64,000 bases of DNA from Sedimentibacter sp. SX930 (lineage in GTDB: Bacteria; Bacillota; Bacilli; Lactobacillales; Aerococcaceae). This document shows positions 1-64,000 of this stretch, piece after piece (position 1 is the stretch's first letter; the number at the start of each line of letters is the position of its first letter). The notes beneath the pieces were generated by a model. That model had not been told where the DNA came from, ran no database searches, and worked only from the letters and a program-made list of their open reading frames with translations. The translations under genes and the position numbers were made by a program. The stretch spans positions 62,001 through 126,000 of the forward strand of contig MUZD01000006.1 in assembly GCA_002155105.1 (NCBI GenBank), in the 5' to 3' direction.

Positions 1-9
1 GCCGAATTT

Positions 10-200
10 AAGAAACCATGAATAACTGCCGGTTATCCATGCTTTTGGAATCGCGAACACATCAAAAAGATGGATATAAAATTGTTATCCATTGTTTTGG
101 CTCCCGAGCGGACCATAAACATGAATGACGAATCTTTATCCATCTTTCCGAAATCACCATAAACAAAAAAGATGGATAACATCAAAGTATCCATCTTTTC
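10..200. repeat. Tandem hairpin array 1 (51-52 bp period)
   Basis: Four imperfect hairpins follow one another. Their right arms, of the type TATCCATCTTTT, begin at 34, 86, 137 and 188, a spacing of 52, 51 and 51. The left arms (AAAAGATGGATA type) begin their core near 17, 69, 120 and 171. The last unit, 167-199, is a perfect 12-bp stem with a 9-nt loop. The others have two to five mismatches. The array lies beyond the 3' end and terminator of the dgaE-like gene. No gene is seen in 1-315. Confidence 0.7.
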
Positions 201-220
201 CCCACTAACAAATTCAACAC

Positions 221-252
221 CAAAAATTAAAGCCGCCTCGCAAGGAGACGGC
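221..252 (-). terminator. Rho-independent terminator after dgaE-like gene
   Basis: On the minus strand a GCCGTCTC / GAGGCGGC stem with a CTTG loop is followed by TTTAATTTTTG. It sits about 65 bases after the distal stop codon of the dgaE-like gene. Confidence 0.7.
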
Positions 253-315
253 CTATCTTTATCAACGCAAGCCCATGTAGATGGTGTAAGAACTCACGGG
301 TCACAGCGGTGGAAA

Positions 316-1422
316 TCAGTCTTTCTCATCGCCTAAAATTTCATGTAATCGCTGAACAATTTTCGTCATTTCTGCTTGGTTGACGGAACGAATGTCAAAT
401 TCAATGATGCCGTTATTGGCTTGGTATTCACGCGTATAAATCGCTGGACTTTGCGTTTTTAGCTGTTATATGACTTCTTTTGCACTGATTGTTCCGGTCA
501 CTTTGACGCTGGCCCGATAAATTTCTCTGCCTGCACTGTCTTGCACAGTGCAGGCTTGTAGATCCGGCATTTGATTGAGCCCTTCAATAAAAGGGACTAA
601 GCGCGCCTTCATCGATTCGCCACTTTCGCTGCCGTTAGTCAAATAATCTTCCACAGCTTGAGCCAGCCCTAAAATATTGTCTTTGCCGATCTTCATGGCG
701 CGACCAATTCCCTTGCCCTGGAGCCGCACCCACTCAATCGCGCTTTTTTTCCCGACAACCAAGCCGGCACTTGGGCCTTCAATCGCTTTGGCTCCTGAAT
801 AAATCACTAAGTCCGCCCCTGCTGCATAATAGCGGAATAAATCTTCTTCCGCTGCGGCATCGACGATCACCGGCAAATCGTATTTCCGGGCGACGGTCAC
901 CATTTCTTCCACTGTCAGCATGCTTTTCTGCACGGTGTGGTGACTTTTGATGTAAAGCAGGGCAGCCGTTTCCTCGGTGATCATCATTTCCACGTGTTCT
1001 GGGGTGCACATATTTGCATATCCGGCTTCAACGACTTTTCCGCCTCCTTGTTCGACCATGACTTCGACGGGCGTACCGTAATCCACATTATGGCCTTTGG
1101 GTAAAATAATTTCTCGTTGCGTGATTTTTTCTGTATAAGGATGGTAAGCATGAAATAATCTTCCTTTGCCGATTACGCCTGCCACGGATTGGGCGATGCC
1201 TGCTGAAGCAGAAGACACGATTTGAACATCTTCGGCTTTGAGCAGTTCAGCCAAATAAGCGCCTACTTTCACCGACAGTTCTTCCATTTCAAAAAAATGT
1301 TCTCCTCCATATTGTTGGGCAGCCAAAACCGTCGGGGATACTTTTGACACTCCCAGGAGTGTCATTCTACCTGAAGCGTTGATTACTTCCTTTAATCCCA
1401 ATTTATCGTAACTGATTGTCAT
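316..1422 (-). pseudogene. dgaE: D-glucosaminate-6-phosphate ammonia-lyase (DgaE-like), interrupted by in-frame TAA
   Basis: This is a PLP-dependent enzyme of the SelA/DgaE family, which converts D-glucosaminate-6-phosphate to 2-keto-3-deoxygluconate-6-phosphate. Seen: the N-terminal motif VINASGRMTLLG, the segment IVDAAAEEDL, and SGAKAIEGPSAG near residue 212, which holds the expected PLP lysine. The start at 1422 follows GGAGGGAATTTTT. The frame stops with TAA at 466-468 after 318 residues. The same frame then continues without shift for 49 more codons (QLKTQSPAIYTREY onward, ending GDEKD) to a TGA at 316-318. The read-through product would be about 368 aa, the usual family length. So one base change, natural or a sequencing error, splits the gene. 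The last 50 residues belong to the small C-terminal domain, so the 318-aa product may be inactive. It lies 25 bases after the TRIC gene and is probably cotranscribed with it. No dgaF neighbour is visible. Confidence 0.8.
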
Positions 1423-1447
1423 AAAAATTCCCTCCGATGTATCGAAC

Positions 1448-2065
1448 CTATTCCATGGTGACCTTCCCGACTTTCAGCAGATGCACGTCCTTCTCCATGC
1501 AGTAGAGCCTGATCAAAGTCGTTGCCAAAAAGCAGCTGTACAGCGCCATTTGGCTACCAGCCAAGCGGAACACGATAATGTATAGGATGGCACCCAGTAT
1601 GGAAGCCATCGCGTAGACCTCTTTGCGGAATACATAAGGGATCTCCCGAGCGAATACATCCCGGATAAGCCCGCCGCCGGTTCCGGTCAGGACAGCCAAC
1701 GTCACGACCACGTACCACTGCTGGAAGCCCATCCGCACAGCCACTTCCGCTCCGATGGCGGTAAATGCCCCGAGCCCGATTGCATCAAAGAACTGAAGCT
1801 TCTTCGCCAATTTGCTGATGTGCGTATAGAAAAGGATGACGAAGCCCGCCGAAAGCAGGCTGATAAGCGCATAGAGCGGGTTTTCCAAGGATGCCGGCAA
1901 CGGGCGATCGATCAACAGGTCCCTGACGATCCCTCCACCCACCGAAGTCGTTATCGCAAATATCCCGATTCCGTAATAATCAAGATCCTTCTCGATCGCG
2001 GTCAACGCCCCTGACATCGCAAAGGCGATTGTACCGATAATTTCCACAATTGAAATAAATTCCAT
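1448..2065 (-). CDS. TRIC/UPF0126 family membrane protein
   Basis: A 205-aa integral membrane protein with seven predicted hydrophobic segments and two related halves. Each half has a glycine-rich GGGxxRD turn: TTSVGGGIVRDLL near residue 40 and LTGTGGGLIRDVF near 127. This is the signature of the UPF0126/YicG family, the prokaryotic relatives of trimeric intracellular cation channels. It probably forms a small-ion channel; some members have been proposed to carry glycine. The start at 2065 has GGGGGGATACAATATA upstream. It precedes the dgaE-like gene by 25 bases on the same strand. No functional link between the two is evident. Confidence 0.85.
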   Translation of the reverse strand: MEFISIVEIIGTIAFAMSGALTAIEKDLDYYGIGIFAITTSVGGGIVRDLLIDRPLPASLENPLYALISLLSAGFVILFYTHISKLAKKLQFFDAIGLGAFTAIGAEVAVRMGFQQWYVVVTLAVLTGTGGGLIRDVFAREIPYVFRKEVYAMASILGAILYIIVFRLAGSQMALYSCFLATTLIRLYCMEKDVHLLKVGKVTME

Positions 2066-2129
2066 TATATTGTATCCCCCCTAATGATGGTTTTCTGAAA
2101 ATATTTTTGTTTCGCAAAAAGTATAACGC

Positions 2130-2168
2130 AAAAGAATGCAAAGTCGCCATAACTTTGCATTCTTTTTT
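2130..2168. terminator. Bidirectional-looking terminator
   Basis: The 14-bp stem AAAAGAATGCAAAG / CTTTGCATTCTTTT with a 9-nt loop is flanked by A and T runs. It lies between the end of the MFS gene and the start of the TRIC gene, so it probably ends the amidohydrolase-MFS transcript. Confidence 0.75.
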
Positions 2169-2201
2169 ATTCCATTTTTTAGCCTGTTTGCACAAACCTA
2201 T

Positions 2202-3593
2202 TTATTCCGTAGCTTCCACTTGAGCAGCAGCTTTTGGAGCTGTCAGCAAAATAGAAGCCAATGCAATCGTCCCAAAAGCGACATTCAGCATCAATCCGGC
2301 AGAACCGGCCACTTCCATATTTCCTTGCGCTCCCAAAGCATTGAAAAGGCTGGACGAAAGTGCGACCCCGACTGCTCCGCCTAAAGAGCTGGCCATTTTG
2401 TAGATGCCTGACGCGCTGCCGATTTTATCAGCAGGAGCATTCGAAATTGCGGTATCAGTGGAAGGTGTCGCATAAATCCCCAAACCGAAGCCGTACAAAG
2501 CATAGCCGACGAACACAAGCAGATTATAAATGATTCCCGGCACAAAAGTGAAGGCCATCAAAGCAATCCCGATGGTCGCAATGAATGATCCGGTCACCAT
2601 TGGCTTGCGGGAACCGAATTTTTGCAAAGCTTTTTCACCCAAACGGATTGAGCTCAATACGCAAACCAAGTAACCGATCGTCAGCAATCCGGATTGGAAA
2701 GAAGAGAAACCACGGCCAACTTGAACATAAGTGTTAGCAACCAACATTGTACCTGCAGAAGCATTCAACAAGAAGTTAGACAAAGTGGCACCACTGTAAG
2801 CTTTGTTTTTGAATAGAGAGAAGTCGATGAAGCTGTTCGCATGTCTTTTTTCGATATTCACAAAAAGGATCACTGAAATGACGAATGCCACAGCCAATCC
2901 CAAGATAATAGGATTTGACCATCCCATAGTTCTTCCTTGGCTGATAAAAACATTGAAAGTCAGCATAGCAATCACGAAAGTGATCAGTCCGCCGACATCA
3001 AAAGGTTTCTTTTCGCCGACTGCTTCAACTTTGCTTTCTGGAGTATCTTTAAGCAAAAGAAGCCCAATAACAGCAACTATAATCGAAACGATGAAGATTG
3101 CACGCCAGCCGAAGTAAGTGGCTACTAAACCGCCGAAGAAGGAACAAATTCCTGAGCCGCCCCAAGAACCGATTGACCAGAAGCTCAACGCACGTTGTCT
3201 TTCAGCTCCATCGAAGTAAGTCTTCATCAAAGCCAAAGTAGCCGGCATGATGCACGCAGCAGATAGCCCTTGGATGATACGACCGATGATCAACAAAGCT
3301 GGGCCATTTGCCAATACTAAGCACAGTGAACCGATGATGCTCAGGATCATTCCGATATTCGTAACTTTTACGCGGCCATGTTTATCCGCAAGCCCACCAG
3401 CAACAACCATAAACATACCTGAGAATAAAGATGTCAAACTGATGGCAATGCCCAAGATGCCGGATGAAATGCCCAAGTCTGCTTGGATGGCCGGTACGAT
3501 GTTCACCATTGTTTGAGCAAACAACCAGAATGTTACAACCCCTGAAACAATCCCCAAAATAAGTCTATTATTACCTTTGTATTGCGTTTCCAC
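2202..3593 (-). CDS. MFS drug:H+ antiporter-type transporter (DHA2-like)
   Basis: A 463-aa major facilitator transporter with about 14 hydrophobic segments. The conserved cytoplasmic motif A variant GGLADKHGRVKV is at residues 66-77, and GRIIQGLSAACIMPATLALM follows near 105, both typical of the EmrB/QacA (DHA2) subgroup. The start is GTG at 3593. It overlaps the TAG stop of the amidohydrolase gene by one base, giving tight translational coupling. Substrate is unknown. The partnership with an M20D amidohydrolase suggests transport of an acylated or amidated amino acid rather than a drug. That is inference. Confidence 0.85.
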   Translation of the reverse strand: METQYKGNNRLILGIVSGVVTFWLFAQTMVNIVPAIQADLGISSGILGIAISLTSLFSGMFMVVAGGLADKHGRVKVTNIGMILSIIGSLCLVLANGPALLIIGRIIQGLSAACIMPATLALMKTYFDGAERQRALSFWSIGSWGGSGICSFFGGLVATYFGWRAIFIVSIIVAVIGLLLLKDTPESKVEAVGEKKPFDVGGLITFVIAMLTFNVFISQGRTMGWSNPIILGLAVAFVISVILFVNIEKRHANSFIDFSLFKNKAYSGATLSNFLLNASAGTMLVANTYVQVGRGFSSFQSGLLTIGYLVCVLSSIRLGEKALQKFGSRKPMVTGSFIATIGIALMAFTFVPGIIYNLLVFVGYALYGFGLGIYATPSTDTAISNAPADKIGSASGIYKMASSLGGAVGVALSSSLFNALGAQGNMEVAGSAGLMLNVAFGTIALASILLTAPKAAAQVEATE

Positions 3594-4795
3594 TATTTTT
3601 CACTGCTCCCTTTTAAGTAATCAATAACCAATGTCCCCATTGTTTCGGCTGCGATCAGCATACTGTCCTCATTGATCCGGAATTTCGGATGATGATGTGG
3701 ATAAGCTTCGCCGTCTTTCGGAGTCGCTCCGACATACAGGAAGACGCTCGGGCGTTCCTTCGCATAATAAGCAAAATCTTCCGAAGGCGGCTGCGCCTCG
3801 CAGCGTTCCACTGCCGTTACTCCCGGCATTTCGGTAGCCTGCAGAGCCGCAGCTGCGAAAGCCGTCATTTCCGGATCGTTGAACAGCACCGGATAGTCGT
3901 TTTCGTAATCCAGTTCATAGGTCACATCGAACATGGCCGAGATGCCGTCCAGTTTCGCCCGGATTTCCTTTTCGATCAGCGTGCGTGTCTCTTCGGACAT
4001 CGAGCGCACATCGCCTTCCAACATAACCGAATCTTTGATAACATTGAACGAACCTTTGCCGTCAAAACTGCCGATTGTGATTGAGCCGACATCGAATGGA
4101 TTCATACGGCGGCTGACGATGGATTGCACAGCCACGACAAAATAGCTGGCCGCCACGATGGCGTCGTTGGCTTTATGCGGCGAGGAGCCGTGGCCGCCGA
4201 CGCCCTGGATCTTCACGCGGAAATTGGCGCGGCCGGTCTGAACATTGCCTTCACGGTAGAACACTTTGCCGCTGTCCATCTGTGACATCACGTGGATGCC
4301 GAATACCGTGTCGACGCCCTCCAAAGCACCGTCCTTGATCATGCCGATCGCTCCGCCCGGCGGAACTTCCTCTGCAGGCTGATGCAGCACAACAATCTTT
4401 CCTTCAAGTTGTTCCTTCATCTCGATCAAGGTTTCAGCCAGGGTCAGCATGTAGGCTGTATGTGCATCATGTCCGCAAGCGTGCATGACTCCCAGCGTTT
4501 TTGAGGCAAATGGCAAGCCGGTTTCCTCTTGGATCGGCAACGCATCAAAGTCCGCTCGGATGGCTACTGTTTTTCCCGGTTTGCCGCTGTCGATGGTCAC
4601 GACGATGCCCAAGCCGCCGACATGGGTGCGGACTTCACACTCTTTCCCTGCATAAAAAGCTTCGATATACTTGGCCGTGTTCTCCTCCTGGAAAGACAAT
4701 TCCGGATGGGCATGCAAGTAGCGGTAGATTTCGATCATGCGCTCCTGCTTCTCGGCTAACTTGCTGAATAATTGCTTTTTGGTCGCTTCTTTCAT
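3593..4795 (-). CDS. M20D family amidohydrolase
   Basis: A 400-aa zinc-dependent amidohydrolase of the M20D (IAA-amino-acid hydrolase / N-acyl amino acid deacylase) family, probably cytoplasmic. Metal-binding elements seen: HACGHDAHT at 105-113, HQPAEEVPPGG near 138, GIHVMS near 172, and a C-terminal HHHPKFRINED. The start at 4795 follows an AAGGGAGCGC-type site. It is the first gene of a two-gene unit with the MFS transporter. A second, divergent M20D enzyme lies at 60389-61561, again paired with a transporter. The exact substrate cannot be read from the sequence. Confidence 0.88.
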   Translation of the reverse strand: MKEATKKQLFSKLAEKQERMIEIYRYLHAHPELSFQEENTAKYIEAFYAGKECEVRTHVGGLGIVVTIDSGKPGKTVAIRADFDALPIQEETGLPFASKTLGVMHACGHDAHTAYMLTLAETLIEMKEQLEGKIVVLHQPAEEVPPGGAIGMIKDGALEGVDTVFGIHVMSQMDSGKVFYREGNVQTGRANFRVKIQGVGGHGSSPHKANDAIVAASYFVVAVQSIVSRRMNPFDVGSITIGSFDGKGSFNVIKDSVMLEGDVRSMSEETRTLIEKEIRAKLDGISAMFDVTYELDYENDYPVLFNDPEMTAFAAAALQATEMPGVTAVERCEAQPPSEDFAYYAKERPSVFLYVGATPKDGEAYPHHHPKFRINEDSMLIAAETMGTLVIDYLKGSSEK

Positions 4796-5024
4796 TTTTT
4801 TGCGCTCCCTTATTTTTGACTGTTTGGAACTATCCTATTAGTTGTTTAATGCTACGTTTCTTAATCACTCAGCTAGTATACCGCCACAAAAAAATAAGAA
4901 AAGGCTCGTTATTATGAAAAACATCCTGATTTTTGTCTTCGCATTTCCGGAAATCAGTTGAACAGCAATTTTATGCGGATGCTTTTTGTCCGAATCCCCT
5001 TTCAATTGTCGTATGACTCGTTAG

Positions 5025-5261
5025 ATGTCCGATAACTCAAAAGAATCAGACATCGAGAGAGCAGTTGTGCTGGAGGTTGTCCAATAACTCAAATGAATCG
5101 GACAACCTCAATGCAATCGTTCTGCTGCTTGTCCGATAACTCGAATGAATCGGACATCCGCAATGCAAATGTCCTGCTGCTTGTCCAATAACTCAAATGA
5201 ATCGGACAACCTCAATGCAAATGTCCTGCTACTTGTCCGATAATCCGGAAGAATCGGACAA
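5025..5261. repeat. Tandem hairpin array 2 (51-52 bp period)
   Basis: Five units begin at about 5025, 5077, 5129, 5181 and 5233. Each has arms TTGTCCGAT / ATCGGACAA around an 11-nt loop, with a near-constant 23-nt linker resembling CCTCAATGCAAATGTCCTGCT. Some arms carry Y/R changes (CCAAT for CCGAT). A degenerate relative may lie at 4986. The array fills most of the 535-bp gap between the amidohydrolase start (4795) and the end of the AraC-GH39 gene. In 4796-5020 I see only the upstream region of the amidohydrolase. Confidence 0.8.
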
Positions 5262-5283
5262 GCCGAAAGTATCCGGCGACAAA

Positions 5284-5316
5284 AAAAGGTTGTCTCGTGG
5301 GAGACAACCTTTTCTT
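5284..5316 (-). terminator. Rho-independent terminator after AraC-GH39 gene
   Basis: A perfect stem AAAAGGTTGTCTC / GAGACAACCTTTT with a 4-nt loop and a following T7 run on the minus strand. It lies 15 bases past the stop codon. Confidence 0.85.
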
Positions 5317-5330
5317 CATTATTGTTCTGC

Positions 5331-7682
5331 TCAGCCAATCGCTCGGCGGAACTCGATGAACAAGATCGCGTTGCTGCTCATCGAAGCATAAAAGGACCAA
5401 TCTTTGTCGATTTGTTCATCCTCCAGCTCCAAAGTAGGCATGGAGGATTGAACAACGTATTCCATCACTTCGATGTCGATGCCGTGCTTGCTGTTCAGCT
5501 GCTCCCATTTTGTGTAGAGTCCGCCATTTTGCTGATCGAACCGGTATTTCCGGACTTGGTATTCCCCGGGCTCCATGCCGATCAGCCGGACATGCAGTTC
5601 GTTGCTGCGGTTCCGCATGAACAATTCGTCGACCGAGTAGCGCGGATTGAAATGCTTTTCGTTGAAAAGCAGCAGTTGGTAACCCTCTTCGTTTTCGGTC
5701 AGCACATAATGTTCTCCCTGAGCGCGCACTTCGCCCGTCATCCGTTCCTTGAACATCAGCGTGTAGAAAGCAGGCCTCTTGCCATTGAAGAAATGGAACA
5801 GCTCCAAACCCGCCACAGCCTTGTTGTGGTTTCCTCCGTGCAGCTCATGGAGTTCGCTGTTCAGCCAAAAACCGACGCCCGCGACTTCAGTCCCCAAATC
5901 CAAGATAGTCCTCAGGATCAGCGCACCCCGGAAAAAAGTCCCGTTTGTGTAGCGCGTGTTTCCGGTCAGCGTGTTCCAATTTTCCAGGTACAGTGGCTGA
6001 TGCATCTGGTGCTTTTTCAGGAAACGTTTCAGCTTTTGCGTTTTCCGCAGGATATAGCCTTGGCTGTTCAGGAAGTCTTCATCGCTGATTTCAGAAAAGT
6101 CGACGACCTCGTTCTGATCGGCATCATAGGTGATGAAGTCGATGCTGTCGGATTGGTGAAGTTGCCAGTGATGCGACAATGAAAGACTATCTTTGTCCTC
6201 TTTGAAAGGAAGGAAAGTGCCGATTTTCAGCTGAACAGCATATTTCCGGATCACTTCATGCAGCCTCAAGTACACGCGCTCCAACTCTGTGGACAGGACG
6301 GCCGTCTCTTTTTCCGCATAGAAAACGACTTTCCATTGGTTAACAAATTTCCTGCCGAATACCTGCAGTGTGTGGATCAGAAACCCTTCAAGTTCTCTGA
6401 AATAGCGCTCTTCATTGTGGATGACTTCTTTATAAGTGATCCGCAAATACAGGCTGATATCCAGTTCCTTCAGGTACTGGATGGCCAAATCGGCGTTGGC
6501 GTACTTCGGTGTGGTGGATACGAACTCATCCGTCTCGACTTCCGGCAATAAAGTGGATCCGCCGATCAGATTGCGCACCCCCACAAAATCGACGCGAAGG
6601 CGCTGCTTGGCAAGAAGCACTTGCTCCTTCACCTGCTCGTTCAGGATTTCCTTCAGTTCCCCGATGAACACAACATGCTTTTCGCGCGCCAATAGTCTTT
6701 CGGCATCACTGTCTCCGACAACGATCTTGCATGCTTCACCCGGCGCCTCGTCCGGCAATGCGCGCGGATTCAGAGGCTCCTCCAAATATTTTGTCAACTG
6801 CATCAGCGCTTCCGGCGAATCCAATTCCTTTCCGGCTTCCGTTTTGGCGGTCACTGCTCCGAACGCTTCGCTGTTTTCTTGTTTATGTTCCTTCCGGTAC
6901 TGCACCGGTGTCTGATCGTAGACCGATTTGAAGGCTTCCGTAAAATTCTTCGCGGTCGAGAAGCCGTTTTGCACCGCAATCTGGAACAAATTATCGGATG
7001 TATGCAGCAAGTCCTCCACACAGTGCTTCAAACGCACCATCTTCAGATATTGCAGAAAGCCCATTCCGGTCGTCTGCTTGAAGTAACGTGATAAATAGGT
7101 AGGCGACAAGTACTCGCTTTCCGCCATCTCCGCAAGCGTCAACGGTTCCGCATAGCGGAGTTCAATCGTATGGATGATCCGGGCGATCCGTTCATCGCTC
7201 GCTTCGCCCCCTCCTGTCTGCGGCCCCTCTTTTTTGAAGAAGCGGGTCACCAGCAGCATCGTCTGAAACAGGATACTGCGGGCCTCCAAAACGCTTCCTT
7301 CTTCCTGGCGGGAATGGACGATCACAAGTTCAGCCAGCAGCCTGCGCAGCTGCGCTACGACATCCCCGCGCCCCGGATCCAAATTTTTCGAGAAACATTC
7401 GAAGGAGTAATGGAAGTAATTCGGGTAGTTCAGCACGAAGAAATGGCTGGGGATGCTCAGGCAAATGAGGATATTATTTTCGCTGCCCCGGACAGTATAG
7501 TGGTCGTTCCGGTTGATGAAGAGAATATCCCCTTCATCCAGAGCATAAATTTCCCCATTGACGGACACGCTCGCCCTTCCTTTGGTCACGAACAAAATCC
7601 GAGTGCCGTAATACCGTTGTGGCGCGGCATAACGGATGTTCCCCATCGTGATATCATAATCTGCCCCATGCTCTCTCGTCAT
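5331..7682 (-). CDS. AraC-family regulator fused to a GH39-like xylosidase domain
   Basis: A 783-aa protein. Residues about 10-110 form a cupin sensor (TRILFVTKG, LDEGDILFINRND). About 185-270 hold two AraC helix-turn-helix motifs (MAESEYLSPTYLSRYFKQTTG and NLFQIAVQNGFSTAKNFTEAFKSVY). The C-terminal 480 residues resemble a glycoside hydrolase family 39 barrel plus beta-sandwich (YLRITYKEV, LYLENWNTLTGN, GVGFWLNSELHELHGG). This architecture is known in Firmicutes, where the barrel probably binds sugar rather than cleaving it. I chose the ATG at 7682, preceded by GGAGGAGAATCG, instead of upstream codons lacking a ribosome site. No xylan-degradation genes are adjacent, so its target is unknown. 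Confidence 0.85.
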   Translation of the reverse strand: MTREHGADYDITMGNIRYAAPQRYYGTRILFVTKGRASVSVNGEIYALDEGDILFINRNDHYTVRGSENNILICLSIPSHFFVLNYPNYFHYSFECFSKNLDPGRGDVVAQLRRLLAELVIVHSRQEEGSVLEARSILFQTMLLVTRFFKKEGPQTGGGEASDERIARIIHTIELRYAEPLTLAEMAESEYLSPTYLSRYFKQTTGMGFLQYLKMVRLKHCVEDLLHTSDNLFQIAVQNGFSTAKNFTEAFKSVYDQTPVQYRKEHKQENSEAFGAVTAKTEAGKELDSPEALMQLTKYLEEPLNPRALPDEAPGEACKIVVGDSDAERLLAREKHVVFIGELKEILNEQVKEQVLLAKQRLRVDFVGVRNLIGGSTLLPEVETDEFVSTTPKYANADLAIQYLKELDISLYLRITYKEVIHNEERYFRELEGFLIHTLQVFGRKFVNQWKVVFYAEKETAVLSTELERVYLRLHEVIRKYAVQLKIGTFLPFKEDKDSLSLSHHWQLHQSDSIDFITYDADQNEVVDFSEISDEDFLNSQGYILRKTQKLKRFLKKHQMHQPLYLENWNTLTGNTRYTNGTFFRGALILRTILDLGTEVAGVGFWLNSELHELHGGNHNKAVAGLELFHFFNGKRPAFYTLMFKERMTGEVRAQGEHYVLTENEEGYQLLLFNEKHFNPRYSVDELFMRNRSNELHVRLIGMEPGEYQVRKYRFDQQNGGLYTKWEQLNSKHGIDIEVMEYVVQSSMPTLELEDEQIDKDWSFYASMSSNAILFIEFRRAIG

Positions 7683-7791
7683 CGATTCTCCTCCATTCTT
7701 TTCTCCCATTATCCACCTCATACCCAATCGGCACAATGGCCATTTTCCGACAACTATTTGAACGAATCAGTCTGATCCTGCAAAAAAACAA

Positions 7792-7824
7792 AAAATGCCC
7801 CCAAAGCAAAGCCCGGGGACATCT
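7792..7824 (-). terminator. Terminator after alcohol dehydrogenase gene
   Basis: On the minus strand ATGTCCCC pairs with GGGGGCAT, with a T run after it. It is 26 bases past the dehydrogenase stop. Confidence 0.75.
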
Positions 7825-7849
7825 TGTCTGTTCATGAAACTAATTTTTA

Positions 7850-8890
7850 TCAGATTGTACTTGTATCGATCACGAAACGGTATCTGACGTCGGAAGCCAA
7901 TACGCGTTCATAAGCCTCGTCGATCTGGTCGGCTGAAATGACCTCGATATTCGGAACGATGCCGTGTTCGGCGCAGAAGTCCAACATCTCCTGTGTCTCG
8001 CGGATGCCGCCGATCATGGAACCAGCGAAGGAACGGCGATGCCCAATCAAGGACATCACATTCACTGACAACGGTTCTCCAGGAGCCCCGACGTTCACCA
8101 GCGTACCATCGAGCTTCAACAAGCCCAGGTAAGCGTCCAGGTTGATAACGGCGCTCACCGTATTGATGATCAGGTCAAAAGTGCCGGCCAATTCCTTGAA
8201 TGTTTCCGGATCCTTGGTAGCGTAATAATGCTGCGCTCCGAACTTCAGACCGTCTTCTTTTTTGCTCAACGTTTGCGAAAGGACGGTGACTTCAGCCCCC
8301 ATCGCATGCGCGATTTTGACTCCCATGTGCCCCAATCCACCCAGTCCGATCACGGCGACTTTCTTGCCGGGGCCGGCCTGCCAGCGGTTCAATGGCGAGT
8401 AAGTAGTGATGCCGGCGCACAACAGCGGCGCTGCAGCATCCAGTCCGATGTTGTCCGGAATACGCACAACAAAATCTTCGGTCACGACGATATGCGTCGA
8501 GTAGCCGCCCTGTGTCGGTTCGCCGTATTTGTCGACGCCGGCATAGGTCGGAACATTTCCATTGAGGCAGTACTGCTCCTCGCCTCGCAAACAATTTTCG
8601 CATTCTCCGCAGGAATCGACCATGCAGCCGACACCAACGCGATCCCCGATTTGATACTTCGTCACTCCGGGTCCGACCGCTGTGACCAATCCCGCGATTT
8701 CATGCCCAGGCACGAGTGGATAGTGCACATGTCCCCATTCACCATGGGCTGTATGGATATCCGAATGGCAGATACCTGCAAATTTGATTTCGATCAGAAC
8801 GTCCTGCTCATCCAATTCCCGTCTCTTGATTTCAGCAAATCGGAACGGTTTGTCCGGACCGTCGACTGCTCTTGCTCTCGCTAATACCAT
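7850..8890 (-). CDS. Zinc-dependent NAD(P) alcohol dehydrogenase (YahK/cinnamyl type)
   Basis: A 346-aa medium-chain dehydrogenase interconverting alcohols and aldehydes in the cytoplasm. The catalytic zinc ligands Cys41 (GICHSDIH) and His63-Glu64 (PGHEIAG) are seen. A four-cysteine structural zinc lobe ([20 protein letters not shown]) follows near residue 96. The Rossmann motif [11 protein letters not shown] lies near 180. The layout matches the YahK/cinnamyl alcohol dehydrogenase subgroup, usually NADPH-linked with a broad aldehyde range. The start at 8890 follows GGAGGAACAATAG. It is monocistronic between two terminators or gaps. Confidence 0.9.
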
Positions 8891-9031
8891 CTATTGTTCC
8901 TCCATTATGCTTTTTTCTACAAAAGCAGCACTCTCGCTCTTGTAGAAAAAGCATACTCCTTGAAGTTAAGGTTAAGTCAAGCAATAACCGTTAGGAAGTA
9001 TTCATTTATTCCAAACTTTTTTGTTGCTTAT

Positions 9032-9078
9032 TATTAACATTATTTCTATTCTCAGTATAACTAGTTTATACTTAATAT
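9032..9078 (+). promoter_or_regulatory. Promoter with overlapping palindrome, shared with the Rgg/ABC locus
   Basis: A -35-like TTAACA (9034-9039) and -10 TATAAC (9056-9061) are 16 bp apart. The -10 lies within the palindrome AGTATAACTAGTTTATACT (9054-9072). The 47-bp block matches 50081-50127 at 41 of 47 positions, with identical spacing. It stands 31 bases upstream of the lipoprotein start, so the same regulator, perhaps the Rgg protein at 49197-50054, may control both loci. Confidence 0.6.
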
Positions 9079-9108
9079 TGAAACAATTCGAAAATGGGAG
9101 GAATCAAC

Positions 9109-9468
9109 TTGAAAATGAAAGCCTACTTAGCTCTTCCGGTTGCATTATTGCTTATGGCCTGTTCGAATGAATCAAACGAAACTACCCAAACCGAAGTCAC
9201 TCAAACATCAGTCAGTGAAAGCGCAGAAATCATCAGCACGGAAGTTATTGATAACGAAACTGCATTTTTGGAACAACTCGCGGATTTTGATGCGGAGCAT
9301 GAGCCCTTCATTGTAGCCTATTACGATTCTCTTGACGCAATAAAAGAAAAGGTATCCGACGAGACGAATACTTTTGTCGATCCGGAACTTTCTGAAAGGG
9401 AACTGCAAATCAAACTGATATTCAAGGGTGACGATGATTATTACCGCGTGGTGTTGGAACAAAAATAG
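9109..9468 (+). CDS. Small lipoprotein of unknown function
   Basis: About 120 residues. A signal peptide ends in the lipobox LLMAC, followed by an Asn/Ser/Thr/Glu-rich linker (residues about 20-45). A short soluble domain follows (FLEQLADFDAEHEPFIVAYYDSLD onward), rich in acidic residues. TTG at 9109 is preferred because GGGAGG sits 7 bases before it. ATG at 9115 is also possible. I do not recognise the domain. The gene is monocistronic, with a strong terminator right behind it. Its promoter duplicates the one of the Rgg/ABC region, which suggests peptide-pheromone or Rgg-type control. That is inference. Confidence 0.75.
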   Translation: MKMKAYLALPVALLLMACSNESNETTQTEVTQTSVSESAEIISTEVIDNETAFLEQLADFDAEHEPFIVAYYDSLDAIKEKVSDETNTFVDPELSERELQIKLIFKGDDDYYRVVLEQK

Positions 9469-9483
9469 ACATTAAAATATAAA

Positions 9484-9520
9484 GCAAGCAGCCTGCGACT
9501 CCTTAGCGCAGGCTGCTTGC
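9484..9520. terminator. Bidirectional terminator between convergent genes
   Basis: A perfect 14-bp stem GCAAGCAGCCTGCG / CGCAGGCTGCTTGC with a 9-nt loop. It separates the lipoprotein gene (+) from the EamA transporter gene (-). Confidence 0.85.
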
Positions 9521-9527
9521 TCTGTTT

Positions 9528-10460
9528 TCACAAAATTTCCTTGCCGCATTCTCGGGAAGGGATTTTTTCTTTGAACCGACTGAAATTCGACAACAGCAAT
9601 ACGGATCCCAAGACGATCGCAATGCCCAGCCATTCAACAAAGCCGGATGCGGTTCCGAAGACGAGTACCGAAAGAATCGCCGCCAGCAGTGGCTCCAGTG
9701 CAGTCATGACGCTCGCCAAGGAGGCTTCGATGTATTTTACGCTTTCCAGATACGCCAGGAAAGCGACGGCCGTTCCGAAGAGGATGATTGCGCCGGTCAA
9801 CAGAACGCTCTGCGCTGTCATCGCGAATCCGGGAGCCCAAAAAGGATGGATGAACTGGAACAGCACGCCACCAATGAACATGCCCCAGCCAACAACCACC
9901 GAGGATCCGTATTTCTTCAGGATCAGCCGCGGTTGCAGTGTGTAAAAGGCCACGCCGATCGCAGAGCCGATTCCCAGTACAAGTCCAAGCGGCGAAACCG
10001 CGATTCGGCTGAATTCGCCTTTGGTCACGATCAGCAGTACTCCCGCAAAAGTTGCCAGCACCAGTCCGCCTTCAGCCGGATTGAAGCGCTTCTCTTTTTT
10101 TATCAACATATATAGATAGACAAAAATCGGCGCTGTGAATTGAAGGATGGCCGCCAAGGACGCGCTGCTCACTTCGATTGCCTTGAAAAACAAATACTGG
10201 CAGGAGACCATGCCGAACACCGCGAACAACAGCAGGCGGATGACATCCCCGCTTTCACGAAAAATCCCGAAAATATCCTCCCGCTTTACGGCACGGCTGT
10301 AGAAAAGGATCAAGATTCCTGCCATCAAAAGGCGCGTGCTCACCAGCCATTCTGAAGAGACCGTATAAACAGCGAAAAGCATTTGCGCCAAAATCCCTGA
10401 AATCCCCCACAAGCTGCCTCCACCCGCCGCCAATAATATTCCTTTCACTTTATCACTCAT
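9528..10460 (-). CDS. EamA/DMT family transporter
   Basis: About 310 aa with ten hydrophobic segments in two EamA repeats of five helices. Typical repeat ends are seen: SSASLAAILQFTAPIFVYL in the first and EASLASVMTALEPLLAAILSVLVFG in the second. The family exports amino acids or other metabolites. ATG at 10460 is chosen, with GGGAGCGGACGGT upstream. It is divergent from an AraC regulator across a 197-bp spacer. That layout often means the regulator controls the transporter, but the substrate is unknown. Confidence 0.85.
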   Translation of the reverse strand: MSDKVKGILLAAGGGSLWGISGILAQMLFAVYTVSSEWLVSTRLLMAGILILFYSRAVKREDIFGIFRESGDVIRLLLFAVFGMVSCQYLFFKAIEVSSASLAAILQFTAPIFVYLYMLIKKEKRFNPAEGGLVLATFAGVLLIVTKGEFSRIAVSPLGLVLGIGSAIGVAFYTLQPRLILKKYGSSVVVGWGMFIGGVLFQFIHPFWAPGFAMTAQSVLLTGAIILFGTAVAFLAYLESVKYIEASLASVMTALEPLLAAILSVLVFGTASGFVEWLGIAIVLGSVLLLSNFSRFKEKIPSRECGKEIL

Positions 10461-10657
10461 ACCGTCCGCTCCCATTCCTATGATTATCCATTGTATTCGT
10501 TCATTATAGGCGGGTGGAAGATCCGATTCTATCGCTGGGCTACTTATTTTTATCAGATTTGTGTATATTTTATTGCCGGATTTGCCAGATTCGGATTAAA
10601 ATTGCTATTATAGTATCAGAAAACAATACGGACCGGACAGAGAAAGGAGCTGTACAG

Positions 10658-11587
10658 ATGACAGCAACGAGAGATTCCGATAGCGGCAGCTACCGCATCG
10701 TCCCAAGCCAAGTGGACGGAAAAACAATGCCGATCCATTTCAGGAATCAGCTGGAAGAGGACGTCCGTTTCCCTTCCCAAGACTTCAATCTGACGCTGCT
10801 TCGCCAGCATTTTCAGCATCTGCGCCAAGATACGATTCCGCTGCATTGGCATCAGGAACTGCAGGCCGTCTGGGTCCATTCAGGTACTTTGGAATTCACG
10901 GTGAATGAGGATGCGTTTCCGTTATCGGGCGATACGCTCCTGATCATCAACCGCGGGCAGCTGCACCGTTCCCGGACTATATCAGGAGATGCCGCGGCCA
11001 TCTGCGTCAATTTTGAGCCGGATTTCTTCCATCAAAAAGTGCTTCAGGACTACATTCTGCCACTTTTGGAAAACGAAGCCTTCAGCTACCACCTGTTGGC
11101 TCTGTCTCCGGAGAAAACGGCGCGTCTGCAACGAATTCTAGCGGCAAGCGACCATACCATCCCTTATTTCTCCGTCATCAATCTGCTTTCGGATAGTCTG
11201 GAGGAGACGCTCTACGCGCTCAGGGGATCCGGAAAAGCAGCCGATTTCGAGGAAAGAAAGCTATTCCACCGCCTGTTGGCATATGTCGAAGAAAATTACC
11301 AGCACCAAATCACGGTCGCCGATTTGGCCAATCATGCCTTGATTAATAAAAACCGCTGCACAGCGCTGTTCCAAAAATATACCCAGACATCCCCGATGAG
11401 ATACGTCGCGAAGCACCGGCTCTTCCTGGCCAAAAACCTGATCATCGGCACCGACGTATCGATCAGCGCAATCAGCGAAGCGGTCGGCTACAACCAGATC
11501 AGTTACTTTGTGGAACAATTTCGGCGCAGCTACCGGCTGTCACCTTTGAAATACCGGAAGCGGTTCGGGAATAGGAACGAGACCTGA
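10658..11587 (+). CDS. AraC-family transcriptional regulator
   Basis: A 309-aa regulator. The N-terminal cupin sensor carries PLHWHQELQAVWVHSGTLEF near residue 60 and LSGDTLLIINRGQLHR near 95. Two helix-turn-helix motifs lie at the C-terminus: ITVADLANHALINKNRCTALF, and VSISAISEAVGYNQISYFVEQFRRSYRLSP. ATG at 10658 follows AAAGGAGCTGTACAG. Longer starts from 10514 lack a ribosome site and would run through the likely promoter region. It probably acts on the divergent EamA transporter gene or on itself; this is inference from position. Confidence 0.88.
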   Translation: MTATRDSDSGSYRIVPSQVDGKTMPIHFRNQLEEDVRFPSQDFNLTLLRQHFQHLRQDTIPLHWHQELQAVWVHSGTLEFTVNEDAFPLSGDTLLIINRGQLHRSRTISGDAAAICVNFEPDFFHQKVLQDYILPLLENEAFSYHLLALSPEKTARLQRILAASDHTIPYFSVINLLSDSLEETLYALRGSGKAADFEERKLFHRLLAYVEENYQHQITVADLANHALINKNRCTALFQKYTQTSPMRYVAKHRLFLAKNLIIGTDVSISAISEAVGYNQISYFVEQFRRSYRLSPLKYRKRFGNRNET

Positions 11588-11710
11588 TGGGGGTGCGTCG
11601 ACTATTCCACACGACCATTGCTACTGAAGCTCAAGACAACTCACTTTTGTCGACTGAACAGACACTGACGCTTCTCCGAAAGCCAACTGAGGCAGCACCC
11701 CCAACCGAAA

Positions 11711-11745
11711 GAAGACGCCCTTGGCCAAGCGCGTCTTCTCTCGCA
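11711..11745. terminator. Hairpin terminator between AraC and DUF488 genes
   Basis: GAAGACGC / GCGTCTTC arms enclose an inner CTTGG/CCAAG. It lies between convergent genes. The 170-bp spacer holds no other recognisable element. Confidence 0.6.
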
Positions 11746-11757
11746 TTCTATGATCGC

Positions 11758-12120
11758 TTATTTCCACTGGCTCTCCACAAAATCCCATAACACGACGACA
11801 TGATTGATTTCCGGATCCCGCGCGGCATAGACCAATGTGACATCGGTCGCTTCCAACTGTTTCAGGATCTCCGCTACAGCAGCAGCTGTCGGCGGGTTCG
11901 TCAACATTTCCTCTTCATAGCGTTCTTTGAAGGCGGTGAATTTTTCGGGATCGTGGTCGAACCATTTGCGCAAATCCGGCGAAGGCGCGCTGTCTTTCAG
12001 CCATGCATCCAGTTGCGCGGCTTCCTTTTTCACACCCCGCGGCCACAGCCGATCAACCAGGATCCGGAAGCCATCAGCTTCCGCGGGGGCTTCGTAGATG
12101 CGTTTCATCTTCAGTTCCAA
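11758..12120 (-). CDS. DUF488 family protein
   Basis: About 120 aa. The family hallmark FRILVDRLWPRGVKKE is near residue 18, followed by WFDHDPEKFTAFKERYEEE and a C-terminal VTLVYAARDPEINHVVVL. The biochemical role of DUF488 proteins is unknown. TTG at 12120, seven bases after GGAGG, fits the usual family N-terminus (xKMKRIYEAP). An ATG at 12126 sits too close to the Shine-Dalgarno sequence. It lies 26 bases behind the coiled-coil gene and may share its SAM-I-controlled transcript. Confidence 0.8.
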   Translation of the reverse strand: MELKMKRIYEAPAEADGFRILVDRLWPRGVKKEAAQLDAWLKDSAPSPDLRKWFDHDPEKFTAFKERYEEEMLTNPPTAAAVAEILKQLEATDVTLVYAARDPEINHVVVLWDFVESQWK

Positions 12121-12146
12121 ATCCATTCCTCCTCCCAATTGCTTCG

Positions 12147-12425
12147 TTAAAACTGGTCCATCAGTTCCATCATCTTATCCACTTGTACCCGCTCCAGGTA
12201 AAGGTGCTGCTGCAACTTGGCGATTTCTTCCTCAAGCCGATGTACTTCCACTACTTTGGCCAGCAGTTCCGTTTGATAGTTCTCCTTACCCATCTTAAGC
12301 GCTTCTGCAATGGCAGCCTTTTGCTGTTTGTACTGATGATAGAGCATAGCCTCGGCTTGGCTTTTTGGGCCGCCTGCAGCTTCCATTCTTTCGCAATGTT
12401 CGAATTGTTCTTTTGTCATTGTCAT
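12147..12425 (-). CDS. Small coiled-coil protein under SAM-I riboswitch
   Basis: A 92-aa soluble protein I do not recognise. The N-terminus (MTMTKEQFEHCERMEAAGG) is followed by a highly charged helical region. Its C-terminal half, about residues 45-90, has heptad-like spacing (VVEVHRLEEEIAKLQQHLYLE) and probably forms a coiled coil. ATG at 12425 follows GGAGGGAAAGACG. It is the first gene behind a SAM-I riboswitch whose terminator ends just upstream. Expression should therefore rise when S-adenosylmethionine is low. Its role in sulfur metabolism is inferred only from that. Confidence 0.75.
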   Translation of the reverse strand: MTMTKEQFEHCERMEAAGGPKSQAEAMLYHQYKQQKAAIAEALKMGKENYQTELLAKVVEVHRLEEEIAKLQQHLYLERVQVDKMMELMDQF

Positions 12426-12454
12426 CGTCTTTCCCTCCAGATTGTTTTTTTTGA

Positions 12455-12612
12455 AAACAAAAAACCCTTCTTTAAACAAGAAGAGTCGGGAATGTCGCTT
12501 TACTCTTCTTATCTCTCAGATTGCTCTGCAGGATTTAGCACCGTGCCGCTGCGTTCGCGCAGGGGTCGGTTGCTGAGATGTCATCGGGCCAGTCCCTCGA
12601 TCTCTCTTGATA
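12455..12612 (-). ncRNA. SAM-I (S-box) riboswitch with terminator
   Basis: Read on the minus strand, the aptamer spans about 12612 to 12508. It begins TTATCAAGAGAG, continues GGGACTGGCCCGATGA, CAGCAACC and GTGCTAAATCC, and closes with CTGAGAGATAAG, all in the family order. A terminator-like stem AAGAAGAGT / ACTCTTCTT follows at 12510-12470, with T-rich sequence after it. The aptamer's 3' arm overlaps the terminator stem, as expected for transcription attenuation by S-adenosylmethionine. Confidence 0.9.
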
Positions 12613-12637
12613 AAGAAGTTATTTAATTTTCAAACAT

Positions 12638-12666
12638 ATTATGTCATAGCATTGCGCAAAATTCAA
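12638..12666 (-). promoter_or_regulatory. Promoter of the SAM-I transcript
   Basis: On the minus strand TTGAAT (12666-12661) and CATAAT (12643-12638) are separated by 17 bp, 26 bases before the riboswitch. Confidence 0.6.
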
Positions 12667-12845
12667 CTGATTTCCAATTGGCTTAATCTATTTTTGTCAT
12701 CTACATCTGTTCTACACACTTCCTTGGTATCCTTAAGAAGGATCAAGCGATCCCGCGTTGCAGATCATTTCTTTTGTCCGATCAGCAACACGGAAACAGT
12801 CTCGTAAAACATAGCCAGTTTATACATAGGAAGGAAGAACTTACC

Positions 12846-13082
12846 ATGAAGAAAAAATATTTGATGATTGGCCTGATTTCTTTTACTGCATTGACCACCT
12901 TTGCTGTTGCAACTCCCGTAGAAGCAGCGATGATGGATACGGTGACTTTTGAAAATCACGGTCAGTATGTACGTAGCCATGCCACTCATCTTCGTCATCA
13001 CGCTGGAGACGCCCATCAGATGAACGGCGTAAGTATGCATGCCAGAGACAAGGATGAAAATATTTCTTGTCCCACTGAATAA
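12846..13082 (+). CDS. Small secreted histidine-rich protein
   Basis: A 78-aa precursor. The signal peptide MKKKYLMIGLISFTALTTFAVATPVEA has a probable AxA cleavage site (VEA). The mature chain of about 50 residues has eight histidines (NHGQYVRSHATHLRHHAG, DAHQMN, MHARDK), two in an HH pair. It has one cysteine near the end (SCPTE). I do not recognise a family. The histidine density could bind metal or be a pH-sensing surface peptide; both are speculation. ATG at 12846 follows AGGAAGGAAGAACTTACC. Confidence 0.65.
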   Translation: MKKKYLMIGLISFTALTTFAVATPVEAAMMDTVTFENHGQYVRSHATHLRHHAGDAHQMNGVSMHARDKDENISCPTE

Positions 13083-13165
13083 ACGGATCCATCCTTGGAC
13101 CAATAATTTAGGTGCATAGGCAATAGATTATAGTTGATGACATCTTTTGGATCATATAGCTAAAT

Positions 13166-13217
13166 AGGGCAGCATCAAAACTAGAATAATACTTTCTAGT
13201 TTTGATACCGCCCCTTT
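13166..13217 (+). terminator. Terminator-like hairpin after His-rich peptide gene
   Basis: A long imperfect stem: GGGC...ATCAAAACTAGA pairs with TCTAGTTTTGAT...CCCC, followed by TTTATTT. Confidence 0.7.
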
Positions 13218-13304
13218 ATTTCTGTATGGGACTTGATTTTACGCTCAGAAATAACCTTTCAAAACCGTTATGGCGGGGAATCCCGTTACTAACTCTCTCT
13301 CTGA

Positions 13305-13437
13305 TTGTCCGATTTCTCCACGTTATCGGACAACCACCAATGCCAACTGACTCCGCTTGTCCGATTCTTCCGCATTATCGGACAACCAGCAAGACAATCT
13401 CACTCCGCTTGTCCGATTCCTCCGCCTTATCGGACAA
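13305..13437. repeat. Tandem hairpin array 3 (52 bp period)
   Basis: Three 29-nt units start at 13305, 13357 and 13409, exactly 52 bp apart. Arms are TTGTCCGAT / ATCGGACAA, and the loops resemble TCTTCCGCATT. The loop of unit 2 is nearly the reverse complement of the fifth unit of array 2 (10 of 11 bases). Array 3 is therefore array 2 in opposite orientation. It ends 8 bases before the DUF47 stop codon. Confidence 0.8.
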
Positions 13438-13444
13438 GCTCGGA

Positions 13445-14077
13445 TCAAGCATATTTCAACGCAATCTCTTCCACGAATTTGGTCACGTCCTTGAAGGCGT
13501 CGCAACAATCCTCCAGGGATTTATAGATTTTGCTTAGGATGACGGTGCTGACCGCATCCACATCGTTCTGAAAGAGATCGCGCATGGATTGGATATACAG
13601 CAGATCGCCTTCTTTTTCACAGGCATTGATCCGGTCGATGACTGCATGGATCTCTTTTTGCGATTTCTTATAGGTTTTTAATAGCCTTACCGCCGTAAGC
13701 AGTTCTTCGGCTGATTTTTCGACCAGATCCAGGAATTGGTTGATTTCCGGGGTGATGTTCTGCGGTTGATAGATCTCAATATGGATCATGACATCCTCTA
13801 TCATGTCGATGGCATGGTCCAGACTGGTTACCAGCGCAATCACATCCTGCCTGTCGAAAGGCGGCAACAGATCGTTGTACATATAGCGCATCAGCCTGTA
13901 TTTCGCGAGGTCGGCATTGTGTTCGATTTCATGCATCTCGTCCAATTTTTGACTTAGATCAGCGACCGGATAATCCGCCAGCACCTGCTTCAGAAATTCC
14001 GCCGATTGGACACCCCATTCGGCAAGCTTGATGAACTCATCGAAATAATCCAACTTTTCCGTCTTCTTTTTGAACAT
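13445..14077 (-). CDS. DUF47 (PhoU-like) protein, phosphate transport accessory
   Basis: A 210-aa all-helical DUF47 protein, the YkaA/PhoU-like partner of PiT transporters. Metal-coordinating-type helices are seen: DEMHEIEHNADLAKYRLM near residue 46, LVTSLDHAIDMIEDVM near 82, and INACEKEGDLLYIQSMRDLF near 149. It starts 12 bases after the PiT stop codon with GGGGGAGCCGGTT as ribosome site. The pair is almost certainly one operon. The protein probably modulates phosphate uptake at the membrane. Confidence 0.9.
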   Translation of the reverse strand: MFKKKTEKLDYFDEFIKLAEWGVQSAEFLKQVLADYPVADLSQKLDEMHEIEHNADLAKYRLMRYMYNDLLPPFDRQDVIALVTSLDHAIDMIEDVMIHIEIYQPQNITPEINQFLDLVEKSAEELLTAVRLLKTYKKSQKEIHAVIDRINACEKEGDLLYIQSMRDLFQNDVDAVSTVILSKIYKSLEDCCDAFKDVTKFVEEIALKYA

Positions 14078-14089
14078 AACCGGCTCCCC

Positions 14090-15139
14090 CTAGAATATCC
14101 CAATGAACAGCTTTGCCATCAGATAACCGACAAGACCGCAACCTGGAAACGTCAACACCCACGTATAAACCATTTCCTTGACCGTCAGCCAGTTTACGCT
14201 CGACAGATGCCTACCCGCGCCCACTCCCATGATAGCCGTTGTCTTCGTGTGGGTCGTGCTCACCGGCAGCCCCAAGAGCGATGCCGTCAAGAGGCTCAAG
14301 GCCCCGGCAAAATCAGCACTGAAGCCTTGATAAGTCTCCAATCTCACCATGTTGACCCCGACAGTCTTGATGATCTTCCCGCCGCCGATCGCTGTTCCCA
14401 AAGCCATGACCGCGGAACACAGCAGCATCAACCAGACCGGGATCGCGAAATCGGTCGCGGCATTTCCTTGCGACAAAGCGATGCCCAACAGGAAAATCCC
14501 GATGAACTTCTGGCCGTCCTGGGCCCCATGCATGAAGGCCATCGCCGCCGCACCGGCGATCTGGCTGTTGCGGAAGAAGGTTGTCGTGCTTTGCCGCTCA
14601 ATGTCCTTGAACAACGCGCCGACCAGTTTCACGACAAGGAATCCCAGAGACAACCCAAGAACGGTGGAAAGCACCAAGCCGTACAGCACCTTGATCCATT
14701 CCGCCCCATTGATGCCGCTGATTCCGCCCTGCAACGCGATTGCAGCCCCCGAAACCCCAGCGATCAAGGCATGGCTCTCGCTTGTCGGAATGCCAAAATA
14801 CCAGGCGGCAGTGGCCCATACCACAATTGCGAAGAGAGCCGCACACAGCGCCACAACCGCGTCATCCGTATTCCCGCCAAAATCAACCATCTTCGCCATC
14901 GTCTGGGCAACTTTCGCATTGATCGCTGTCATCGCAAAAACGCCTAAAAAATTGAACGCAGCCGCCATCAAGATGGCGTTTCGCGGAGTCATGCTTCTTG
15001 TCGAGACGCAGGTGGCGATGGCATTCGGCGCATCCGTCCACCCGTTCACCAAAACCACTCCCAGCGTCAAGGCCACCGTCACCGCAATAGCCGGGCTCGT
15101 CAGCAGCAACTGAATGAATTCACCGAATGAAATCGCCAT
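14090..15139 (-). CDS. pit: PiT family inorganic phosphate transporter
   Basis: A 349-aa membrane protein with about ten helices. Both inverted PiT signature repeats are visible: GWTDAPNAIATCVSTRSMTP near residue 33, and GLPVSTTHTKTTAIMGVGAG near 291. It takes up metal-phosphate with protons or sodium. The DUF47 partner follows at once, and adenine deaminase lies 42 bases upstream on the same strand. All three genes may be one transcript. Confidence 0.92.
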   Translation of the reverse strand: MAISFGEFIQLLLTSPAIAVTVALTLGVVLVNGWTDAPNAIATCVSTRSMTPRNAILMAAAFNFLGVFAMTAINAKVAQTMAKMVDFGGNTDDAVVALCAALFAIVVWATAAWYFGIPTSESHALIAGVSGAAIALQGGISGINGAEWIKVLYGLVLSTVLGLSLGFLVVKLVGALFKDIERQSTTTFFRNSQIAGAAAMAFMHGAQDGQKFIGIFLLGIALSQGNAATDFAIPVWLMLLCSAVMALGTAIGGGKIIKTVGVNMVRLETYQGFSADFAGALSLLTASLLGLPVSTTHTKTTAIMGVGAGRHLSSVNWLTVKEMVYTWVLTFPGCGLVGYLMAKLFIGIF

Positions 15140-15181
15140 AAAGAACCACCGCCTTTCCGGATCACAGTGAAATGAATGGTT

Positions 15182-16906
15182 TTACATCGGAATCCCGACT
15201 TCGATATGCTGGAAGGAATCCACATCAAACAAGCCTTTATCTGTAAGTTTCAGACGCGGAATGACCGGCAAGCACAGGAACGAAAGGATCATGAAAATGT
15301 TCTGCGATTCCTCCGCCAACGTAGCCAACTGCTCGTGCAACTGATGCAATTCCTTGATTACTTCTTCGTAAGGTTTTTCCGACATGATGCCACCGACCCG
15401 CAGCGGGACTGACGCCAGCACCTTGCCGCCATCCACGATGACGAGTCCGCCTTGCATGCGTTCCGCCTCTTCGATCGCCAGCAGCATATCTTCATCATTC
15501 GTACCGGCAACGACCAGATTATGCGAATCATGGGCTACAGTCGAGGCGATGGCGCCCCGTTTCAGACCGAGTCCGCTGACGATGCCAGCACCGATGCTGC
15601 CGGTTTGGTGATGGCGTTCGCACACCACCATCTTCACTTGATCATTTTCTGGATCCGCAACAAAGAAGCCATCTTCTGTCTTCACATCCGCTGCGATTTT
15701 CTCGGTAATGATCCGGCCCGGCACAACTCCGATGACCCAAGCTTTCTGGTCTTTCTGAAGCGGGATCTGCAAATCGTCTTTAGTCACTTTCTTCAAATGA
15801 AGAGAGGAGCGGACGGCCTGCGGCACAACTGCACGGACATTTCTTAAAACATCCAGGTTCAGCAAGCAGCCGTCTTTGATGATCGTTTCCGGGCGCAGTG
15901 TCTCCAGGCTGTCCGTGATCAGGATATCCGCAAGATATCCGGGTGCAATAGCGCCTTTATCCTCGATTCCATGGCATACCGCATTATTGAGCGTAGCCAT
16001 CTGGATGGCGATAAGCGGGTCCAATCCCTGTTGGATGGCCAGCTGAGCGGCATAATTGACGGTTCCTTCTTCCGCCAGTTCGTCCAGATGCTTATCGTCC
16101 GTACAGAATGAAAAACGGCGACTGTTCCTTTCGTTGATGGCCGGCAGCAGCGCCAACAGATCTTTCGCAGCCGAGCCTTCACGCACCAATACATGGATGC
16201 CCCTGCGTACCCGCGCAATCGCCTCTTCCGCAGTCACCGCCTCATGATCGTTGCGGATCCCGGCTGTGCTGTACACATTCAACGCAGTATCCGGCAAACC
16301 AGCCGCATGGCCATCAACCATCATTCCCGCTTCGATCGTCATGCGGATTTTCTCAAGCATATCCGGATTTGCATTCAAAACGGATGGATAATCCATCACT
16401 TCAGCCAAGCCGATGACGGTCAGATGGGTCAAATAAGGCCGGAGATCATCTGCGGTCAGCGTCGCGCCGTTCTGTTCGAAGGGTGTTGCCGGCACACACG
16501 AAGGCAGCTTCATCAGGATGTCCATGTCGGCATTGGCGGCGTCCTCCAACATAAATTCAATCCCGATTGTTCCTGCGACGTTTGCGATTTCATGCGGATC
16601 GGTCACAACGGTCGTCACGCCGTGTTTGATGAGGGCACGCGAAAATTCCGACGGCGTAACCATGGTCGATTCGATATGGATATGCCCGTCGATAAAGCCC
16701 GGCATGACATACTTGCCTGAAGCATCCACCACTTGCTTCCCGTTCGGATAGGTACCGATGCCGACGATGTGCCCGTCCTTGATCGCAACGTCCGCTTCAA
16801 AGGTCTCCAGCGAAAACACATCCACCACTGTTCCGTTCTGGATAATCAGGTCCGCTTCCTCCGGTTGCTGTGCTGCCTGGATCAATCTTTTCAATGCATC
16901 TGTCAT
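15182..16906 (-). CDS. ade: Adenine deaminase
   Basis: A 574-aa amidohydrolase-superfamily enzyme converting adenine to hypoxanthine plus ammonia in the cytoplasm. Seen: the metal motif GFIDGHIHIESTM at residues 70-82, a following VVTDPHEIANVAG, and the C-terminal Ade-specific domain with VAHDSHNLVVAGTNDEDML. Length matches the bacterial family. ATG at 16906 follows AGGGGGAATTTGT; an in-frame codon seven residues earlier lacks this spacing. A -10 box TATAAT lies at 16971-16966 (minus), behind the inverted repeat GATAAG/CTTATC. Confidence 0.93.
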   Translation of the reverse strand: MTDALKRLIQAAQQPEEADLIIQNGTVVDVFSLETFEADVAIKDGHIVGIGTYPNGKQVVDASGKYVMPGFIDGHIHIESTMVTPSEFSRALIKHGVTTVVTDPHEIANVAGTIGIEFMLEDAANADMDILMKLPSCVPATPFEQNGATLTADDLRPYLTHLTVIGLAEVMDYPSVLNANPDMLEKIRMTIEAGMMVDGHAAGLPDTALNVYSTAGIRNDHEAVTAEEAIARVRRGIHVLVREGSAAKDLLALLPAINERNSRRFSFCTDDKHLDELAEEGTVNYAAQLAIQQGLDPLIAIQMATLNNAVCHGIEDKGAIAPGYLADILITDSLETLRPETIIKDGCLLNLDVLRNVRAVVPQAVRSSLHLKKVTKDDLQIPLQKDQKAWVIGVVPGRIITEKIAADVKTEDGFFVADPENDQVKMVVCERHHQTGSIGAGIVSGLGLKRGAIASTVAHDSHNLVVAGTNDEDMLLAIEEAERMQGGLVIVDGGKVLASVPLRVGGIMSEKPYEEVIKELHQLHEQLATLAEESQNIFMILSFLCLPVIPRLKLTDKGLFDVDSFQHIEVGIPM

Positions 16907-16965
16907 ACAAATTCCCCCTGGTTCCATTCGCTCTCTTGGTCAGCGAATCTCTTGTTGTTTCCTAT

Positions 16966-17015
16966 ATTATACACGATTCACCTGGGGACCGATAAGCTTC
17001 TTATCAGCGGTCAAA
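16966..17015 (-). promoter_or_regulatory. Probable ade promoter with inverted repeat
   Basis: On the minus strand an extended -10 (TGTATAAT, core 16971-16966) is preceded by GACCGCTGATAAGAAG and CTTATCGGTC, an interrupted inverted repeat that could be an operator. No purine-riboswitch core was found. Confidence 0.45.
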
Positions 17016-17114
17016 CTTATCCTCTATAAGATTTTCTGCAATCATAAAATCCGGATCTTTTTGAAGCTATAGGTGATCGTTTTTACCTATCAACCTTGTT
17101 CGATTATAACTGTT

Positions 17115-17250
17115 TGCTTCTTACATGCACTGGTGATAAGATTTCCTCATGCCTTCGAGCGACAAAAAGTAAGAAAGTGTCGGTTTGCAGGCTTTCATCA
17201 CTAGCATCAACCGCGTGGGGGAGTTTTTTTCCGGTCGAAGGACCGACAAC
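17115..17250 (+). promoter_or_regulatory. Structured leader before cystine-type ABC operon, class unknown
   Basis: Nested pairings are visible: CTGGTGAT with ATCACTAG, GCCT with AGGC, and CGACA with TGTCG. A G-rich stretch then runs into seven T residues, and GGTCGAAGGACC forms a short hairpin. This looks like an attenuator or riboswitch-like leader. It lacks the T-box core, lysine-box and SAM-box motifs, so I leave the class open. Confidence 0.35.
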
Positions 17251-17284
17251 ATATCAAAAAAAACAAAAACAGGAGTGAATATAA

Positions 17285-18130
17285 ATGAAGAAACTATTAT
17301 CAAAAATCTTATTCGTGGGTACAGCAGGTTTGGTTTTGGCGGCTTGCGGCGCAACAACAACTGATTCAAGTTCGGACAGTGCCTCTACAGCAACCAGCAC
17401 CGCTACGGCGGGAAACGTCTTAAAGACGATCGAAGAAAACAAACAATTGCGCATCGGGGTGGAAGGAACTTACCCGCCATTCAGCTACCATGACACAGAA
17501 ACAGGCGACTTGGTCGGTTTCGAAGTGGAAATCGCAGAAGTCATCGCTGAAGATTTGGGCGTGGAAGCTGTCTTCGTCGAAACGAAATGGGATTCCCTGA
17601 TTGCCGGATTGGACGTCAATAAATACGATATCGTCATCAACAACGTCGGCGTTACCGAAGAACGACAAGAAGCTTATGACTTCACCGATGCTTATTTCGA
17701 GTCCTACGGCCAACTTGCTGTCAGCGCAGACTCTGACATCCAAACTTTGGAAGACTACAGCGGCAAAAAATCAGCCCAATCCACTACAAGTAATTACGCA
17801 CAGAACGCTCGTGACCTTGGCGCTGAAATCGTACCTGTCGACGGCTTCAATCAAGCAGTTGAATTAATCACTTCAGGCCGCGCGGACGGAACAATCAATG
17901 ATTACATCACTTTCTTGACTTACTTTGAGGAATATCCAGATTCCACTTTGAGACTGATCGACGAAAAACTGCCTACAAATGACGAAGTCGGCATCATCCT
18001 GCAAAAAGAAAACACAGAATTCCAGACTAAACTGAATGAAATCATCGCAGCCCGCACAGAAGACGGCACTTTCAAAGCAATCTTCGAAAAATACCTAGGC
18101 GAAGACATCAGCGTCGGCGCGAACAACTAA
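17285..18130 (+). CDS. Amino-acid (probably cystine) ABC transporter substrate-binding lipoprotein
   Basis: A 281-aa solute-binding protein (SBP family 3). It has the lipobox LVLAAC near residue 20 and a Ser/Thr-rich linker, then GVEGTYPPFSYHDTETGDLVGFEVEIAEVIAEDLGVEAVFVETKWDSL split over residues about 58-105. This segment strongly resembles the cystine-binding proteins FliY/TcyJ. It captures the ligand outside the membrane for the permease and ATPase that follow. The start at 17285 has AGGAGTGAATATAA upstream. A hairpin in the 230-bp gap behind it may lower expression of the downstream genes relative to this one. Confidence 0.88.
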   Translation: MKKLLSKILFVGTAGLVLAACGATTTDSSSDSASTATSTATAGNVLKTIEENKQLRIGVEGTYPPFSYHDTETGDLVGFEVEIAEVIAEDLGVEAVFVETKWDSLIAGLDVNKYDIVINNVGVTEERQEAYDFTDAYFESYGQLAVSADSDIQTLEDYSGKKSAQSTTSNYAQNARDLGAEIVPVDGFNQAVELITSGRADGTINDYITFLTYFEEYPDSTLRLIDEKLPTNDEVGIILQKENTEFQTKLNEIIAARTEDGTFKAIFEKYLGEDISVGANN

Positions 18131-18167
18131 GAAAAGCTGAACGGGCTCGTTCCGTCTCACATATACG

Positions 18168-18211
18168 AAATCGTACCGATTGCGCAGATTAGAGCTCAAT
18201 CGGTACGATTT
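18168..18211 (+). terminator. Intercistronic hairpin between SBP and permease genes
   Basis: A perfect 15-bp stem AAATCGTACCGATTG / CAATCGGTACGATTT with a 14-nt loop and only a weak T tract. It could be a partial terminator or an RNA-stabilising stem. Confidence 0.6.
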
Positions 18212-18362
18212 ATCTGATTTATGGATGGTTAATCCTTGAAGCTAGCCATCATCGTTGGATGCGTGTTACAATTTGGTATCTCGTGAACCACTTGCGGTGA
18301 TGCTCTTTTGGACGTTGAATATTTTTTTAATTTTTAATATAAAAAGGAACGGTGAGTAAATT

Positions 18363-19031
18363 TTGCAGCATACATTATCCATAATCGAAAACGCCCTATG
18401 GCCAATTCTGGAAGCAGGATTTACCGTCACCATCCCCTTGGCGCTGATTTCCTTTGCCTTGTCCCTTGTACTGGCGGTCCTTACTGCAGTCATGCGGATT
18501 TCGAAAAGCAAGATATTAAAGGCGCTGGCTTGGTTCTACGTTTGGGTATTCCGTGGCACCCCGCTTTTGATCCAGTTGTTCATCGTCTTCTTCGGTTTGC
18601 CGAAGCTGAACATCACCTTGGATGCTTGGACCGCGGCTATTCTGACTTTTGCACTGAACAGCGGCGCCTATTCGGCCGAATCCATCCGTGGCGCAATCCT
18701 GTCCATCCCGAGAGGGCAATGGGAAGCGGCCGACTCCTTGGGCATGACGCACGGACAGGTCCTGAAAAGGATCATCTTCCCGCAGACCATCCGGATTGCC
18801 TTGCCGGCTGTCATGAATGACTTCATCTCTTTGGTGAAATCGACCTCGCTGGCATCCAGCATCACGATCATCGAAATGACGATGGTCGGGCAGCAGTTCG
18901 CTTCCGTTACCTATGAACCGCTGATTCTGTATATGGAAGTGGCTGTGATCTATCTACTTATCAGTACAGTATTGACTTGGATCCAAGGCAAATTGGAAAT
19001 CAGAACTTCCAAATATCTGAAAAAGGCGTGA
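18363..19031 (+). CDS. Amino-acid ABC transporter permease
   Basis: A 222-aa inner-membrane permease of the HisM family with about five helices. The N-terminal segment ENALWPILEAGFTVTIPLALISF and the EAA loop EAADSLGMTHGQVLKRIIFPQTIRIALP (around residue 120-147) are characteristic. TTG at 18363 is the best start, with GGTGAG six bases before it. It forms the membrane channel for the preceding binding protein and the ATPase gene four bases downstream. Confidence 0.9.
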   Translation: MQHTLSIIENALWPILEAGFTVTIPLALISFALSLVLAVLTAVMRISKSKILKALAWFYVWVFRGTPLLIQLFIVFFGLPKLNITLDAWTAAILTFALNSGAYSAESIRGAILSIPRGQWEAADSLGMTHGQVLKRIIFPQTIRIALPAVMNDFISLVKSTSLASSITIIEMTMVGQQFASVTYEPLILYMEVAVIYLLISTVLTWIQGKLEIRTSKYLKKA

Positions 19032-19035
19032 CGAC

Positions 19036-19773
19036 ATGATCGAAATCAAAAATATCCAAAAATCCTACGGTGACTTTCATGCCCTCAAGGACATCTCGTT
19101 GACTTTCAAAACCGGTGAAACGACCGTGATCGTCGGCCCATCCGGTTCGGGCAAGTCCACCCTGCTCCGCACCTTGAACCTGTTGGAAGTGCCCGAAAGC
19201 GGCATCTTGAAGAATGGCAATCTCGAGGTCGATTTCAGCTCCAAAATATCAAAAGAAACGATGATGGCAATCCGCAAAGAAACGGCGATGGTGTTCCAGA
19301 GCTTCAACCTCTTCCCGCATCTGTCGGTATTGGAAAATGTTATCGAAGGCCCGATCACGGTTCTGAAACTTTCGAAAACAGAAGCGACGGCCAGAGCCAA
19401 AAACCTGTTGACCAAAGTGGGCTTGGCCGACAAACTGGACCATTACCCGGACCAACTATCGGGCGGCCAACAGCAACGCGTGGCCATCGCGCGCGCCTTG
19501 GCAATGGAACCGGATTTCGTCCTTTTTGATGAACCCACCTCCGCCCTCGATCCCGAGTTGGAAGCGGAAGTGCTGCGCGTTTTGAAGGAACTCGCTTCCG
19601 AGAAGCTGTCCATGATCATCGTGACGCACAACCTTGACTTCGCCCGGGAAGCAGCGGACCGCATGCTCTTCCTGGAGGACGGCAAAGTCGGCTTCGACGG
19701 TCCGACCAAGGACTTCTTCGAAAGCACAACCGAGCCAAGGATTGCCCGCTTCATCAACAGCATAACGATTTAA
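19036..19773 (+). CDS. Amino-acid ABC transporter ATP-binding protein
   Basis: A 245-aa ATPase of the GlnQ/TcyC type. Walker A is GPSGSGKST near residue 36, the signature is [16 protein letters not shown] near 140, and Walker B is [14 protein letters not shown] near 160. The H-loop is VTHNLDFA. It starts four bases after the permease gene and powers uptake by this system, probably of cystine. A strong terminator follows. Confidence 0.93.
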
Positions 19774-19825
19774 AAAGATAGACGAAACCAAAGCATCCAA
19801 GCTTTGGTCTCGCCTATCTTTTTTT
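19773..19825 (+). terminator. Terminator of the ABC operon
   Basis: Stem AAAAGATAG-GAAACCAAAGC / GCTTTGGTCTC-CTATCTTTT with a T7 run. Confidence 0.85.
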
Positions 19826-19856
19826 GTTGAGGTAATTGATACTATTGTGCTCAGTA

Positions 19857-20126
19857 TTATGCTTTGTTCTCGATTTCGATGATGGTCATGATTGCGTAAT
19901 TCGCCAAATCCATCAGCGTGTCTGTGATACTCTCGTCTTTCACTTCGGCCTCTTGCTTAATCAGTTGTTTGAAACGGTGCAGTTTATCATCCAATCGGAC
20001 GGCCGGCATTATCAGCCCGTACTCCTGGAAGCTGTCGCCAAAACTATCCCCGTAGTCTTTATTTTTTGCCGCATACAGCTGATTCAGCCTTTCGCATATT
20101 TCCCTGTGCTGCTCGACTTTCGTCAT
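19857..20126 (-). CDS. DUF1599 (nucleotide modification-associated domain 1) protein
   Basis: An 89-aa protein with the DUF1599 core: ICERLNQLYAAKNKDYGDSF near residue 10, YGLIMPAVRLDDKLHRFKQL near 36, and TDTLMDLANYAIMTIIEIE at the end. These residues resemble the MazG/dUTPase-type all-alpha nucleotide pyrophosphatase fold. The function is not established. ATG at 20126 follows GGTGGGGGAT. It is 28 bases behind the CDF transporter and probably cotranscribed. Confidence 0.8.
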   Translation of the reverse strand: MTKVEQHREICERLNQLYAAKNKDYGDSFGDSFQEYGLIMPAVRLDDKLHRFKQLIKQEAEVKDESITDTLMDLANYAIMTIIEIENKA

Positions 20127-20154
20127 ATCCCCCACCGCTTTCCTTTGTTCTTGT

Positions 20155-21078
20155 TTATTCTTTATCGAGTACCCTGCCCACATCCTCGCAACAATTATAT
20201 TCGAACTGAATCGTCAAGTGGGTCACACCGAAGCGCCCTTTCAATACCTGTTCCAACTTCTCATAGACTTCGGATAGTTCACTGACCAAAATGTCATTTT
20301 GCAGATTTACATGGGCTTCAAAAAAGAGCGCATACTCGTCCAATGCCCAAATGTGGACATGATGGATGTTTTTTATCGCATCCATCTTTTCAAGTTCCTC
20401 CGCGATTTCATCGATGTCCACCGTTTTCGGTGTTCCCTGCATCAGGATGTTCGCCGACTCTTTCAATATTTCATAGCTTTCCTTGAGGATATACAAACCA
20501 ATCAGCACCGTCAACAAAGGATCAATCCAGTAGGCATCGAAGTAATAGATGACAACTCCGCCGACCATTACCCCGACAGAGGACAAGGCATCGCTCAGAA
20601 GATGCAGGTACACCGCTCGCATATTCAAGTCAGCTTCTGAACTCTTATGCAGCAGGTATACAGCCACTGCATTGAGGACGATCCCGATGGAGGCGATTAT
20701 GATGACCAACAGTGCGTTTATTTTTTCAGGCTGAATGAATTTAAAATAAGCTTCCCTGAAAAGGAAAAGGGACATGATGATCAGTAGGGTGGCATTGATG
20801 ACCGCGGCTATGATGGTGGCTCTTCTGTAGCCGAAGGTGTTTTTCTTATCGTGTTCTTTTGCTGCCATCTTGACGGCAAACCAACTGATGACGATGGACA
20901 ATACGTCGTTAAGATTGTGGAGTGCATCGGAAAGTAGCGATAAGCTGCCGGAAAACCAGCCGCCCAAAACTTCGGCAATTGTCAGCACAATCTTCAGGAC
21001 CATGGTTATGAGCAAATTTTTTCCTTTTACGCCACCCAGACCGTCCGGATAGCTATGGGCATGGGTATGTTCTGTCAT
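20155..21078 (-). CDS. Cation diffusion facilitator (zinc/metal exporter)
   Basis: About 307 aa. A His-containing N-terminus (TEHTHAHSYPDG) precedes six membrane helices. The two zinc-site motifs of the CzcD/ZitB group are seen: SLSLLSDALHNLNDV (HxxxD type) near residue 48, and HLLSDALSSVGV near 160. A cytoplasmic C-terminal domain carries HHVHIWALD. It expels Zn(II) or related metals by proton antiport. ATG at 21078 follows AGGAGGTTTGAGTG. A GTG one codon earlier is possible. Confidence 0.9.
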   Translation of the reverse strand: MTEHTHAHSYPDGLGGVKGKNLLITMVLKIVLTIAEVLGGWFSGSLSLLSDALHNLNDVLSIVISWFAVKMAAKEHDKKNTFGYRRATIIAAVINATLLIIMSLFLFREAYFKFIQPEKINALLVIIIASIGIVLNAVAVYLLHKSSEADLNMRAVYLHLLSDALSSVGVMVGGVVIYYFDAYWIDPLLTVLIGLYILKESYEILKESANILMQGTPKTVDIDEIAEELEKMDAIKNIHHVHIWALDEYALFFEAHVNLQNDILVSELSEVYEKLEQVLKGRFGVTHLTIQFEYNCCEDVGRVLDKE

Positions 21079-21198
21079 CACTCAAACCTCCTATTGTGGA
21101 CAGCCTTTTGCATGGACAAACCAGCTTCTTCACCATAATCATACTCCATATCCTATAGAATTGAAAAATCCAAGGTACTTTTCCTGACAAGAAAGGCG

Positions 21199-21239
21199 AT
21201 GCTGTCGATGATTACAGGATTCACCATTCCGAAAATCAT
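21199..21239 (-). repeat. Remnant copy of the DUF6803-type gene tail
   Basis: Forty-one bases match 22004-22044, inside the coding region at 21976-22470, at 39 positions. They encode the C-terminal segment IFGMVNPEIIDSMA. The two copies flank the toxin-antitoxin pair as direct repeats. Confidence 0.75.
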
Positions 21240-21323
21240 CTCTAAAATATCATCGTATCATCCGAAGTGCACTTTGCGTGACTGAGTGTTATCGAGTATA
21301 ATTATTCATAAGAGGTGAGAAAA

Positions 21324-21554
21324 ATGCTAATTACAAAATCCAGGCTACAAGGAAGTTCCGTAGTTGTAACTCTGCCGTTTCACAATGGCGAAAAATTGGA
21401 ACCCAATAAAGAATATATAGTAATCTATTCACCAGATGGGACAATCACATTGGTTCCAAAAATTGATGATCCCTTTGTTTTGTCCGAAGCTGGAGCTTTT
21501 TACGAAAAAGATGAGTGGAATAATTTATCTCCTGAAGGGAGAGAACTATTCTGA
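21324..21554 (+). CDS. mazE: MazE/PemI-type antitoxin
   Basis: A 76-aa protein. The N-terminal AbrB/MazE swapped-hairpin segment MLITKSRLQGSSVVVTLP is followed by KEYIVIYSPDGTITLVPK. An acidic C-terminal tail (KDEWNNLSPEGRELF) probably wraps the toxin. ATG at 21324 follows AGAGGTGAG. Its TGA stop overlaps the toxin ATG by one base, the standard coupled order. It likely represses its own promoter and neutralises the downstream RNase. Confidence 0.85.
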   Translation: MLITKSRLQGSSVVVTLPFHNGEKLEPNKEYIVIYSPDGTITLVPKIDDPFVLSEAGAFYEKDEWNNLSPEGRELF

Positions 21555-21895
21555 TGAACGCTTCCGATAGGTACATCCCCAAGAAAGGCGATATCGTCTG
21601 GGTAAATTTTGACCCATCTTCAGGAAATGAAATCAAGAAACGTCGGCCGGGACTGGTTGTCTCAAGATACGAATTTAATCGTTCCACCTTGTTTGCGGTT
21701 ATTTGCCCCATCACTTCGACAATAAAAAACATTCCTACTCGATATACGTTGCCGAAAGAAATGGTTGTCACAGGTCAAATCGTCATTTCCCAACTCAAAT
21801 CTTTGGATTTTCACGCCAGAAAAATCGAATTTGCTGATAGATTGCCTGTTCAGGATATCGCTAAAGTCGATCAGATAATCGAATACATTTTTTAA
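21554..21895 (+). CDS. mazF: MazF/PemK-type toxin (endoribonuclease)
   Basis: A 113-aa toxin of the MazF/PemK family, which cleaves single-stranded mRNA at short sites. Seen: the N-terminal PKKGDIVWVNFDPSSGNEIKKRRPGLVVS, then VICPITST near residue 50 and a C-terminal GQIVISQLKSLD segment, all core MazF elements including the RRPGLVVS strand. It overlaps the antitoxin gene by one base and is followed by a terminator. The module sits between two copies of a neighbouring gene tail, which suggests insertion. Confidence 0.92.
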   Translation: MNASDRYIPKKGDIVWVNFDPSSGNEIKKRRPGLVVSRYEFNRSTLFAVICPITSTIKNIPTRYTLPKEMVVTGQIVISQLKSLDFHARKIEFADRLPVQDIAKVDQIIEYIF

Positions 21896-21932
21896 AATCC
21901 GCAATCACTTAACAGCTGATTGCGGATTTTTT
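21894..21932. terminator. Terminator after mazF
   Basis: Stem AAAATCCGCAATCA / TGATTGCGGATTTT followed by T residues. The A run on the other side also allows minus-strand use. Confidence 0.85.
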
Positions 21933-21975
21933 GTTGTATATACTTGTATTTGGATACAAATTAACAGGGTTATGA

Positions 21976-22470
21976 CTAATTCGTCATACCAGGCATTACG
22001 GCCATGCTGTCGATGATTTCAGGATTCACCATGCCGAAAATCATGGCAATATGGGCAACGACAAGGAAGCCGCCGACCAGCATAAAGTGGATTTTCATTT
22101 TTTCTTCATCGGTTTTATTCCGGAACAGGACACCAATTTCCATGAGTGCGATCGGCAATAGGAACAGTACGCCGCTCAAATAGAAGCCCACTGCCACAAC
22201 GTCGACCCACGTGTGCCAACCATTTGTGGTGGTCAATGGAATCACTGCGTTAAACAACAGGTAGAAGAATATTCCCGTGAAATAGAAGCCGGCAAAGATA
22301 CCGACGATTTTGTTCAAAGTCCTCAAACCACCCGATTTTACCCTGTCAAAAATAATGAAAAATTCTGAAATCGTCAGCGTCTCCGCGCAGATTACAGGGA
22401 TTGCCATAAAGATGATCAGATTCCAGGGCTGATTTGAAGCTAATAAAGACATGTAATGAGTCATGCTCAC
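21976..22470 (-). CDS. Four-helix membrane protein (DUF6803-like)
   Basis: A 164-aa membrane protein with four hydrophobic segments (near residues 16-38, 55-75, 88-112 and 130-150). Its conserved-looking features are ICAETLTISEFF in the first half and GMVNPEIIDSMAVMPGM at the C-terminus. It resembles proteins annotated DUF6803 in Lactobacillales; the function is unknown. The GTG start at 22470 has GGAGG eight bases upstream. A 41-bp copy of its tail survives beyond the neighbouring mazEF pair. Confidence 0.75.
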   Translation of the reverse strand: MSMTHYMSLLASNQPWNLIIFMAIPVICAETLTISEFFIIFDRVKSGGLRTLNKIVGIFAGFYFTGIFFYLLFNAVIPLTTTNGWHTWVDVVAVGFYLSGVLFLLPIALMEIGVLFRNKTDEEKMKIHFMLVGGFLVVAHIAMIFGMVNPEIIDSMAVMPGMTN

Positions 22471-22632
22471 TTTTGTTTCCTCCTCAAAGTAAAATAACTA
22501 AAAATTGATAGTCTTAATATACCGAATGAATGTGTAGATTAGATGGAGATTGGGCGTCTTCATATGAGCTACATAATGACCTGATATTCTGTGAATGTAG
22601 AAAAAAACAATCCGGAAAGAAGGGTTCAGATA

Positions 22633-22809
22633 ATGCAAACAATCCAATTTATCATTTCAATAGTGCTGATTTTTATCTTAGTGATGTTAGTCATAAATAC
22701 AATCCGTAAACAGGATTCTGTTTTGAGAGCAGATGTGAAACGACTGCGGTCTGAAAATGAAGCTTTGAGGAAAGAGCTTCTCAAACGCGGAATCGTTGAA
22801 TATGTCTAA
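22633..22809 (+). CDS. Small membrane-anchored coiled-coil protein
   Basis: A 58-aa protein. One membrane helix (IQFIISIVLIFILVMLVI, residues 3-20) is followed by a basic and leucine-rich helix (LRADVKRLRSENEALRKELLKRG) with heptad spacing. ATG at 22633 follows AAGAAGGGTTCAGATA. The topology resembles small PspB-like proteins, but I see no specific family evidence. It is single, with a very strong terminator right after it. Confidence 0.65.
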   Translation: MQTIQFIISIVLIFILVMLVINTIRKQDSVLRADVKRLRSENEALRKELLKRGIVEYV

Positions 22810-22856
22810 TAGCTGAAAACGGATAGCCGAAACAAACGCTGTCTATACACTATAAA

Positions 22857-22918
22857 AAACCAGCCGGAAAACGGAAGTTCGATAGACGAACTTCGTTTTC
22901 CGGCTGGTTTATTTTATT
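22857..22918. terminator. Strong bidirectional terminator
   Basis: A 25-bp near-perfect stem (AAACCAGCCGGAAAACGGAA with complement) and a 5-nt loop, then ATTTTATT. It lies between the small membrane protein gene (+) and ppnP (-). Confidence 0.85.
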
Positions 22919-22976
22919 GAAATCTGTTGATTTGCCTGCACTGTTGCTCAGTTATTAAAAAACTTGCACTTCAGAT

Positions 22977-23291
22977 TCAGTCGTTTTTGTAAGAACAGCA
23001 ATAATCCACATACTTCTCAACGATCATCTTGAAGGATGAGTTCGCCGGAACGACATAGCTTTGGCCTTTGCTGTAAAGTGTGTATTCCGCTTCACCCGGC
23101 AACATAACCGACATATCGCCACCCAAGACTTCCATGATTTCCTCTGAATCAGTGTTGAATTCGTACTCGCCTGCCAACATGAAGCCAAGTGTCTTTTTCT
23201 CTCCGCTTTCGAACAGAACCGTTCTGCTGGTCACTTTCCCATCAAAATACACATTAGCTTCCTTGATTACTGTAACATTTTTGAATTCCAT
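22977..23291 (-). CDS. ppnP: Pyrimidine/purine nucleoside phosphorylase
   Basis: A 104-aa single-domain cupin of the PpnP (YaiE, DUF1255) family, which phosphorolyses various nucleosides to base and ribose-1-phosphate. Family features seen: [39 protein letters not shown] split over residues 14-51, then [27 protein letters not shown]. Length matches the family. ATG at 23291 follows GGAGGAAATAGG. It lies 51 bases behind the DUF2200 gene on the same strand. Confidence 0.9.
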
Positions 23292-23342
23292 CCTATTTCC
23301 TCCATTAGCTTGATTATTTTATGTTTTTCTTGCACGTATAAC

Positions 23343-23693
23343 CTATTTCCTCAGTATCTTTTCCATGGCCTTCCCTTTAGCCAACTCATCGATGAGCTTA
23401 TCCAAGTAACGTATCTTCTGCATAAGTTTGTCTTCGATTTCTTCGACACGGTAACCGCAAATGACACCCGTGATAAGCGACACGTTGGGATTCAGCTGTG
23501 GTGCCTGTGCAAAAAAGGTTTCGAAATCAACTTTATTGTCCAACTGTTGCTGCAGAGTCGCCTCATCATATCCGGTCAGCCAGAAAATGATTTCATCGAC
23601 TTCTTCTTTCGTACGGCCTTTTTTCTCGACTTTCTTTATATACAAAGGATAAACGCTGGCAAACGGCATTCCAAATATTTTCGTATTTTTCAT
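23343..23693 (-). CDS. DUF2200 family protein
   Basis: A 116-aa protein with the DUF2200 pattern: [30 protein letters not shown] near the N-terminus, [14 protein letters not shown] in the middle, and [34 protein letters not shown] at the end. The family is found widely in Firmicutes and has no known activity. ATG at 23693 follows GGGAGCACCC. The longer frame upstream has no ribosome site. Confidence 0.8.
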
Positions 23694-23790
23694 GGGTGCT
23701 CCCTTCTGAATCTTCCTGAAGCTATTCTTAGTACTTATGATTTTCATTATGCCATAAATCGCAGAAAAGCTCATCATTTATCAACAAGAA

Positions 23791-23834
23791 AAGCCGCATA
23801 AATACATCATCAAATGGATGTATTTGCGGCTTAC
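23791..23834. terminator. Terminator-like hairpin
   Basis: AAGCCGCATAAATACATC pairs with GATGTATTTGCGGCTT, with T-rich flanks. It lies beyond the end of the small membrane protein gene at 23862. Confidence 0.7.
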
Positions 23835-23861
23835 TTTCTGATATACCACTTTTGGCTTATT

Positions 23862-24185
23862 TTACGAAATGAAACCCTCACTCATAAACAGCAACATGAA
23901 GCCACTGATCAAAAAGCATAATAAAGTGACGATAATGAGCAACACAGAACGGTCTTTTTTCCTGAACAGTGCAATGACTCCCGTCACAAATCCCACAAAA
24001 ACGGCAATTATCCCCGCGATTGACAAAGAAAACAGGAGCATATCTGATAGCGTCGGCCCACCTGTTCCTGTCATGAACATAGGATAAATCAGAACGATAT
24101 ACACTGTCCAAGTTGCTATGAAAGTGACGAAAGAACCCACGGACACTTTCCCCAATTTCGTTTTTGGCAAAAATGTATATTTCAT
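23862..24185 (-). CDS. Small membrane protein, unknown
   Basis: A 107-aa protein with three hydrophobic segments, near residues 13-37, 48-72 and 80-101. The first loop contains a PMFMTGTGGPTLSD stretch. ATG at 24185 follows GGAGGCGTAGAAA. It begins 23 bases after the LysM/RCC1 gene and is probably cotranscribed with it. I do not recognise a family. It might serve as an accessory to the secreted neighbour, but this is only position. Confidence 0.7.
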   Translation of the reverse strand: MKYTFLPKTKLGKVSVGSFVTFIATWTVYIVLIYPMFMTGTGGPTLSDMLLFSLSIAGIIAVFVGFVTGVIALFRKKDRSVLLIIVTLLCFLISGFMLLFMSEGFIS

Positions 24186-24208
24186 TTTCTACGCCTCCTT
24201 CCCCCTGT

Positions 24209-25483
24209 TTAATGATGCCCGATGTTCGTCCATTCCAAAACATCATACTGTTTCCAAACGTTTTCGCCTGCCACTACGACTGTGCCGTCTTTTTTCAGTC
24301 CGAATGTATTCCCGCCTGCGGAAATGGCTATCATATCCTTCCAGCCCGACACCTCGCATTGTCCTTCTTGATTGTATCCCGTTGCGACAACCGTGCCATC
24401 CGATTTCAAGCCCACTGTATGATGAGCTCCTGCTGCCACAGCGATGATGCCCGTCCAGCCGGACACATTCCCTTTACCGTAGCTGTTGTCTCCCGCAAAC
24501 ACGACGGTCCCGTCCGACTTCAAGCCGATAGCATGCGAATCCCCTGCAGAAAGAGCCACGATATCCGTCCATCCTGAGACCGCAATTTGGTTGCGATCAT
24601 TTTTTCCCGTGGCAACAACTTTCCCATCCGATTTCAGCCCCAAGGTATACCCATTCCCAGCCGATAAAGCAACGATGTCTGTCCACTCTTGGACATTGCC
24701 TTCCCCATTGCCGTTGTCTCCGGTCGCAATGACCGTTCCGTCTGACTTCAAACCCATCGTATGGCCGATCCCGGCTGATATAGCCACAATATCTTTCCAA
24801 TCCGAAACGGCGCTTTCTCCGCTAAGATTACTCCCGGTTGCCAACACTGTGCCATCCGATTTCAAACCTACCGTGTGATAGGCTCCTGCTGATACAGAAA
24901 CAATATCCGTCCAATTTCCGACATCACCTTGCCCGGCTTCATTCCAGCCTGCAGCAACGACCTTACCATCCTTTTTCAGTCCTACCGCATATCCCCCGCC
25001 CGCAGAAAGGATTTCCTGTTGTGTAAAACTTGAGGAAAGCGGAAGCGTCAGAATCTGACCGATGTAAATCAGATTAGGATCATTGATTTGATTGGTTTTT
25101 ACAAGTTGATCAACTGTCACGCCATACCGGAGCGCGATTTCGGAGAGCGTATCCCCTGATACAACCGGATATTTCATCCCGAATGATTGCGAGGAGTCAG
25201 CAACAACAGCGGATGCTGTCGGAATGACGATTTTTTGACCCAACCGGATTAGTCTCGGCTGTACTATGTTATTAGCCGCCACAAGTTGCCGCACGGTCAC
25301 ACCGTATTCGAGAGCAATTCTGTACAAGGTATCGCCCGCTTTGACTGTATAAATGAAATTCTCTTGCGTTGCATTTTGTGATTCCACTGCAACGGTATTT
25401 GGCGATAGCATGCCGAAAAGGAACATCACCGAAAAAAACACAAAGACAGCCAATCTACGCATCCATTGCAAATAAACCCGCAT
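24209..25483 (-). CDS. Secreted LysM protein with RCC1-like beta-propeller repeats
   Basis: A 424-aa exported protein. A signal peptide covers about residues 8-33. Two LysM peptidoglycan-binding domains follow: YTVKAGDTLYRIALEYGVTV near 45-88 and YPVVSGDTLSEIALRYGVTV near 105-148. Then come seven tandem repeats of about 39 residues with the pattern W-T/K-D-I-V-A-I-S-A-G-x-x-H-T-x-G-L-K-S-D-G-T-V-x-A-T-G-x-N, an RCC1-type blade. Seven blades predict one closed propeller anchored to the cell wall. The ligand is unknown. The start at 25483 follows GAGGAGAGGGAA. Confidence 0.85.
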   Translation of the reverse strand: MRVYLQWMRRLAVFVFFSVMFLFGMLSPNTVAVESQNATQENFIYTVKAGDTLYRIALEYGVTVRQLVAANNIVQPRLIRLGQKIVIPTASAVVADSSQSFGMKYPVVSGDTLSEIALRYGVTVDQLVKTNQINDPNLIYIGQILTLPLSSSFTQQEILSAGGGYAVGLKKDGKVVAAGWNEAGQGDVGNWTDIVSVSAGAYHTVGLKSDGTVLATGSNLSGESAVSDWKDIVAISAGIGHTMGLKSDGTVIATGDNGNGEGNVQEWTDIVALSAGNGYTLGLKSDGKVVATGKNDRNQIAVSGWTDIVALSAGDSHAIGLKSDGTVVFAGDNSYGKGNVSGWTGIIAVAAGAHHTVGLKSDGTVVATGYNQEGQCEVSGWKDMIAISAGGNTFGLKKDGTVVVAGENVWKQYDVLEWTNIGHH

Positions 25484-25636
25484 TTCCCTCTCCTCATTTC
25501 CGAACTACAAGAAATGTCATTGTCGAAGCGGAAAACCCGTCAACTATAGATTTTCCGCTCAGTCAATCCTCTTCTTTACTCTTTTGAGTCATTCCTTTGA
25601 AATTATCAGAAACAACAGAGTATAGCCGCTGAATAT

Positions 25637-26515
25637 CTATTCAAACTGCTTCTTATTGCTGCCGTCCAGGTTGACCCTGTAAGCAGCCCCTGAATATTCG
25701 CCGTAGTAAATGTAATCACCGTAAATGTCCAAGATATTCCACATTTTTACTTTATTCATTTTTGCTGCTGCAGTGCCGTCCAGATTTGCCCTGTAGAGCC
25801 AATCATCTTTACTGTAATAGAGCGAATCCCCGTCTATAGCCGTAAAAGTACCCTCCACAAGCTTTGATTGCTCGGTACCATCTGTTCTCATCCTGTTTAC
25901 GTTCTCATATTCCCCTTTTTCATTTTTCTCGCCGTAATAGATCCAGTCTCCTTCGACTGCGTATATGACTACGTTTTCTGATAGTTTCATAACCTCAGTG
26001 CCGTCAGTCTTCATTTTGAATAAACTTGTTCCATCCACATAATAGATGCTGTCACCTGACACCTTCATATCGCCCTCAAAAGAGCTGATGTCAGCTATCT
26101 TGGTCTTTTCAGTGCCATCCGTTTTTGTCTTATAGATGCTTCCCGGTTTAGTGCTGTAGTAGATCCAGTCTCCCGACACTTCGAACCCGTACGAGCTTTC
26201 TTTGCCGACATCCACAACATTAGCCGCTCCTGTACCATCTGTTTGAATCTTACTAACACCGCCATTCATGCCAGAGTAATAGATAGTATCCCCCTGAATT
26301 ACCATATAGCCGCTCCCAAAATTATCAGCGACCTTGGTCTTTCCGGTCCAGTCAGTTTTCATTTTATACAGGGCTTCTTCGTTATTGTCTGTGTAGTATA
26401 TCCAGTCCCCGCTCTGTTTGACCATACCTATAGACGCGGTTTCTGATGAGCGACAACCAGTCAGCAGTGCCACGCCCAAAATGATCATCATGAGTAAACC
26501 TATATTCTTTTTCAT
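25637..26515 (-). CDS. DUF5050-type repeat lipoprotein
   Basis: A 292-aa lipoprotein with lipobox ALLTGC near residue 21. About seven repeats of roughly 38 residues follow, of the form SGDWIYYxxxxxxGxLYKMKTDGTxxTKL, the DUF5050 (prolow-density-like) beta-propeller pattern. It should lie on the outer face of the membrane. Function is unknown; such propellers usually bind protein or glycan. ATG at 26515 follows AAAAGGAGGACACTC. It lies 62 bases after the FtsH paralogue, and a second propeller protein follows 153 bases on, so the three may be one unit. Confidence 0.8.
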   Translation of the reverse strand: MKKNIGLLMMIILGVALLTGCRSSETASIGMVKQSGDWIYYTDNNEEALYKMKTDWTGKTKVADNFGSGYMVIQGDTIYYSGMNGGVSKIQTDGTGAANVVDVGKESSYGFEVSGDWIYYSTKPGSIYKTKTDGTEKTKIADISSFEGDMKVSGDSIYYVDGTSLFKMKTDGTEVMKLSENVVIYAVEGDWIYYGEKNEKGEYENVNRMRTDGTEQSKLVEGTFTAIDGDSLYYSKDDWLYRANLDGTAAAKMNKVKMWNILDIYGDYIYYGEYSGAAYRVNLDGSNKKQFE

Positions 26516-26577
26516 GAGTGTCCTCCTTTTCCGCTCCAATTCACAGCCACGTGTGATTAGCTTAAAACCTAGATCCC

Positions 26578-28413
26578 TCATTCTTCTTTCGTCAGCATTT
26601 CCATGAATTCCTCCCCGGTCATGGTTTCTTTTTCGAGCAGATATTTTGCAAGTTCATGCATTTTCGGTAAATTTCCCCGGATGATTTCCTTGGCTTTTTC
26701 ATGGGCGAATTTGATGATGCGCAAAACCTCATCATCAATTTTCGCGGAGGTCTCATTCGACACGAGCGAGGTTACATCCGTTCCCAGATAAGGATTATTG
26801 ATCGTTTCCAAGGCCATCATATCGAATTTTTCACTCATCCCGTAGCGCGTGACCATTGCTCTCGCAATAGCCGTTGCAGCCTCTATGTCATTTTCCGCCC
26901 CGGACGTGATTGTATTTAAAATGACTTCCTCGGCAGAACGTCCGCCCATGTAGGTGACGATCTTGTTCAGGAATTTTTCCCTGCTCATCAGAATCTGGTC
27001 TGTCTCTTCCGACTGCATCGTATAGCCAAGAACTCCAGATGTCCTTGGGATGATGCTGATTTTATTGACTGGTGCGGAATCGGTCTGTTTTGCGGCAACA
27101 ATCGCATGGCCAATTTCATGGTACGCGATTGCCAGTTTGTCTTCTTTCGAAAGGATCGCATTTTTCCGCTGGTATCCGGCCAATATGATTTCCAACGCAT
27201 ACTCCAGATCGGATTGATTGATTTTGCCGCGTCCTTCCTTTATGGCATGGAGAGCGCCTTCATTTATCAAATTGGCAAGATCGGCGCCGGAGCTGCCGGG
27301 TGTATCCCTGGCGATCTCCTTCAGGTCGATATCTTCGGCCATTTTGACGGATTTTACATGAACCTCCAGAATCGCTTGCCTCCCGGCAATATCCGGCAGT
27401 TCAAGCGGGATGCGCCGGTCAAACCGTCCAGGTCGCAGCAGCGCTTTGTCGAGAACTTCAGGTTTGTTCGTTGCCGCCAGGATCACCACACCTTTTTCCG
27501 AGGAAAAACCATCCATCTCGTTCAATAATTGGTTGAGCGTCTGGTCCCGCTCATCATTTCCGGTTATCCCTGACAGATTACGGCTCTTGCCGATCGTATC
27601 GATTTCATCAATGAAGACGATGCAAGGGGCTTTTGCCTGCGCTTGATTGAACAGATCCCGCACCCTCGCAGCTCCCACGCCGACGAACATCTCCATGAAT
27701 TCTGATCCCGAAATAGAGAAGAAGGGAACCCCGGCTTCTCCAGCGACCGCTTTTGCAAGCAGCGTTTTACCGGTCCCCGGAGGTCCGACAAGCAGAATCC
27801 CTTTTGGCATCTTCGCCCCGATTTCCCGGTATTTTTGGGGATTGTGCAGAAAATCGATTACTTCCCAAAGTGCTTCTTTCGCTTCGTCCTGGCCCGCTAC
27901 GTCCGCAAATGTTTTTCCTGTTTCAGATGCAGCATAAACCATGACATTGCTTTTGCCGAATTTCATTTCGCTGCCGCCGAGCCCTCCGACTCTTCCCTGA
28001 AGCCTGCGCATCATGAATCCCCAGAAGACATACAATAACGCCAATGGCAGCATCCAGATCAGGAAAAAATCAACAATCGGCGAACTTTCTTCAACAATCT
28101 CTTTTTCAAACTTTGCTTCAGTAAGCAGCAGTCGTTCAGTAAGCTGTGGATCCTCCATTCTGCCGGTGATGAAGGTGCTCTCTTCACCTTCATCGTCCAG
28201 CGCTGTGAATTCTATCCGGTTTTCCTCCACCAGAACCGACTCGACACTGCCTTCTTCAAGCATTGTAACAAACGTCTTATAATCCACTTCCGTTACCGGA
28301 TTTTCCTGAAGACCGGGAAAAACGAAAAAATTCAGCACAATCAGAAAAATTGCAATTGTCACAGCAAAATTCAGCCATTGTTTATTGAGCTTCGGGGGCA
28401 TCTTGGATTCCAT
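26578..28413 (-). CDS. ftsH: Accessory FtsH-type ATP-dependent zinc metalloprotease
   Basis: A 611-aa membrane AAA+ protease. Two N-terminal helices (about residues 14-33 and 113-135) enclose an extracytoplasmic domain. AAA motifs follow: Walker A GPPGTGKT near 212, Walker [10 protein letters not shown] near 268, and the second region of homology [21 protein letters not shown]. The zinc motif HEIGH is near 437. The C-terminal tail is short compared with housekeeping FtsH (usually 650-720 aa). I read this as a second paralogue, because its neighbours are secreted propeller proteins rather than tilS-hpt. ATG at 28413 follows GGGGAGGAATAAGCTG. Confidence 0.9.
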
Positions 28414-28604
28414 CAGCTTATTCCTCCCCTTCTAAAAAGAGAACATTCCGTCATCCTTATTATCCCAGAAATATAGGATATTACAAAAAATTAGGCAGCT
28501 TTTGAATTCCGATTTTGCATCCTTGGGCCTTTGTCATGGACAAAATTTGCCAATAGGACTATCTTATAGGCGTAAGCAAAAACGAAAACTTGGAGGAGAT
28601 TCAA

Positions 28605-28982
28605 ATGAGTCTGAAATCAGCAAAAAAAGGAATTATCATCTCCATTATCTGTATTCTTATACTCACAGTTTTTGAACTTCCCGCCCCGATCGGAATCGAG
28701 ACCAGACCTCAGAATGACGTATCCCTATTTTGGTTGATGCTCTTCCTTGTGATCTTGATCAGTGAAATTTCGGCAGCGCTATTGATTTTTAAGAAGCCTA
28801 AAATCGGAGCCAACCTTGCAATAATTGCGGGTGTCTTGAACATCTTCCAAATAATTGCTGATCAGCTGCATCTGATGCAACCAGAGATAGCAACGTTCGC
28901 TTACACCTTATTGGAATATTCAGTCGGTATTTTCGCTTTGGCGCTTATCTATTTTTCCCGGAAAGTGAAAACCTTAATCTAA
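28605..28982 (+). CDS. Four-helix membrane protein, unknown
   Basis: A 125-aa protein with four hydrophobic segments, near residues 9-26, 44-64, 70-92 and 98-119, and a basic C-terminus (SRKVKT). ATG at 28605 follows GGAGGAGATTCAA. It is divergent from the ftsH paralogue. I do not recognise a family and see no catalytic motif. Confidence 0.65.
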   Translation: MSLKSAKKGIIISIICILILTVFELPAPIGIETRPQNDVSLFWLMLFLVILISEISAALLIFKKPKIGANLAIIAGVLNIFQIIADQLHLMQPEIATFAYTLLEYSVGIFALALIYFSRKVKTLI

Positions 28983-29001
28983 CAAACATTAACAATTTTT
29001 G

Positions 29002-29030
29002 TTTACAAATAGAATAACGAATTATATAAT
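29002..29030 (+). promoter_or_regulatory. Promoter of the DUF2087 regulator gene
   Basis: TTTACA (29002-29007) and TATAAT (29025-29030) are separated by 17 bp. The word TTGTTTACA occurs twice, at 28999 and 29030, flanking the core, and could be an operator for autoregulation. Confidence 0.65.
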
Positions 29031-29065
29031 TGTTTACACAAACAGAGAAAGGAGGATAGGATTTT

Positions 29066-29812
29066 ATGATTGACAACAGCACACTACTAGAATTACAGAA
29101 CGGCTATCGATTTGATCAGCATGCTAAAAGCTACGCCTGCTTATTTTGTCGTCAAATCTACCAACAGGGCATCATCTATCCAATGGAAGATGTGCTTTAT
29201 GAAGCGGAAAAGGCTATGCTCCAACACATACATCAATCGCATGGTTCTGTTTTCGAAACACTGATTCAATTAGATAAAAAATATACAGGATTATCTGACG
29301 TTCAAAGGGAAATGTTACAGCTATTTCATGAAGGACTATCCGACAAGGAAATATTGGAGCGGTCTTCTTCGGGAAGTATCTCGACCATTCGTCAACATAG
29401 ATTCAAGCTGAAGGAAAAGGAACGGCAGGCAAAAATTTTTCTTGCTCTGATGGCCAACTTGGACAGCAGCAGAGTACCCATGAAAGATAGCCCTATTCAC
29501 AAGGAGGAAATAATAGTGGATTCACGCTATGGCATTAAAGAAAATGAACGGGAAAAAGTACTGCAAACCTATTTTAAAAACGGATTAGATGGGGCAGTGG
29601 ATATTTTTCCAAGCAAGGAAAAACGCAAAATTATGGTGCTGCAGCATATTTTGAAGCGTTTTGATCAAACTAAGAAATATTCTGAGAAGGAAGTCAACGA
29701 CATCATTAAAACGGCTCACGATGATTATGTGACCGTGCGTCGCTATTTTATCGAATATGGATTTATGGATCGTAATAGCGATGGCTCGCAGTACTGGGTT
29801 ATCACTGATTAA
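29066..29812 (+). CDS. DUF2087 transcriptional regulator
   Basis: A 248-aa protein in three parts. Residues about 20-60 hold CLFCRQIY and HIHQSHG, a possible C2H2 zinc site. About 75-125 form a LuxR-like helix-turn-helix (LSDVQREMLQLFHEGLSDKEILERSSSGSISTIRQHRFKLKEKE). The C-terminal 90 residues match DUF2087 (FPSKEKRKIMVLQHILKRF, KYSEKEVNDIIK, DDYVTVRRYFIEYGFMDR). Proteins of this type are cytoplasmic regulators with unknown signals. The start at 29066 has GAGAAAGGAGG upstream. Confidence 0.8.
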   Translation: MIDNSTLLELQNGYRFDQHAKSYACLFCRQIYQQGIIYPMEDVLYEAEKAMLQHIHQSHGSVFETLIQLDKKYTGLSDVQREMLQLFHEGLSDKEILERSSSGSISTIRQHRFKLKEKERQAKIFLALMANLDSSRVPMKDSPIHKEEIIVDSRYGIKENEREKVLQTYFKNGLDGAVDIFPSKEKRKIMVLQHILKRFDQTKKYSEKEVNDIIKTAHDDYVTVRRYFIEYGFMDRNSDGSQYWVITD

Positions 29813-29846
29813 CGTTTTTTCAATAGCTGTTGAATAAAACGGTCAA

Positions 29847-29900
29847 AAGAAATCAACTTTTCTTCGGTTCTTTTTTTGAAGAAAAGTTGATTTCTTCTTT
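29847..29900 (+). terminator. Terminator after DUF2087 gene
   Basis: An 18-bp stem (AAGAAATCAACTTTTCTTC and complement) with a 12-nt T-rich loop. A second, weaker hairpin (AAGAG...TCACC / GGTG...CTCTT) lies near 29940-29976. Confidence 0.75.
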
Positions 29901-30044
29901 GTATTTGATGAACTTTATTTTTTATCCTACATATTAATAAAAGAGCCATCACCTTCAATAGGTGCTGACTCTTGAATGGAAAAAAATTAGCTTTTCCCGA
30001 TGTTATTCTGTAAAAAGAAGAAAAACACTAACATTTTATGAATG

Positions 30045-30920
30045 CTATTCTTCCAAATAAGAAATTTCTTTTTGGACGGCTACTTTAGTGCCGCCAAACT
30101 CCTCCGCGATATAATCCTGTACTTCTTCACTGTGGTACAGCTCAGCCAATTTCAAAATATCAGAATCATCAGCATTTTCTTTTTGCGTCACCAGAATATT
30201 GATGTTGTTTTTGGTGTCCTCGCTGACTTCCTCGTAATATAATGAATCTTCCAATACGTTCAATCCGCCTTCGAGAGCAACGGAATTACTGATTAAAGCA
30301 AGATCGACATCCGCCAAAACACGTGGTCCGGTGGTGTCATCAATTTCCACAAACTCAAGATTTTTCGGATTTCCCACAATATCAGCGGTGGTCCCCAAAG
30401 CGTCAAAGTCATCCGTCAGCGTCAGCAAACCGGCTGCCTGCAATAACAATAGCCCCCGCGAGGCATTTGAAGGGTTGTCCGCAATGGCAACAACGGCTCC
30501 ATCAGGAATTTCTTCAAGAGTCGTGTGTTTTTCAGAATAGACGCCCATCGGTTCGAGATAAGTAGTCGCAAATGCCGTTAATTCTGCTCCTGTTTGCTCG
30601 TTAAAGGATTGCAGATAAGCCCATGATTGGAAGGCATTCACATCCACTTCCTCATCGACAGTTGCCGTGTTCAGTTGAGGACCTCCATCAATGTCCTTTA
30701 CCTCAAGCGTTAGCCCTGCTTTTTGAGCGGCTTCAGACTCTGCGATGTATTCCCATATCTGTGCATCCGATGACTGCGACCCGATCGTGATTACCTTGGA
30801 TCCAGATGCAGCAGCCTCCTCTGTTGAGGATCCCGTGGCGGAATCCGCCGTGCTGCCGCATCCCGCCAATAATGTCAACAGCGACGCTGCCGTCAGTAAA
30901 CTTTTCCATTTATTATTCAA
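30045..30920 (-). CDS. metQ: NlpA/MetQ-family methionine-binding lipoprotein
   Basis: A 291-aa solute-binding lipoprotein with lipobox LLTLLAGC near residue 15. The MetQ-type core is seen: VDEEVDVNAFQSWAYLQSFNEQTG, PDGAVVAIADNPSNASRGLLLLQAAGLLTL, and a C-terminal QDYIAEEFGGTKVAVQ. It should bind methionine or a related ligand for a MetNI transporter, whose genes are not in this window. TTG at 30920 follows AAAGGAGAGATATAT; the upstream extension overlaps the SDR gene and has no signal sequence. It begins 20 bases after the SDR gene. Confidence 0.87.
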   Translation of the reverse strand: MNNKWKSLLTAASLLTLLAGCGSTADSATGSSTEEAAASGSKVITIGSQSSDAQIWEYIAESEAAQKAGLTLEVKDIDGGPQLNTATVDEEVDVNAFQSWAYLQSFNEQTGAELTAFATTYLEPMGVYSEKHTTLEEIPDGAVVAIADNPSNASRGLLLLQAAGLLTLTDDFDALGTTADIVGNPKNLEFVEIDDTTGPRVLADVDLALISNSVALEGGLNVLEDSLYYEEVSEDTKNNINILVTQKENADDSDILKLAELYHSEEVQDYIAEEFGGTKVAVQKEISYLEE

Positions 30921-30940
30921 ATATATCTCTCCTTTTCTTT

Positions 30941-31711
30941 TCAATTCATCGTCATGCCGCCTGTAACGTTGATAGCCTGGCCGGTCATATAGCTGGCTAA
31001 GGGACTCGCAAGGAACAAAACGACATTCGCTACATCTTCTGGCTGTGCTGTACGCCCTAGCGGTACTTGCGAGCAATCTTCAGCATATATTTCATCGGCA
31101 GTCATACCCCTGATCAATCCACCTTTGACCCTTTCACGGTGCTTCATATCCGTTTCCACGATTCCCGGGCAGACGGCATTCACAAGGATTTTGTCTCTCG
31201 CCAATTCTTTAGCCATGGTTTTCGTTAATCCAAGGACGGCATGTTTTGAAGCCACGTAGGCACCCATTGCCGTGTAGCCATTTTTGCCCGCTTGGGAAGA
31301 AATTTGAATGATGCGGCCGCCTTTTTTAGCTTCCTGCATGATTTTCCCAACTCGTCTGGAAGTGAGGAATACCCCTTTTGCGTTGACCGCCATCACCTTC
31401 TCCCAATCGGAAACAGAGCTGTTCACAACATAATCCATCGTGGAAGTTCCGGCGCAGTTCACTAAAATATCCACAGTTGAAAAGTGTTCCAGACTATTCT
31501 TGATCCAACGATCGACAGAATTCTCATCCGCTACATCCAATTGCGCAACGGCCAAACTATTAGACACAATTTCAAATTCCTTTTCGTTCCCCAAATCGCC
31601 CGAAACGACGGTAGCACCGGCTTCCAGAAAGCGCCTGACGATTCCTTCTCCTATTCCGGTTTTCCCTCCCGTAACCAAAGCCACTTTTCCTGACAGATCT
31701 ATCGAAATCAC
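30941..31711 (-). CDS. Short-chain dehydrogenase/reductase
   Basis: A 256-aa SDR oxidoreductase. It has the nucleotide motif TGGKTGIGEG near residue 14, NCAGT near 86, the catalytic Ser in IISSQAG-type context near 139, and YVASK near 152. LVNAVCPGIVETDM follows. NAD(P)-dependent; substrate unknown. The GTG start at 31711 follows GGAGGATTCTGC. It stands between luxS and a metQ gene, so a role in methyl-cycle or AI-2 chemistry is conceivable but unproven. Confidence 0.88.
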   Translation of the reverse strand: MISIDLSGKVALVTGGKTGIGEGIVRRFLEAGATVVSGDLGNEKEFEIVSNSLAVAQLDVADENSVDRWIKNSLEHFSTVDILVNCAGTSTMDYVVNSSVSDWEKVMAVNAKGVFLTSRRVGKIMQEAKKGGRIIQISSQAGKNGYTAMGAYVASKHAVLGLTKTMAKELARDKILVNAVCPGIVETDMKHRERVKGGLIRGMTADEIYAEDCSQVPLGRTAQPEDVANVVLFLASPLASYMTGQAINVTGGMTMN

Positions 31712-31753
31712 GCAGAATCCTCCTCAAGATGCATTCAATCTCTAAACATTTCT

Positions 31754-32239
31754 TTACTGCTGTAAAGCAAACTCTGAGATCCCTTTTCGCTCAAATGGGT
31801 CGCGGCTGATACCTTTCTCCAAGACGATTTTCGCATATTCTTTCGCGGAAAATAACGAGTGGTCTTTATAATTTCCACAAGAGATAGGGGAAACTGCCGG
31901 CACATCCTCTGTTTCCAGGACGCGTTGCAAAGTTTTCTCTAACGCTGCCGCTTCTTTTTCAGTTTCATGCTCATCCCAAAGGATCATGTAAAATCCGGTG
32001 CGACAGCCCATCGGTGAAATATCAATAATGCCTTCAAGTTCATCGCGCAAGTACGTTGCCAATAAGTGTTCTAACGTATGCAATGCAGCAGTCGGTAACG
32101 CATCTTCATTTGGTTGCAAGAAGCGTAAATCATATTTTTGTACTGTGCTGCCCTTCTCGTTATGCTCAACCCCTGCCGCTCTTACATAAGGCGCCTTCAC
32201 CAAATTGTGGTCCAATTCAAAACTTTCTACTTTTGCCAT
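31754..32239 (-). CDS. luxS: S-ribosylhomocysteine lyase
   Basis: A 161-aa LuxS. It cleaves S-ribosylhomocysteine to homocysteine and 4,5-dihydroxy-2,3-pentanedione, the AI-2 precursor, in the cytoplasm. Metal ligands His54 and His58 (HTLEH) and the later Cys121 (SCGNYKDHS) are visible, as is the catalytic Cys79 (MGCRTGFY). ATG at 32239 follows GGAGGAAATAGAAA. It is flanked by metQ-type genes, matching a role in recycling methionine. Confidence 0.95.
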
Positions 32240-32321
32240 TTTCTATTTCCTCCTAGTAGTTTATGTTTAGTCTCGCTATGCTTTACATTCTGGAAGTCTT
32301 AAATTTTCAAAATATATAGCT

Positions 32322-33182
32322 TTATTTCAATTCATCTGGAATGAACCAATAGTTATCTGTATTGACCTCATTCAAATGCGCTTTGAATTCATCTGAGCGA
32401 TAAGCTTCAACAATAGCTTCTGCCCAATCAGTTTCTTCGTTACCGCTGTCCACAATGGCATGCAGAACCAACTGCGGCAAAATGTCTTCATTCAATAGGC
32501 TGTCATTTGAACTCAATCCAGCTGCATATAAAATACTGCCAGGAATTACCCCATAACTTACATCCGATAATGATCTTGGGATTTGTGCCGAACTCATCTC
32601 AACTATTTCTAGATTATATGGATTTTCAATGATGTTATCTTTAGTGGAAGCCATTGGTTCAATACTCTCATCAAGCTTGATCCAGCCTGCCTTTTGCAGA
32701 ACCAAGAGCGCTCTCGCCGTGTTGGAGGCATCATCCGGAATAGCGATTATATCTCCATCTACAACCTCATCAATTGAGCCTTTCGTGGCAGAATGTATCC
32801 CTGTCGGAACAGTAGGTATTGGTGTGATTGCAACCAATTCAGCATTCGCCTCTTTATTGAAGTTATTCATGTATGCCAAATGCTGGTCGACATTCACATC
32901 GATAGCCCCTTCTTGCAACGCGACATCTACTTGGCGCACCTCCGTAAATACCGTTTCTGTTACTGTGTATCCTTGATCTTCCAAAATAGGTACAATACCA
33001 TCCATGAACAATTCACTATAAGGACCAGGTGAGGTTCCAATAGTAATATCTTCTTTTGTTTCCTCGGATTCCGTCTGCGCTGCTGAACTGTTGTCATCAG
33101 TTGCAACGCCCGTATTCCCGCATCCAGCTAAAGTCAATAAACTTACCATTGAAAGTGCCATAAGTGTTCGCTTTTTTATCAT
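32322..33182 (-). CDS. metQ: NlpA/MetQ-family methionine-binding lipoprotein (second copy)
   Basis: A 286-aa lipoprotein with lipobox LLTLAGC near residue 15. It has the family elements DITIGTSPGPYSELF, VALQEGAIDVNVDQHLAYMNNFNKEANAELVAI split over residues 88-120, IAIPDDASNTARALLVLQKAGWI and a C-terminal AYRSDEFKAHL. It is clearly diverged from the copy at 30045-30920 and may bind a different ligand, such as methionine sulfoxide or a peptide. No permease or ATPase gene is adjacent. ATG at 33182 follows GGAGGGATATAG. Confidence 0.87.
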   Translation of the reverse strand: MIKKRTLMALSMVSLLTLAGCGNTGVATDDNSSAAQTESEETKEDITIGTSPGPYSELFMDGIVPILEDQGYTVTETVFTEVRQVDVALQEGAIDVNVDQHLAYMNNFNKEANAELVAITPIPTVPTGIHSATKGSIDEVVDGDIIAIPDDASNTARALLVLQKAGWIKLDESIEPMASTKDNIIENPYNLEIVEMSSAQIPRSLSDVSYGVIPGSILYAAGLSSNDSLLNEDILPQLVLHAIVDSGNEETDWAEAIVEAYRSDEFKAHLNEVNTDNYWFIPDELK

Positions 33183-33540
33183 CTATATCCCTCCAACATT
33201 TTCTGTGTTCCAAAAAAATATCTCATTGTTGCTGAAATATAGTTTAACACTCAGGATGCATCATAGGATAATATGTAAAATCGAACACGTTTGATAGCAA
33301 AATCCGAATGCTGAATATGCATTCAGGAATTCAACCGGTGCCTGTTGATCCTCTTCTCCGGACAACAACTGGTTTGATCGAAGATTCAACTCGGATTTTG
33401 ATCGTCAACTCCGGCGGAATACACTCGACCGGAAAAGAATGATTGTTTAGGCCGGCTTCGCAGGAGAACAGCAAAGGCCGCCTCGAAATGAGACGGCCTT
33501 TGCTATGACAAGCTGATTTTTTCCTTTTTGCGATCACCGG
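33183..33540. other. Gene-free spacer
   Basis: This holds the upstream region of the second metQ gene and the rtcB terminator (33470-33504). A GC-richer stretch near 33330-33440 repeats the short words TTGATC and CAACTCCGG without forming a regular array. No credible gene is seen. Confidence 0.6.
33470..33504 (-). terminator. Terminator after rtcB
   Basis: An 11-bp stem AGCAAAGGCCG / CGGCCTTTGCT with a T-poor tail. The loop resembles the terminator behind dgaE. Confidence 0.65.
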
Positions 33541-34788
33541 CTATCCTTTCACTACACCCAGCGTTTCCAACTTGCGGATAGGCTCAATCAATTCCAGTTC
33601 ATTGGCGATGACAAAATCGATGTCTTTATAGGCAAACCGGGCTTCTTCCCCTATATCGCGTTTCCTTGTTTTCCCCAAAAAAATCCCCTTCGATTCAAGA
33701 TCGAGGATTGTATCCTCCACACTGAATGTCTCCATCGCCTCTTTCCTGCTCATCTGGCGGCCGGCTCCGTGCGAGCACGAATGAAAACTTTCCGGGCTCC
33801 CTTTCCCTTTGACCAAATAGGAACTCGTCCCCATTGCGCCCGGGATGATCCCCCATTCGCCTTCCCTGACCCGAATGGCCCCTTTCCGATGAATCCAGAC
33901 TCTCTTCCCGGCATGTTCTTCATAAGCGGCATAATTATGATGGCAGTCAATCGGTTCGGACAGTTCAATCTCGGTAAAATCTGCATATTCGGCAACAAGG
34001 AGACGAATGATTTCGATAACGATCCCCGTAATTTTCGCCCGGTTCTCTTTGGCGAACGCCATGGCAAACTCCATCCATCGGATATATTCTTTTCCGATGT
34101 CGCTTTCCGTCGGTAAATAAGCCAAGTTCCACTCCGGAGGAACAGGCGAATGTTGCTGTTTGTTCAGTTGCTTTGCCTTGTCATCAAAATAACGGCAGAC
34201 AGCATCCCCAACATTCCGCGAACCGGAATGGATCATCACGCCCAAGAAGCCATCTTCATCCGTTTGCAGCTCGATGAAGTGATTCCCGCTGCCTAGCGTC
34301 CCTGCTTGAAAATAAGCCTCATCCAATACATAGGCAAGTTCCTTGGTTGCTCCCACCTTATCCTGTTCTTCCAGATACCAGGAAAACTGCCGGACAGCTT
34401 CGCTACCTTGTTTGCGTTTATGTTTTTCATAGCCGTTCGGAATGCTCCGCAAAATAGTATTGACGATGGTTTGCGCTAATTTCCCATCGGGCGTCTCTTG
34501 CGTAATAAGGATTTCCGCGGGAATATTGGTTTGCACAAAAGCCATGCCACAACCGATATCGGCCCCTACTGCATTCGGGACAATCATCCCTTCAGCAGCC
34601 AAGATGCCTCCGATGGGCATGCCATAACCGGCGTGGGCATCCGGCATGAGGGCAACGTGTTGATAGGCAAAAGGCAGATTGGCCAGATTTTTTGCTTGCT
34701 CCAGACAAATTTTATCCAGTTGACTTGTATTCTCAAGCCAAATCTTGATCGGCACTTTCTGTTCAGATGGTTCGAATATCGTGAACAT
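33541..34788 (-). CDS. rtcB: RtcB-family RNA ligase
   Basis: A 415-aa RNA-splicing ligase of the RtcB family, joining 2',3'-cyclic phosphate or 3'-phosphate to 5'-OH RNA ends with GTP and Mn. Metal and nucleotide motifs seen: VGADIGCGM near residue 74, GSGNHFIE near 166, IHSGSRNVGD near 185, DCHHNYA near 281, and SCSHGAGRQMSR near 340. The histidine of HGAGR is the expected guanylylation site. It is isolated, with no archease or rtcA gene beside it. It is probably used for RNA repair. Confidence 0.93.
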   Translation of the reverse strand: MFTIFEPSEQKVPIKIWLENTSQLDKICLEQAKNLANLPFAYQHVALMPDAHAGYGMPIGGILAAEGMIVPNAVGADIGCGMAFVQTNIPAEILITQETPDGKLAQTIVNTILRSIPNGYEKHKRKQGSEAVRQFSWYLEEQDKVGATKELAYVLDEAYFQAGTLGSGNHFIELQTDEDGFLGVMIHSGSRNVGDAVCRYFDDKAKQLNKQQHSPVPPEWNLAYLPTESDIGKEYIRWMEFAMAFAKENRAKITGIVIEIIRLLVAEYADFTEIELSEPIDCHHNYAAYEEHAGKRVWIHRKGAIRVREGEWGIIPGAMGTSSYLVKGKGSPESFHSCSHGAGRQMSRKEAMETFSVEDTILDLESKGIFLGKTRKRDIGEEARFAYKDIDFVIANELELIEPIRKLETLGVVKG

Positions 34789-35147
34789 ATTTCATCCCCC
34801 ATAAGTCGAAATTTGCATAACCAACAGCGTGCTCGCTGAATCAGTTGTTTCTTCAACATCTTAGCGTTCATCTTTTTTAATTTCGTGACCGCACCTTATT
34901 GCCCACTACCCCGCCTCTTATTCCTGCGAAAAAAAGTCGCGATTTCTTCTATTGATTTTGACCCTATTATACCGCTTATGGATAAACAAACGGTATTGAT
35001 TCGCTGTCCTGCATGGGCCCAATTATTTACCGAAATAAAAAAAAGAAGCACTTGTCAGAATTCGAATCTGACAAGTGCTTCAATTTTAAATTTGGATGGA
35101 ACTGAGATAAACATTTTAGCTTTGCGGCCATCAGAATTTTACTCCAA

Positions 35148-36914
35148 TCAGGAAGTCGCGCGCAATAACTCTGCATCGCCGTTGTACGCCAATGCTTGCG
35201 CACCTTCTTCGCCGGTGCTTACGCGGATGACATTTTCAACATCATAGACAAATATTTTCCCGTCGCCGATATTCCCTGTATATAACGCTTTTCTGGCAGT
35301 TTCGATCACTTGTTGGAGAGGCACGTTGCTGATCACGACTTCCACCCGGACTTTAGGCAGCAGATCCGCATCGGTTTCTACCCCGCGGTAATAAGTCGTA
35401 TGCCCTTTTTGCACGCCGTAGCCGAACACATTCACAACCGTCATGCCGGTGATGCCGATGCCGTTCAAAGCTTTTTTCAGATGATCGAATTTGCTTTCAT
35501 TGATCAAGATTTCCACTTTGGTCATTTTTTTCGTCTTATGTGCCTTGCTGCCCGGGGTGGCTGTCGCGTGGTTTTCCACAACAACGGCTTCGTCCATGGC
35601 GACCACTTCTGCACCGAACTGCTTTTTCGGGGAAAAGGCTGGACTGGCTGGAACTGCAACAGCATCATGTGCACCAACCGCAAGGCCAGCAGCGCTGACT
35701 GAACCGTAAGCCGTTTCGCCATGCAAGGAATAGTCCAAGCCATCTTCCTCTTCCTCCTCGGATGCCCTTACCGGCATAACCAAGCTGATCAGTTTCAGAA
35801 TGACAAAGGAAACGATGGCTGAATAAGCAGTGACCGCAAGGATGCTGATGATTTCTGCGATCAGCAGGGCAGCATTTCCGTCAACCAAGCCGCCTGTTAT
35901 ATCCGGATTGATTGTGGATGTCGCAAAAATCCCCGCTGAGATTCCGCCCCAAATTCCGCCGACCCCGTGACAGCCAAAAGCATCTAGTGCATCATCATAG
36001 CCGATTCTCTTTTTCAATTCAGTGACAGCGAAGAAACAAAGTATCCCACCGACGAAACCGATTAGCAAAGCTGAGAATGGGCTGACATACCCGGCACTTT
36101 GCGTAATCGAGCCAAGTCCGGCGATGATTCCGCTGACCAAACCTAACGCAGTCGGTTTTTTATGCAGGACCCATTCGCACATAAGCCAGCTGAATCCAGC
36201 AGCAGCTCCCGATACGGTCGTTGTGATAAAGGCATTCATTGCAATGCCGTTTATGCTGAGCGCGCTGCCGGCATTGAAGCCGAACCAGCCGAACAACAAC
36301 AAGCCGGCACCGATCATCGTCATCGGGATGTTATGCGGTCGGACAGAGTCTTTGTTTGTTCTTTTTCCGACAAAAATCGCAGCCACAAGCGCTGATATAC
36401 CGGCGCTGACATGAATAACCGTTCCGCCTGCGAAGTCGAGAGCGCCCATTTCACGGATCCAACCGCCATTGCCCCATACCCAATGCGCAATCGGGTCATA
36501 GACCAATGTTGACCAGAGCAACACGAAGGCAAGGTACGCCGGGAATTTCATTCTTTCCGCGACGCTTCCGGAAATGATTGCAGGTGTAATGATTGCAAAA
36601 GCCAATTGGAACATCATGAATAACTGATGTGGGATTGTCGGAGCATAATCTACAGGGGCGAAACCAACATTTTTAAGAAACGCAAATGAAAAGTCGCCGA
36701 TGATTGAATTGTCTCCTCCGAATGACAAGGAATAACCTAAAAGTATCCATTGTATAACCACAACTACAATAGCTGCATAACTATGCATGGTTGTGCTCAG
36801 AACATTTTTTGCCCTGACCATCCCTCCGTAAAATAAAGATAAAGCTGGGGTCATCAGCAAAACCATTACCGTTGCGAGGAACATGAAAGTCGTGTCCGCC
36901 ATGTTGATATCCAT
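35148..36914 (-). CDS. amt: Ammonium transporter with fused C-terminal PII domain
   Basis: A 588-aa fusion. Residues 1-400 are an Amt channel with 11 helices and the signature DFAGGTVIHVSAGISALVAA plus FGCHGVGGIWGG. A flexible Glu/Ala/Val-rich linker of about 60 residues follows. Residues 465-575 are a complete PII (GlnB/GlnK) domain: ITGMTVVNVFGYGVQKGHTTYYRG at the T-loop and GNIGDGKIFVYDVENVIRV at the B-loop. The position equal to GlnB Tyr51, the uridylylation site, is Thr514 here. The fusion suggests built-in gating by effector binding rather than by a separate modified GlnK. The start at 36914 follows AAAGGAGATAAATTAA. Confidence 0.92.
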   Translation of the reverse strand: MDINMADTTFMFLATVMVLLMTPALSLFYGGMVRAKNVLSTTMHSYAAIVVVVIQWILLGYSLSFGGDNSIIGDFSFAFLKNVGFAPVDYAPTIPHQLFMMFQLAFAIITPAIISGSVAERMKFPAYLAFVLLWSTLVYDPIAHWVWGNGGWIREMGALDFAGGTVIHVSAGISALVAAIFVGKRTNKDSVRPHNIPMTMIGAGLLLFGWFGFNAGSALSINGIAMNAFITTTVSGAAAGFSWLMCEWVLHKKPTALGLVSGIIAGLGSITQSAGYVSPFSALLIGFVGGILCFFAVTELKKRIGYDDALDAFGCHGVGGIWGGISAGIFATSTINPDITGGLVDGNAALLIAEIISILAVTAYSAIVSFVILKLISLVMPVRASEEEEEDGLDYSLHGETAYGSVSAAGLAVGAHDAVAVPASPAFSPKKQFGAEVVAMDEAVVVENHATATPGSKAHKTKKMTKVEILINESKFDHLKKALNGIGITGMTVVNVFGYGVQKGHTTYYRGVETDADLLPKVRVEVVISNVPLQQVIETARKALYTGNIGDGKIFVYDVENVIRVSTGEEGAQALAYNGDAELLRATS

Positions 36915-37371
36915 TTAATTTATCTCCTTTGATTGAAATTTCTAATTTGTTCTTAACTATGGAGCAAATTATATAGTCAATAAAGCAGATAGTCATTTCG
37001 ATTCTCACAGCTGATGGAACTATATGTCACACGTGGTTGGTATAACACAAAAACAGATGACAGCGTTCACACTTCAGGATGATTCAAAAAAGGTACTTGT
37101 CCTGCGAATTGTTGTTGTTCATTCGAAAATAAATCCACCGCCTTGATGGCGGAATGATCCGTCTGACCTCTACTCCCATCATGATTAGGAAAGGTAATTC
37201 AAAAAACGCATCACTTCAAGGTTCTGCGGCTTTTTCACAAGGGATTGCATCCGGAAATTTAGGATGGTTCGTCGATTTTTCTCCCAAAATATTGGACCTA
37301 TCGATTGAAAAACGTCCGTATGTTTTGTGGTTTTTCTTCATCTCGCATCCTATTTTCAGCTTCAAACACTG

Positions 37372-37387
37372 TGTGAATAACCTCACA
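37372..37387. promoter_or_regulatory. CRP/ArcR-type palindrome
   Basis: TGTGA-ATAACC-TCACA is a perfect 5-6-5 palindrome of the CRP-family consensus. A second imperfect one, TGTCA-CTTCC-TGACA, follows within 10 bases. It lies about 460 bases upstream of amt on that gene's upstream side. The spacing excludes a standard GlnR box (N7). Confidence 0.4.
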
Positions 37388-37647
37388 TTATCTGTCACTT
37401 CCTGACACAATAAACCAGGATAAAAAACCGTCGCATAAGCTTTCCTAGGTGGTTCTATCAATAAAATGGGTAATTTCAGAAAAGTGAGGATTTGGTGATG
37501 GGATTACATTATCGAGGAATTCCAGTTCGGTCGATTTTCCCATTTTTTGTTTTTTTCAAAAAAAAATGACTTAAACGTGGCAGTATTATTGCCTATTGAC
37601 GTCAACTTTTGGCGTTATTCCCTTCAAATTATTAATGATCCGAACGC

Positions 37648-37687
37648 AAAAAAAGCGGAACCACATTGTGATTTTCCGCTTTTTGGT
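37648..37687 (-). terminator. Terminator after lipoprotein gene
   Basis: AAAAAGCGGAA pairs with TTCCGCTTTTT across a 14-nt loop, with T/A runs at both sides. It lies about 95 bases past the lipoprotein stop codon. Confidence 0.75.
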
Positions 37688-37715
37688 TTTATGAAAATAA
37701 TTTGAGCTGTCATTT

Positions 37716-37740
37716 GTGCCGCCAAACTCTTCGACGATAT
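37716..37740 (-). pseudogene. Possible remnant of a metQ-type gene tail
   Basis: Twenty-two of 25 bases match 30088-30112, the coding segment for IAEEFGGT in the metQ gene. The reading continues for a few codons only. This may be a decayed third paralogue or chance similarity. Confidence 0.35.
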
Positions 37741-37779
37741 CTTTTTCCCCAATATTACTAAAGCATAATATGAGCTATT

Positions 37780-38181
37780 CTATGGTTTTGTTTTGCTGTC
37801 GACATAGGTAAAATCTTCTGTGCCGGATTCGACACCCAAGATGTAGCTAGTCTCTTCCATTGTTTCTCTGTCCTCAGAGAATTCTATTTTTTTATCCTCT
37901 TCTCCGCCTGTTGAATCCGTCGTCTGGATGGTTATCGTGTTATCTTCTTCATTGGACTCCACGACCACATACGTCATTTCCGTTTTCGTACCCTCATCAT
38001 CAACTTCAATCAGTTCGGTTTCAGTGAAGTAATAATCCGGAGATCCCATGGTATTTACCCAGTGTCCAACCAATGCTTCTTCAACTGTTTCTGATTCCCT
38101 ATCAACGGTTACGGTGCAGCCTCCCAGCAAAATGAGGCCGAATAGCACAAGCATGTACATGAATACTTTGTTCCTTCTCAT
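37780..38181 (-). CDS. Small lipoprotein, unknown
   Basis: A 133-aa lipoprotein with lipobox LILLGGC near residue 17. The mature part is acidic and has WVNTMGSPDYYFTETELIEV, resembling small lipocalin-like DUF proteins in which a WxGT-type strand starts a barrel. ATG at 38181 follows AAGGGAGCGTTAAAA. It is single-gene, downstream of the Wadjet terminator region. The function is unknown. Confidence 0.7.
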   Translation of the reverse strand: MRRNKVFMYMLVLFGLILLGGCTVTVDRESETVEEALVGHWVNTMGSPDYYFTETELIEVDDEGTKTEMTYVVVESNEEDNTITIQTTDSTGGEEDKKIEFSEDRETMEETSYILGVESGTEDFTYVDSKTKP

Positions 38182-38437
38182 TTTTAACGCTCCCTTTTCT
38201 GTGTCATCCAAAGAAATAAAGTAACGATGAAACTGGCACACCCGATAGAATCACTTTGTCCTTGGATATTTTTTCATCGCCCAACAGTATCTTTTGCGTC
38301 ATGTTCGCACCCTCGGAAAGCGCTGCCATCACACGGCCTCAGTTTACCACAAAAGCCTAACTCCCCGTACGAATAACACCTTGCCACAATACCTTGATAC
38401 ATTTCCCCCAATAGGTTCCCACAGTGCCTTAGAAATC

Positions 38438-38478
38438 AAAAAGAAGACCAGATTATCAATCGTGGCCTTCTTTTTCTA
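38438..38478 (-). terminator. Terminator of the Wadjet operon
   Basis: AAAAAGAAGGCCA pairs with TGGTCTTCTTTTT across an 11-nt loop, beginning 14 bases past the jetC stop. Confidence 0.85.
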
Positions 38479-38491
38479 CACTATCTCATTG

Positions 38492-41400
38492 TCAGAACAA
38501 ATCCATCTGATCGATTTCTTCGGTTATTTTGAATTGGGAGGCTTCCATTACTTCCTCTGCCTCTTCCCCCTTCAGATGCTCGCCATGCAGGAACTGCACA
38601 CCGCCCTTCAGTTTTGATGAGATCAGGTTCAGCACATAGATGTTGTCGAATCGGTTGTAGATGCTGTCGCCGCCCAATCCGGATAGGCATACCAGTTGCG
38701 TGTTGCTCTTCTTGGCAATCTCCATCAGCGGCTTCAGCAAATGATCCGCATTCGTCTGTGCGAACGGATTGTCCATCACCAGTACCTTGCTGTTCACTCT
38801 CTCTGCAAAGATATCCTTTTCATCCTTTCCCATGTAGGACAACAAACTGGACAGGATGACGAAGGCAGAAAGGAAGCCTTCCCCTCCGGAGTTTTTCGCT
38901 ACGTCATTCCAGCTGATTTGACGTTCCTTATCCTCCTCGATTTTGAACAGCTTGACTTCAATGCTGCTGATAGTCACCACCTCGTTGTATAGGTTTTTTG
39001 TTGTGACAGCAGCCGAGATGGTCTCTTCAGCATTCTCGTTCTGATCCAATCTGTCCAAGGTTCTTGCCGTCACCGTATCAAGCAAATCGTTTAGTCTCTG
39101 CTTGTACAATGCCTGGTTTTCTTCCCAATTGGGCAAGATGATTCTGAGCATTTTGATTGAGTGTCCCCTGATATTGATGGATGAATTTCCGTCAATCTTG
39201 CCGAGGTTTTCATGAACCTCGCGTATGTAATCAAATATGTTTTGAAGTACGTTTTCCTTCTCTTTCTGAATCAGTTCTATGTCCGCTGCCAATTTCTCCA
39301 TCAGCGTGCGATAGGACAGAATCGTGATGTCTAAGTTCTCCAAAAAACTGTTTGGGTCTTTTGAAAGAGTCTCCAGTGTCTCCAAAGGTTTCCTGAAGAA
39401 GTCATCGCCACTGAATACTTTTTTGCGGAGAACCCGTGCAATTTCCCTACCCAGTTGATCACCCTTATCGTTTTCCTCGTACTGAGACTTTCTGTAGTCA
39501 CGCACCATCTCTTTTCTGAATCGATCCAAATCTGCATAATCCACTTCAAGGTCGATTTCCAAGATGACCGGGAAGTAGTCGAACTCAGCCAACGCAGTAC
39601 GGTTTTCGCTTATCTGCTTCAGCTGTGCTTCAAGATTACCTGTTTCACGCTCGATTCCCTTCTTCCGGTCCTCTAGAATGACGATTTTTTCGGCAAAATC
39701 ATAGTCTTTGATTTCGTTCAGCGCTTTAAGCTCTTCCTTACCGTGATACTTTTTAAGATCAGCGAAGTGCGCTTTTATTGTGGTTTCAATAACGGCTTTT
39801 TCAGTTCCATACTCATTGATTTCATTGGTAATTTCCGCTGCTCTGCTCCTCAGTGTTACGATTTCTTTACGCGCCTGTTTTTCTTTATACATGTCGTGCG
39901 GCACTTCGTTAAATTGGCTATCAACCAACCCATATTCACTTGATTTCATCGCAAGCTCTTCCTCTTTGGAAGTGAACCGATTTCGCTCTATCTTCAGCCT
40001 TTCCTCAAGATTTTTTACGTCTTCTGTAATTTTCTTTGAGAGGCTCTCGAACCGGGACTCGATGTCTTCGATATCCTTCTCGACTAGGACGCCTTTTTTG
40101 AACGCACGATAGTTCTCCAATTTTCTCTCGATTTTCGATTCCTTATCTTGGAAATGCCTCAGCCTATTTTCTTGGCTATTTTTATCCACTTCAAGGGCTA
40201 TCTTCAGATTTTTTTGCAACTGAAGTTGGACAATGATGGCAGCCTCTTCATCTTTCAGCTGCTTTTGCATTTCCAGCTCATCGCAGTATCTGACGTATTT
40301 CCCTTTTAATTCGTTCAAATCCTCCAACATTCTCCGCAAAGCATCATCTTCATTCTTCTTCAACCTCAATTCAGTAGTCGCCGAATTACATTCTTTAGTG
40401 ATAGTGGAGATAGATGCTCTTAAATCCGAAATTTTATGATCTGTTTCGGAAATCTCGCGTTCCAATGCTTTTTTATCTTCCTCTGCACTGGAATAGCTTT
40501 CCTGCTCGACCCTGGTGGAAAACACTTGGTTTCTCTTGCCTTCCAAAAAATCGATTTCAGTTTGCTTTTCTTTTATTCTACGCTGCAGACCAAGAATATC
40601 CTCTTCTTTTTTTCGGACGATGGTTTCCAGTTCTTCTTTGTCAATCAGCTTGTTGTTAAAGGAAATCAGGAAATTGACTTTGTCCAATGACAACAACTTC
40701 TTTTCGCTGGATGCGAAAATATGGTCCAATTCCTCCCGGCACAGAATCACGATTGGATACGAAGTAAAGCTTTCAATCGGTTCCTTCTCCAGTTTTTCGA
40801 TATCTCGCCTGTTCATAATCAAAGAATAGGGAATGAACGGGTTATTGCGAACTAACATTGCCCCTGAAGTCCTAGCATTTTCAGACCTCCGAAGCCATTC
40901 CATTCCATAGGTCACTGTTATGTCGCGTTTCCCGAATTCTTCCGCAATGTCGCTCGGTAGTTCCGTTATTTTCCCGGTCTGCAGTTTGTTCAGTTCCGCT
41001 TTTTCCTTTTCCAACTCCGAATGCAACTTGGTTTGCTCTGTTCTAGTTGCGGCAATCCTTTTATCGAATGCAAAGACAATATTGTCTTTTTCGAACAGCC
41101 TTTCTTCACCGAAACCGATGTATTTCAGGGTATCTTTCCTTTCGGATAGCTCCTTTTCAAACTGATGCAACGTATGGATGGTATTTTTCAGTTTTTCGGT
41201 ATCAGTTGCACTCTTAGTTCTCGCATCCATTTCGTCCCGTTCTTGGGACTTCAATTCTTCAGACCTGTTATGCAAAAGATCATTTAAGTCGGCGATTCTC
41301 TTAGCAACGGCATCCAATTGTTTATGGTAATCCCGCTCAACCCCAGCTAGCATCCCCTCATCATAATATCCGGTGAGATTTCTCATAAACCTTACGTCAT

Positions 41401-42886
41401 ATCTTTTGTTGAACCCGCCTTCGGATTCTTCAAACCCTTTTATGCGTTCATCGATCCGACCTAATGCCGATGCGGCTCCATTCCAATCGGTATTTAGTGA
41501 AGTGATTTCCGATTCGGCCTTTTCGATTCCATCTTTCAGCTTCTCTACGGCCAGCGCGATTTCAGCGCAGTTTTCTCGGGCTGCCTCTTGCTCCTTACCA
41601 TAGTGCACGCTGAGGGTATAACCCAAATTGTCCCTTTCGGATGTCATGTCTTCTGTGTCATTTTTCAGTATTTCCAGATCATTCTCCAGCTTCTGAACTT
41701 CCTTGGAGAAGTTTCTATACTCCTCGAATAATTTGGCGCACTCCAAAATATTGCGCAACTGCTCCTGTTCCTTGAGTAGAAATTTAGTTGCATCGAGGTC
41801 GCTCTGTGCCTTGCCTATCATTCCTTCAACCTGATTCTTTTTCTCTTGGCATCGATATATTTTCAGGGAAAGTTCTTCATATCTTATATCCTCTATTTCA
41901 CCTACGATGTTCGTAATCTGCTCCTGCAGCTTTTCCTTAAGCAAATCCAGCTCAGCCTTTTTCTTCTCGATCGTTATCACCAGGTTGGCGATTTTGTTTT
42001 CGAATGCCGAACGCTCCCTTTGCCTTGTTTTAAGTTCAACGGCGTGACTCCGGACGCTTTCTCCATCCACAAAAAACTCCTCGATGGATGCCTTTTTATC
42101 TATTTTCACTTTGTTTTCCCGGTACTGCTTGGCAAAACGGAACACTATTTCCTGGAAGTTCTTGATTTTGTCCTCGTCAACATTTAGCTTGTCCTCTACC
42201 GTTTTAAGGAACCATTTTTCAATCAGTCCCTCCGCACTTTTTGATTCAACAAACAGTTCCGATAGCCCGGATTCCTTAAGGTTGATTTTGTGTATGATGG
42301 ACTCCCATTCTTTGTTGTTGATCTGATATTCCTTCAGTTTGGCAAAGTAGTTTTTCGACTGATTGTACTGCGTCATATCATAGTAATTGAAGTTAAAATC
42401 AGGACTTTTCTTCAGGGACTCGAACAAGGCCTTCGCATTTCCGAAACTCTTGACCTTTTTCCTTCCTTCAACCATTTCAACAAGCGAAATGTTGTGGATA
42501 TCATTCGTATTTTGCCCGCTATATTCGTTGATAAAATTGACGATTTCCAGGTCATCTTTGGAGTCATCGTCAGACGCGTAACTCCTTTTTCGGACCATCA
42601 TCCCGGTAAGGACCTTATTCGCCGCACCATCCAATTCCCATTCCACCAAAATGTAGGTTGGGATAGTGGATGTGAAGTAACTCGCAAACGGACGGTCCTT
42701 CAGGTTCCGGTATCTTTTGGTCACAAAGGGAGCGAGCATCATCTGCACCAAGACCGTCTTGCCTCCCCCGTTGCGCAACGAAAGAAGCGTGCTCTCCCCA
42801 TTCAAATGAAAAGTCTCGTCATCGATTCGCATTGTGTTATTGTTGTAGTTCAAGTTGATGATTCTGACAGCATTTATCTTACTCAT
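38492..42886 (-). CDS. jetC: Wadjet SMC-like ATPase JetC
   Basis: A 1464-aa SMC/MukB/MksB-type ATPase, the motor of a Wadjet complex that extrudes loops on circular DNA. Walker A is LRNGGGKT at residues 37-44. Two very long charged coiled coils (about 230-640 and 740-1200) flank a central hinge-like domain near 640-740. The signature is NSGGEGF near 1332, and Walker B with D-loop is VLVMDNPF near 1368-1375, followed by VCLSGLGG. I chose ATG 42886 because GGGAGG lies six bases before it. A codon seven residues upstream would sit on the ribosome site. It overlaps jetB by 8 bases. Confidence 0.92.
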   Translation of the reverse strand: MSKINAVRIINLNYNNNTMRIDDETFHLNGESTLLSLRNGGGKTVLVQMMLAPFVTKRYRNLKDRPFASYFTSTIPTYILVEWELDGAANKVLTGMMVRKRSYASDDDSKDDLEIVNFINEYSGQNTNDIHNISLVEMVEGRKKVKSFGNAKALFESLKKSPDFNFNYYDMTQYNQSKNYFAKLKEYQINNKEWESIIHKINLKESGLSELFVESKSAEGLIEKWFLKTVEDKLNVDEDKIKNFQEIVFRFAKQYRENKVKIDKKASIEEFFVDGESVRSHAVELKTRQRERSAFENKIANLVITIEKKKAELDLLKEKLQEQITNIVGEIEDIRYEELSLKIYRCQEKKNQVEGMIGKAQSDLDATKFLLKEQEQLRNILECAKLFEEYRNFSKEVQKLENDLEILKNDTEDMTSERDNLGYTLSVHYGKEQEAARENCAEIALAVEKLKDGIEKAESEITSLNTDWNGAASALGRIDERIKGFEESEGGFNKRYDVRFMRNLTGYYDEGMLAGVERDYHKQLDAVAKRIADLNDLLHNRSEELKSQERDEMDARTKSATDTEKLKNTIHTLHQFEKELSERKDTLKYIGFGEERLFEKDNIVFAFDKRIAATRTEQTKLHSELEKEKAELNKLQTGKITELPSDIAEEFGKRDITVTYGMEWLRRSENARTSGAMLVRNNPFIPYSLIMNRRDIEKLEKEPIESFTSYPIVILCREELDHIFASSEKKLLSLDKVNFLISFNNKLIDKEELETIVRKKEEDILGLQRRIKEKQTEIDFLEGKRNQVFSTRVEQESYSSAEEDKKALEREISETDHKISDLRASISTITKECNSATTELRLKKNEDDALRRMLEDLNELKGKYVRYCDELEMQKQLKDEEAAIIVQLQLQKNLKIALEVDKNSQENRLRHFQDKESKIERKLENYRAFKKGVLVEKDIEDIESRFESLSKKITEDVKNLEERLKIERNRFTSKEEELAMKSSEYGLVDSQFNEVPHDMYKEKQARKEIVTLRSRAAEITNEINEYGTEKAVIETTIKAHFADLKKYHGKEELKALNEIKDYDFAEKIVILEDRKKGIERETGNLEAQLKQISENRTALAEFDYFPVILEIDLEVDYADLDRFRKEMVRDYRKSQYEENDKGDQLGREIARVLRKKVFSGDDFFRKPLETLETLSKDPNSFLENLDITILSYRTLMEKLAADIELIQKEKENVLQNIFDYIREVHENLGKIDGNSSINIRGHSIKMLRIILPNWEENQALYKQRLNDLLDTVTARTLDRLDQNENAEETISAAVTTKNLYNEVVTISSIEVKLFKIEEDKERQISWNDVAKNSGGEGFLSAFVILSSLLSYMGKDEKDIFAERVNSKVLVMDNPFAQTNADHLLKPLMEIAKKSNTQLVCLSGLGGDSIYNRFDNIYVLNLISSKLKGGVQFLHGEHLKGEEAEEVMEASQFKITEEIDQMDLF

Positions 42887-43592
42887 GTTCTTCCTCCCCC
42901 AAAGCAATGAGGACTCTGTTGTAGTTATTTTTGTTCAGTATGTTCCAGTCCATGAAATGGTCCAGTTTCTTCGAAGTCGTAATCATGTCATCCGCTTCAA
43001 CATAAACAATCAGGCTCTGGTTCTCCAGAAATTTCAGGATGGTGTACAAAAAGCCCTCCTTGGTGGTCTTAGAACGGCTTGTCCTGTCGCCGCTCTTCAG
43101 GGCTTCAAAGCGTTCCTGCATGTTCGAAAAAGCGATTCCGCCATTGTCCTGCTCGGTCTCGTCTTTCTCGGCCCCTTCCTTAAGCCTGCTGGATAGGATG
43201 TTCAGCAAGTCGCCGCCCCTCAGATAGTTCCGCGACTTGGCTGAACTTCCCTGTGAACCGTACATCTCGACCAGAAGCGTCAAAATCACGAATTGGGATA
43301 GGTAATAGTCTTTGTCGTTCGCGTTGCTCCTGCAAAGTTCTGCTTTCAGTTCGCCCTTCGAATAACCGATAAAATCATTGTCTTCTTTGGGAATGAGGTA
43401 AATCGTCCCGCCGTATTTTTCGACGATGCAGTCCCCGGTTTCTCCTTGTTGCTTCACCAAGTTCATCACGCGCTCGTTCTCTGAATAAGCCCTGTACAGC
43501 TCCTTATCATCTTTTTCGTTCAATTCCCCATTTTTCAGGAGATGATAAAAAATAGTTTGGCTGAATTTGATGTCTTCTACCTCATATGCCAT
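42879..43592 (-). CDS. jetB: Wadjet kleisin-partner protein JetB (KITE/MksE-like)
   Basis: A 237-aa soluble protein in the position of JetB, the tandem winged-helix KITE subunit (MksE/MukE-like) that bridges JetA and the JetC heads. Visible features: an N-terminal helical region (FSQTIFYHLLKNGELNEKDDKELYRAY), then FVILTLLVEMYGSQGSSAKSRNYLRGGDLLNILSSRL, and a C-terminal winged-helix-like TTKEGFLYTILKFLENQSLIVYVEADDMITTSKKLDHFM. It resembles the DUF6063 group. It overlaps jetA by 11 bases and jetC by 8. Confidence 0.85.
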   Translation of the reverse strand: MAYEVEDIKFSQTIFYHLLKNGELNEKDDKELYRAYSENERVMNLVKQQGETGDCIVEKYGGTIYLIPKEDNDFIGYSKGELKAELCRSNANDKDYYLSQFVILTLLVEMYGSQGSSAKSRNYLRGGDLLNILSSRLKEGAEKDETEQDNGGIAFSNMQERFEALKSGDRTSRSKTTKEGFLYTILKFLENQSLIVYVEADDMITTSKKLDHFMDWNILNKNNYNRVLIALGEEEHE

Positions 43593-45213
43593 GTTTCTTC
43601 CCCCTTTTCACCTCAAACAGAATATCTGAGCAGGTCACGACTTTGACCATGCCGTCCTTGCTGGAAAACTCGCGGAACTTTACCTTCTCCTTGCCGGATA
43701 GCTTGCTTACCCTAACATGGGCGATGTCCCCCAACTCCGGCGATTCCTCCACGATATTGAGGACCGTCTCGTTCAATTGGAATTGCGGCGCTAAATCATC
43801 CGTATATTGCGCCTTTTCCTCCCGGAGCTCCTGAACGTTTACAGACTTATTCTTCAGCAATTCGATGACGATTTCCCGGAATATTTCGACCGTCGGAATC
43901 AACTTTTCCAACAGTTCCCTGTCTTCCGAAACGATGGCGCTGATTTCATGTAGGGAAATCACTCCTCTTTTGTTTGCCAAAGTCAGCATAACTTGTAAGG
44001 AATGCTTGTATTTGTCGAGTTTTTCTTTCCGCAGGCGCATCTGCTCCGCTTCCCACTCATCCTCATCAAAGGATAGCATCTCCACATCATCTTCAGCTTC
44101 CTTCTTTCGGATAGTCTTTTGGTACTGGATCGCTTTGTTGATGTTGTATTTCTTTCTGATTTTCTTTCTGAACAATGGTGTCAGGAAATAATGGATATCC
44201 TCAAGCTTCCCGGCATCTTCGAAGACCAAATCATAAAGATCCTTCCTGATATTGAACCTTTTTATCAGAGACATTTGTGAAAGGTCCTCCAGTTCTTTAG
44301 CATAAACATCTTTAAGATCGAAGTGGGCCTTCAGCAATTTCTGTTGCTCTTCGATAGCACGCGAAAGGTACATTTCGATGATCTTCAGATAGTTCAAATT
44401 ATCGAGTTCCTCTTTCTCAAGCTTTTTGATGTTGATATCCTGTTCCTCGAATTCGATAATCCTTTCGCGGACGTGATTCTTGTAGCTGTCAAACTTGTTT
44501 TTGGTCGTCTCCAACGAAGTCAAGTTTTCATTCATCAGATTTTTATATTCCTGCACTGAATAAGAGAGTGCGTTCTGCTTAATCTTTAAGACAGCCTCTT
44601 GCATCTTCTGAAGCTGAATCCTGATCAGATTGAAGATGTTCTTCACGTCTTCGACCGCCTTATCGTAGCTCTGCTTATCCAGATGCATTTTGAAGATGAA
44701 TTCATGGATGGTCAACCGCATATTTGCTTCCATCTCCAAAGTAGAAAGCAAAAGAGAGTATCCATCATTTGATAGCTTGAAGCTTGTCCGTCGCACGGTA
44801 TCTTCAAGATAAACGATTTCGTTATTCAGAAAGCTGATGTTGATTGCCTGATACTCCTTATCGGAAAAATCATATCCATTGAAATACATGGCGTTCCCAT
44901 CATCGCAGAGAACGGTGTTGACGATGAAGTCAGCCAGTTCCTTACAATCTTCATAGGTTAACGTTTTTTTCAGATAGCTCATATTGAGGTCATCCACAAA
45001 GCTGCCTATGTCGTCCAATGTACAGGCCTCATCCTTCAGAGACTGCTCCATGACGAATAAAAGAACCGCAAAGATGATGTTGGTCTGCTCATCAAAGTTC
45101 TCGAACCCAAATTTTTTCCAAGTGGTCTTCTGCATGCTGTTTTTGTACAGTAGAGCGTAAGCTCCCACCCGCTTCATTCTTTCGTTAAAATTATTCAGAA
45201 ATTCATACTCCAT
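43582..45213 (-). CDS. jetA: Wadjet kleisin JetA (MksF-like)
   Basis: A 543-aa protein in the position of JetA, the kleisin that closes the JetC ring. The N-terminal 150 residues are mainly helical (FNERMKRVGAYALLYKNSMQK). Residues about 170-330 form a long charged coiled coil. The C-terminal part has winged-helix-like ITLANKRGVISLHEISAIVSEDRELLEKLIP-type sequence. It starts four bases after jetD. Type assignment follows gene content and the DUF6063-like partner: probably a type III Wadjet. That subtype call is inference. Confidence 0.85.
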   Translation of the reverse strand: MEYEFLNNFNERMKRVGAYALLYKNSMQKTTWKKFGFENFDEQTNIIFAVLLFVMEQSLKDEACTLDDIGSFVDDLNMSYLKKTLTYEDCKELADFIVNTVLCDDGNAMYFNGYDFSDKEYQAINISFLNNEIVYLEDTVRRTSFKLSNDGYSLLLSTLEMEANMRLTIHEFIFKMHLDKQSYDKAVEDVKNIFNLIRIQLQKMQEAVLKIKQNALSYSVQEYKNLMNENLTSLETTKNKFDSYKNHVRERIIEFEEQDINIKKLEKEELDNLNYLKIIEMYLSRAIEEQQKLLKAHFDLKDVYAKELEDLSQMSLIKRFNIRKDLYDLVFEDAGKLEDIHYFLTPLFRKKIRKKYNINKAIQYQKTIRKKEAEDDVEMLSFDEDEWEAEQMRLRKEKLDKYKHSLQVMLTLANKRGVISLHEISAIVSEDRELLEKLIPTVEIFREIVIELLKNKSVNVQELREEKAQYTDDLAPQFQLNETVLNIVEESPELGDIAHVRVSKLSGKEKVKFREFSSKDGMVKVVTCSDILFEVKRGKKHGI

Positions 45214-45217
45214 CGGC

Positions 45218-46228
45218 TCAGAAGTCTCCTATATTCAAAATTTCCTGCGGGATATACTCTTCCCTCTCCAAGATGTCCATTATCGCTTTCCGGTATTCCT
45301 CATTGAATTCCCGTAAAAATAGTTCTGAAATATTTCGGTTCTGCCCAGCTTTTGTTTTGGGTAAGGGGATGTCCATCTTCAAATATTTATCAATCATCGC
45401 AGTATAACCCTCAATAAACGGCTTGAGGGTATGTTCGCCAGCGAATTCCCTTGTCAGCAATTCATAAATGATGATTCCTTCATAATCCAGGTCGCCGAAA
45501 TACAGGATGGTATTGTTGGCATCCGCTACATACGGTTCAACGCAAATGTCAAAGTCCCCGAAGCTCTTGTAAATGTTTTTGCCGCCGCCATATACCAATG
45601 TTGAGATATCCGTTTTTAATATAGCTTTGCTCCCCGCCAAAAGATGTTTCCGCATACTGTAAAAGGTATCCTTATTTTCCAGTATCAGTACCTTCTGAGG
45701 CGTCTGCTTGCTGTTGGAATAGTAAGCAAGTGGAGTTGCCGTGGCATAATAGTTCAGGAATTCTTCTGATATCCCAAGATTTTTCAAAATCCTAGTACCG
45801 CCATCTTTGCTGAGAAATTTTTCCCTTCCCCATATTTCAAAACTGCGCTCGTTGATGGATATTCTGTTCTTCAATTTGTCGCCATGGCGCAAAAAATAGG
45901 CGTTCAGTTTCAATACATCAGCCCGATCGGCTTTGTACATGTTGATATTTCTTAAATAGTAGCTAGTATCCAGTTTCAAATCCATCGTATACAATAACTC
46001 ATTAATCAACACAGCATTGTCTTCTACAATCGGCATCACCCGATAGGCAGTCCGCAATGCAGGGCTTTTGCCGTTCGACTTGCTGCTCTTCACGACTGCA
46101 ATTATCCCATCATTAATAAGTTCGTTGATTGTATTGTATAACTTTTTGTAATCTTCCATTGCGTAAAACTTTTCTATTTCAGATAAAGTTATTTTCTTCT
46201 TCCCTAAAATTCTGATGTCCTTTTTCAT
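45218..46228 (-). CDS. jetD: Wadjet TOPRIM nuclease JetD
   Basis: A 336-aa protein in the position of JetD, the topoisomerase-VI-A-like nuclease that cuts plasmids after loop extrusion. An N-terminal winged helix (ITLSEIEKFYAMEDYKKLYNTINELINDGIIAVV split over residues 13-46) is followed by a C-terminal TOPRIM domain (DUF2220 type). The acidic residues Glu184 (VLILENKDTF) and Asp246/Asp248 (LYFGDLDYEG) are in place, so the catalytic site appears intact. It is the first gene of the operon. The start follows GGGGGATTTCATT. Confidence 0.9.
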   Translation of the reverse strand: MKKDIRILGKKKITLSEIEKFYAMEDYKKLYNTINELINDGIIAVVKSSKSNGKSPALRTAYRVMPIVEDNAVLINELLYTMDLKLDTSYYLRNINMYKADRADVLKLNAYFLRHGDKLKNRISINERSFEIWGREKFLSKDGGTRILKNLGISEEFLNYYATATPLAYYSNSKQTPQKVLILENKDTFYSMRKHLLAGSKAILKTDISTLVYGGGKNIYKSFGDFDICVEPYVADANNTILYFGDLDYEGIIIYELLTREFAGEHTLKPFIEGYTAMIDKYLKMDIPLPKTKAGQNRNISELFLREFNEEYRKAIMDILEREEYIPQEILNIGDF

Positions 46229-46289
46229 AATGAAATCCCCCGGAATTGGTTGTGAAAAACCCTCATAAAATGGATAGCTCTTTTAAATT

Positions 46290-46301
46290 ACAATATATTG
46301 T
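46290..46301. promoter_or_regulatory. Palindrome upstream of the Wadjet operon
   Basis: ACAATATATTGT is a perfect 12-bp palindrome 62 bases before jetD in an AT-rich region. It could be an operator. The 378-bp spacer 46229-46606 otherwise holds only the FNR-type promoter on its right side. Confidence 0.4.
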
Positions 46302-46531
46302 CAGTTTCTTATTCTATCATACCCTACCTTGCTATAATTTTTCTCGAAAAACTTGAATTACCCTTAGCATAATCAACAAATAACAAGTAGCAGCATTAAA
46401 ATTTGATAAATCAACATTGTTGCCTGTTGTCCCGTATCGTCTGGTGGCAGCAAAAACACGCCTCTTGCTCTACAACTGATTTGTACTGTTTCAGAATGAC
46501 TTAATCAAAAGAAGCCGTTCCACTCTTTTTC

Positions 46532-46573
46532 TTGACACAGATCAAGTATCTTTTGGCGGATCAGCATTATAAT
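46532..46573 (+). promoter_or_regulatory. FNR/CRP-type class II promoter
   Basis: TTGAC-ACAG-ATCAA (46532-46545) matches the FNR consensus TTGAT-N4-ATCAA at nine of ten positions. A perfect TATAAT lies at 46568-46573. With a start site about seven bases later, the box is centred at -41.5, the class II activation position. Confidence 0.75.
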
Positions 46574-46606
46574 GAAAGCATCAGAACTCAGAAAGAAGGT
46601 TTTCAG

Positions 46607-46909
46607 ATGTCCAATCATTCCACATTCAACGAAGTGAAGGAAGCCCTCTTTCCAACCTTGGCGCAATATGTGCCGATCGTCGCACGCGTCCATGGGAAGA
46701 ATCACCCGGAATTCCATGAGGTGCATAAGCTTGTGGATGCAATCATGGAGAAGGCAAACGCAGCCGGCACAGAAAGACCGGACTTGAATGCAGAATTCAT
46801 CCAATTGCGCGCGATTTCAAATGACTACACGGTCCCGGACGATGTCTGCGAAAGTTACGAAGCAGTCTATAATATGTTAGCCGAAGTGGATGCAGCTTAC
46901 CAAAACTAA
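46607..46909 (+). CDS. Small RIC/hemerythrin-like protein
   Basis: A 100-aa soluble protein. VARVHGKNHPEFHEVHKLVDAIMEK near residue 25 carries four histidines, and DYTVPDDVCESYEAVYNMLAEVDA at the end resembles part of the RIC/ScdA/YtfE hemerythrin-like domain. Those proteins repair iron-sulfur clusters after nitric oxide or oxidative damage. It is shorter than full RIC proteins (about 220 aa) and lacks the N-terminal ScdA cysteines. ATG at 46607 follows AGAAGGTTTTCAG. The FNR-type promoter fits control by oxygen or NO. Confidence 0.65.
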   Translation: MSNHSTFNEVKEALFPTLAQYVPIVARVHGKNHPEFHEVHKLVDAIMEKANAAGTERPDLNAEFIQLRAISNDYTVPDDVCESYEAVYNMLAEVDAAYQN

Positions 46910-46998
46910 AGCGATCTAAACAATGCTAGAATCATTACCATAGTTTGTTGCTTCCTCATACAATCAGTAAAAGTTCAAATATCCGTATATTTATTTAA

Positions 46999-47037
46999 CA
47001 AGACAGCTTAGGAGCATATCCTAAGCTGTCTTGTTTG
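46999..47037 (+). terminator. Terminator after RIC-like gene
   Basis: CAAGACAGCTTAGGA pairs with TCCTAAGCTGTCTTG across a 5-nt loop, then TTTG. Confidence 0.8.
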
Positions 47038-47143
47038 TGTTAAAATATTGTTAGTTAATCAATCCGAAAATGATGCTTACTTATCAAGTACATTTAATTA
47101 CAAGTGTGTTATCTATCAAAATACTGGAAACGAGGAGAATGGC

Positions 47144-47752
47144 ATGAAGAAAAAATTAATACAACCAGTGTTGTGGATTGTTTCTGTCATAATAGCTGCA
47201 ATAGTCATTCCTCTCTTTATTGACATCAATCCATTATTTGAAACCTCAACCGACAAATCCTCCGAAACGGCTCTACTGCGGGAGCACATGGTGGAAATGT
47301 CGGAGCTGACAACATTGAAGTATGAGTACAGTAATGTGATCGTCAGCCGTACAGACAAAAGTTTTTCTTTCTTTGACCTACCCGATTTCAAATATGCAGA
47401 AGCCATCCGGCTAATTGAATATTCTGGGTATCTGAAGGCTGGGACCGATCTGTCCAAAATGGAATTAAGCATTGATGAAGCATCCAAGAACGCATTGGTC
47501 ACGATTCCAGAAGCCCAAATACTTGATAATGTAGTGGAGACCGAGCAAATGACTGTCGAAGATGTTAAAGGAACTATTTTTTCTGACTACCCTACTCAAA
47601 TCATTATTGATGAAATCAACACACATAAAAAACAACTTGAGGAAGAAAAAATCAGCCAAGGCTTCTTGGAGGAAGCAAACGAGAAAGCAAAATCATTTTT
47701 CACCTCAGTTTTGGACTCCCATGGCTATAAAGCTGACATAAAATTTAAATGA
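47144..47752 (+). CDS. DUF4230 family membrane-anchored protein
   Basis: A 202-aa protein with one N-terminal membrane helix (residues about 7-27). The extracytoplasmic DUF4230 domain follows: LTTLKYEYSNVIV near 56, LIEYSGYLKAGTDLSKMELSID near 92, and ALVTIPEAQILDNVVETEQMTVED near 120. The function is unknown. ATG at 47144 follows AGGAGAATGGC. A terminator stands right behind it. Confidence 0.82.
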   Translation: MKKKLIQPVLWIVSVIIAAIVIPLFIDINPLFETSTDKSSETALLREHMVEMSELTTLKYEYSNVIVSRTDKSFSFFDLPDFKYAEAIRLIEYSGYLKAGTDLSKMELSIDEASKNALVTIPEAQILDNVVETEQMTVEDVKGTIFSDYPTQIIIDEINTHKKQLEEEKISQGFLEEANEKAKSFFTSVLDSHGYKADIKFK

Positions 47753-47772
47753 TTCAAGATTCGATATTGCAA

Positions 47773-47822
47773 AAATCAGATGAAAGCAACAGTCAAACGT
47801 TGCTTTCATCTGATTTCTTTTT
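47773..47822. terminator. Bidirectional terminator between convergent genes
   Basis: AAATCAGATGAAAGCAAC pairs with GTTGCTTTCATCTGATTT across a short loop, with T and A runs at the ends. Confidence 0.85.
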
Positions 47823-47893
47823 GCGCCAAAATGTCACTGATGTTTTGCCCAACTTTATGATAAATCCTGTTTTTCTCCCCATTAATTCAAAAA

Positions 47894-48961
47894 TCAGTTG
47901 GCAAAGGCGCTCAAACCTTCATAGCTGTCGTTGTGGATCACATCAGACTTCAAGTAATCGATGATTGATTCCGGAATTTCCACGCCTTGAGTTTTGTTCC
48001 GCTCATAGCGCTCGTTGGATCCTTGACCAGGGTAACGGACATTTGAAAAGCCCTCCGCTGGTTTGATGGCGTTCAATTCCTCCATCGTTTGGCTGATGTG
48101 CTGTCTGAAAGTATCGGCATCGCCGAAGCGGGCTGGATCGAGGATAATGTAAAGTTGTCCCAAGTTCCGGCCGGCATGCAGATCATTATACATGGAACTG
48201 ACGTGTTTTCCGAAAGGTAAGTTCATCAGGACACCCGAAAAGATGTCGACCATCATCATCAGTCCATAACCTTTAGGACCGGCGATGGGCATCAATCCCC
48301 TCACCGCATGCGGATCGGTTGTTGCTTTTCCATTTTCATCAACAGCCCAATCTGCTGGAATTTCACGGCCTTTTGAGCGCGCATCCAATATTTTTCCCCA
48401 GGCCTGCACGGTGGTCGCCATATCAAAAATCAGCGGCGTATCGGTTGCACTTGGCGCACCAAAACCGATTGGATTGGTCCCGTAGTAGACTTCTGCACCG
48501 CCAAAAGGCACTGCCATCGGGTCGGACTGCGTCATCGCTATGCCGGCTAAACCTGCTTCGGCGATTTTGCGCAAATAGTAGGATAAGGTACCCGTATGCC
48601 CGCATCTCGACACGCCAACTACCGCCACACCGGATTCTTTCGCCATTTGGATGGCTGGTTCCAAGGCTAAATTCGCCACGTACTGTCCTTGTGCATTGTC
48701 CCCATGGAATACGCCGGAGCTTTCCCCGGTTTTTTCGAATCTGATTTCAGGCTCTAGAGTGATGCCGCCTTTATTGATGCGTTCTGAATAATACTCCACC
48801 CGGACGGCGCCGTGGGAATGGACACCGCATAAATCCGCATAAACCAAATGGTTCGCGGTCTCGGCAGCTTGGACTTCCGGCAAACCCGCTGCTTGGAGTT
48901 TGTTTTTGATCAATACATGCAACTCATCCGGAGTCACTTTGATCAATTTTTCTTCCGACAT
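47894..48961 (-). CDS. allD: Ureidoglycolate dehydrogenase (AllD-like)
   Basis: A 355-aa member of the malate/L-sulfolactate dehydrogenase superfamily. As I recall E. coli AllD, many segments match almost exactly: GVHSHGAVRVEYYSERI near residue 46, QSDPMAVPFGGAEVYYGTNP near 146, TFDMATTVQAWGK-type near 180, AGPKGYGLMMMVDIFSGVL near 227, and SSMYNDLHAGRNLGQL near 255. AllD oxidises ureidoglycolate to oxalurate with NAD in allantoin breakdown. No other allantoin gene is adjacent. The start at 48961 follows AAAGGAGGAATCATTC. Confidence 0.9.
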   Translation of the reverse strand: MSEEKLIKVTPDELHVLIKNKLQAAGLPEVQAAETANHLVYADLCGVHSHGAVRVEYYSERINKGGITLEPEIRFEKTGESSGVFHGDNAQGQYVANLALEPAIQMAKESGVAVVGVSRCGHTGTLSYYLRKIAEAGLAGIAMTQSDPMAVPFGGAEVYYGTNPIGFGAPSATDTPLIFDMATTVQAWGKILDARSKGREIPADWAVDENGKATTDPHAVRGLMPIAGPKGYGLMMMVDIFSGVLMNLPFGKHVSSMYNDLHAGRNLGQLYIILDPARFGDADTFRQHISQTMEELNAIKPAEGFSNVRYPGQGSNERYERNKTQGVEIPESIIDYLKSDVIHNDSYEGLSAFAN

Positions 48962-49153
48962 GAATGATTCCTCCTTTAATTTTCACTAATGATATCTAGG
49001 CTTATATGTTGGTATTCACTAAATAATCTGCCCACGCCTCACCATAAAGCGCTACCATTTTATAAGATTACAATATCATAAGAAAAATCGGATAGATTTA
49101 GCTGAAGTGCACAAATTGCCTATGGTTGCTTGGACGTTATGAATGAATGGAAA

Positions 49154-49205
49154 AATGCGTGATCTGCATGTGCCCCTCAATCGGAGCCTATGCAGATCAC
49201 GCATT
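49154..49205 (-). terminator. Terminator overlapping the Rgg stop codon
   Basis: A perfect 16-bp stem AATGCGTGATCTGCAT / ATGCAGATCACGCATT with a 20-nt loop and T residues beyond it on the minus strand. The stop codon (49199-49197) lies inside the stem. Confidence 0.8.
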
Positions 49206-50054
49206 ATTATTTCTTACAGTTTCCAGTAAGCCCGCGCACTGTTTAGCCACGCGCTCCATATCCAGAAGCTTGAATGTCTGAATGATATCCGTCAGCTTTT
49301 GGGTATCCTCCTGTTGCTGCATGATGCCGATCAACTCCTTGAAGAAAAGCAACATGGCATGTTCATACATCCTGTTGTCCGATGTAGAAACAGTCTTTTC
49401 CAAATCATCATAGTAGAACAAGCTCTTCTCCAGATTATTTTTCTCCAGTTGCAACACCAGGATATTTGAAATGAGGGAGAATAGTTCGTTTTTATATCGT
49501 TTCATCTGATTGAACTCTGTCATCTTATCCTTAGCTCTAGCGTACACAGCATCCACTGCATCCTCCGGAAAGAAATCCAAGGCGTTGGTGAACAAGACCA
49601 ACTCATAATAATGCCATGTCTCACAATCGAAAAGGTAGTCTTTTATGACCGCCATCTCTTTGTGCGGGAAGGGTAGTTCGCTGAGATTACACTGCAGCAA
49701 GTGGATGATGCACGCATGGTGCAAATATTTAATCCGGAAAGTTTCATCAAAATGATTTCTGGACGCTTCCTCTAAAGCCGCCAACCTTGGTATATCCTTT
49801 GCGTAGTAGGCTTCTGAATAAGCGCTGATCATCATAGCATCCGTATTCGCTTTGTTTCCATCATACATGAAATGGAATTCCTCCAAAGACAGATTTAAAT
49901 TCTCAAGGATCTGAAGAAATTTCTCGGCAGTCGTATCACTCTTGCCCTTTTCAAACCGTGAAATGGCAGGTCTGCTCAATATACCTTTATAGACATCTTT
50001 CGATTTCAGATTCTTGTTCTTCCGAATGTCACCTAGTACTTCTCCGATGTGCAT
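49197..50054 (-). CDS. Rgg/MutR-family transcriptional regulator
   Basis: A 285-aa regulator. Residues about 1-65 form an XRE-type helix-turn-helix (GEVLGDIRKNKNLKSKDVYKG, then LSRPAISRFEKGKSDTTAEKFLQIL). The rest is an all-helical TPR-like domain typical of Rgg/GadR/MutR peptide-binding regulators. ATG at 50054 follows AGGTGGGGTGTTG; a GTG two codons earlier is possible. It is divergent from a two-gene ABC transporter. The shared spacer contains a palindrome-overlapped promoter also found at 9032-9078. Confidence 0.85.
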   Translation of the reverse strand: MHIGEVLGDIRKNKNLKSKDVYKGILSRPAISRFEKGKSDTTAEKFLQILENLNLSLEEFHFMYDGNKANTDAMMISAYSEAYYAKDIPRLAALEEASRNHFDETFRIKYLHHACIIHLLQCNLSELPFPHKEMAVIKDYLFDCETWHYYELVLFTNALDFFPEDAVDAVYARAKDKMTEFNQMKRYKNELFSLISNILVLQLEKNNLEKSLFYYDDLEKTVSTSDNRMYEHAMLLFFKELIGIMQQQEDTQKLTDIIQTFKLLDMERVAKQCAGLLETVRNNNA

Positions 50055-50080
50055 CAACACCCCACCTTTTTGTTCCGTAT

Positions 50081-50127
50081 TATTAACATTTTTGCTATTA
50101 ACAGTATAACTAGTTTACACTAAATAT
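50081..50127 (+). promoter_or_regulatory. Promoter with palindrome in the Rgg/ABC divergent region
   Basis: TTAACA (50083-50088) and TATAAC (50105-50110) with a 16-bp spacer. The palindrome-like AGTATAACTAGTTTACACT is at 50103-50121. The block matches 9032-9078 at 41 of 47 bases. Its near-symmetry would also allow the divergent rgg promoter to overlap. Confidence 0.6.
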
Positions 50128-50229
50128 GTACACAGAAAAATTAAGAAGACATTTCATGGAATAATTATCCAGTCGGGAAAATTATTTCTAAAACGCGAAA
50201 AAAAAATCTCAGAATAAAGGTGGCTCGTA

Positions 50230-50922
50230 ATGATAGATTTCATGAATTTAAAAATTACATTCGGGAAAAAAATAATTGTGAAAGAAATGAATGAACAATT
50301 CTCTGAAAATAAAATAATCGGTCTCGTTGCACCCAATGGGACGGGGAAAACAACGTTGCTAAGAACGTTGGCAGGAATAAAGAAACCTGCTGATGGCTAC
50401 GTGAAAATCAATGGACTGGATTTTTACAGCGAACGCGAAGAATATCTCAAACAAATTTTCTTTTTGGAAAACAGTGACCAGTTATATGCAAATCTGACCG
50501 CTCAAGATCATTTTAACTTTACAAAATGCGCTTGGCATTCTTCTGTAGATCCCAATGCTATCATTCGTATGTTAAAAATGGATAGCTATAAAAACATCCC
50601 GATACGGAAGCTTTCACTGGGTATGAAACAGCATGTTCTCATAGGCATGTATGCGATTAGTGATGCACCGATTCTTTTGCTGGATGAACCAATGAACGGA
50701 CTTGACCCGACTAGTCTAAGAATAGTAAACAATTTGCTGCGCTCCCTAAAAGAAAACGGCAAAACCATTATTTTTTCCTCACATGATCTGACAAATGTTC
50801 ATACAATTTGTGATGAAGTCCTGTTCCTGCATGCGCAAAAGGTCATTATAGTTGGGAACACTCTGGACATACAACAAAGCTATGATGAACTGTATCTTTC
50901 GGAGGACGTGATTCTGCCATGA
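50230..50922 (+). CDS. ABC transporter ATP-binding protein
   Basis: A 230-aa ATPase. Walker A is APNGTGKTT near residue 38, the signature is LSLGMKQHVLIGMY near 130, and Walker B is ILLLDEPMNGLDPTS near 153. FSSHDLTNVHTICDEVLFL follows. The short form and the GMKQ signature fit two-component exporters for bacteriocin immunity or peptide export. ATG at 50230 follows AAGGTGGCTCGTA. The stop overlaps the permease start (ATGA). Confidence 0.9.
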   Translation: MIDFMNLKITFGKKIIVKEMNEQFSENKIIGLVAPNGTGKTTLLRTLAGIKKPADGYVKINGLDFYSEREEYLKQIFFLENSDQLYANLTAQDHFNFTKCAWHSSVDPNAIIRMLKMDSYKNIPIRKLSLGMKQHVLIGMYAISDAPILLLDEPMNGLDPTSLRIVNNLLRSLKENGKTIIFSSHDLTNVHTICDEVLFLHAQKVIIVGNTLDIQQSYDELYLSEDVILP

Positions 50923-52055
50923 AAACAATACTTTTCGAATGCAAAAAAATTTTTTCTGATAAAGCAAATTATTTCGGTTTCATCTTATTGACCTTCATTT
51001 TCACCATCCCGCTTTTTTTGTTTACCACAGCTCAAGAAAACCGATATGAGAATGAGTTGCAATACTTGCGAGCTAATTTGGAATACGGTGAACAAGCACA
51101 AAAACAAATGGAATCAGAGCCTGCTGCAGCGCATATCTTACCTGATACCATTGAGCGCAATGAACTGTTGAGCGCTTATATTGACGCTCTCATTTCAGGA
51201 ACCGATGAAGAAAGGATCAAGGCTGAATACGCGTACGAAAAAAAGCTGCTCCAAAACATGGAGTCGGGAATCCTAAACGGACTCTCTATCATTGAACAGC
51301 AGAAGGCAGTCCTGGTTCTTGAAAATTTAGTGAAAAACGATATAACCAAAGTAGATGACAGCTTTCAGGCTTCTGCTCCCGCATTAAATTACGTCGCACG
51401 TATTTTTAGCGGCACTGTTTCCAGTTCTTTGATTTTCTCAATTTGCGCGCTTTTGTTCGCAAATATCTATTCCTTTGAGAAAAGAAGAAATCACATCAAT
51501 TTCTTTAATGTTGTCCCCAGCAGTTTAGGGAGTAGTTTCCTAGCCAAAGTTTCAACAGCTACTGCATTCGTCACGTTATCGTTGGTAACTCCACTGATTA
51601 TCGCCTTTTCGATCAGTGCTTCTCAGAACGGGATAGGAGATTTCCGCTACCCCATTGCTTATTCCCAAAATGGCGTCGACGTTTCTTTCATGTCAGTAAC
51701 CGCATTCGACAGCAGATCCTTGCTGTTATTCTTGTTGTTTATCCTTTTCCTGTCGTCCCTCAGCTTCTTTATCTCCCTATTCACGGGGAGTCTGCTCATT
51801 AATGCAGGTATTCTATTGTCGTCCATTCTGCTGGTTGAGTCTCCTTTACTTCAGAGTGATTCTATAATAAATGTTGTTCACCTGCTCCCGTTCTCGTATG
51901 CAGATCCCTATAAAGTGCTGATCTTCAGCGATTACAATAGTCCGATAATCAATCCTTCCTTGAACTTTCAGAACGGTGTAATCTGCCTTCTCATTTCCTC
52001 ACTGCTATTCTTTAGCGTATCCTTTGTGATCATTGTGAGACGAAAAAAGTTTTGA
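50919..52055 (+). CDS. ABC transporter permease
   Basis: A 378-aa membrane protein. One N-terminal helix (about 20-38) is followed by an extracytoplasmic segment of about 130 residues rich in Glu and Ala. Five further helices follow from about 165 onward (SLIFSICALLFANIYSFEKRR, ATAFVTLSLVTPLIIAFSI, LLLFLLFILFLSSLSFFISLF and others), the ABC-2 permease layout. It is coupled to the ATPase by an ATGA overlap. Likely an exporter of a peptide or lipid under Rgg control; substrate unknown. Confidence 0.85.
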   Translation: MKTILFECKKIFSDKANYFGFILLTFIFTIPLFLFTTAQENRYENELQYLRANLEYGEQAQKQMESEPAAAHILPDTIERNELLSAYIDALISGTDEERIKAEYAYEKKLLQNMESGILNGLSIIEQQKAVLVLENLVKNDITKVDDSFQASAPALNYVARIFSGTVSSSLIFSICALLFANIYSFEKRRNHINFFNVVPSSLGSSFLAKVSTATAFVTLSLVTPLIIAFSISASQNGIGDFRYPIAYSQNGVDVSFMSVTAFDSRSLLLFLLFILFLSSLSFFISLFTGSLLINAGILLSSILLVESPLLQSDSIINVVHLLPFSYADPYKVLIFSDYNSPIINPSLNFQNGVICLLISSLLFFSVSFVIIVRRKKF

Positions 52056-52160
52056 GGACTGAATTACACGAAAATACCCCAAATCGGAATCATATTCGGT
52101 ATAATACAGGAGTACACGGCAGGCAACAATGCCCAGAAACCGATAGTTAAGGGAGATAAA

Positions 52161-52901
52161 ATGAGAAACATAAAAATGACGATCGAGTATGATGGCGGAA
52201 GATACCTAGGCTGGCAAAGGCTCGGGGATTCGGACAAAACCATTCAAGGCAAAATAGAGAACATCCTGTCGGCAATGACGGGGGCGGAGATTGAAATCAT
52301 CGGCTCAGGCCGGACAGATGCCGGCACCCACGCACGGGGACAAGTAGCTAATTTCAAGACGACATCCAAAATGGATTTAACAGCGATGCAGAACCATCTG
52401 ATCCGTTATCTTCCGCGTGACATTGTCGTCAAAGAGCTGGAAGAAGTTCCGGAAAGGTTCCATGCCCGCTATCACGCAGCCGGAAAGACATACAGCTATC
52501 ATGTCTGGAATAATGTCGTGCCTTCCGCATTTGAGCGCCATTACAGCTACCATTACCCTGGCCAGCTTGATGTCGATAGAATGAACGAGGCTTGCCAAAA
52601 GCTTGTCGGGAAGCATGATTTCCTCGGGTTCTCTTCACTTAAGAAATCGAAAAAATCGACGGTCCGGATCATCAATGACATCACGATCCAGCAGGAAGGC
52701 AATCTGCTGCACTTTTCGTTCACAGGGGAAGGCTTCCTCTACAACATGGTCCGGATCATGATGGGGACGATCCTGGAAATTGGGGCCGGGACGATGGAAC
52801 CGGAATATATCGACGCAATCTTTAAGAGCGGGATCCGCAGCGAGGCCGGGATGACGGTGCCTTCTCACGGACTGTTCCTGGATGAAGTTTATTACGATTG
52901 A
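52161..52901 (+). CDS. truA: tRNA pseudouridine(38-40) synthase
   Basis: A 246-aa TruA. It forms pseudouridine at positions 38-40 of the tRNA anticodon arm. Seen: MTIEYDGGRYLGWQRLGDSDKTIQG near the N-terminus, GSGRTDAGTHARGQVANF near residue 51 with the catalytic Asp of GRTDAG, and HDFLGFSS near 150. EGFLYNMVRIMMGTILEIG near 195 completes the pattern. ATG at 52161 follows AAGGGAGATAAA. Confidence 0.95.
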   Translation: MRNIKMTIEYDGGRYLGWQRLGDSDKTIQGKIENILSAMTGAEIEIIGSGRTDAGTHARGQVANFKTTSKMDLTAMQNHLIRYLPRDIVVKELEEVPERFHARYHAAGKTYSYHVWNNVVPSAFERHYSYHYPGQLDVDRMNEACQKLVGKHDFLGFSSLKKSKKSTVRIINDITIQQEGNLLHFSFTGEGFLYNMVRIMMGTILEIGAGTMEPEYIDAIFKSGIRSEAGMTVPSHGLFLDEVYYD

Positions 52902-52920
52902 CAGTAGGCGCAAAATATAA

Positions 52921-52971
52921 AAAAATAGACGAATACGCTGCGGTTTTTCGCAAGTATTCGGCTATTTTTCA
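52921..52971 (+). terminator. Terminator after truA
   Basis: AAAAATAG-GAATAC pairs with GTATTC-CTATTTTT around a GC-containing loop. Confidence 0.8.
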
Positions 52972-53057
52972 TTGACTGCAACAAACACTGCTCTTATCTT
53001 TTGTCTTGTGAAATATTTAATAAGTAATAAAAAAATTTGGATTAAGGAAGTGTCCAC

Positions 53058-53765
53058 ATGCGTATTAATAAATTTATAAGTGAAGCAGGCCAAGCCTCCA
53101 GACGAGGCGCTGACAAGCTGATTACTGAGGGGCGCGTAACGATCAATGGAAAGCGGGCAACGATCGGCAGCCAAGTCGAGCCGGGAGATGATGTTCGCGT
53201 AAACGGTAACCAGCTTTTCGTAGCCCGTAACAATGTCTACATTGCCTTGAACAAACCGGTTGGCATCACGAGCACGACCGAAAAAGGCGTCAAAGGGAAT
53301 ATTGTCGATTTGGTCAACCATCCCTTCCGTGTTTTCCATATCGGACGCCTCGATAAAGATTCCGAGGGCTTGATCCTGCTCACGAATGACGGCGATATCG
53401 TCAATGAAATCTTGCGTTCTGAGAACCAGCATGAGAAGGAATACATTGTTTCCGTAGACCGCCCGATCACTCCTGAATTCTTGAAGCAGATGTCAGAAGG
53501 GGTCAAAATATTGGATACAGTCACCCTGCCTTGCAAAGTGGAACAGCTATCAAAATATGATTTTAAAATCATATTGACCCAAGGACTCAACCGTCAAATC
53601 CGCCGCATGTGCGAGGAATTGGGATACAACGTCTACCGATTGCAAAGAATCCGCATCATGAATATCCAGTTGGATAATCTTCCAGTGGGACAATGGCGCT
53701 ACCTATCCAAGAAGGAGAAAACTCAGTTATTCAATGAGTTAAACTATGAGCCTAAAGAATGGTAA
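53058..53765 (+). CDS. rluF: 23S rRNA pseudouridine synthase (RluF-type)
   Basis: A 235-aa RsuA/RluB-family synthase. An S4 RNA-binding domain covers residues 1-60 ([20 protein letters not shown]). The catalytic motif [19 protein letters not shown] near 93 holds the active Asp. [17 protein letters not shown] and [31 protein letters not shown] match the RluF subgroup, which modifies U2604 of 23S rRNA. ATG at 53058 follows AAGGAAGTGTCCAC. Confidence 0.92.
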
Positions 53766-53855
53766 CACTGGAGAGTCAGAGTGGCCTCTGCCACGAAAAT
53801 GGGATCCGGGACGCTGGACTCGAAATTTATTGTGATTGACGAGAACAGAAACCTG

Positions 53856-53903
53856 AATAGCCTGATGTCATGCGAGGTTTTCGCTGGCATCAGGCTATTT
53901 TTT
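53856..53903 (+). terminator. Terminator after rluF
   Basis: AATAGCCTGATG pairs with CATCAGGCTATT around a longer loop, followed by a T6 run. Confidence 0.85.
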
Positions 53904-54116
53904 ATTTTCCGGCAGAGATCTGTGCAGGTTCACTTGTAAAGGATTCCCTCTTTTGTATGTATTGTGTGGGAACTACATTTTACCAAAGAGAGGTGTCTTT
54001 TTGCGTGTATTTTGAATATCAACAAATAATTTACGCGATTACAAGACCTTTTTTAGAATGTTGGTTGACACCTCATTTCCCTAGTGATTATCACTACAAC
54101 GTAATGTAATTGTCCG

Positions 54117-54173
54117 AGCGTACCATATAGTTATGTTTTATATTATAGTATTTTTCAATTAGTACGCTATAAT
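54117..54173 (+). promoter_or_regulatory. Promoter of the polysaccharide island with inverted repeat
   Basis: AGCGTAC (54117-54123) and GTACGCT (54162-54168) form an inverted repeat 38 bases apart. The right arm overlaps a perfect -10 TATAAT (54168-54173). The -35 region is weak, so an activator or repressor acting on the repeat is likely. Confidence 0.5.
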
Positions 54174-54214
54174 GTCTATGTATGTACAATATATAAATAC
54201 ATTAGGGGTTATCT

Positions 54215-55072
54215 ATGAAGAATAAACAACAAATAATCAAGGTTACTTTCGGAGGAGTGTTGGTTATCGTGAGCTTACTTACTTTTATAAAACCTTATTT
54301 TGATGATAACTACGAAACTTCTGTTTTTTCTTGGTATGAAGAACAAGTTATAAATTTTGATGACACTTTCAGGACTCTATCTACCTTAAAGGTAAGTACA
54401 ATCTATCAATTTATATCTTATGATCCTGATGTTGAATTAATAGATGATTTTTTGGAAAGTGCCACGAAATATGAAAAAAATGTCTATTTCTTAACGGGCG
54501 AGCCAGAATGGGCTTTGGATCCCGAAGCAACAGAATTGAAAGCTTATATTGAAACAATCAATATGTTCAAAAAAAAGCATACATCTTTGAAAGGTATTGT
54601 AATTGATGTTGAACCTCAATCATTAGATGAATACCAAGAGTCTCCGGCTGAAGTAATGTCATTGTTCGTCCAAGCAATGAAAACTGCATATACTGCAGCT
54701 CACAAAGTTGGTTTAGAGGTCGTTTTGTGTCTGCCTAATTCACTTGATACTCTAGGATTTGAAAAAGATCTTGATATTTTGATTCGCGACGCATCAGATA
54801 GCTTAGCAATAATGAATTATCATCGCGGCCAAGAAATTGAGCGTATTGAAACGGAAGCAATTTTAAGTGCTAAATACAACAAACCAATAATCAATATTTA
54901 TGAACTGCAACCCGCAGGCACATTTGATTTAACCGAGGAAAATACCTACTTTAATCACGGCGTTACTGCTGTATATGAAAATTATAAATATATGAAAAAC
55001 GTTTTTGATACGCAAGAAATTTTCTTGTCCTTGCATGAGTTCCAATACTTGCGCATGCTGACTGAAAAATAA
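54215..55072 (+). CDS. Membrane-anchored TIM-barrel-like protein, polysaccharide island gene 1
   Basis: A 285-aa protein with one N-terminal membrane helix (residues about 9-26) and an extracellular domain. The strand-end motif LKGIVIDVEPQS near residue 126 carries a D-x-E pair like the catalytic strand of glycoside hydrolase family 18-type barrels. VGLEVVLCLPNSLDTLG and LAIMNYHRGQEIERIETEA follow in barrel order. It may hydrolyse or deacetylate a glycan made by the glycosyltransferase two genes on. The family is not recognised with certainty. ATG at 54215 follows AGGGGTTATCT. Confidence 0.6.
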   Translation: MKNKQQIIKVTFGGVLVIVSLLTFIKPYFDDNYETSVFSWYEEQVINFDDTFRTLSTLKVSTIYQFISYDPDVELIDDFLESATKYEKNVYFLTGEPEWALDPEATELKAYIETINMFKKKHTSLKGIVIDVEPQSLDEYQESPAEVMSLFVQAMKTAYTAAHKVGLEVVLCLPNSLDTLGFEKDLDILIRDASDSLAIMNYHRGQEIERIETEAILSAKYNKPIINIYELQPAGTFDLTEENTYFNHGVTAVYENYKYMKNVFDTQEIFLSLHEFQYLRMLTEK

Positions 55073-55089
55073 CTTAAGGGGGAATAGTT

Positions 55090-56181
55090 ATAGATTACCT
55101 GTTATCGATTTATTTGTTGTTGCTTCTGTATACACTTCTGAGTACGGGATTGTTTTTTTTTGTGATTGTATTTCACCGTTATACAAAAAAAATGGCGCTA
55201 CGAAAGCAAAGAGATAGTCTGCGATGGATAAATTTTATTAAAGAAAATATAATTTTGCCAGCAAACGGTGCAAATCATGTCATCAAACACAGCGAGTGGC
55301 GACGCCTGCATTCTGTGTGGGAGCTAGTCAGCTTTTCAGAAGCGGTCGAAACACTTTTAAAGAGCGATTCACATCCTAATCTGTTGGCTGCAATCAAAAC
55401 CAATATACCTGGTTGGGTTACCTTGGGTCACTATTACAAAAAGAAACCTTCAATTTATAAAGCCTTCTATGCATATATCTGTAGCCGTATGCCTAAATTA
55501 GAGAGCGAACATTATCAACACTTGATCCCGTTGATGCAAGAATTTCTAGAAGATTGTTCGATTTATACTAAAGAAAATGCATTGAATGCTTTATATCATT
55601 TTGGGCAACCCAAGCCTGTTTTGGAGGCCTTACGCAAATTATCAAAAAAGGAATCGCTCCATAATAATAAATTGATTACTGATGGTCTACTGACCTATAC
55701 GGGGAATAAAAACGAATTAATTGAAGGCTTGTATCAAAATATCGCTGATTTTAGCTTGTGTTATCAGGTGGCTATTTTAGATTATTTCCGTTTTGATGGT
55801 GAAATACTCAAAGATCGTCTTTACCAATACTTAGAAAATAAACAAACACATAAGGATATCGTTTGTCCGGTGCTAAGATATTATACAAAGTATCCAGTTG
55901 AGGAACTACAACCCTTGATTTTGAGTTGGATGGATGAAGAAAGTGTGACAGATTGGGAGTGTATTTCAGTTGCATCCTCTGCCTTGGCGAAATATCCTGG
56001 AAAAGATACAGAGGCCGCTCTGATGAAAGCTACACGCTCAAGGCATTGGTATGTCCGTTTCAATTCTGCAAAGTCCATCCATACACTAGGCATATCTAAT
56101 GATAAATTAATTGAAATCTTGCAAGGTGATGATGCTTACGCAAGAGAACAACTACAATACTACTATGGAGAGCAGGTGTGA
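55090..56181 (+). CDS. Membrane-anchored HEAT-repeat protein, polysaccharide island gene 2
   Basis: About 363 aa. One N-terminal helix ([21 protein letters not shown]) is followed by a cytoplasmic all-helical solenoid with HEAT-like units (for example [18 protein letters not shown] near the C-terminus). The start is unclear. AAGGGGG is followed after seven bases by ATA at 55090, in frame. The first conventional candidate is TTG at 55114, 31 bases away from the ribosome site. I give the ATA, a rare start, as the better-positioned choice. The protein probably docks the glycosyltransferase whose ATG overlaps its stop. Confidence 0.6.
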
Positions 56182-57578
56182 ATATGTCTATAGAATCGTT
56201 ATATAATAGCGCAGGTATCTTTTATGCATTTTATCTTATTTTTTATAGTAGTTTTATTTTCGTTGGTACTTGGACCGCTCTCCGAGAATTATTCTACTCA
56301 CGTAAACGAAAATTACTGGAAAATGTATTAGAGCACAACTATTACTTTCCCGTATCCATTATTGTACCCGCTTATAACGAAAGTGCCACAATTCTTACCA
56401 CAATTGACTCGTTGCTACATTTAGAGTATAAAATTTTTGAAATTGTGATAGTTGACGACGGATCAAATGATGATACTGCTCATAAAGTTATTCAAGCCTA
56501 CGATTTGAAACGACAATACCAACCTGTTCATTTACAAGTGAATTGCGCAGCCATAAATGAGGTTTACATTTCTCCTATCGGGAATCACTCCATTAAGCTT
56601 ATCCGTAAGGACAACGGTGGTAATAAAGCTGATGCGCTTAATGCAGGAATCAATGCCTCACGCTATCCTTATTTTGTTTCGATGGATGCGGATGAAATTC
56701 TCCAAGCTGATGCGTTAAAAAATTCCGCACGAATGTTCTTAGAAGATGAAAATGTGATTGCTGTTGGAGGTATGCTGAATATTTCAAACGGAGTTAGCTT
56801 TAAAAACGCTTTGCCTGTTGAAACACCTTTAAGTAGGAACTGGGTTGCAGCTATGCAATCATTGGAATATACAAGGGCTTTTATGGGGTCGCGTGTTTTT
56901 AATAATTCTTTTAATGGTAACTTGAACGTTTCTGGTGGGTATGGTTTATTTAAAAAACAACCAGTAATTCAAATCGGCGGTTATGATTCTAATAGTGTCG
57001 GCGAAGATATGGATTTAGCGATCCGTTTGCACCGTTACTTTGCTAAAAATCGTATAAAATACAGTATAAAATACGCTGCCGATGCAGTCTGTTGGACTCA
57101 AGCCCCATTCTCTTTGCAAGATCTGGCCAAACAGCGAGCTAGGTGGCACCGAGGTCTAATACAATGTATGTGGAGTCACCGCGATTTCTTCATGGCTCCC
57201 ACTTACGGCTATATTAGTGTAGTATCTTACACTTATTTTCTCTTTTATGAATTGGCTGCCCCTATTATCGAGTTATTTGGAGTCTTCTTGCTTATATTGG
57301 CAATTTTCATTAATTATATTAACTGGCCTGTAACAATCATGGCTACTCTACTTTACTCAATTTTTAGTGTTTTACAAACTTTGATTTTCTTTTCAGGTCG
57401 TTATTTTGTGCAAGAACATAAGTACTACAAAGGTGACTTCTTGTGGGCTATTTTTATAAGTTTAGCGGATTTATTATTATTCAGACCATATTTGCTAGGT
57501 GTACGTCTATTCGCAACCATTACTTATAAGAAGTATTTGCACAGTTGGAATAAAATCACGCGGGAAGCATTCGACTAA
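56178..57578 (+). CDS. Processive family 2 glycosyltransferase, polysaccharide island gene 3
   Basis: A 466-aa membrane glycosyltransferase of the PgaC/IcaA/hyaluronan synthase type. One helix at the N-terminus (about 12-35) precedes a GT2 domain: [10 protein letters not shown] near 60, [10 protein letters not shown] near 91, SMDADE near 167, [12 protein letters not shown] near 276, and [11 protein letters not shown] near 320 (the QxxRW acceptor motif). Four more helices follow to the end. Such enzymes make and extrude a linear polymer. The sugar is unknown. It overlaps the HEAT gene by four bases. Codons are AT-richer than in flanking housekeeping genes. Confidence 0.88.
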
Positions 57579-57598
57579 TTTTAAAAAAAGTTTAGACT

Positions 57599-57650
57599 AT
57601 CATCCGAAATGACTTAACTATACAAGTCATTTCGGATGATAATTATTTTA
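57599..57650 (+). terminator. Terminator of the polysaccharide island
   Basis: ATCATCCGAAATGACTT pairs with AAGTCATTTCGGATGAT across an 8-nt loop, followed by AATTATTTTA. Confidence 0.85.
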
Positions 57651-57839
57651 ATGGACTTTTAGTTTCAATTAAACGACAGATTGTTAGTCGTGGTATTATC
57701 AGCCTCTCTATTTCGCTTACCTCGTGATCATCAAACTTTGTAAGTCAACTATTCATTGAAATTTCGGCAGATAATTTATTCTTGAGTAGCATTTTCTGGT
57801 ATTATATTCTTATGACATTTTAATGGAGGAAAATCAAAC

Positions 57840-59036
57840 ATGTTGGAATTTAAACAAAATATACGGGGTAATGTGGCCCTTGGTGTAAACCCGCTTGGAT
57901 GCAAGCAGGAAGTATTGAATGAAATCGACTATGTCAAAAACAAAGGGACCTTTGCAGGTCCGAAAAAGGTCTTGATCATTGGTGCGTCATCAAGCTACGG
58001 TTTAGCTACCCGAATCAGCCTGGCTTTCGGTGCGGGAGCAGATACGATTGGCGTTTCTTTCGAAAAAGGACCGAAGAATGAACGGAATCTCGGCACAGCC
58101 GGCTGGTACAACAATATCGCGTTCCGTGAGGCTGCCGAAAAAGAAGGCCTGATCGCCAAGAACTTTGTGCAGGACGCCTTCAGCCACGAAAGCAAGCAAG
58201 AAGTCATCACATACATCAAGAACGAATTCGGCGGCAAAGTGGACCTGGTCGTCTATAGCCTGGCAAGCGGCCGAAGAACCGATCCCGATACCGGAGAGAC
58301 GTACACATCCGCAATCAAATCGCTTGGTGAGCCAGTGGTCGGTCCGAACATCAATATGCAAAATCATGCTTTCTACACGGAAACGCTGGAACCTGCAACA
58401 GCAGAAGAAATCGCCGGAACCGTCAAAGTTATGGGCGGCGAAGACTGGCAGCTATGGATGGAAGCATTGAAAGAAGCCGATGTATTGGCAGATGGCGTTC
58501 TGACGACCAATTACTCTTATTTGGGAACAGAGCTGAACCGTCCTTACTACGGTGGCGGTACTCTTGGCCTTGCCAAAGCAGATTGTGATGAAAAAGCGAA
58601 GACCATCAATGGATTATTGGCTGACATCAACGGAAAAGCCCAGATTGTGGTAGCTACTGCCGTGACCACTAAAGCCAGCTCCGTGATTCCGTTCTTCCCT
58701 GTTTATTGTATCGGTCTCTACAAAGTCATGACCGAAAAAGGCACCCACGAAACACCGATCATGCACATCGACCGCATTTATCGCGATATGGTTTATGGCG
58801 AAAACGCCGAGTATGACGAAGTTGGCCGCCTGAGACCGGATAGCTGGGAACTTGACAGCGACACCCAAGCCAAAACAAAGGCACTGATCCAACAATTGAA
58901 CAAAGAGAATTTCAATACCGACATGGCAGCTTACGACCTCCTCTACAAAGAGTTCTCGAACTTGAGCGGCTTTATGGTGGACGGCTATGTCGAGCAAGAC
59001 GTTACGATTGAAGAATTGAAAGCACTAGAATATTAA
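57840..59036 (+). CDS. fabV: Trans-2-enoyl-ACP/CoA reductase
   Basis: A 398-aa FabV-type reductase, reducing the enoyl double bond with NADH in fatty acid synthesis or butyrate-type chemistry. Seen: VNPLGCKQEVLNEIDYVK near residue 17, the nucleotide motif LIIGASSSYGLATRIS near 45, VVYSLASGRRTDPDTG near 137, and a YSYLGTELNRPYYGGGTLGLAK active-site region near 225-246, with Tyr and Lys spaced as in the family. The product is of normal FabV length. ATG at 57840 follows GGAGGAAAATCAAAC. FabV confers natural triclosan tolerance in other bacteria. Confidence 0.92.
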   Translation: MLEFKQNIRGNVALGVNPLGCKQEVLNEIDYVKNKGTFAGPKKVLIIGASSSYGLATRISLAFGAGADTIGVSFEKGPKNERNLGTAGWYNNIAFREAAEKEGLIAKNFVQDAFSHESKQEVITYIKNEFGGKVDLVVYSLASGRRTDPDTGETYTSAIKSLGEPVVGPNINMQNHAFYTETLEPATAEEIAGTVKVMGGEDWQLWMEALKEADVLADGVLTTNYSYLGTELNRPYYGGGTLGLAKADCDEKAKTINGLLADINGKAQIVVATAVTTKASSVIPFFPVYCIGLYKVMTEKGTHETPIMHIDRIYRDMVYGENAEYDEVGRLRPDSWELDSDTQAKTKALIQQLNKENFNTDMAAYDLLYKEFSNLSGFMVDGYVEQDVTIEELKALEY

Positions 59037-59081
59037 ATCGTTCCGGTGACACGACTCACCCTTTATCCGCATCGATGAAAG

Positions 59082-59115
59082 AAAAGTCCTGGCTCTGAGA
59101 GTCAGGGCTTTTCTG
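59082..59115 (+). terminator. Terminator after fabV
   Basis: AAAAGTCCTG pairs with CAGGGCTTTT (one wobble), then CTG. Confidence 0.75.
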
Positions 59116-59284
59116 CTTCCACGGCTGACGACACAAGCGTTTCTTTTCCATCCGGTTGCCGTTTCCATCTAAATATTGGTCGATAATCAAAATAGTGTTA
59201 TAATGATAGACAATGATACACCAAATTTGAATAAGCCTTTATTGACCAGACACAGCTATTGCCTCTGCAAAAGAAAGAAGGAAA

Positions 59285-60052
59285 ATGGATATGTTCAGAA
59301 TAAAAAATTTCGAAGATAACAATGATGTGAAAATTGTCGAAGAGATGGGCGCATTTAAGGTCGTGGAATACTTGAAAGATTTGAGTGTCGATCACCTGAC
59401 AGCTCAAGCTGCCTACTATGCTTCTGAAATGAACGTCAGAAGAAGACAGCTGGTCTGCGATGTCAGCCTTTCCGACATCACCGTTCAATCAGGAGCCATG
59501 CAGTGGATGGTCGGGAATGTCAGTGCTACAACCGGGCTTAAAGGCGTGGGCGATTTTTTGGGAAAAGCGCTTCGAGGGAAAGTCACGAATGAATCCGCAA
59601 TTAAGCCTGAATACACCGGAACCGGAAAGCTGGTATTGGAACCGACCTATAAGCATATTTTGCTGATTGATGTCGATGACTGGAATGGCTCAATTGTAAT
59701 CGAAGACGGATTATTTTTGGCTTGCGATTCGGAATTGAACCACAAAGCAGTTATGAAGTCCAACCTCTCTTCTGCTGCGATGGGCGGAGAAGGTCTTTTT
59801 AACCTAGGTCTTTCTGGCGGCGGGATTGTCGCACTTGAATCTTACGTACCAAGAGAAGAACTGATAGAAATAGAGTTGGAAAATGATGAATTGAAGATTG
59901 ATGGGAATATGGCGATCGCTTGGTCCGGCAGCCTGGAATTTACAGTATCAAGATCAGGCCAGACGCTTCTGGGTTCAGCCGCATCCGGCGAAGGTTTGGT
60001 CAATGTCTATCGTGGAACAGGCAAAGTTTTGATGGCGCCCGTTCTCCGGTAA
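59285..60052 (+). CDS. AIM24 family protein
   Basis: A 255-aa AIM24/TIGR00266-type protein. The N-terminus MFRIKNFEDNNDVKIVEEMG and the helix HLTAQAAYYASEMNVRRRQL are followed by a double-stranded beta-helix with family features: LSDITVQSGAMQWMVGNV, GTGKLVLEPTYKHILL, SAAMGGEGLFNLGLSGGGIVALES, and a C-terminal ASGEGLVNVYRGTGKVLMAP. The function in bacteria is unknown. ATG 59285 follows GAAGGAAA closely, and ATG 59291 two codons on is an alternative. Confidence 0.88.
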   Translation: MDMFRIKNFEDNNDVKIVEEMGAFKVVEYLKDLSVDHLTAQAAYYASEMNVRRRQLVCDVSLSDITVQSGAMQWMVGNVSATTGLKGVGDFLGKALRGKVTNESAIKPEYTGTGKLVLEPTYKHILLIDVDDWNGSIVIEDGLFLACDSELNHKAVMKSNLSSAAMGGEGLFNLGLSGGGIVALESYVPREELIEIELENDELKIDGNMAIAWSGSLEFTVSRSGQTLLGSAASGEGLVNVYRGTGKVLMAPVLR

Positions 60053-60128
60053 AAAAACATGACCTATCGATCGCTTGTTTCATTTTTGATACCAAGCGAT
60101 GCCATTCACTTAAGCAAGTTGACAACTG

Positions 60129-60170
60129 CAAAAAAAGCGAGGATGCCTGATGCATTCTCGCTTTTTTTTG
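60129..60170 (+). terminator. Terminator after AIM24 gene
   Basis: AAAAAAGCGAG pairs with CTCGCTTTTTT around a 15-nt loop, with a T8 run. Confidence 0.85.
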
Positions 60171-60181
60171 ACTGCGGGGCC

Positions 60182-60320
60182 AAATTGTTGAATGTTCCTC
60201 AGATATTCGACAATTTCGATCCAGCAGGATGTCAAATTGTCGAAAGTTTCTCGGCATTCGACAATTTCGGTCCAATCTGGTGTCAAACTGTCGAATCCAC
60301 CTCACCTATTCGACAGCTTT
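60182..60320. repeat. Tandem hairpin array 4 (51-52 bp period)
   Basis: Three units begin near 60183, 60235 and 60286. Arms are of the type AATTGTCGAAT / ATTCGACAATT around 11-12 nt loops. In unit 3 the left arm reads CTGTCGAAT and the right arm ATTCGACAG, a paired change that keeps the stem. The array lies between the AIM24 terminator and the end of the convergent amidohydrolase gene. Confidence 0.75.
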
Positions 60321-60388
60321 GGCCACCACGCTGAGCATTATTACTCCTGCCTCTTATTTGTCACTAGCCTTCAGTTACTGACATTGAG

Positions 60389-61561
60389 TTAGTCACTGTG
60401 CTTTTTTAACCATTCGATGGCCACAGCCGCAAAAAAACCCGCTCCGATTGGAAGAGCCGCTTCATCAAATAATACACCCGGATTATGGTGCGAGAAGTTA
60501 TTTCCTTCAACTTTACAATTAAGCATGATATAGGTTGTCGGCAAATGCCTGGACACAACAGCCATATCTTCAGAAGCCATGATCCTCAAATCCGGATAGC
60601 CTTTAAAGGCAGGATTCCCGGTTTCCAAAATTTCCGCAATTTCTTCGGTCAAGTCAGGATCATTGTATAAAGATGGCACACTCGCAAATATTTCAAAGTC
60701 TATTTTTGCCCTTGTCGTTTTCTCTATTCCCGCCAGAATATCCGTTATTCTCCCTTTTACATACTCCCGCACTTCATCATCGTAGGTGCGTAATGTTCCT
60801 TGCATCTCTACAACTTCAGGAATGATGTTGCTGTTCGATCCTCCCGAGAACATTCCGAATGTTAAGGTAGCTACAGACAACGGACTCACTTCTCTTGAGA
60901 TCAGTTTACCAAACTCTTGATAAATGATCACGCCTGCATTGATAGGGTCTATGGAAGTATGTGGATACGCTCCGTGGGCACCCTTTCCCGTAATTGTGAT
61001 CTTAAAATTGTCACAAGAGGTGCTTGTATGTCCCTTATAATACTCAAAACTTCCGACACCTTGATTTAATCCCGTATGCATAGCAAACGCCACATCCGGC
61101 TTGGGATTTTCTAAAATGCCGGCTTCAATCATATCTTTCGCTCCAGCAAATATCTCCTCGCCTGGTTGGAACATAAGCTTGACCCTACCGTGAATGTCCG
61201 CTTTATTTTCAAGCAATATTTGTGCAGCAGTCACCAGCATAGCGGTGTGCAAATCATGTCCGCACATGTGCGCCATATTGTTCGTCGCTTTGTACTCCAG
61301 CTCATTCATTTCCTTCATCGGAAGGGCATCCATGTCAGCACGAAGAAGAATCGTTTTGCCAGGTTTCTCCCCTTCTATGACGGCACTCAGCCCCATCTTC
61401 CCCACTTCTTTGACTTCCAACCCGATTTCTTCCAATCTGTTCCTGACGTAGGCTCTTGTATTGGGCAACTCCATGCCTATTTCTGGGTTTTGGTGAAGTG
61501 TCCTTCTGTCCTTTACAAGTTGCTCTTCCAGCGCATAGGCTCTTTCATAGTATTTATTCAT
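60389..61561 (-). CDS. M20D family amidohydrolase (second)
   Basis: A 390-aa zinc amidohydrolase of the hippurate/N-acyl amino acid type. DLLRADMDALPM-like sequence near residue 75, HMCGHDLHTAML near 97, FQPGEEIFAGA near 134 and a C-terminal NFSHHNPGVLFDE hold the metal ligands. It is clearly distinct from the enzyme at 3593-4795. It starts 15 bases after a KdgT-like transporter and is probably cotranscribed with it, so the transporter may supply its substrate or remove its product. Confidence 0.88.
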   Translation of the reverse strand: MNKYYERAYALEEQLVKDRRTLHQNPEIGMELPNTRAYVRNRLEEIGLEVKEVGKMGLSAVIEGEKPGKTILLRADMDALPMKEMNELEYKATNNMAHMCGHDLHTAMLVTAAQILLENKADIHGRVKLMFQPGEEIFAGAKDMIEAGILENPKPDVAFAMHTGLNQGVGSFEYYKGHTSTSCDNFKITITGKGAHGAYPHTSIDPINAGVIIYQEFGKLISREVSPLSVATLTFGMFSGGSNSNIIPEVVEMQGTLRTYDDEVREYVKGRITDILAGIEKTTRAKIDFEIFASVPSLYNDPDLTEEIAEILETGNPAFKGYPDLRIMASEDMAVVSRHLPTTYIMLNCKVEGNNFSHHNPGVLFDEAALPIGAGFFAAVAIEWLKKHSD

Positions 61562-61576
61562 GCTTCCTGCCCCTTT

Positions 61577-62515
61577 CTAATGCTTGACGAGATTCTTTTC
61601 CTTTGCAATTTTATTTGCGATTATCGGTGTCAGAACACTTGTGATTACCACTGCCATCGCGATTTGAGATACGACCAAGGGTACAATCGGTTCAAGTTCA
61701 GGGTAGGCTTGTGCAATAACACTTGGGGCCGCTAAAGACACGCCGGCTACAGAGGTCAACGCAATCGCGGATAGTCCATTCGCTTTCAACAGCTTCGTTT
61801 CCGTAAAATATAAAGTCGGCAAGAGGATGATATAAAATAGGACGCTTAAGATAATCCCCGCCAGCCCAGCTTTTGCCGCCTGAAACAGATTGATGCTGTC
61901 TCCTAAAACCCATCCAAAAAAGGGCATGATGATGCCGATAGCCGGCAAGCAAAAATCTCTGAATTCATGATCCAAATTCCCGATGATCATCCCCGCCAGC
62001 AGAGGAATCACAACTGAGATAATCGGCGTCCAGACTATATCAGTACCGCTTGATAAGGAATAAACCAACAGAGGGACAGCAGGCACACAAAACACACCCG
62101 CTAAACCAAATGCCAATGCATCGTCTTTTTCTGACAAGTCTTTAACCAGAGCCATATACAACGCTGGATTTGTACTGGTAAGAACGACAATAATCGCCAA
62201 AGACGAAAGTCCGAGAATCGTTCCCCCACCCAAATACTTGATCATCAGGAATCCCAAGACATACGCTATCATAAATTTGATCACCAGTAACATGCCTTGT
62301 TTTTTCATTATTTGAGCCAAGCTTTTAACATCCAAACCCATAGCTGAGACAAAACATAAAAATCCTACAATATAGTTGGTTCCCTGAGCGGAGAAAAAAG
62401 CTTGGCTAATCGATCCTACATAAAGCCCTTCCGGAAAAGCCGTGTTCAACAGCGCACTTAAAAACATCGGGATCAATAAAGTTCCTCCGGGAACTCTTCT
62501 CATAAGTTTTAGCAT
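61577..62515 (-). CDS. KdgT-family (2-keto-3-deoxygluconate permease-like) transporter
   Basis: A 312-aa membrane transporter with about ten helices. The family pattern is seen: LKLMRRVPGGTLLIPMFLSALLNTAFP at the start, FLCFVSAMGLDVKSLAQIMKKQG near 60, and VVLTSTNPALYMALVKDLSEKDDALAF near 107. The classical KdgT carries 2-keto-3-deoxygluconate with protons. Here the pairing with an amidohydrolase and the absence of KDG kinase or aldolase genes suggest another organic acid. ATG at 62515 follows AGGAGTAAGGGTC. Confidence 0.85.
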   Translation of the reverse strand: MLKLMRRVPGGTLLIPMFLSALLNTAFPEGLYVGSISQAFFSAQGTNYIVGFLCFVSAMGLDVKSLAQIMKKQGMLLVIKFMIAYVLGFLMIKYLGGGTILGLSSLAIIVVLTSTNPALYMALVKDLSEKDDALAFGLAGVFCVPAVPLLVYSLSSGTDIVWTPIISVVIPLLAGMIIGNLDHEFRDFCLPAIGIIMPFFGWVLGDSINLFQAAKAGLAGIILSVLFYIILLPTLYFTETKLLKANGLSAIALTSVAGVSLAAPSVIAQAYPELEPIVPLVVSQIAMAVVITSVLTPIIANKIAKEKNLVKH

Positions 62516-62681
62516 GACCCTTACTCCTTTGCCTGGCATATTTTTTGCTGTGCTTGAAAGTGTTCACTTTTGTTCCTGGAAATCTGTTCAACTTCATTTG
62601 GTTCTGATCGTTGTATATGCTTACTTAAATTGTAGCATATCTCCTTTCATTCCTCATTTTTTCCATGCTTACGTTCATTCA

Positions 62682-62735
62682 AAAAAAGGATCGGAACAAA
62701 GTGTTTTTGATACACTTTGTTTCGATCCTTTTGCT
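62682..62735. terminator. Terminator after DUF59 gene
   Basis: An imperfect 20-bp stem (AAAAGGATCGGAACAAAGTG with complement) around a TTTTTGAT-type loop. It lies directly past the stop codon on the minus strand. Confidence 0.8.
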
Positions 62736-63079
62736 TATCTGCCTGGATTGATTCCAAGCGAAATGCGGCCGTAGCGGGTGATGCGATCCAGCACCCAGGC
62801 CGGACTCCAGACGATTTTGATTTTGACCTCTGTGATGAACCCCAGCGGATCCAGCTGCTCATGGACCCCCTTCAAAATATGCTCCGAGCAAGAACAGCCG
62901 GCACCCGTGAAGGTTAGGCGGATGTTGCAAACCCCTTCATCATCTAAATCGATGCCATAAATCAATCCGAGATTGACGATATCGAGGCCGATTTCCGTAT
63001 CCATGACGTTCATCAGTTTTTCTTCCAGTTCTTCCTTGTGCTGGCCCGCTTGACCAGTGTACGTGATGGCTTGTTCCAC
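62735..63079 (-). CDS. DUF59/MIP18-type metal-sulfur cluster assembly factor (SufT-like)
   Basis: A 114-aa protein. ELEEKLMNVMDTEIGLDIVNLGLIYGI, the DUF59 core, is followed by IRLTFTGAGCSCSEHILKGVHEQL with a cysteine pair, and by the C-terminal WSPAWVLDRITRYGRISLGI. The pattern matches PaaD/SufT/MIP18 proteins that help deliver iron-sulfur clusters. The GTG at 63079 is chosen because GGAGG precedes it by 10 bases and upstream codons lie within ilvD. It follows ilvD, which encodes an Fe-S enzyme, by 16 bases. It may serve that enzyme. Confidence 0.85.
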   Translation of the reverse strand: MEQAITYTGQAGQHKEELEEKLMNVMDTEIGLDIVNLGLIYGIDLDDEGVCNIRLTFTGAGCSCSEHILKGVHEQLDPLGFITEVKIKIVWSPAWVLDRITRYGRISLGINPGR

Positions 63080-63095
63080 TATGCGGCACCCTCCT

Positions 63096-64000
63096 TTATT
63101 TTTCCTCAAATGGATTGCGGTTGAAAAAGTCGGTAACGGCACCTTTTGATGCGGATGACACGATGTGTGCATATTTACCCAGGACACCCCGTGTTTGCAA
63201 AGGCGGTAATACCAATTTTTCGCGTCGCTGAGCCAACTCTTCATCAGATACTTTCATCGTCAATTCACGCGTATCCTGGTCAATGATGACCGTATCATTC
63301 GTTTCCAGCAAGGCAATCGGGCCGCCGTCTTGTGCTTCCGGTGCGACATGCCCAACCACGAATCCATGTGAACCACCTGAAAAACGGCCATCTGTAATCA
63401 GGCACACTTTGATGCCTTTTCCTGAAATGATGCTCGATAAGGACAACATTTCTGGCATACCTGGCCCACCTTTTGGCCCGACAAAGCGGACAACCACCAC
63501 GTCACCGTCAACAATCTCTCCGTTCAGCGTCGCTTCGATCGCCGCTTCTTCGGTGTTGAAAACCTTCGCCGGCCCTTCATGGCGTCGTTCCTTCAGCCCG
63601 GAAACTTTTACGACAGCGCCATCAGGAGCAAGATTGCCTTTCAGGACAATCAACGGACCATCTTTGCGTTTGGGATTTTCAAGCGTCATAACCACGTCCT
63701 GACCTTCTGCTAAAGGTGCTACATTTTCCAAGTTTTCCGCCAGTGTCTTTCCGGTTACGGTCAAACAGTCACCGTGCAACAAGCCGTTATCAAGCAAGTA
63801 TTTTTGAACGGCGGGTACCCCTCCGACATTGTATAGATCTTGGAAGACATATTTTCCCGAAGGTTTCAGATTTGCCAAATGCGGTACCCGTTTTTGGATA
63901 TCATTGAAGTCCTCAATCGCAAAGTCCACCTCAGCGGCATGGGCAATCGCCAATATATGCAAGATGGCATTAGTCGATCCGCCCAATGCCATCGTGATCA
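63096..64000 (-). CDS. ilvD: Dihydroxy-acid dehydratase, C-terminal part (runs off window)
   Basis: The last 300 or so residues of IlvD, which dehydrates dihydroxy acids in valine, leucine and isoleucine synthesis. It needs an iron-sulfur cluster. Seen: [21 protein letters not shown] at the window edge, then [46 protein letters not shown], and [23 protein letters not shown], the classic C-terminal signature. The N-terminal half lies beyond 64000. The DUF59 gene follows directly. Confidence 0.95.

Follow-up and report, generated by a model that had tools for sequence, protein, structure and literature searches.

Four tandem arrays of hairpins lie in the window, a stretch of 64,000 nucleotides of a Trichococcus genome, and their stems are unlike while their period is the same, which raises the question of what is being repeated: an RNA structure, a mobile palindrome, a product of slippage, or a site on DNA that is read by a protein. 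A preliminary description had placed four arrays with a period of 51-52 bp at 10-200, 5025-5261, 13305-13437, and 60182-60320, and these are confirmed by the hairpin centres (Table 1) and, independently, by TRF, which reports arrays 2, 3, and 4 with a period of 51-52 bp. Its observation of unlike stems with one period also holds, array 1 belonging to family C, arrays 2 and 3 to family A, and array 4 to family B. Chains of at least three hairpins spaced by 50-53.5 bp were found three times in the window versus none in 40 of 40 order-2 Markov resamples; array 1 falls short of the stem of at least 8 that the test demanded, and an adjacent terminator hairpin was part of two of the three chains.

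Table 1. Hairpin arrays of the window, terminator-like hairpins, and neighbouring genes
Feature	Position	Strand	Description
Array 1	13..199	no strand	family C (ATGGATAA..TTATCCAT), four units, centres 28, 80, ~132, and 182 (~132 read from the sequence)
Array 2	5024..5262	no strand	family A (TTGTCCGAT-11-ATCGGACAA), five units, spacing exactly 52 bp
Array 3	13302..13439	no strand	family A, three units, spacing 52 bp, loop polarity opposite to array 2
Array 4	60182..60319	no strand	family B (AATTGTCGAA..TTCGACAATT), three units, spacing 51.5 bp
Terminator-like hairpin of gene 466-1422(-)	228..259	-	between gene and array 1; GC-rich stem at 232-252; read from the sequence
Terminator-like hairpin and T-run of gene 5331-7736(-)	5281..5316	-	between gene and array 2
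Terminator-like hairpin and T-run of gene 59285-60052(+)	60130..60168	+	between gene and array 4
SelA-like/PLP-dependent enzyme gene	466..1422	-	3' end faces array 1
AraC-type HTH gene (801 aa ORF)	5331..7736	-	3' end faces array 2
M20 peptidase gene	3593..4795	-	5' end beyond array 2
DUF47/PhoU-like gene	13445..14077	-	3' end ~6 bp from array 3
AIM24-family gene	59285..60052	+	3' end faces array 4 (convergent)
M20 peptidase gene	60389..61561	-	3' end faces array 4 (convergent)

All three families recur outside the window. The orthologue of array 2 in Trichococcus sp. K1Tr (L024) has kept most arms, while its loops and spacers have drifted, and two of the units of array 3 are present in T. pasteurii (L067). 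Family C occurs again in the same genome with 51-bp spacing (C1:485900), and family B at C1:74077 and, as variants, in another Trichococcus (L135). Rfam at the gathering score has no match at the arrays; its sole match in the window is a SAM riboswitch, away from them.

One period common to unlike stems

The period of 51-52 bp proved to be genome-wide in a scan for further arrays. In 853,087 bp, or 27% of the genome, 24 chains of at least three hairpins were spaced by 50-53.5 bp, versus a single one over all 15 other spacing windows; a laxer stem definition gives 27 chains, a few of which take in a terminator hairpin, and one of which (C1:339579) appears to have arisen by chance. The same portion contains 54 hairpin clusters, of which 19 consist of one hairpin. 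At least five stem families (A-E) with one common spacing are present in Trichococcus. Each palindrome has a short centre flanked by inverted half-sites, each ~9-11 bp long, with an overall length of 23-34 bp that depends on the family, and rows reach up to 13 equal sites. Neighbouring units of family A are exactly 52 bp apart in 44 of 47 cases and 51 bp apart in the other three; the 34 neighbouring pairs of family D, in 20 chains, are 49-52 bp apart, with spacers of 22-25 bp in 33 of the 34.

The ruler is thus common to unlike stems, and this extends beyond the genus. Another genus of the same family (G014) has an unrelated stem, GTAACAACT, in 42 exact copies with a period of 51 bp, and Bacillaceae have unrelated stems with a period of 52 bp. 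A period of 62 bp, or six turns, is seen in G175 and G217, which belong to genus g91 (family f17). Division of the periods by five (and of 62 by six) yields 10.1-10.6 bp per turn.

The preliminary description had argued from the equal period against simple recent duplication, in agreement with the spacers of family D, which are nearly unrelated and close to background similarity (43% identity between consecutive spacers, n = 14, vs 38% between arrays). The D spacers are nevertheless slightly more alike within arrays than between them (P 0.0085), which makes old duplication possible there too. The spacers of family A are 86% identical within an array vs 42% between arrays, and tandem duplication inside these arrays would also keep the period, which counts against the explanation that we favour below.

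Conservation of the arm sequence

Between species, the arms of family A, TGTCCGAT/ATCGGACA, have changed by 4.7%, the loops by 28%, and the spacers by 30% (n = 32 units), so that the arms evolve six times slower than the loops. Since the presence of an exact tandem pair was the criterion for fetching loci L021-L088, a selection bias, this comparison omits the 37 units in the first exact pair of each locus, as well as six gapped units; before the biased units were omitted, the arm change was 1.3%. Conservation in family A lies in the arm sequence and not in pairing: among the changed pairs of orthologous arms none of 22 is compensatory, and the 20 one-sided changes comprise six from mismatch to pair and 14 from pair to mismatch. 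Just inside the arms, the two half-sites obligately differ from each other (60 of 64 units), and the inner positions are anti-paired in 305 Trichococcus units (z -6.7). Across the eight arm pairs of these units, nine two-sided paired changes stand against 75 one-sided ones, and eight of the nine fall at one pair. Immediately outside the arms, the two flanking bases pair in 217 of 305 units vs 199 in shuffles (z 3.6), and 16 of the 24 two-sided changes there are paired. In family D, the arms vary independently at the inner half-site positions (n = 59). RNA covariation is thus unsupported for the arms of family A and the half-sites of family D, the exceptions being the nine compensatory cells and the pair outside the arms.

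These results bear on the earlier proposals that stems are kept by paired changes and that selection acts on the structure and not on the sequence. The former is borne out in part: array 4 does have a paired change from T-A to C-G in its unit 3, but one-sided arm changes are far commoner genome-wide. The latter is not supported, given the conserved arm sequence, the lack of compensatory pairs among orthologous arms, and the anti-paired inner halves of family A. The Bacillaceae stem often forms a perfect 11-bp hairpin followed by CTTTT on one strand and has a terminator-like look.

Genomic location and turnover

The location tests relied on codon-score or longest-ORF gene calls. The clusters comprise 28 in convergent, 25 in tandem, and none in divergent gaps, with one inside an ORF, compared with 53/175/65 background gaps, a set that includes the cluster-bearing ones (Fisher 1e-5); the position directly past 3' ends that had been noted in the window thus holds. 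A second Trichococcus count, from which eight arrays lying within an ORF or at an edge were dropped, found none of 68 arrays in a divergent gap. In Bacillaceae, two of 13 classified arrays lie between divergent genes, as classed by longest ORFs with four of 17 arrays at an edge, where the first gene calls had placed all 17 within ORFs or at edges. Loop polarity is uniform within arrays (44 of 44) and random with respect to transcription (11 same, 16 opposite). Of 75 gene ends that face an array, 31 have a terminator before it, vs 47 of 238 control ends. No terminator was detected on either side at 38 of 81 facing gene ends, which leaves room for transcription of some arrays.

Array positions are stable between species, while unit numbers change. 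With 28 congener arrays mapped by outside anchors and the own genome left out of the congener counts, 23 correspond to a place in genome G000 that also has family A units, and the unit count differs at 16 of these 23; four of the 28 places are without any searched family in G000. No clean empty site was found, G000 having other sequence or a short gap at L023 and L060, and no target-site duplication was seen by eye at the ends of Bacillaceae arrays. The stem families are lineage-specific; by family A content, G002, G003, and G342 are array-rich, and G004 and G009 array-poor. Searches of 2.9 million viral contigs with the family A pair pattern and of 72,556 plasmid records with one family A array gave no match.

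Bacillaceae arrays tend to end in half-sites: 13 of 18 start with a right half-site and 12 of 18 end with a left one, with wrong halves at three starts and one end (Fisher 6.5e-7). Altogether 25 of 36 ends are such half-sites and four of 36 are wrong halves, the cut lying near the palindrome centre. Trichococcus has a weak trend in the same respect (11/124 vs 4/124, p = 0.11).

Interpretation and alternative explanations

We consider it fairly probable that the arrays are helically phased DNA sites of putative dimeric proteins and not RNA hairpins. Each hairpin would be a double-stranded DNA palindrome bound by a sequence-specific dimer. Dimers placed every 49-53 bp, or five turns (six turns, 62 bp, in g91), would share one face of the DNA and could contact one another. 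Families A-E and those found elsewhere use different half-sites, presumably for different proteins or variants with the same spacing. The data suggest rows of candidate protein-binding sites aligned on one DNA face, from which we infer protein binding and a cooperative, helically phased assembly; the arrays may act in the 3' gap as insulators or architectural elements, or may be the site system of a site-specific recombinase. No partner or binding protein of the arrays was found. The earlier suggestion that a protein or an RNase reads evenly spaced hairpins stands as regards a protein that needs even spacing, and an RNase is disfavoured by the random loop polarity and by arrays often lying past a terminator.

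Hairpin arrays that act as RNA in 3' UTRs, in mRNA stability, RNase processing, or termination, could account for the location after gene ends with no divergent case in Trichococcus, for the Bacillaceae hairpin with its T-tail, and for the excess pairing just outside the family A arms. We nevertheless hold them to be quite improbable, given the anti-pairing inside the arms, the lack of compensation, the random loop polarity, the terminators that precede arrays, and whole helical turns, for which RNA offers no reason. Neutral tandem repeats made by slippage at hairpins, with the period as a historical accident, are highly improbable: the variable unit number, the uniform polarity within arrays, and the slight residual similarity of family D spacers would agree with them, whereas one period is found across unrelated stems and genera, the D spacers have an almost constant length despite near-background similarity, and the A arms change far more slowly than the loops. 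Selfish REP/BIME-like palindromes spread by a transposase, and confined to 3' gaps by selection against insertion into genes or promoters, would explain the many copies, the several lineage-specific stem families, the presence or absence at four of 28 places, and the 3' location in gene gaps, as the accessible part of PMC3733652 gives it for REPs. This reading, proposed in the preliminary description, seems unlikely to us. The Y1 transposase (PF01797) has no match in G008, which is 98% complete and carries sites of families A, D, and E, and a RAYT partner was rejected on this account; Y1 matches occur in 12 of 13 Trichococcus genomes, but an A-E hairpin lies within ~1.5 kb at just one of 12 Y1 loci and near none of the other 11. 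Inert copies are not expected to keep a fixed whole-turn period and conserved arms, and the viral contigs and plasmid records had no match. By reading, the units of families A-E have no fixed GTAG or CGTC tetranucleotide at the palindrome foot.

A special case of the explanation by DNA-bound dimers names the protein class: each palindrome would be a resolvase- or Xer-like core site, and crossover at its centre would let arrays grow or insert, which is a tentative possibility at best. The half-sites at Bacillaceae array ends would agree with such a crossover, the arms TGTCCGATA resemble the gamma-delta half-site TGTCYGATAA, and palindromes of 28-29 bp, TGTCCAGAAA..TTTCTGGACA, lie upstream of mobile-type resolvases in the same genus. 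The geometry of 27 + 25 bp with a period of 52 or 62 bp matches the site I-II pair of Tn3-type res sites, which according to the accessible part of PMC12217951 measures 28 + 22 + 30 bp with centres 51 bp, or five turns, apart and tolerates four to seven whole turns. On the other hand, none of 20 loci around PF00239 genes of the genus has an A-E hairpin, and with no resolvase beside the arrays at these loci we keep the recombinase only as a rival. No small resolvase is seen in G009 (100% complete), whose two PF00239 matches are long frames of 568 and 482 aa, yet this genome has D sites. The D, E, and G014 stems are unlike TGTC sites, the half-site ends in Trichococcus are a weak trend only, and if hundreds of such sites were active, deletions of chromosome segments would be expected.

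A tyrosine recombinase beside single TGTCCGATAA palindromes (L188 and L190) gave no lead, since recombinase matches had just 21-28% identity in all 15 genomes queried, with and without family A; the neighbourhoods of both loci have PIN modules, and that of L190 MazE.

A more specific picture, which we put forward as a speculation, is a chromosomal system distributed patchily among lineages of Bacilli, in which unrelated recombinase-like dimers would occupy phased palindrome arrays in 3' gaps, new arrays would arise by crossover at the centre and leave half-site ends, and the five- or six-turn ruler would reflect a common protein architecture and not common DNA. If the explanation by DNA-bound dimers is true, the ends of many genes carry such dimers, mostly in rows, with a ruler that is measurable in base pairs and testable by half-turn changes. 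Gram-positive bacteria would then have their own equivalent of BIMEs, governed by a clear physical rule, and the arrays would account for a share of unannotated intergenic DNA and point to a new DNA-binding or recombinase protein. Among the matches listed in the open-access literature, in the parts accessible, there is no paper on such arrays in Trichococcus.

Comparison with known systems

The arrays resemble CRISPR arrays in their palindromic repeats of ~27 bp, near-constant spacer length, and, in family D, spacers that are little alike. They differ in that the repeats are degenerate half-sites over many small arrays and that A spacers are similar within an array; judged from repeats and spacers alone, they do not combine identical repeats with unique spacers. 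The small dispersed repeats RUP, BOX, Bcr1, and EFAR of Firmicutes are likewise non-coding and intergenic, but are described as single mobile units, whereas the elements studied here form arrays with a fixed helical period; three of the four are named in the accessible part of PMC3733652. The res sites of serine resolvases (Tn3/gamma-delta, SGI1), as the available portions of PMC12217951 and PMC9943657 present them, are similar in their palindromic dimer sites of ~28 bp with inverted half-sites and whole-turn centres, but have three unequal subsites, while the arrays adjoin no resolvase gene at the 20 PF00239 loci and consist of equal sites at many places per chromosome. REP/BIME elements, as far as the accessible text of PMC2817692 and PMC3733652 describes them, are also short multi-copy palindromes of several families, clustered and regularly spaced, and the arrays have the same extragenic location in convergent or unidirectional gaps. 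Unlike them, the arrays lack a Y1/RAYT link, show no GTAG/CGTC tag on reading of the stems, have direct and not alternating orientation, follow one whole-turn ruler across unrelated families, and possess, in family A, bipartite half-sites with obligate polarity.

Hairpin arrays in the window and genome

The four tandem hairpin arrays of the preliminary description are all present as described (see the table), and a scan of the window for the stem families A-E returned these clusters and no others. Arrays 2-4 were also recovered by TRF, which knows nothing of hairpins. Chains of at least three hairpins spaced by 50-53.5 bp, a threshold below which array 1 falls, number three in the window versus none in 40/40 Markov resamples of it. 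The genome itself (3.13 Mb) is, judged by alignment, a Trichococcus, since genomes of that name match it at about 80-95% along kilobase stretches. The wider genome scan proposed earlier, here covering 853,087 bp with the window included (stem at least 8, at most one mismatch, at least three hairpins), revealed further arrays: 24 chains at 50-53.5 bp versus one in total in 15 other spacing windows from 34 to 97.5 bp. The clusters sort into at least five stem families; family A has 88 exact single sites in the genome, and its reversed pattern has none.

Coordinates and stems of the features (G, genome, G000 being the own one; C, contig; L, locus from another genome)
Feature	Position	Stem	Spacing or remark
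Window	G000, C29:62001-126000
Array 1	window 10-200	C, ATGGATA..TATCCAT	centres 28, 80, about 132, 182
Array 2	window 5025-5261	A, TGTCCGAT-11-ATCGGACA	exactly 52 bp between centres
Array 3	window 13305-13437	A	exactly 52 bp between centres
Array 4	window 60182-60320	B, TTGTCGAA..TTCGACAA	51.5 bp between centres
SAM riboswitch	window 12506-12616 (-)		78.5 bits; sole Rfam match in the window
Family D		CTCCGG-14/15-CCGGAG
Family E		CCCGCCAA-7-TTGGCGGG
D sites with superperiod	G005:C22:57504-57907; G010:C28:16319-16722	D	189 bp
T. patagoniensis array	L060 about 2230-2600	A
Its G000 counterpart	C1:608454-608464		about 10 bp only
Genus g91 arrays	L178 9314; L179 8848	TGTCCGAT	exactly 62 bp
G014 dispersed element	L140 300, 18437; L168 8637, 19599	AGAGTCGC.., TTAGGC.., GTCAATTTC..	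three hairpins 39 bp apart
Single palindrome	L188 10503; L189 8491; L190 2707; L191 11899	ATGTCCGATAA-7-TTATCGGACAT

Conservation and pairing of the palindromes

Orthologous family A units of the own genome and its congeners (n=32, after removal of 37 ascertained units) differ at 24/512 bases in the arms (4.7%), 99/352 in the loops (28%) and 209/694 in the spacers (30%). None of the 22 changed arm pair columns is compensatory, and among 20 one-sided arm changes 14 break a pair and 6 create one. The Trichococcus A units, taken together as 305 distinct 33-mers, contain 75 one-sided and 11 two-sided changes in their eight arm pairs. Nine of the two-sided changes are paired (eight of these at a single pair). 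The suggestion that stems are kept by paired changes is right only in part, one-sided changes being much the more frequent. Pairing exceeds that of shuffles at that single pair and at the next pair outward from the arms (z 3.6), a sign of some structural constraint or of shared descent. Pair 9, just inside the arms, is anti-paired in the own genome (4/66 paired, shuffle mean 30.1, z -6.7). An A-type half is combined with a T-type half in 60/64 family A units, with a polarity common to array neighbours in 44/44 cases and random relative to flanking tandem genes (11 against 16). Family D (59 distinct units) varies at half-site positions 7-12, with no significant surplus of paired bases. An RNA helix would give the opposite pattern, so the anti-pairing and lack of compensation in A and the independence in D run contrary to it; the proposal that secondary structure rather than sequence is selected is not supported.

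Genomic place and orthology

As the preliminary description had it, the arrays lie past gene 3' ends: the 54 clusters placed in the genome, 19 of them single hairpins, comprise 28 convergent, 25 tandem, one within an ORF and no divergent, against 53 convergent, 175 tandem and 65 divergent gaps of at least 150 bp (Fisher test, p 5e-7 for convergent and 1e-5 for divergent). A arrays of at least two units, from this genome and the fetched loci, are convergent in 40 cases, tandem in 28, divergent in none and inside or at an edge in eight; the corresponding Bacillaceae arrays number 7, 4, 2 and 4 (at an edge). A terminator separates gene end and cluster at 31/75 facing ends versus 47/238 control ends (p 4e-4), lies solely beyond the cluster at 6/81 facing ends, and was not detected at 38/81.

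Outside anchors allowed mapping of 28 congener A arrays. In 23 of them A units occupy the same place in the own genome, with a different unit number in 16; four of the remaining places are without any searched family and one has an E unit. An A array of Trichococcus sp. K1Tr (L056) has E units at the same place in the own genome, and another near a contig end (L048) is likewise opposite an E array, with poor alignment. The T. patagoniensis array has a direct repeat of about 100 bp on either side and adjoins a conserved E array.

Distribution among Trichococcus and other Bacilli

Family A tandem pairs occur in the own genome and 8/11 congeners (0/48 other genomes of the family and order), and family E in the own genome and 9/11 congeners (0/88 others). 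Family D is found in 13/13 Trichococcus genomes at 28-267 sites per genome versus 1-8 for the control, and under a stricter pattern in the own genome and 11/11 congeners (0/48 others). One congener (G009) has D without A pairs or E; another (G004) has D and E without an A pair. Among named genomes, the A pair pattern marks 68 stretches. Trichococcus accounts for 55, and the other 13 are of Bacillaceae kind (Mesobacillus, Pseudoneobacillus, Bacillus sp. ISL and an assembly with the title Chryseobacterium). The contigs titled Chryseobacterium sp. ISL-80 (L029, L038, L044, L068, L071) are probably mislabelled, as their DNA aligns with that of Bacillus sp. ISL (pairs L029-L072, L058-L071).

Single A sites are present in 9/299 Bacilli genomes: the own one, two genomes each from the genera g100 (10 and 21 sites) and g91 (3 and 1), and four further genomes that have just one site. 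The period of the g91 arrays read is one helical turn beyond that of Trichococcus, and in G342 (g100) it is mostly 52 bp with a single step of 51. The Bacillaceae loci L029 and L187 add other stems, spaced by 52-53 bp. Within the same family, G014 (genus g4) carries an unrelated stem, GTAACAACT, in 42 exact copies; its arrays reach 13 exact units and have a period of 51 bp. A second g4 genome, G033, has two copies. The dispersed G014 element has four copies in the 60 kb examined.

The G014 array is the one chain at 50-53.5 bp in 327 kb from 20 other genomes of the family, which also contain three chains at 38-41.5 bp (two being the dispersed element), one at 86-89.5 and one at 94-97.5. An additional 364 kb yielded one chain near 50 bp, made of dissimilar hairpins, and 20 further Bacilli genomes, sampled over 388 kb, yielded two chains, neither near 52. 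We count these scans against generality; the arrays are patchy across lineages.

Origin of the common period

The 34 neighbouring pairs of family D (20 chains) are spaced by 49-52 bp, with spacers of 22-25 bp in 33/34. Their spacer identity, taken as the best of five shifts, is 43% for consecutive spacers (n=14) versus 38% between arrays (P 0.0085), which leaves a slight trace of shared origin. By the same measure, family A gives 86% versus 42%; A arrays are partly tandem duplicates, and the A period alone is therefore weak evidence. The weight of the argument, in our reading of these sequences, lies on family D, the unrelated families and the other genera. The D spacers, nearly as unlike within arrays as between them yet almost constant in length, bear out the argument that an equal period in unlike sequences is not simple recent duplication, and the shared ruler is, on this comparison, not due to recent sequence inheritance. 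Division of the periods by five (by six for 62) gives 10.1-10.6 bp per turn.

Array ends bear on how units are added. Among 18 Bacillaceae arrays of at least three units, 13 start with an extra right half-site and 12 finish with an extra left one (wrong half-sites, three and one), and by eye divergence begins close to the palindrome centre. Trichococcus shows a weak trend (6 and 5 versus 2 and 2, out of 62). An added unit may therefore run from one palindrome centre to the next, the outcome expected if crossover took place there.

Possible mechanism and comparison with known systems

Each palindrome would bind a putative dimer through its two half-sites, and adjacent dimers, five or six turns apart, would lie on the same face of the DNA. 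The nearest genomic kind is REP/BIME (PMC2817692, PMC3733652), the likeness raised earlier for a family of mobile palindromes, but the transposase link of REP/BIME is not borne out for the arrays.

A 28-29 bp palindrome, TGTCCAGAAA..TTTCTGGACA, located upstream of a resolvase gene in L198, L200, L201 and L210, is probably the res site of mobile-type resolvases in Trichococcus. The single palindrome listed in the table adjoins a PIN and tyrosine recombinase module in L188 and L190. The arrays are not identified as res sites, because none of 20 Trichococcus resolvase loci has A-E sites and G009 carries D sites while its two PF00239 matches are long frames (568 and 482 aa). The nearest measured geometry is nevertheless that of the Tn3-type res site (architecture, PMC9943657), in which a 28-bp box I, a 22-bp spacer and a 30-bp box II place the centres 51 bp, or five turns, apart; res site spacing is described as usually five turns, with a range of four to seven whole turns (PMC12217951). 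We regard this as a likeness of working, not identity.
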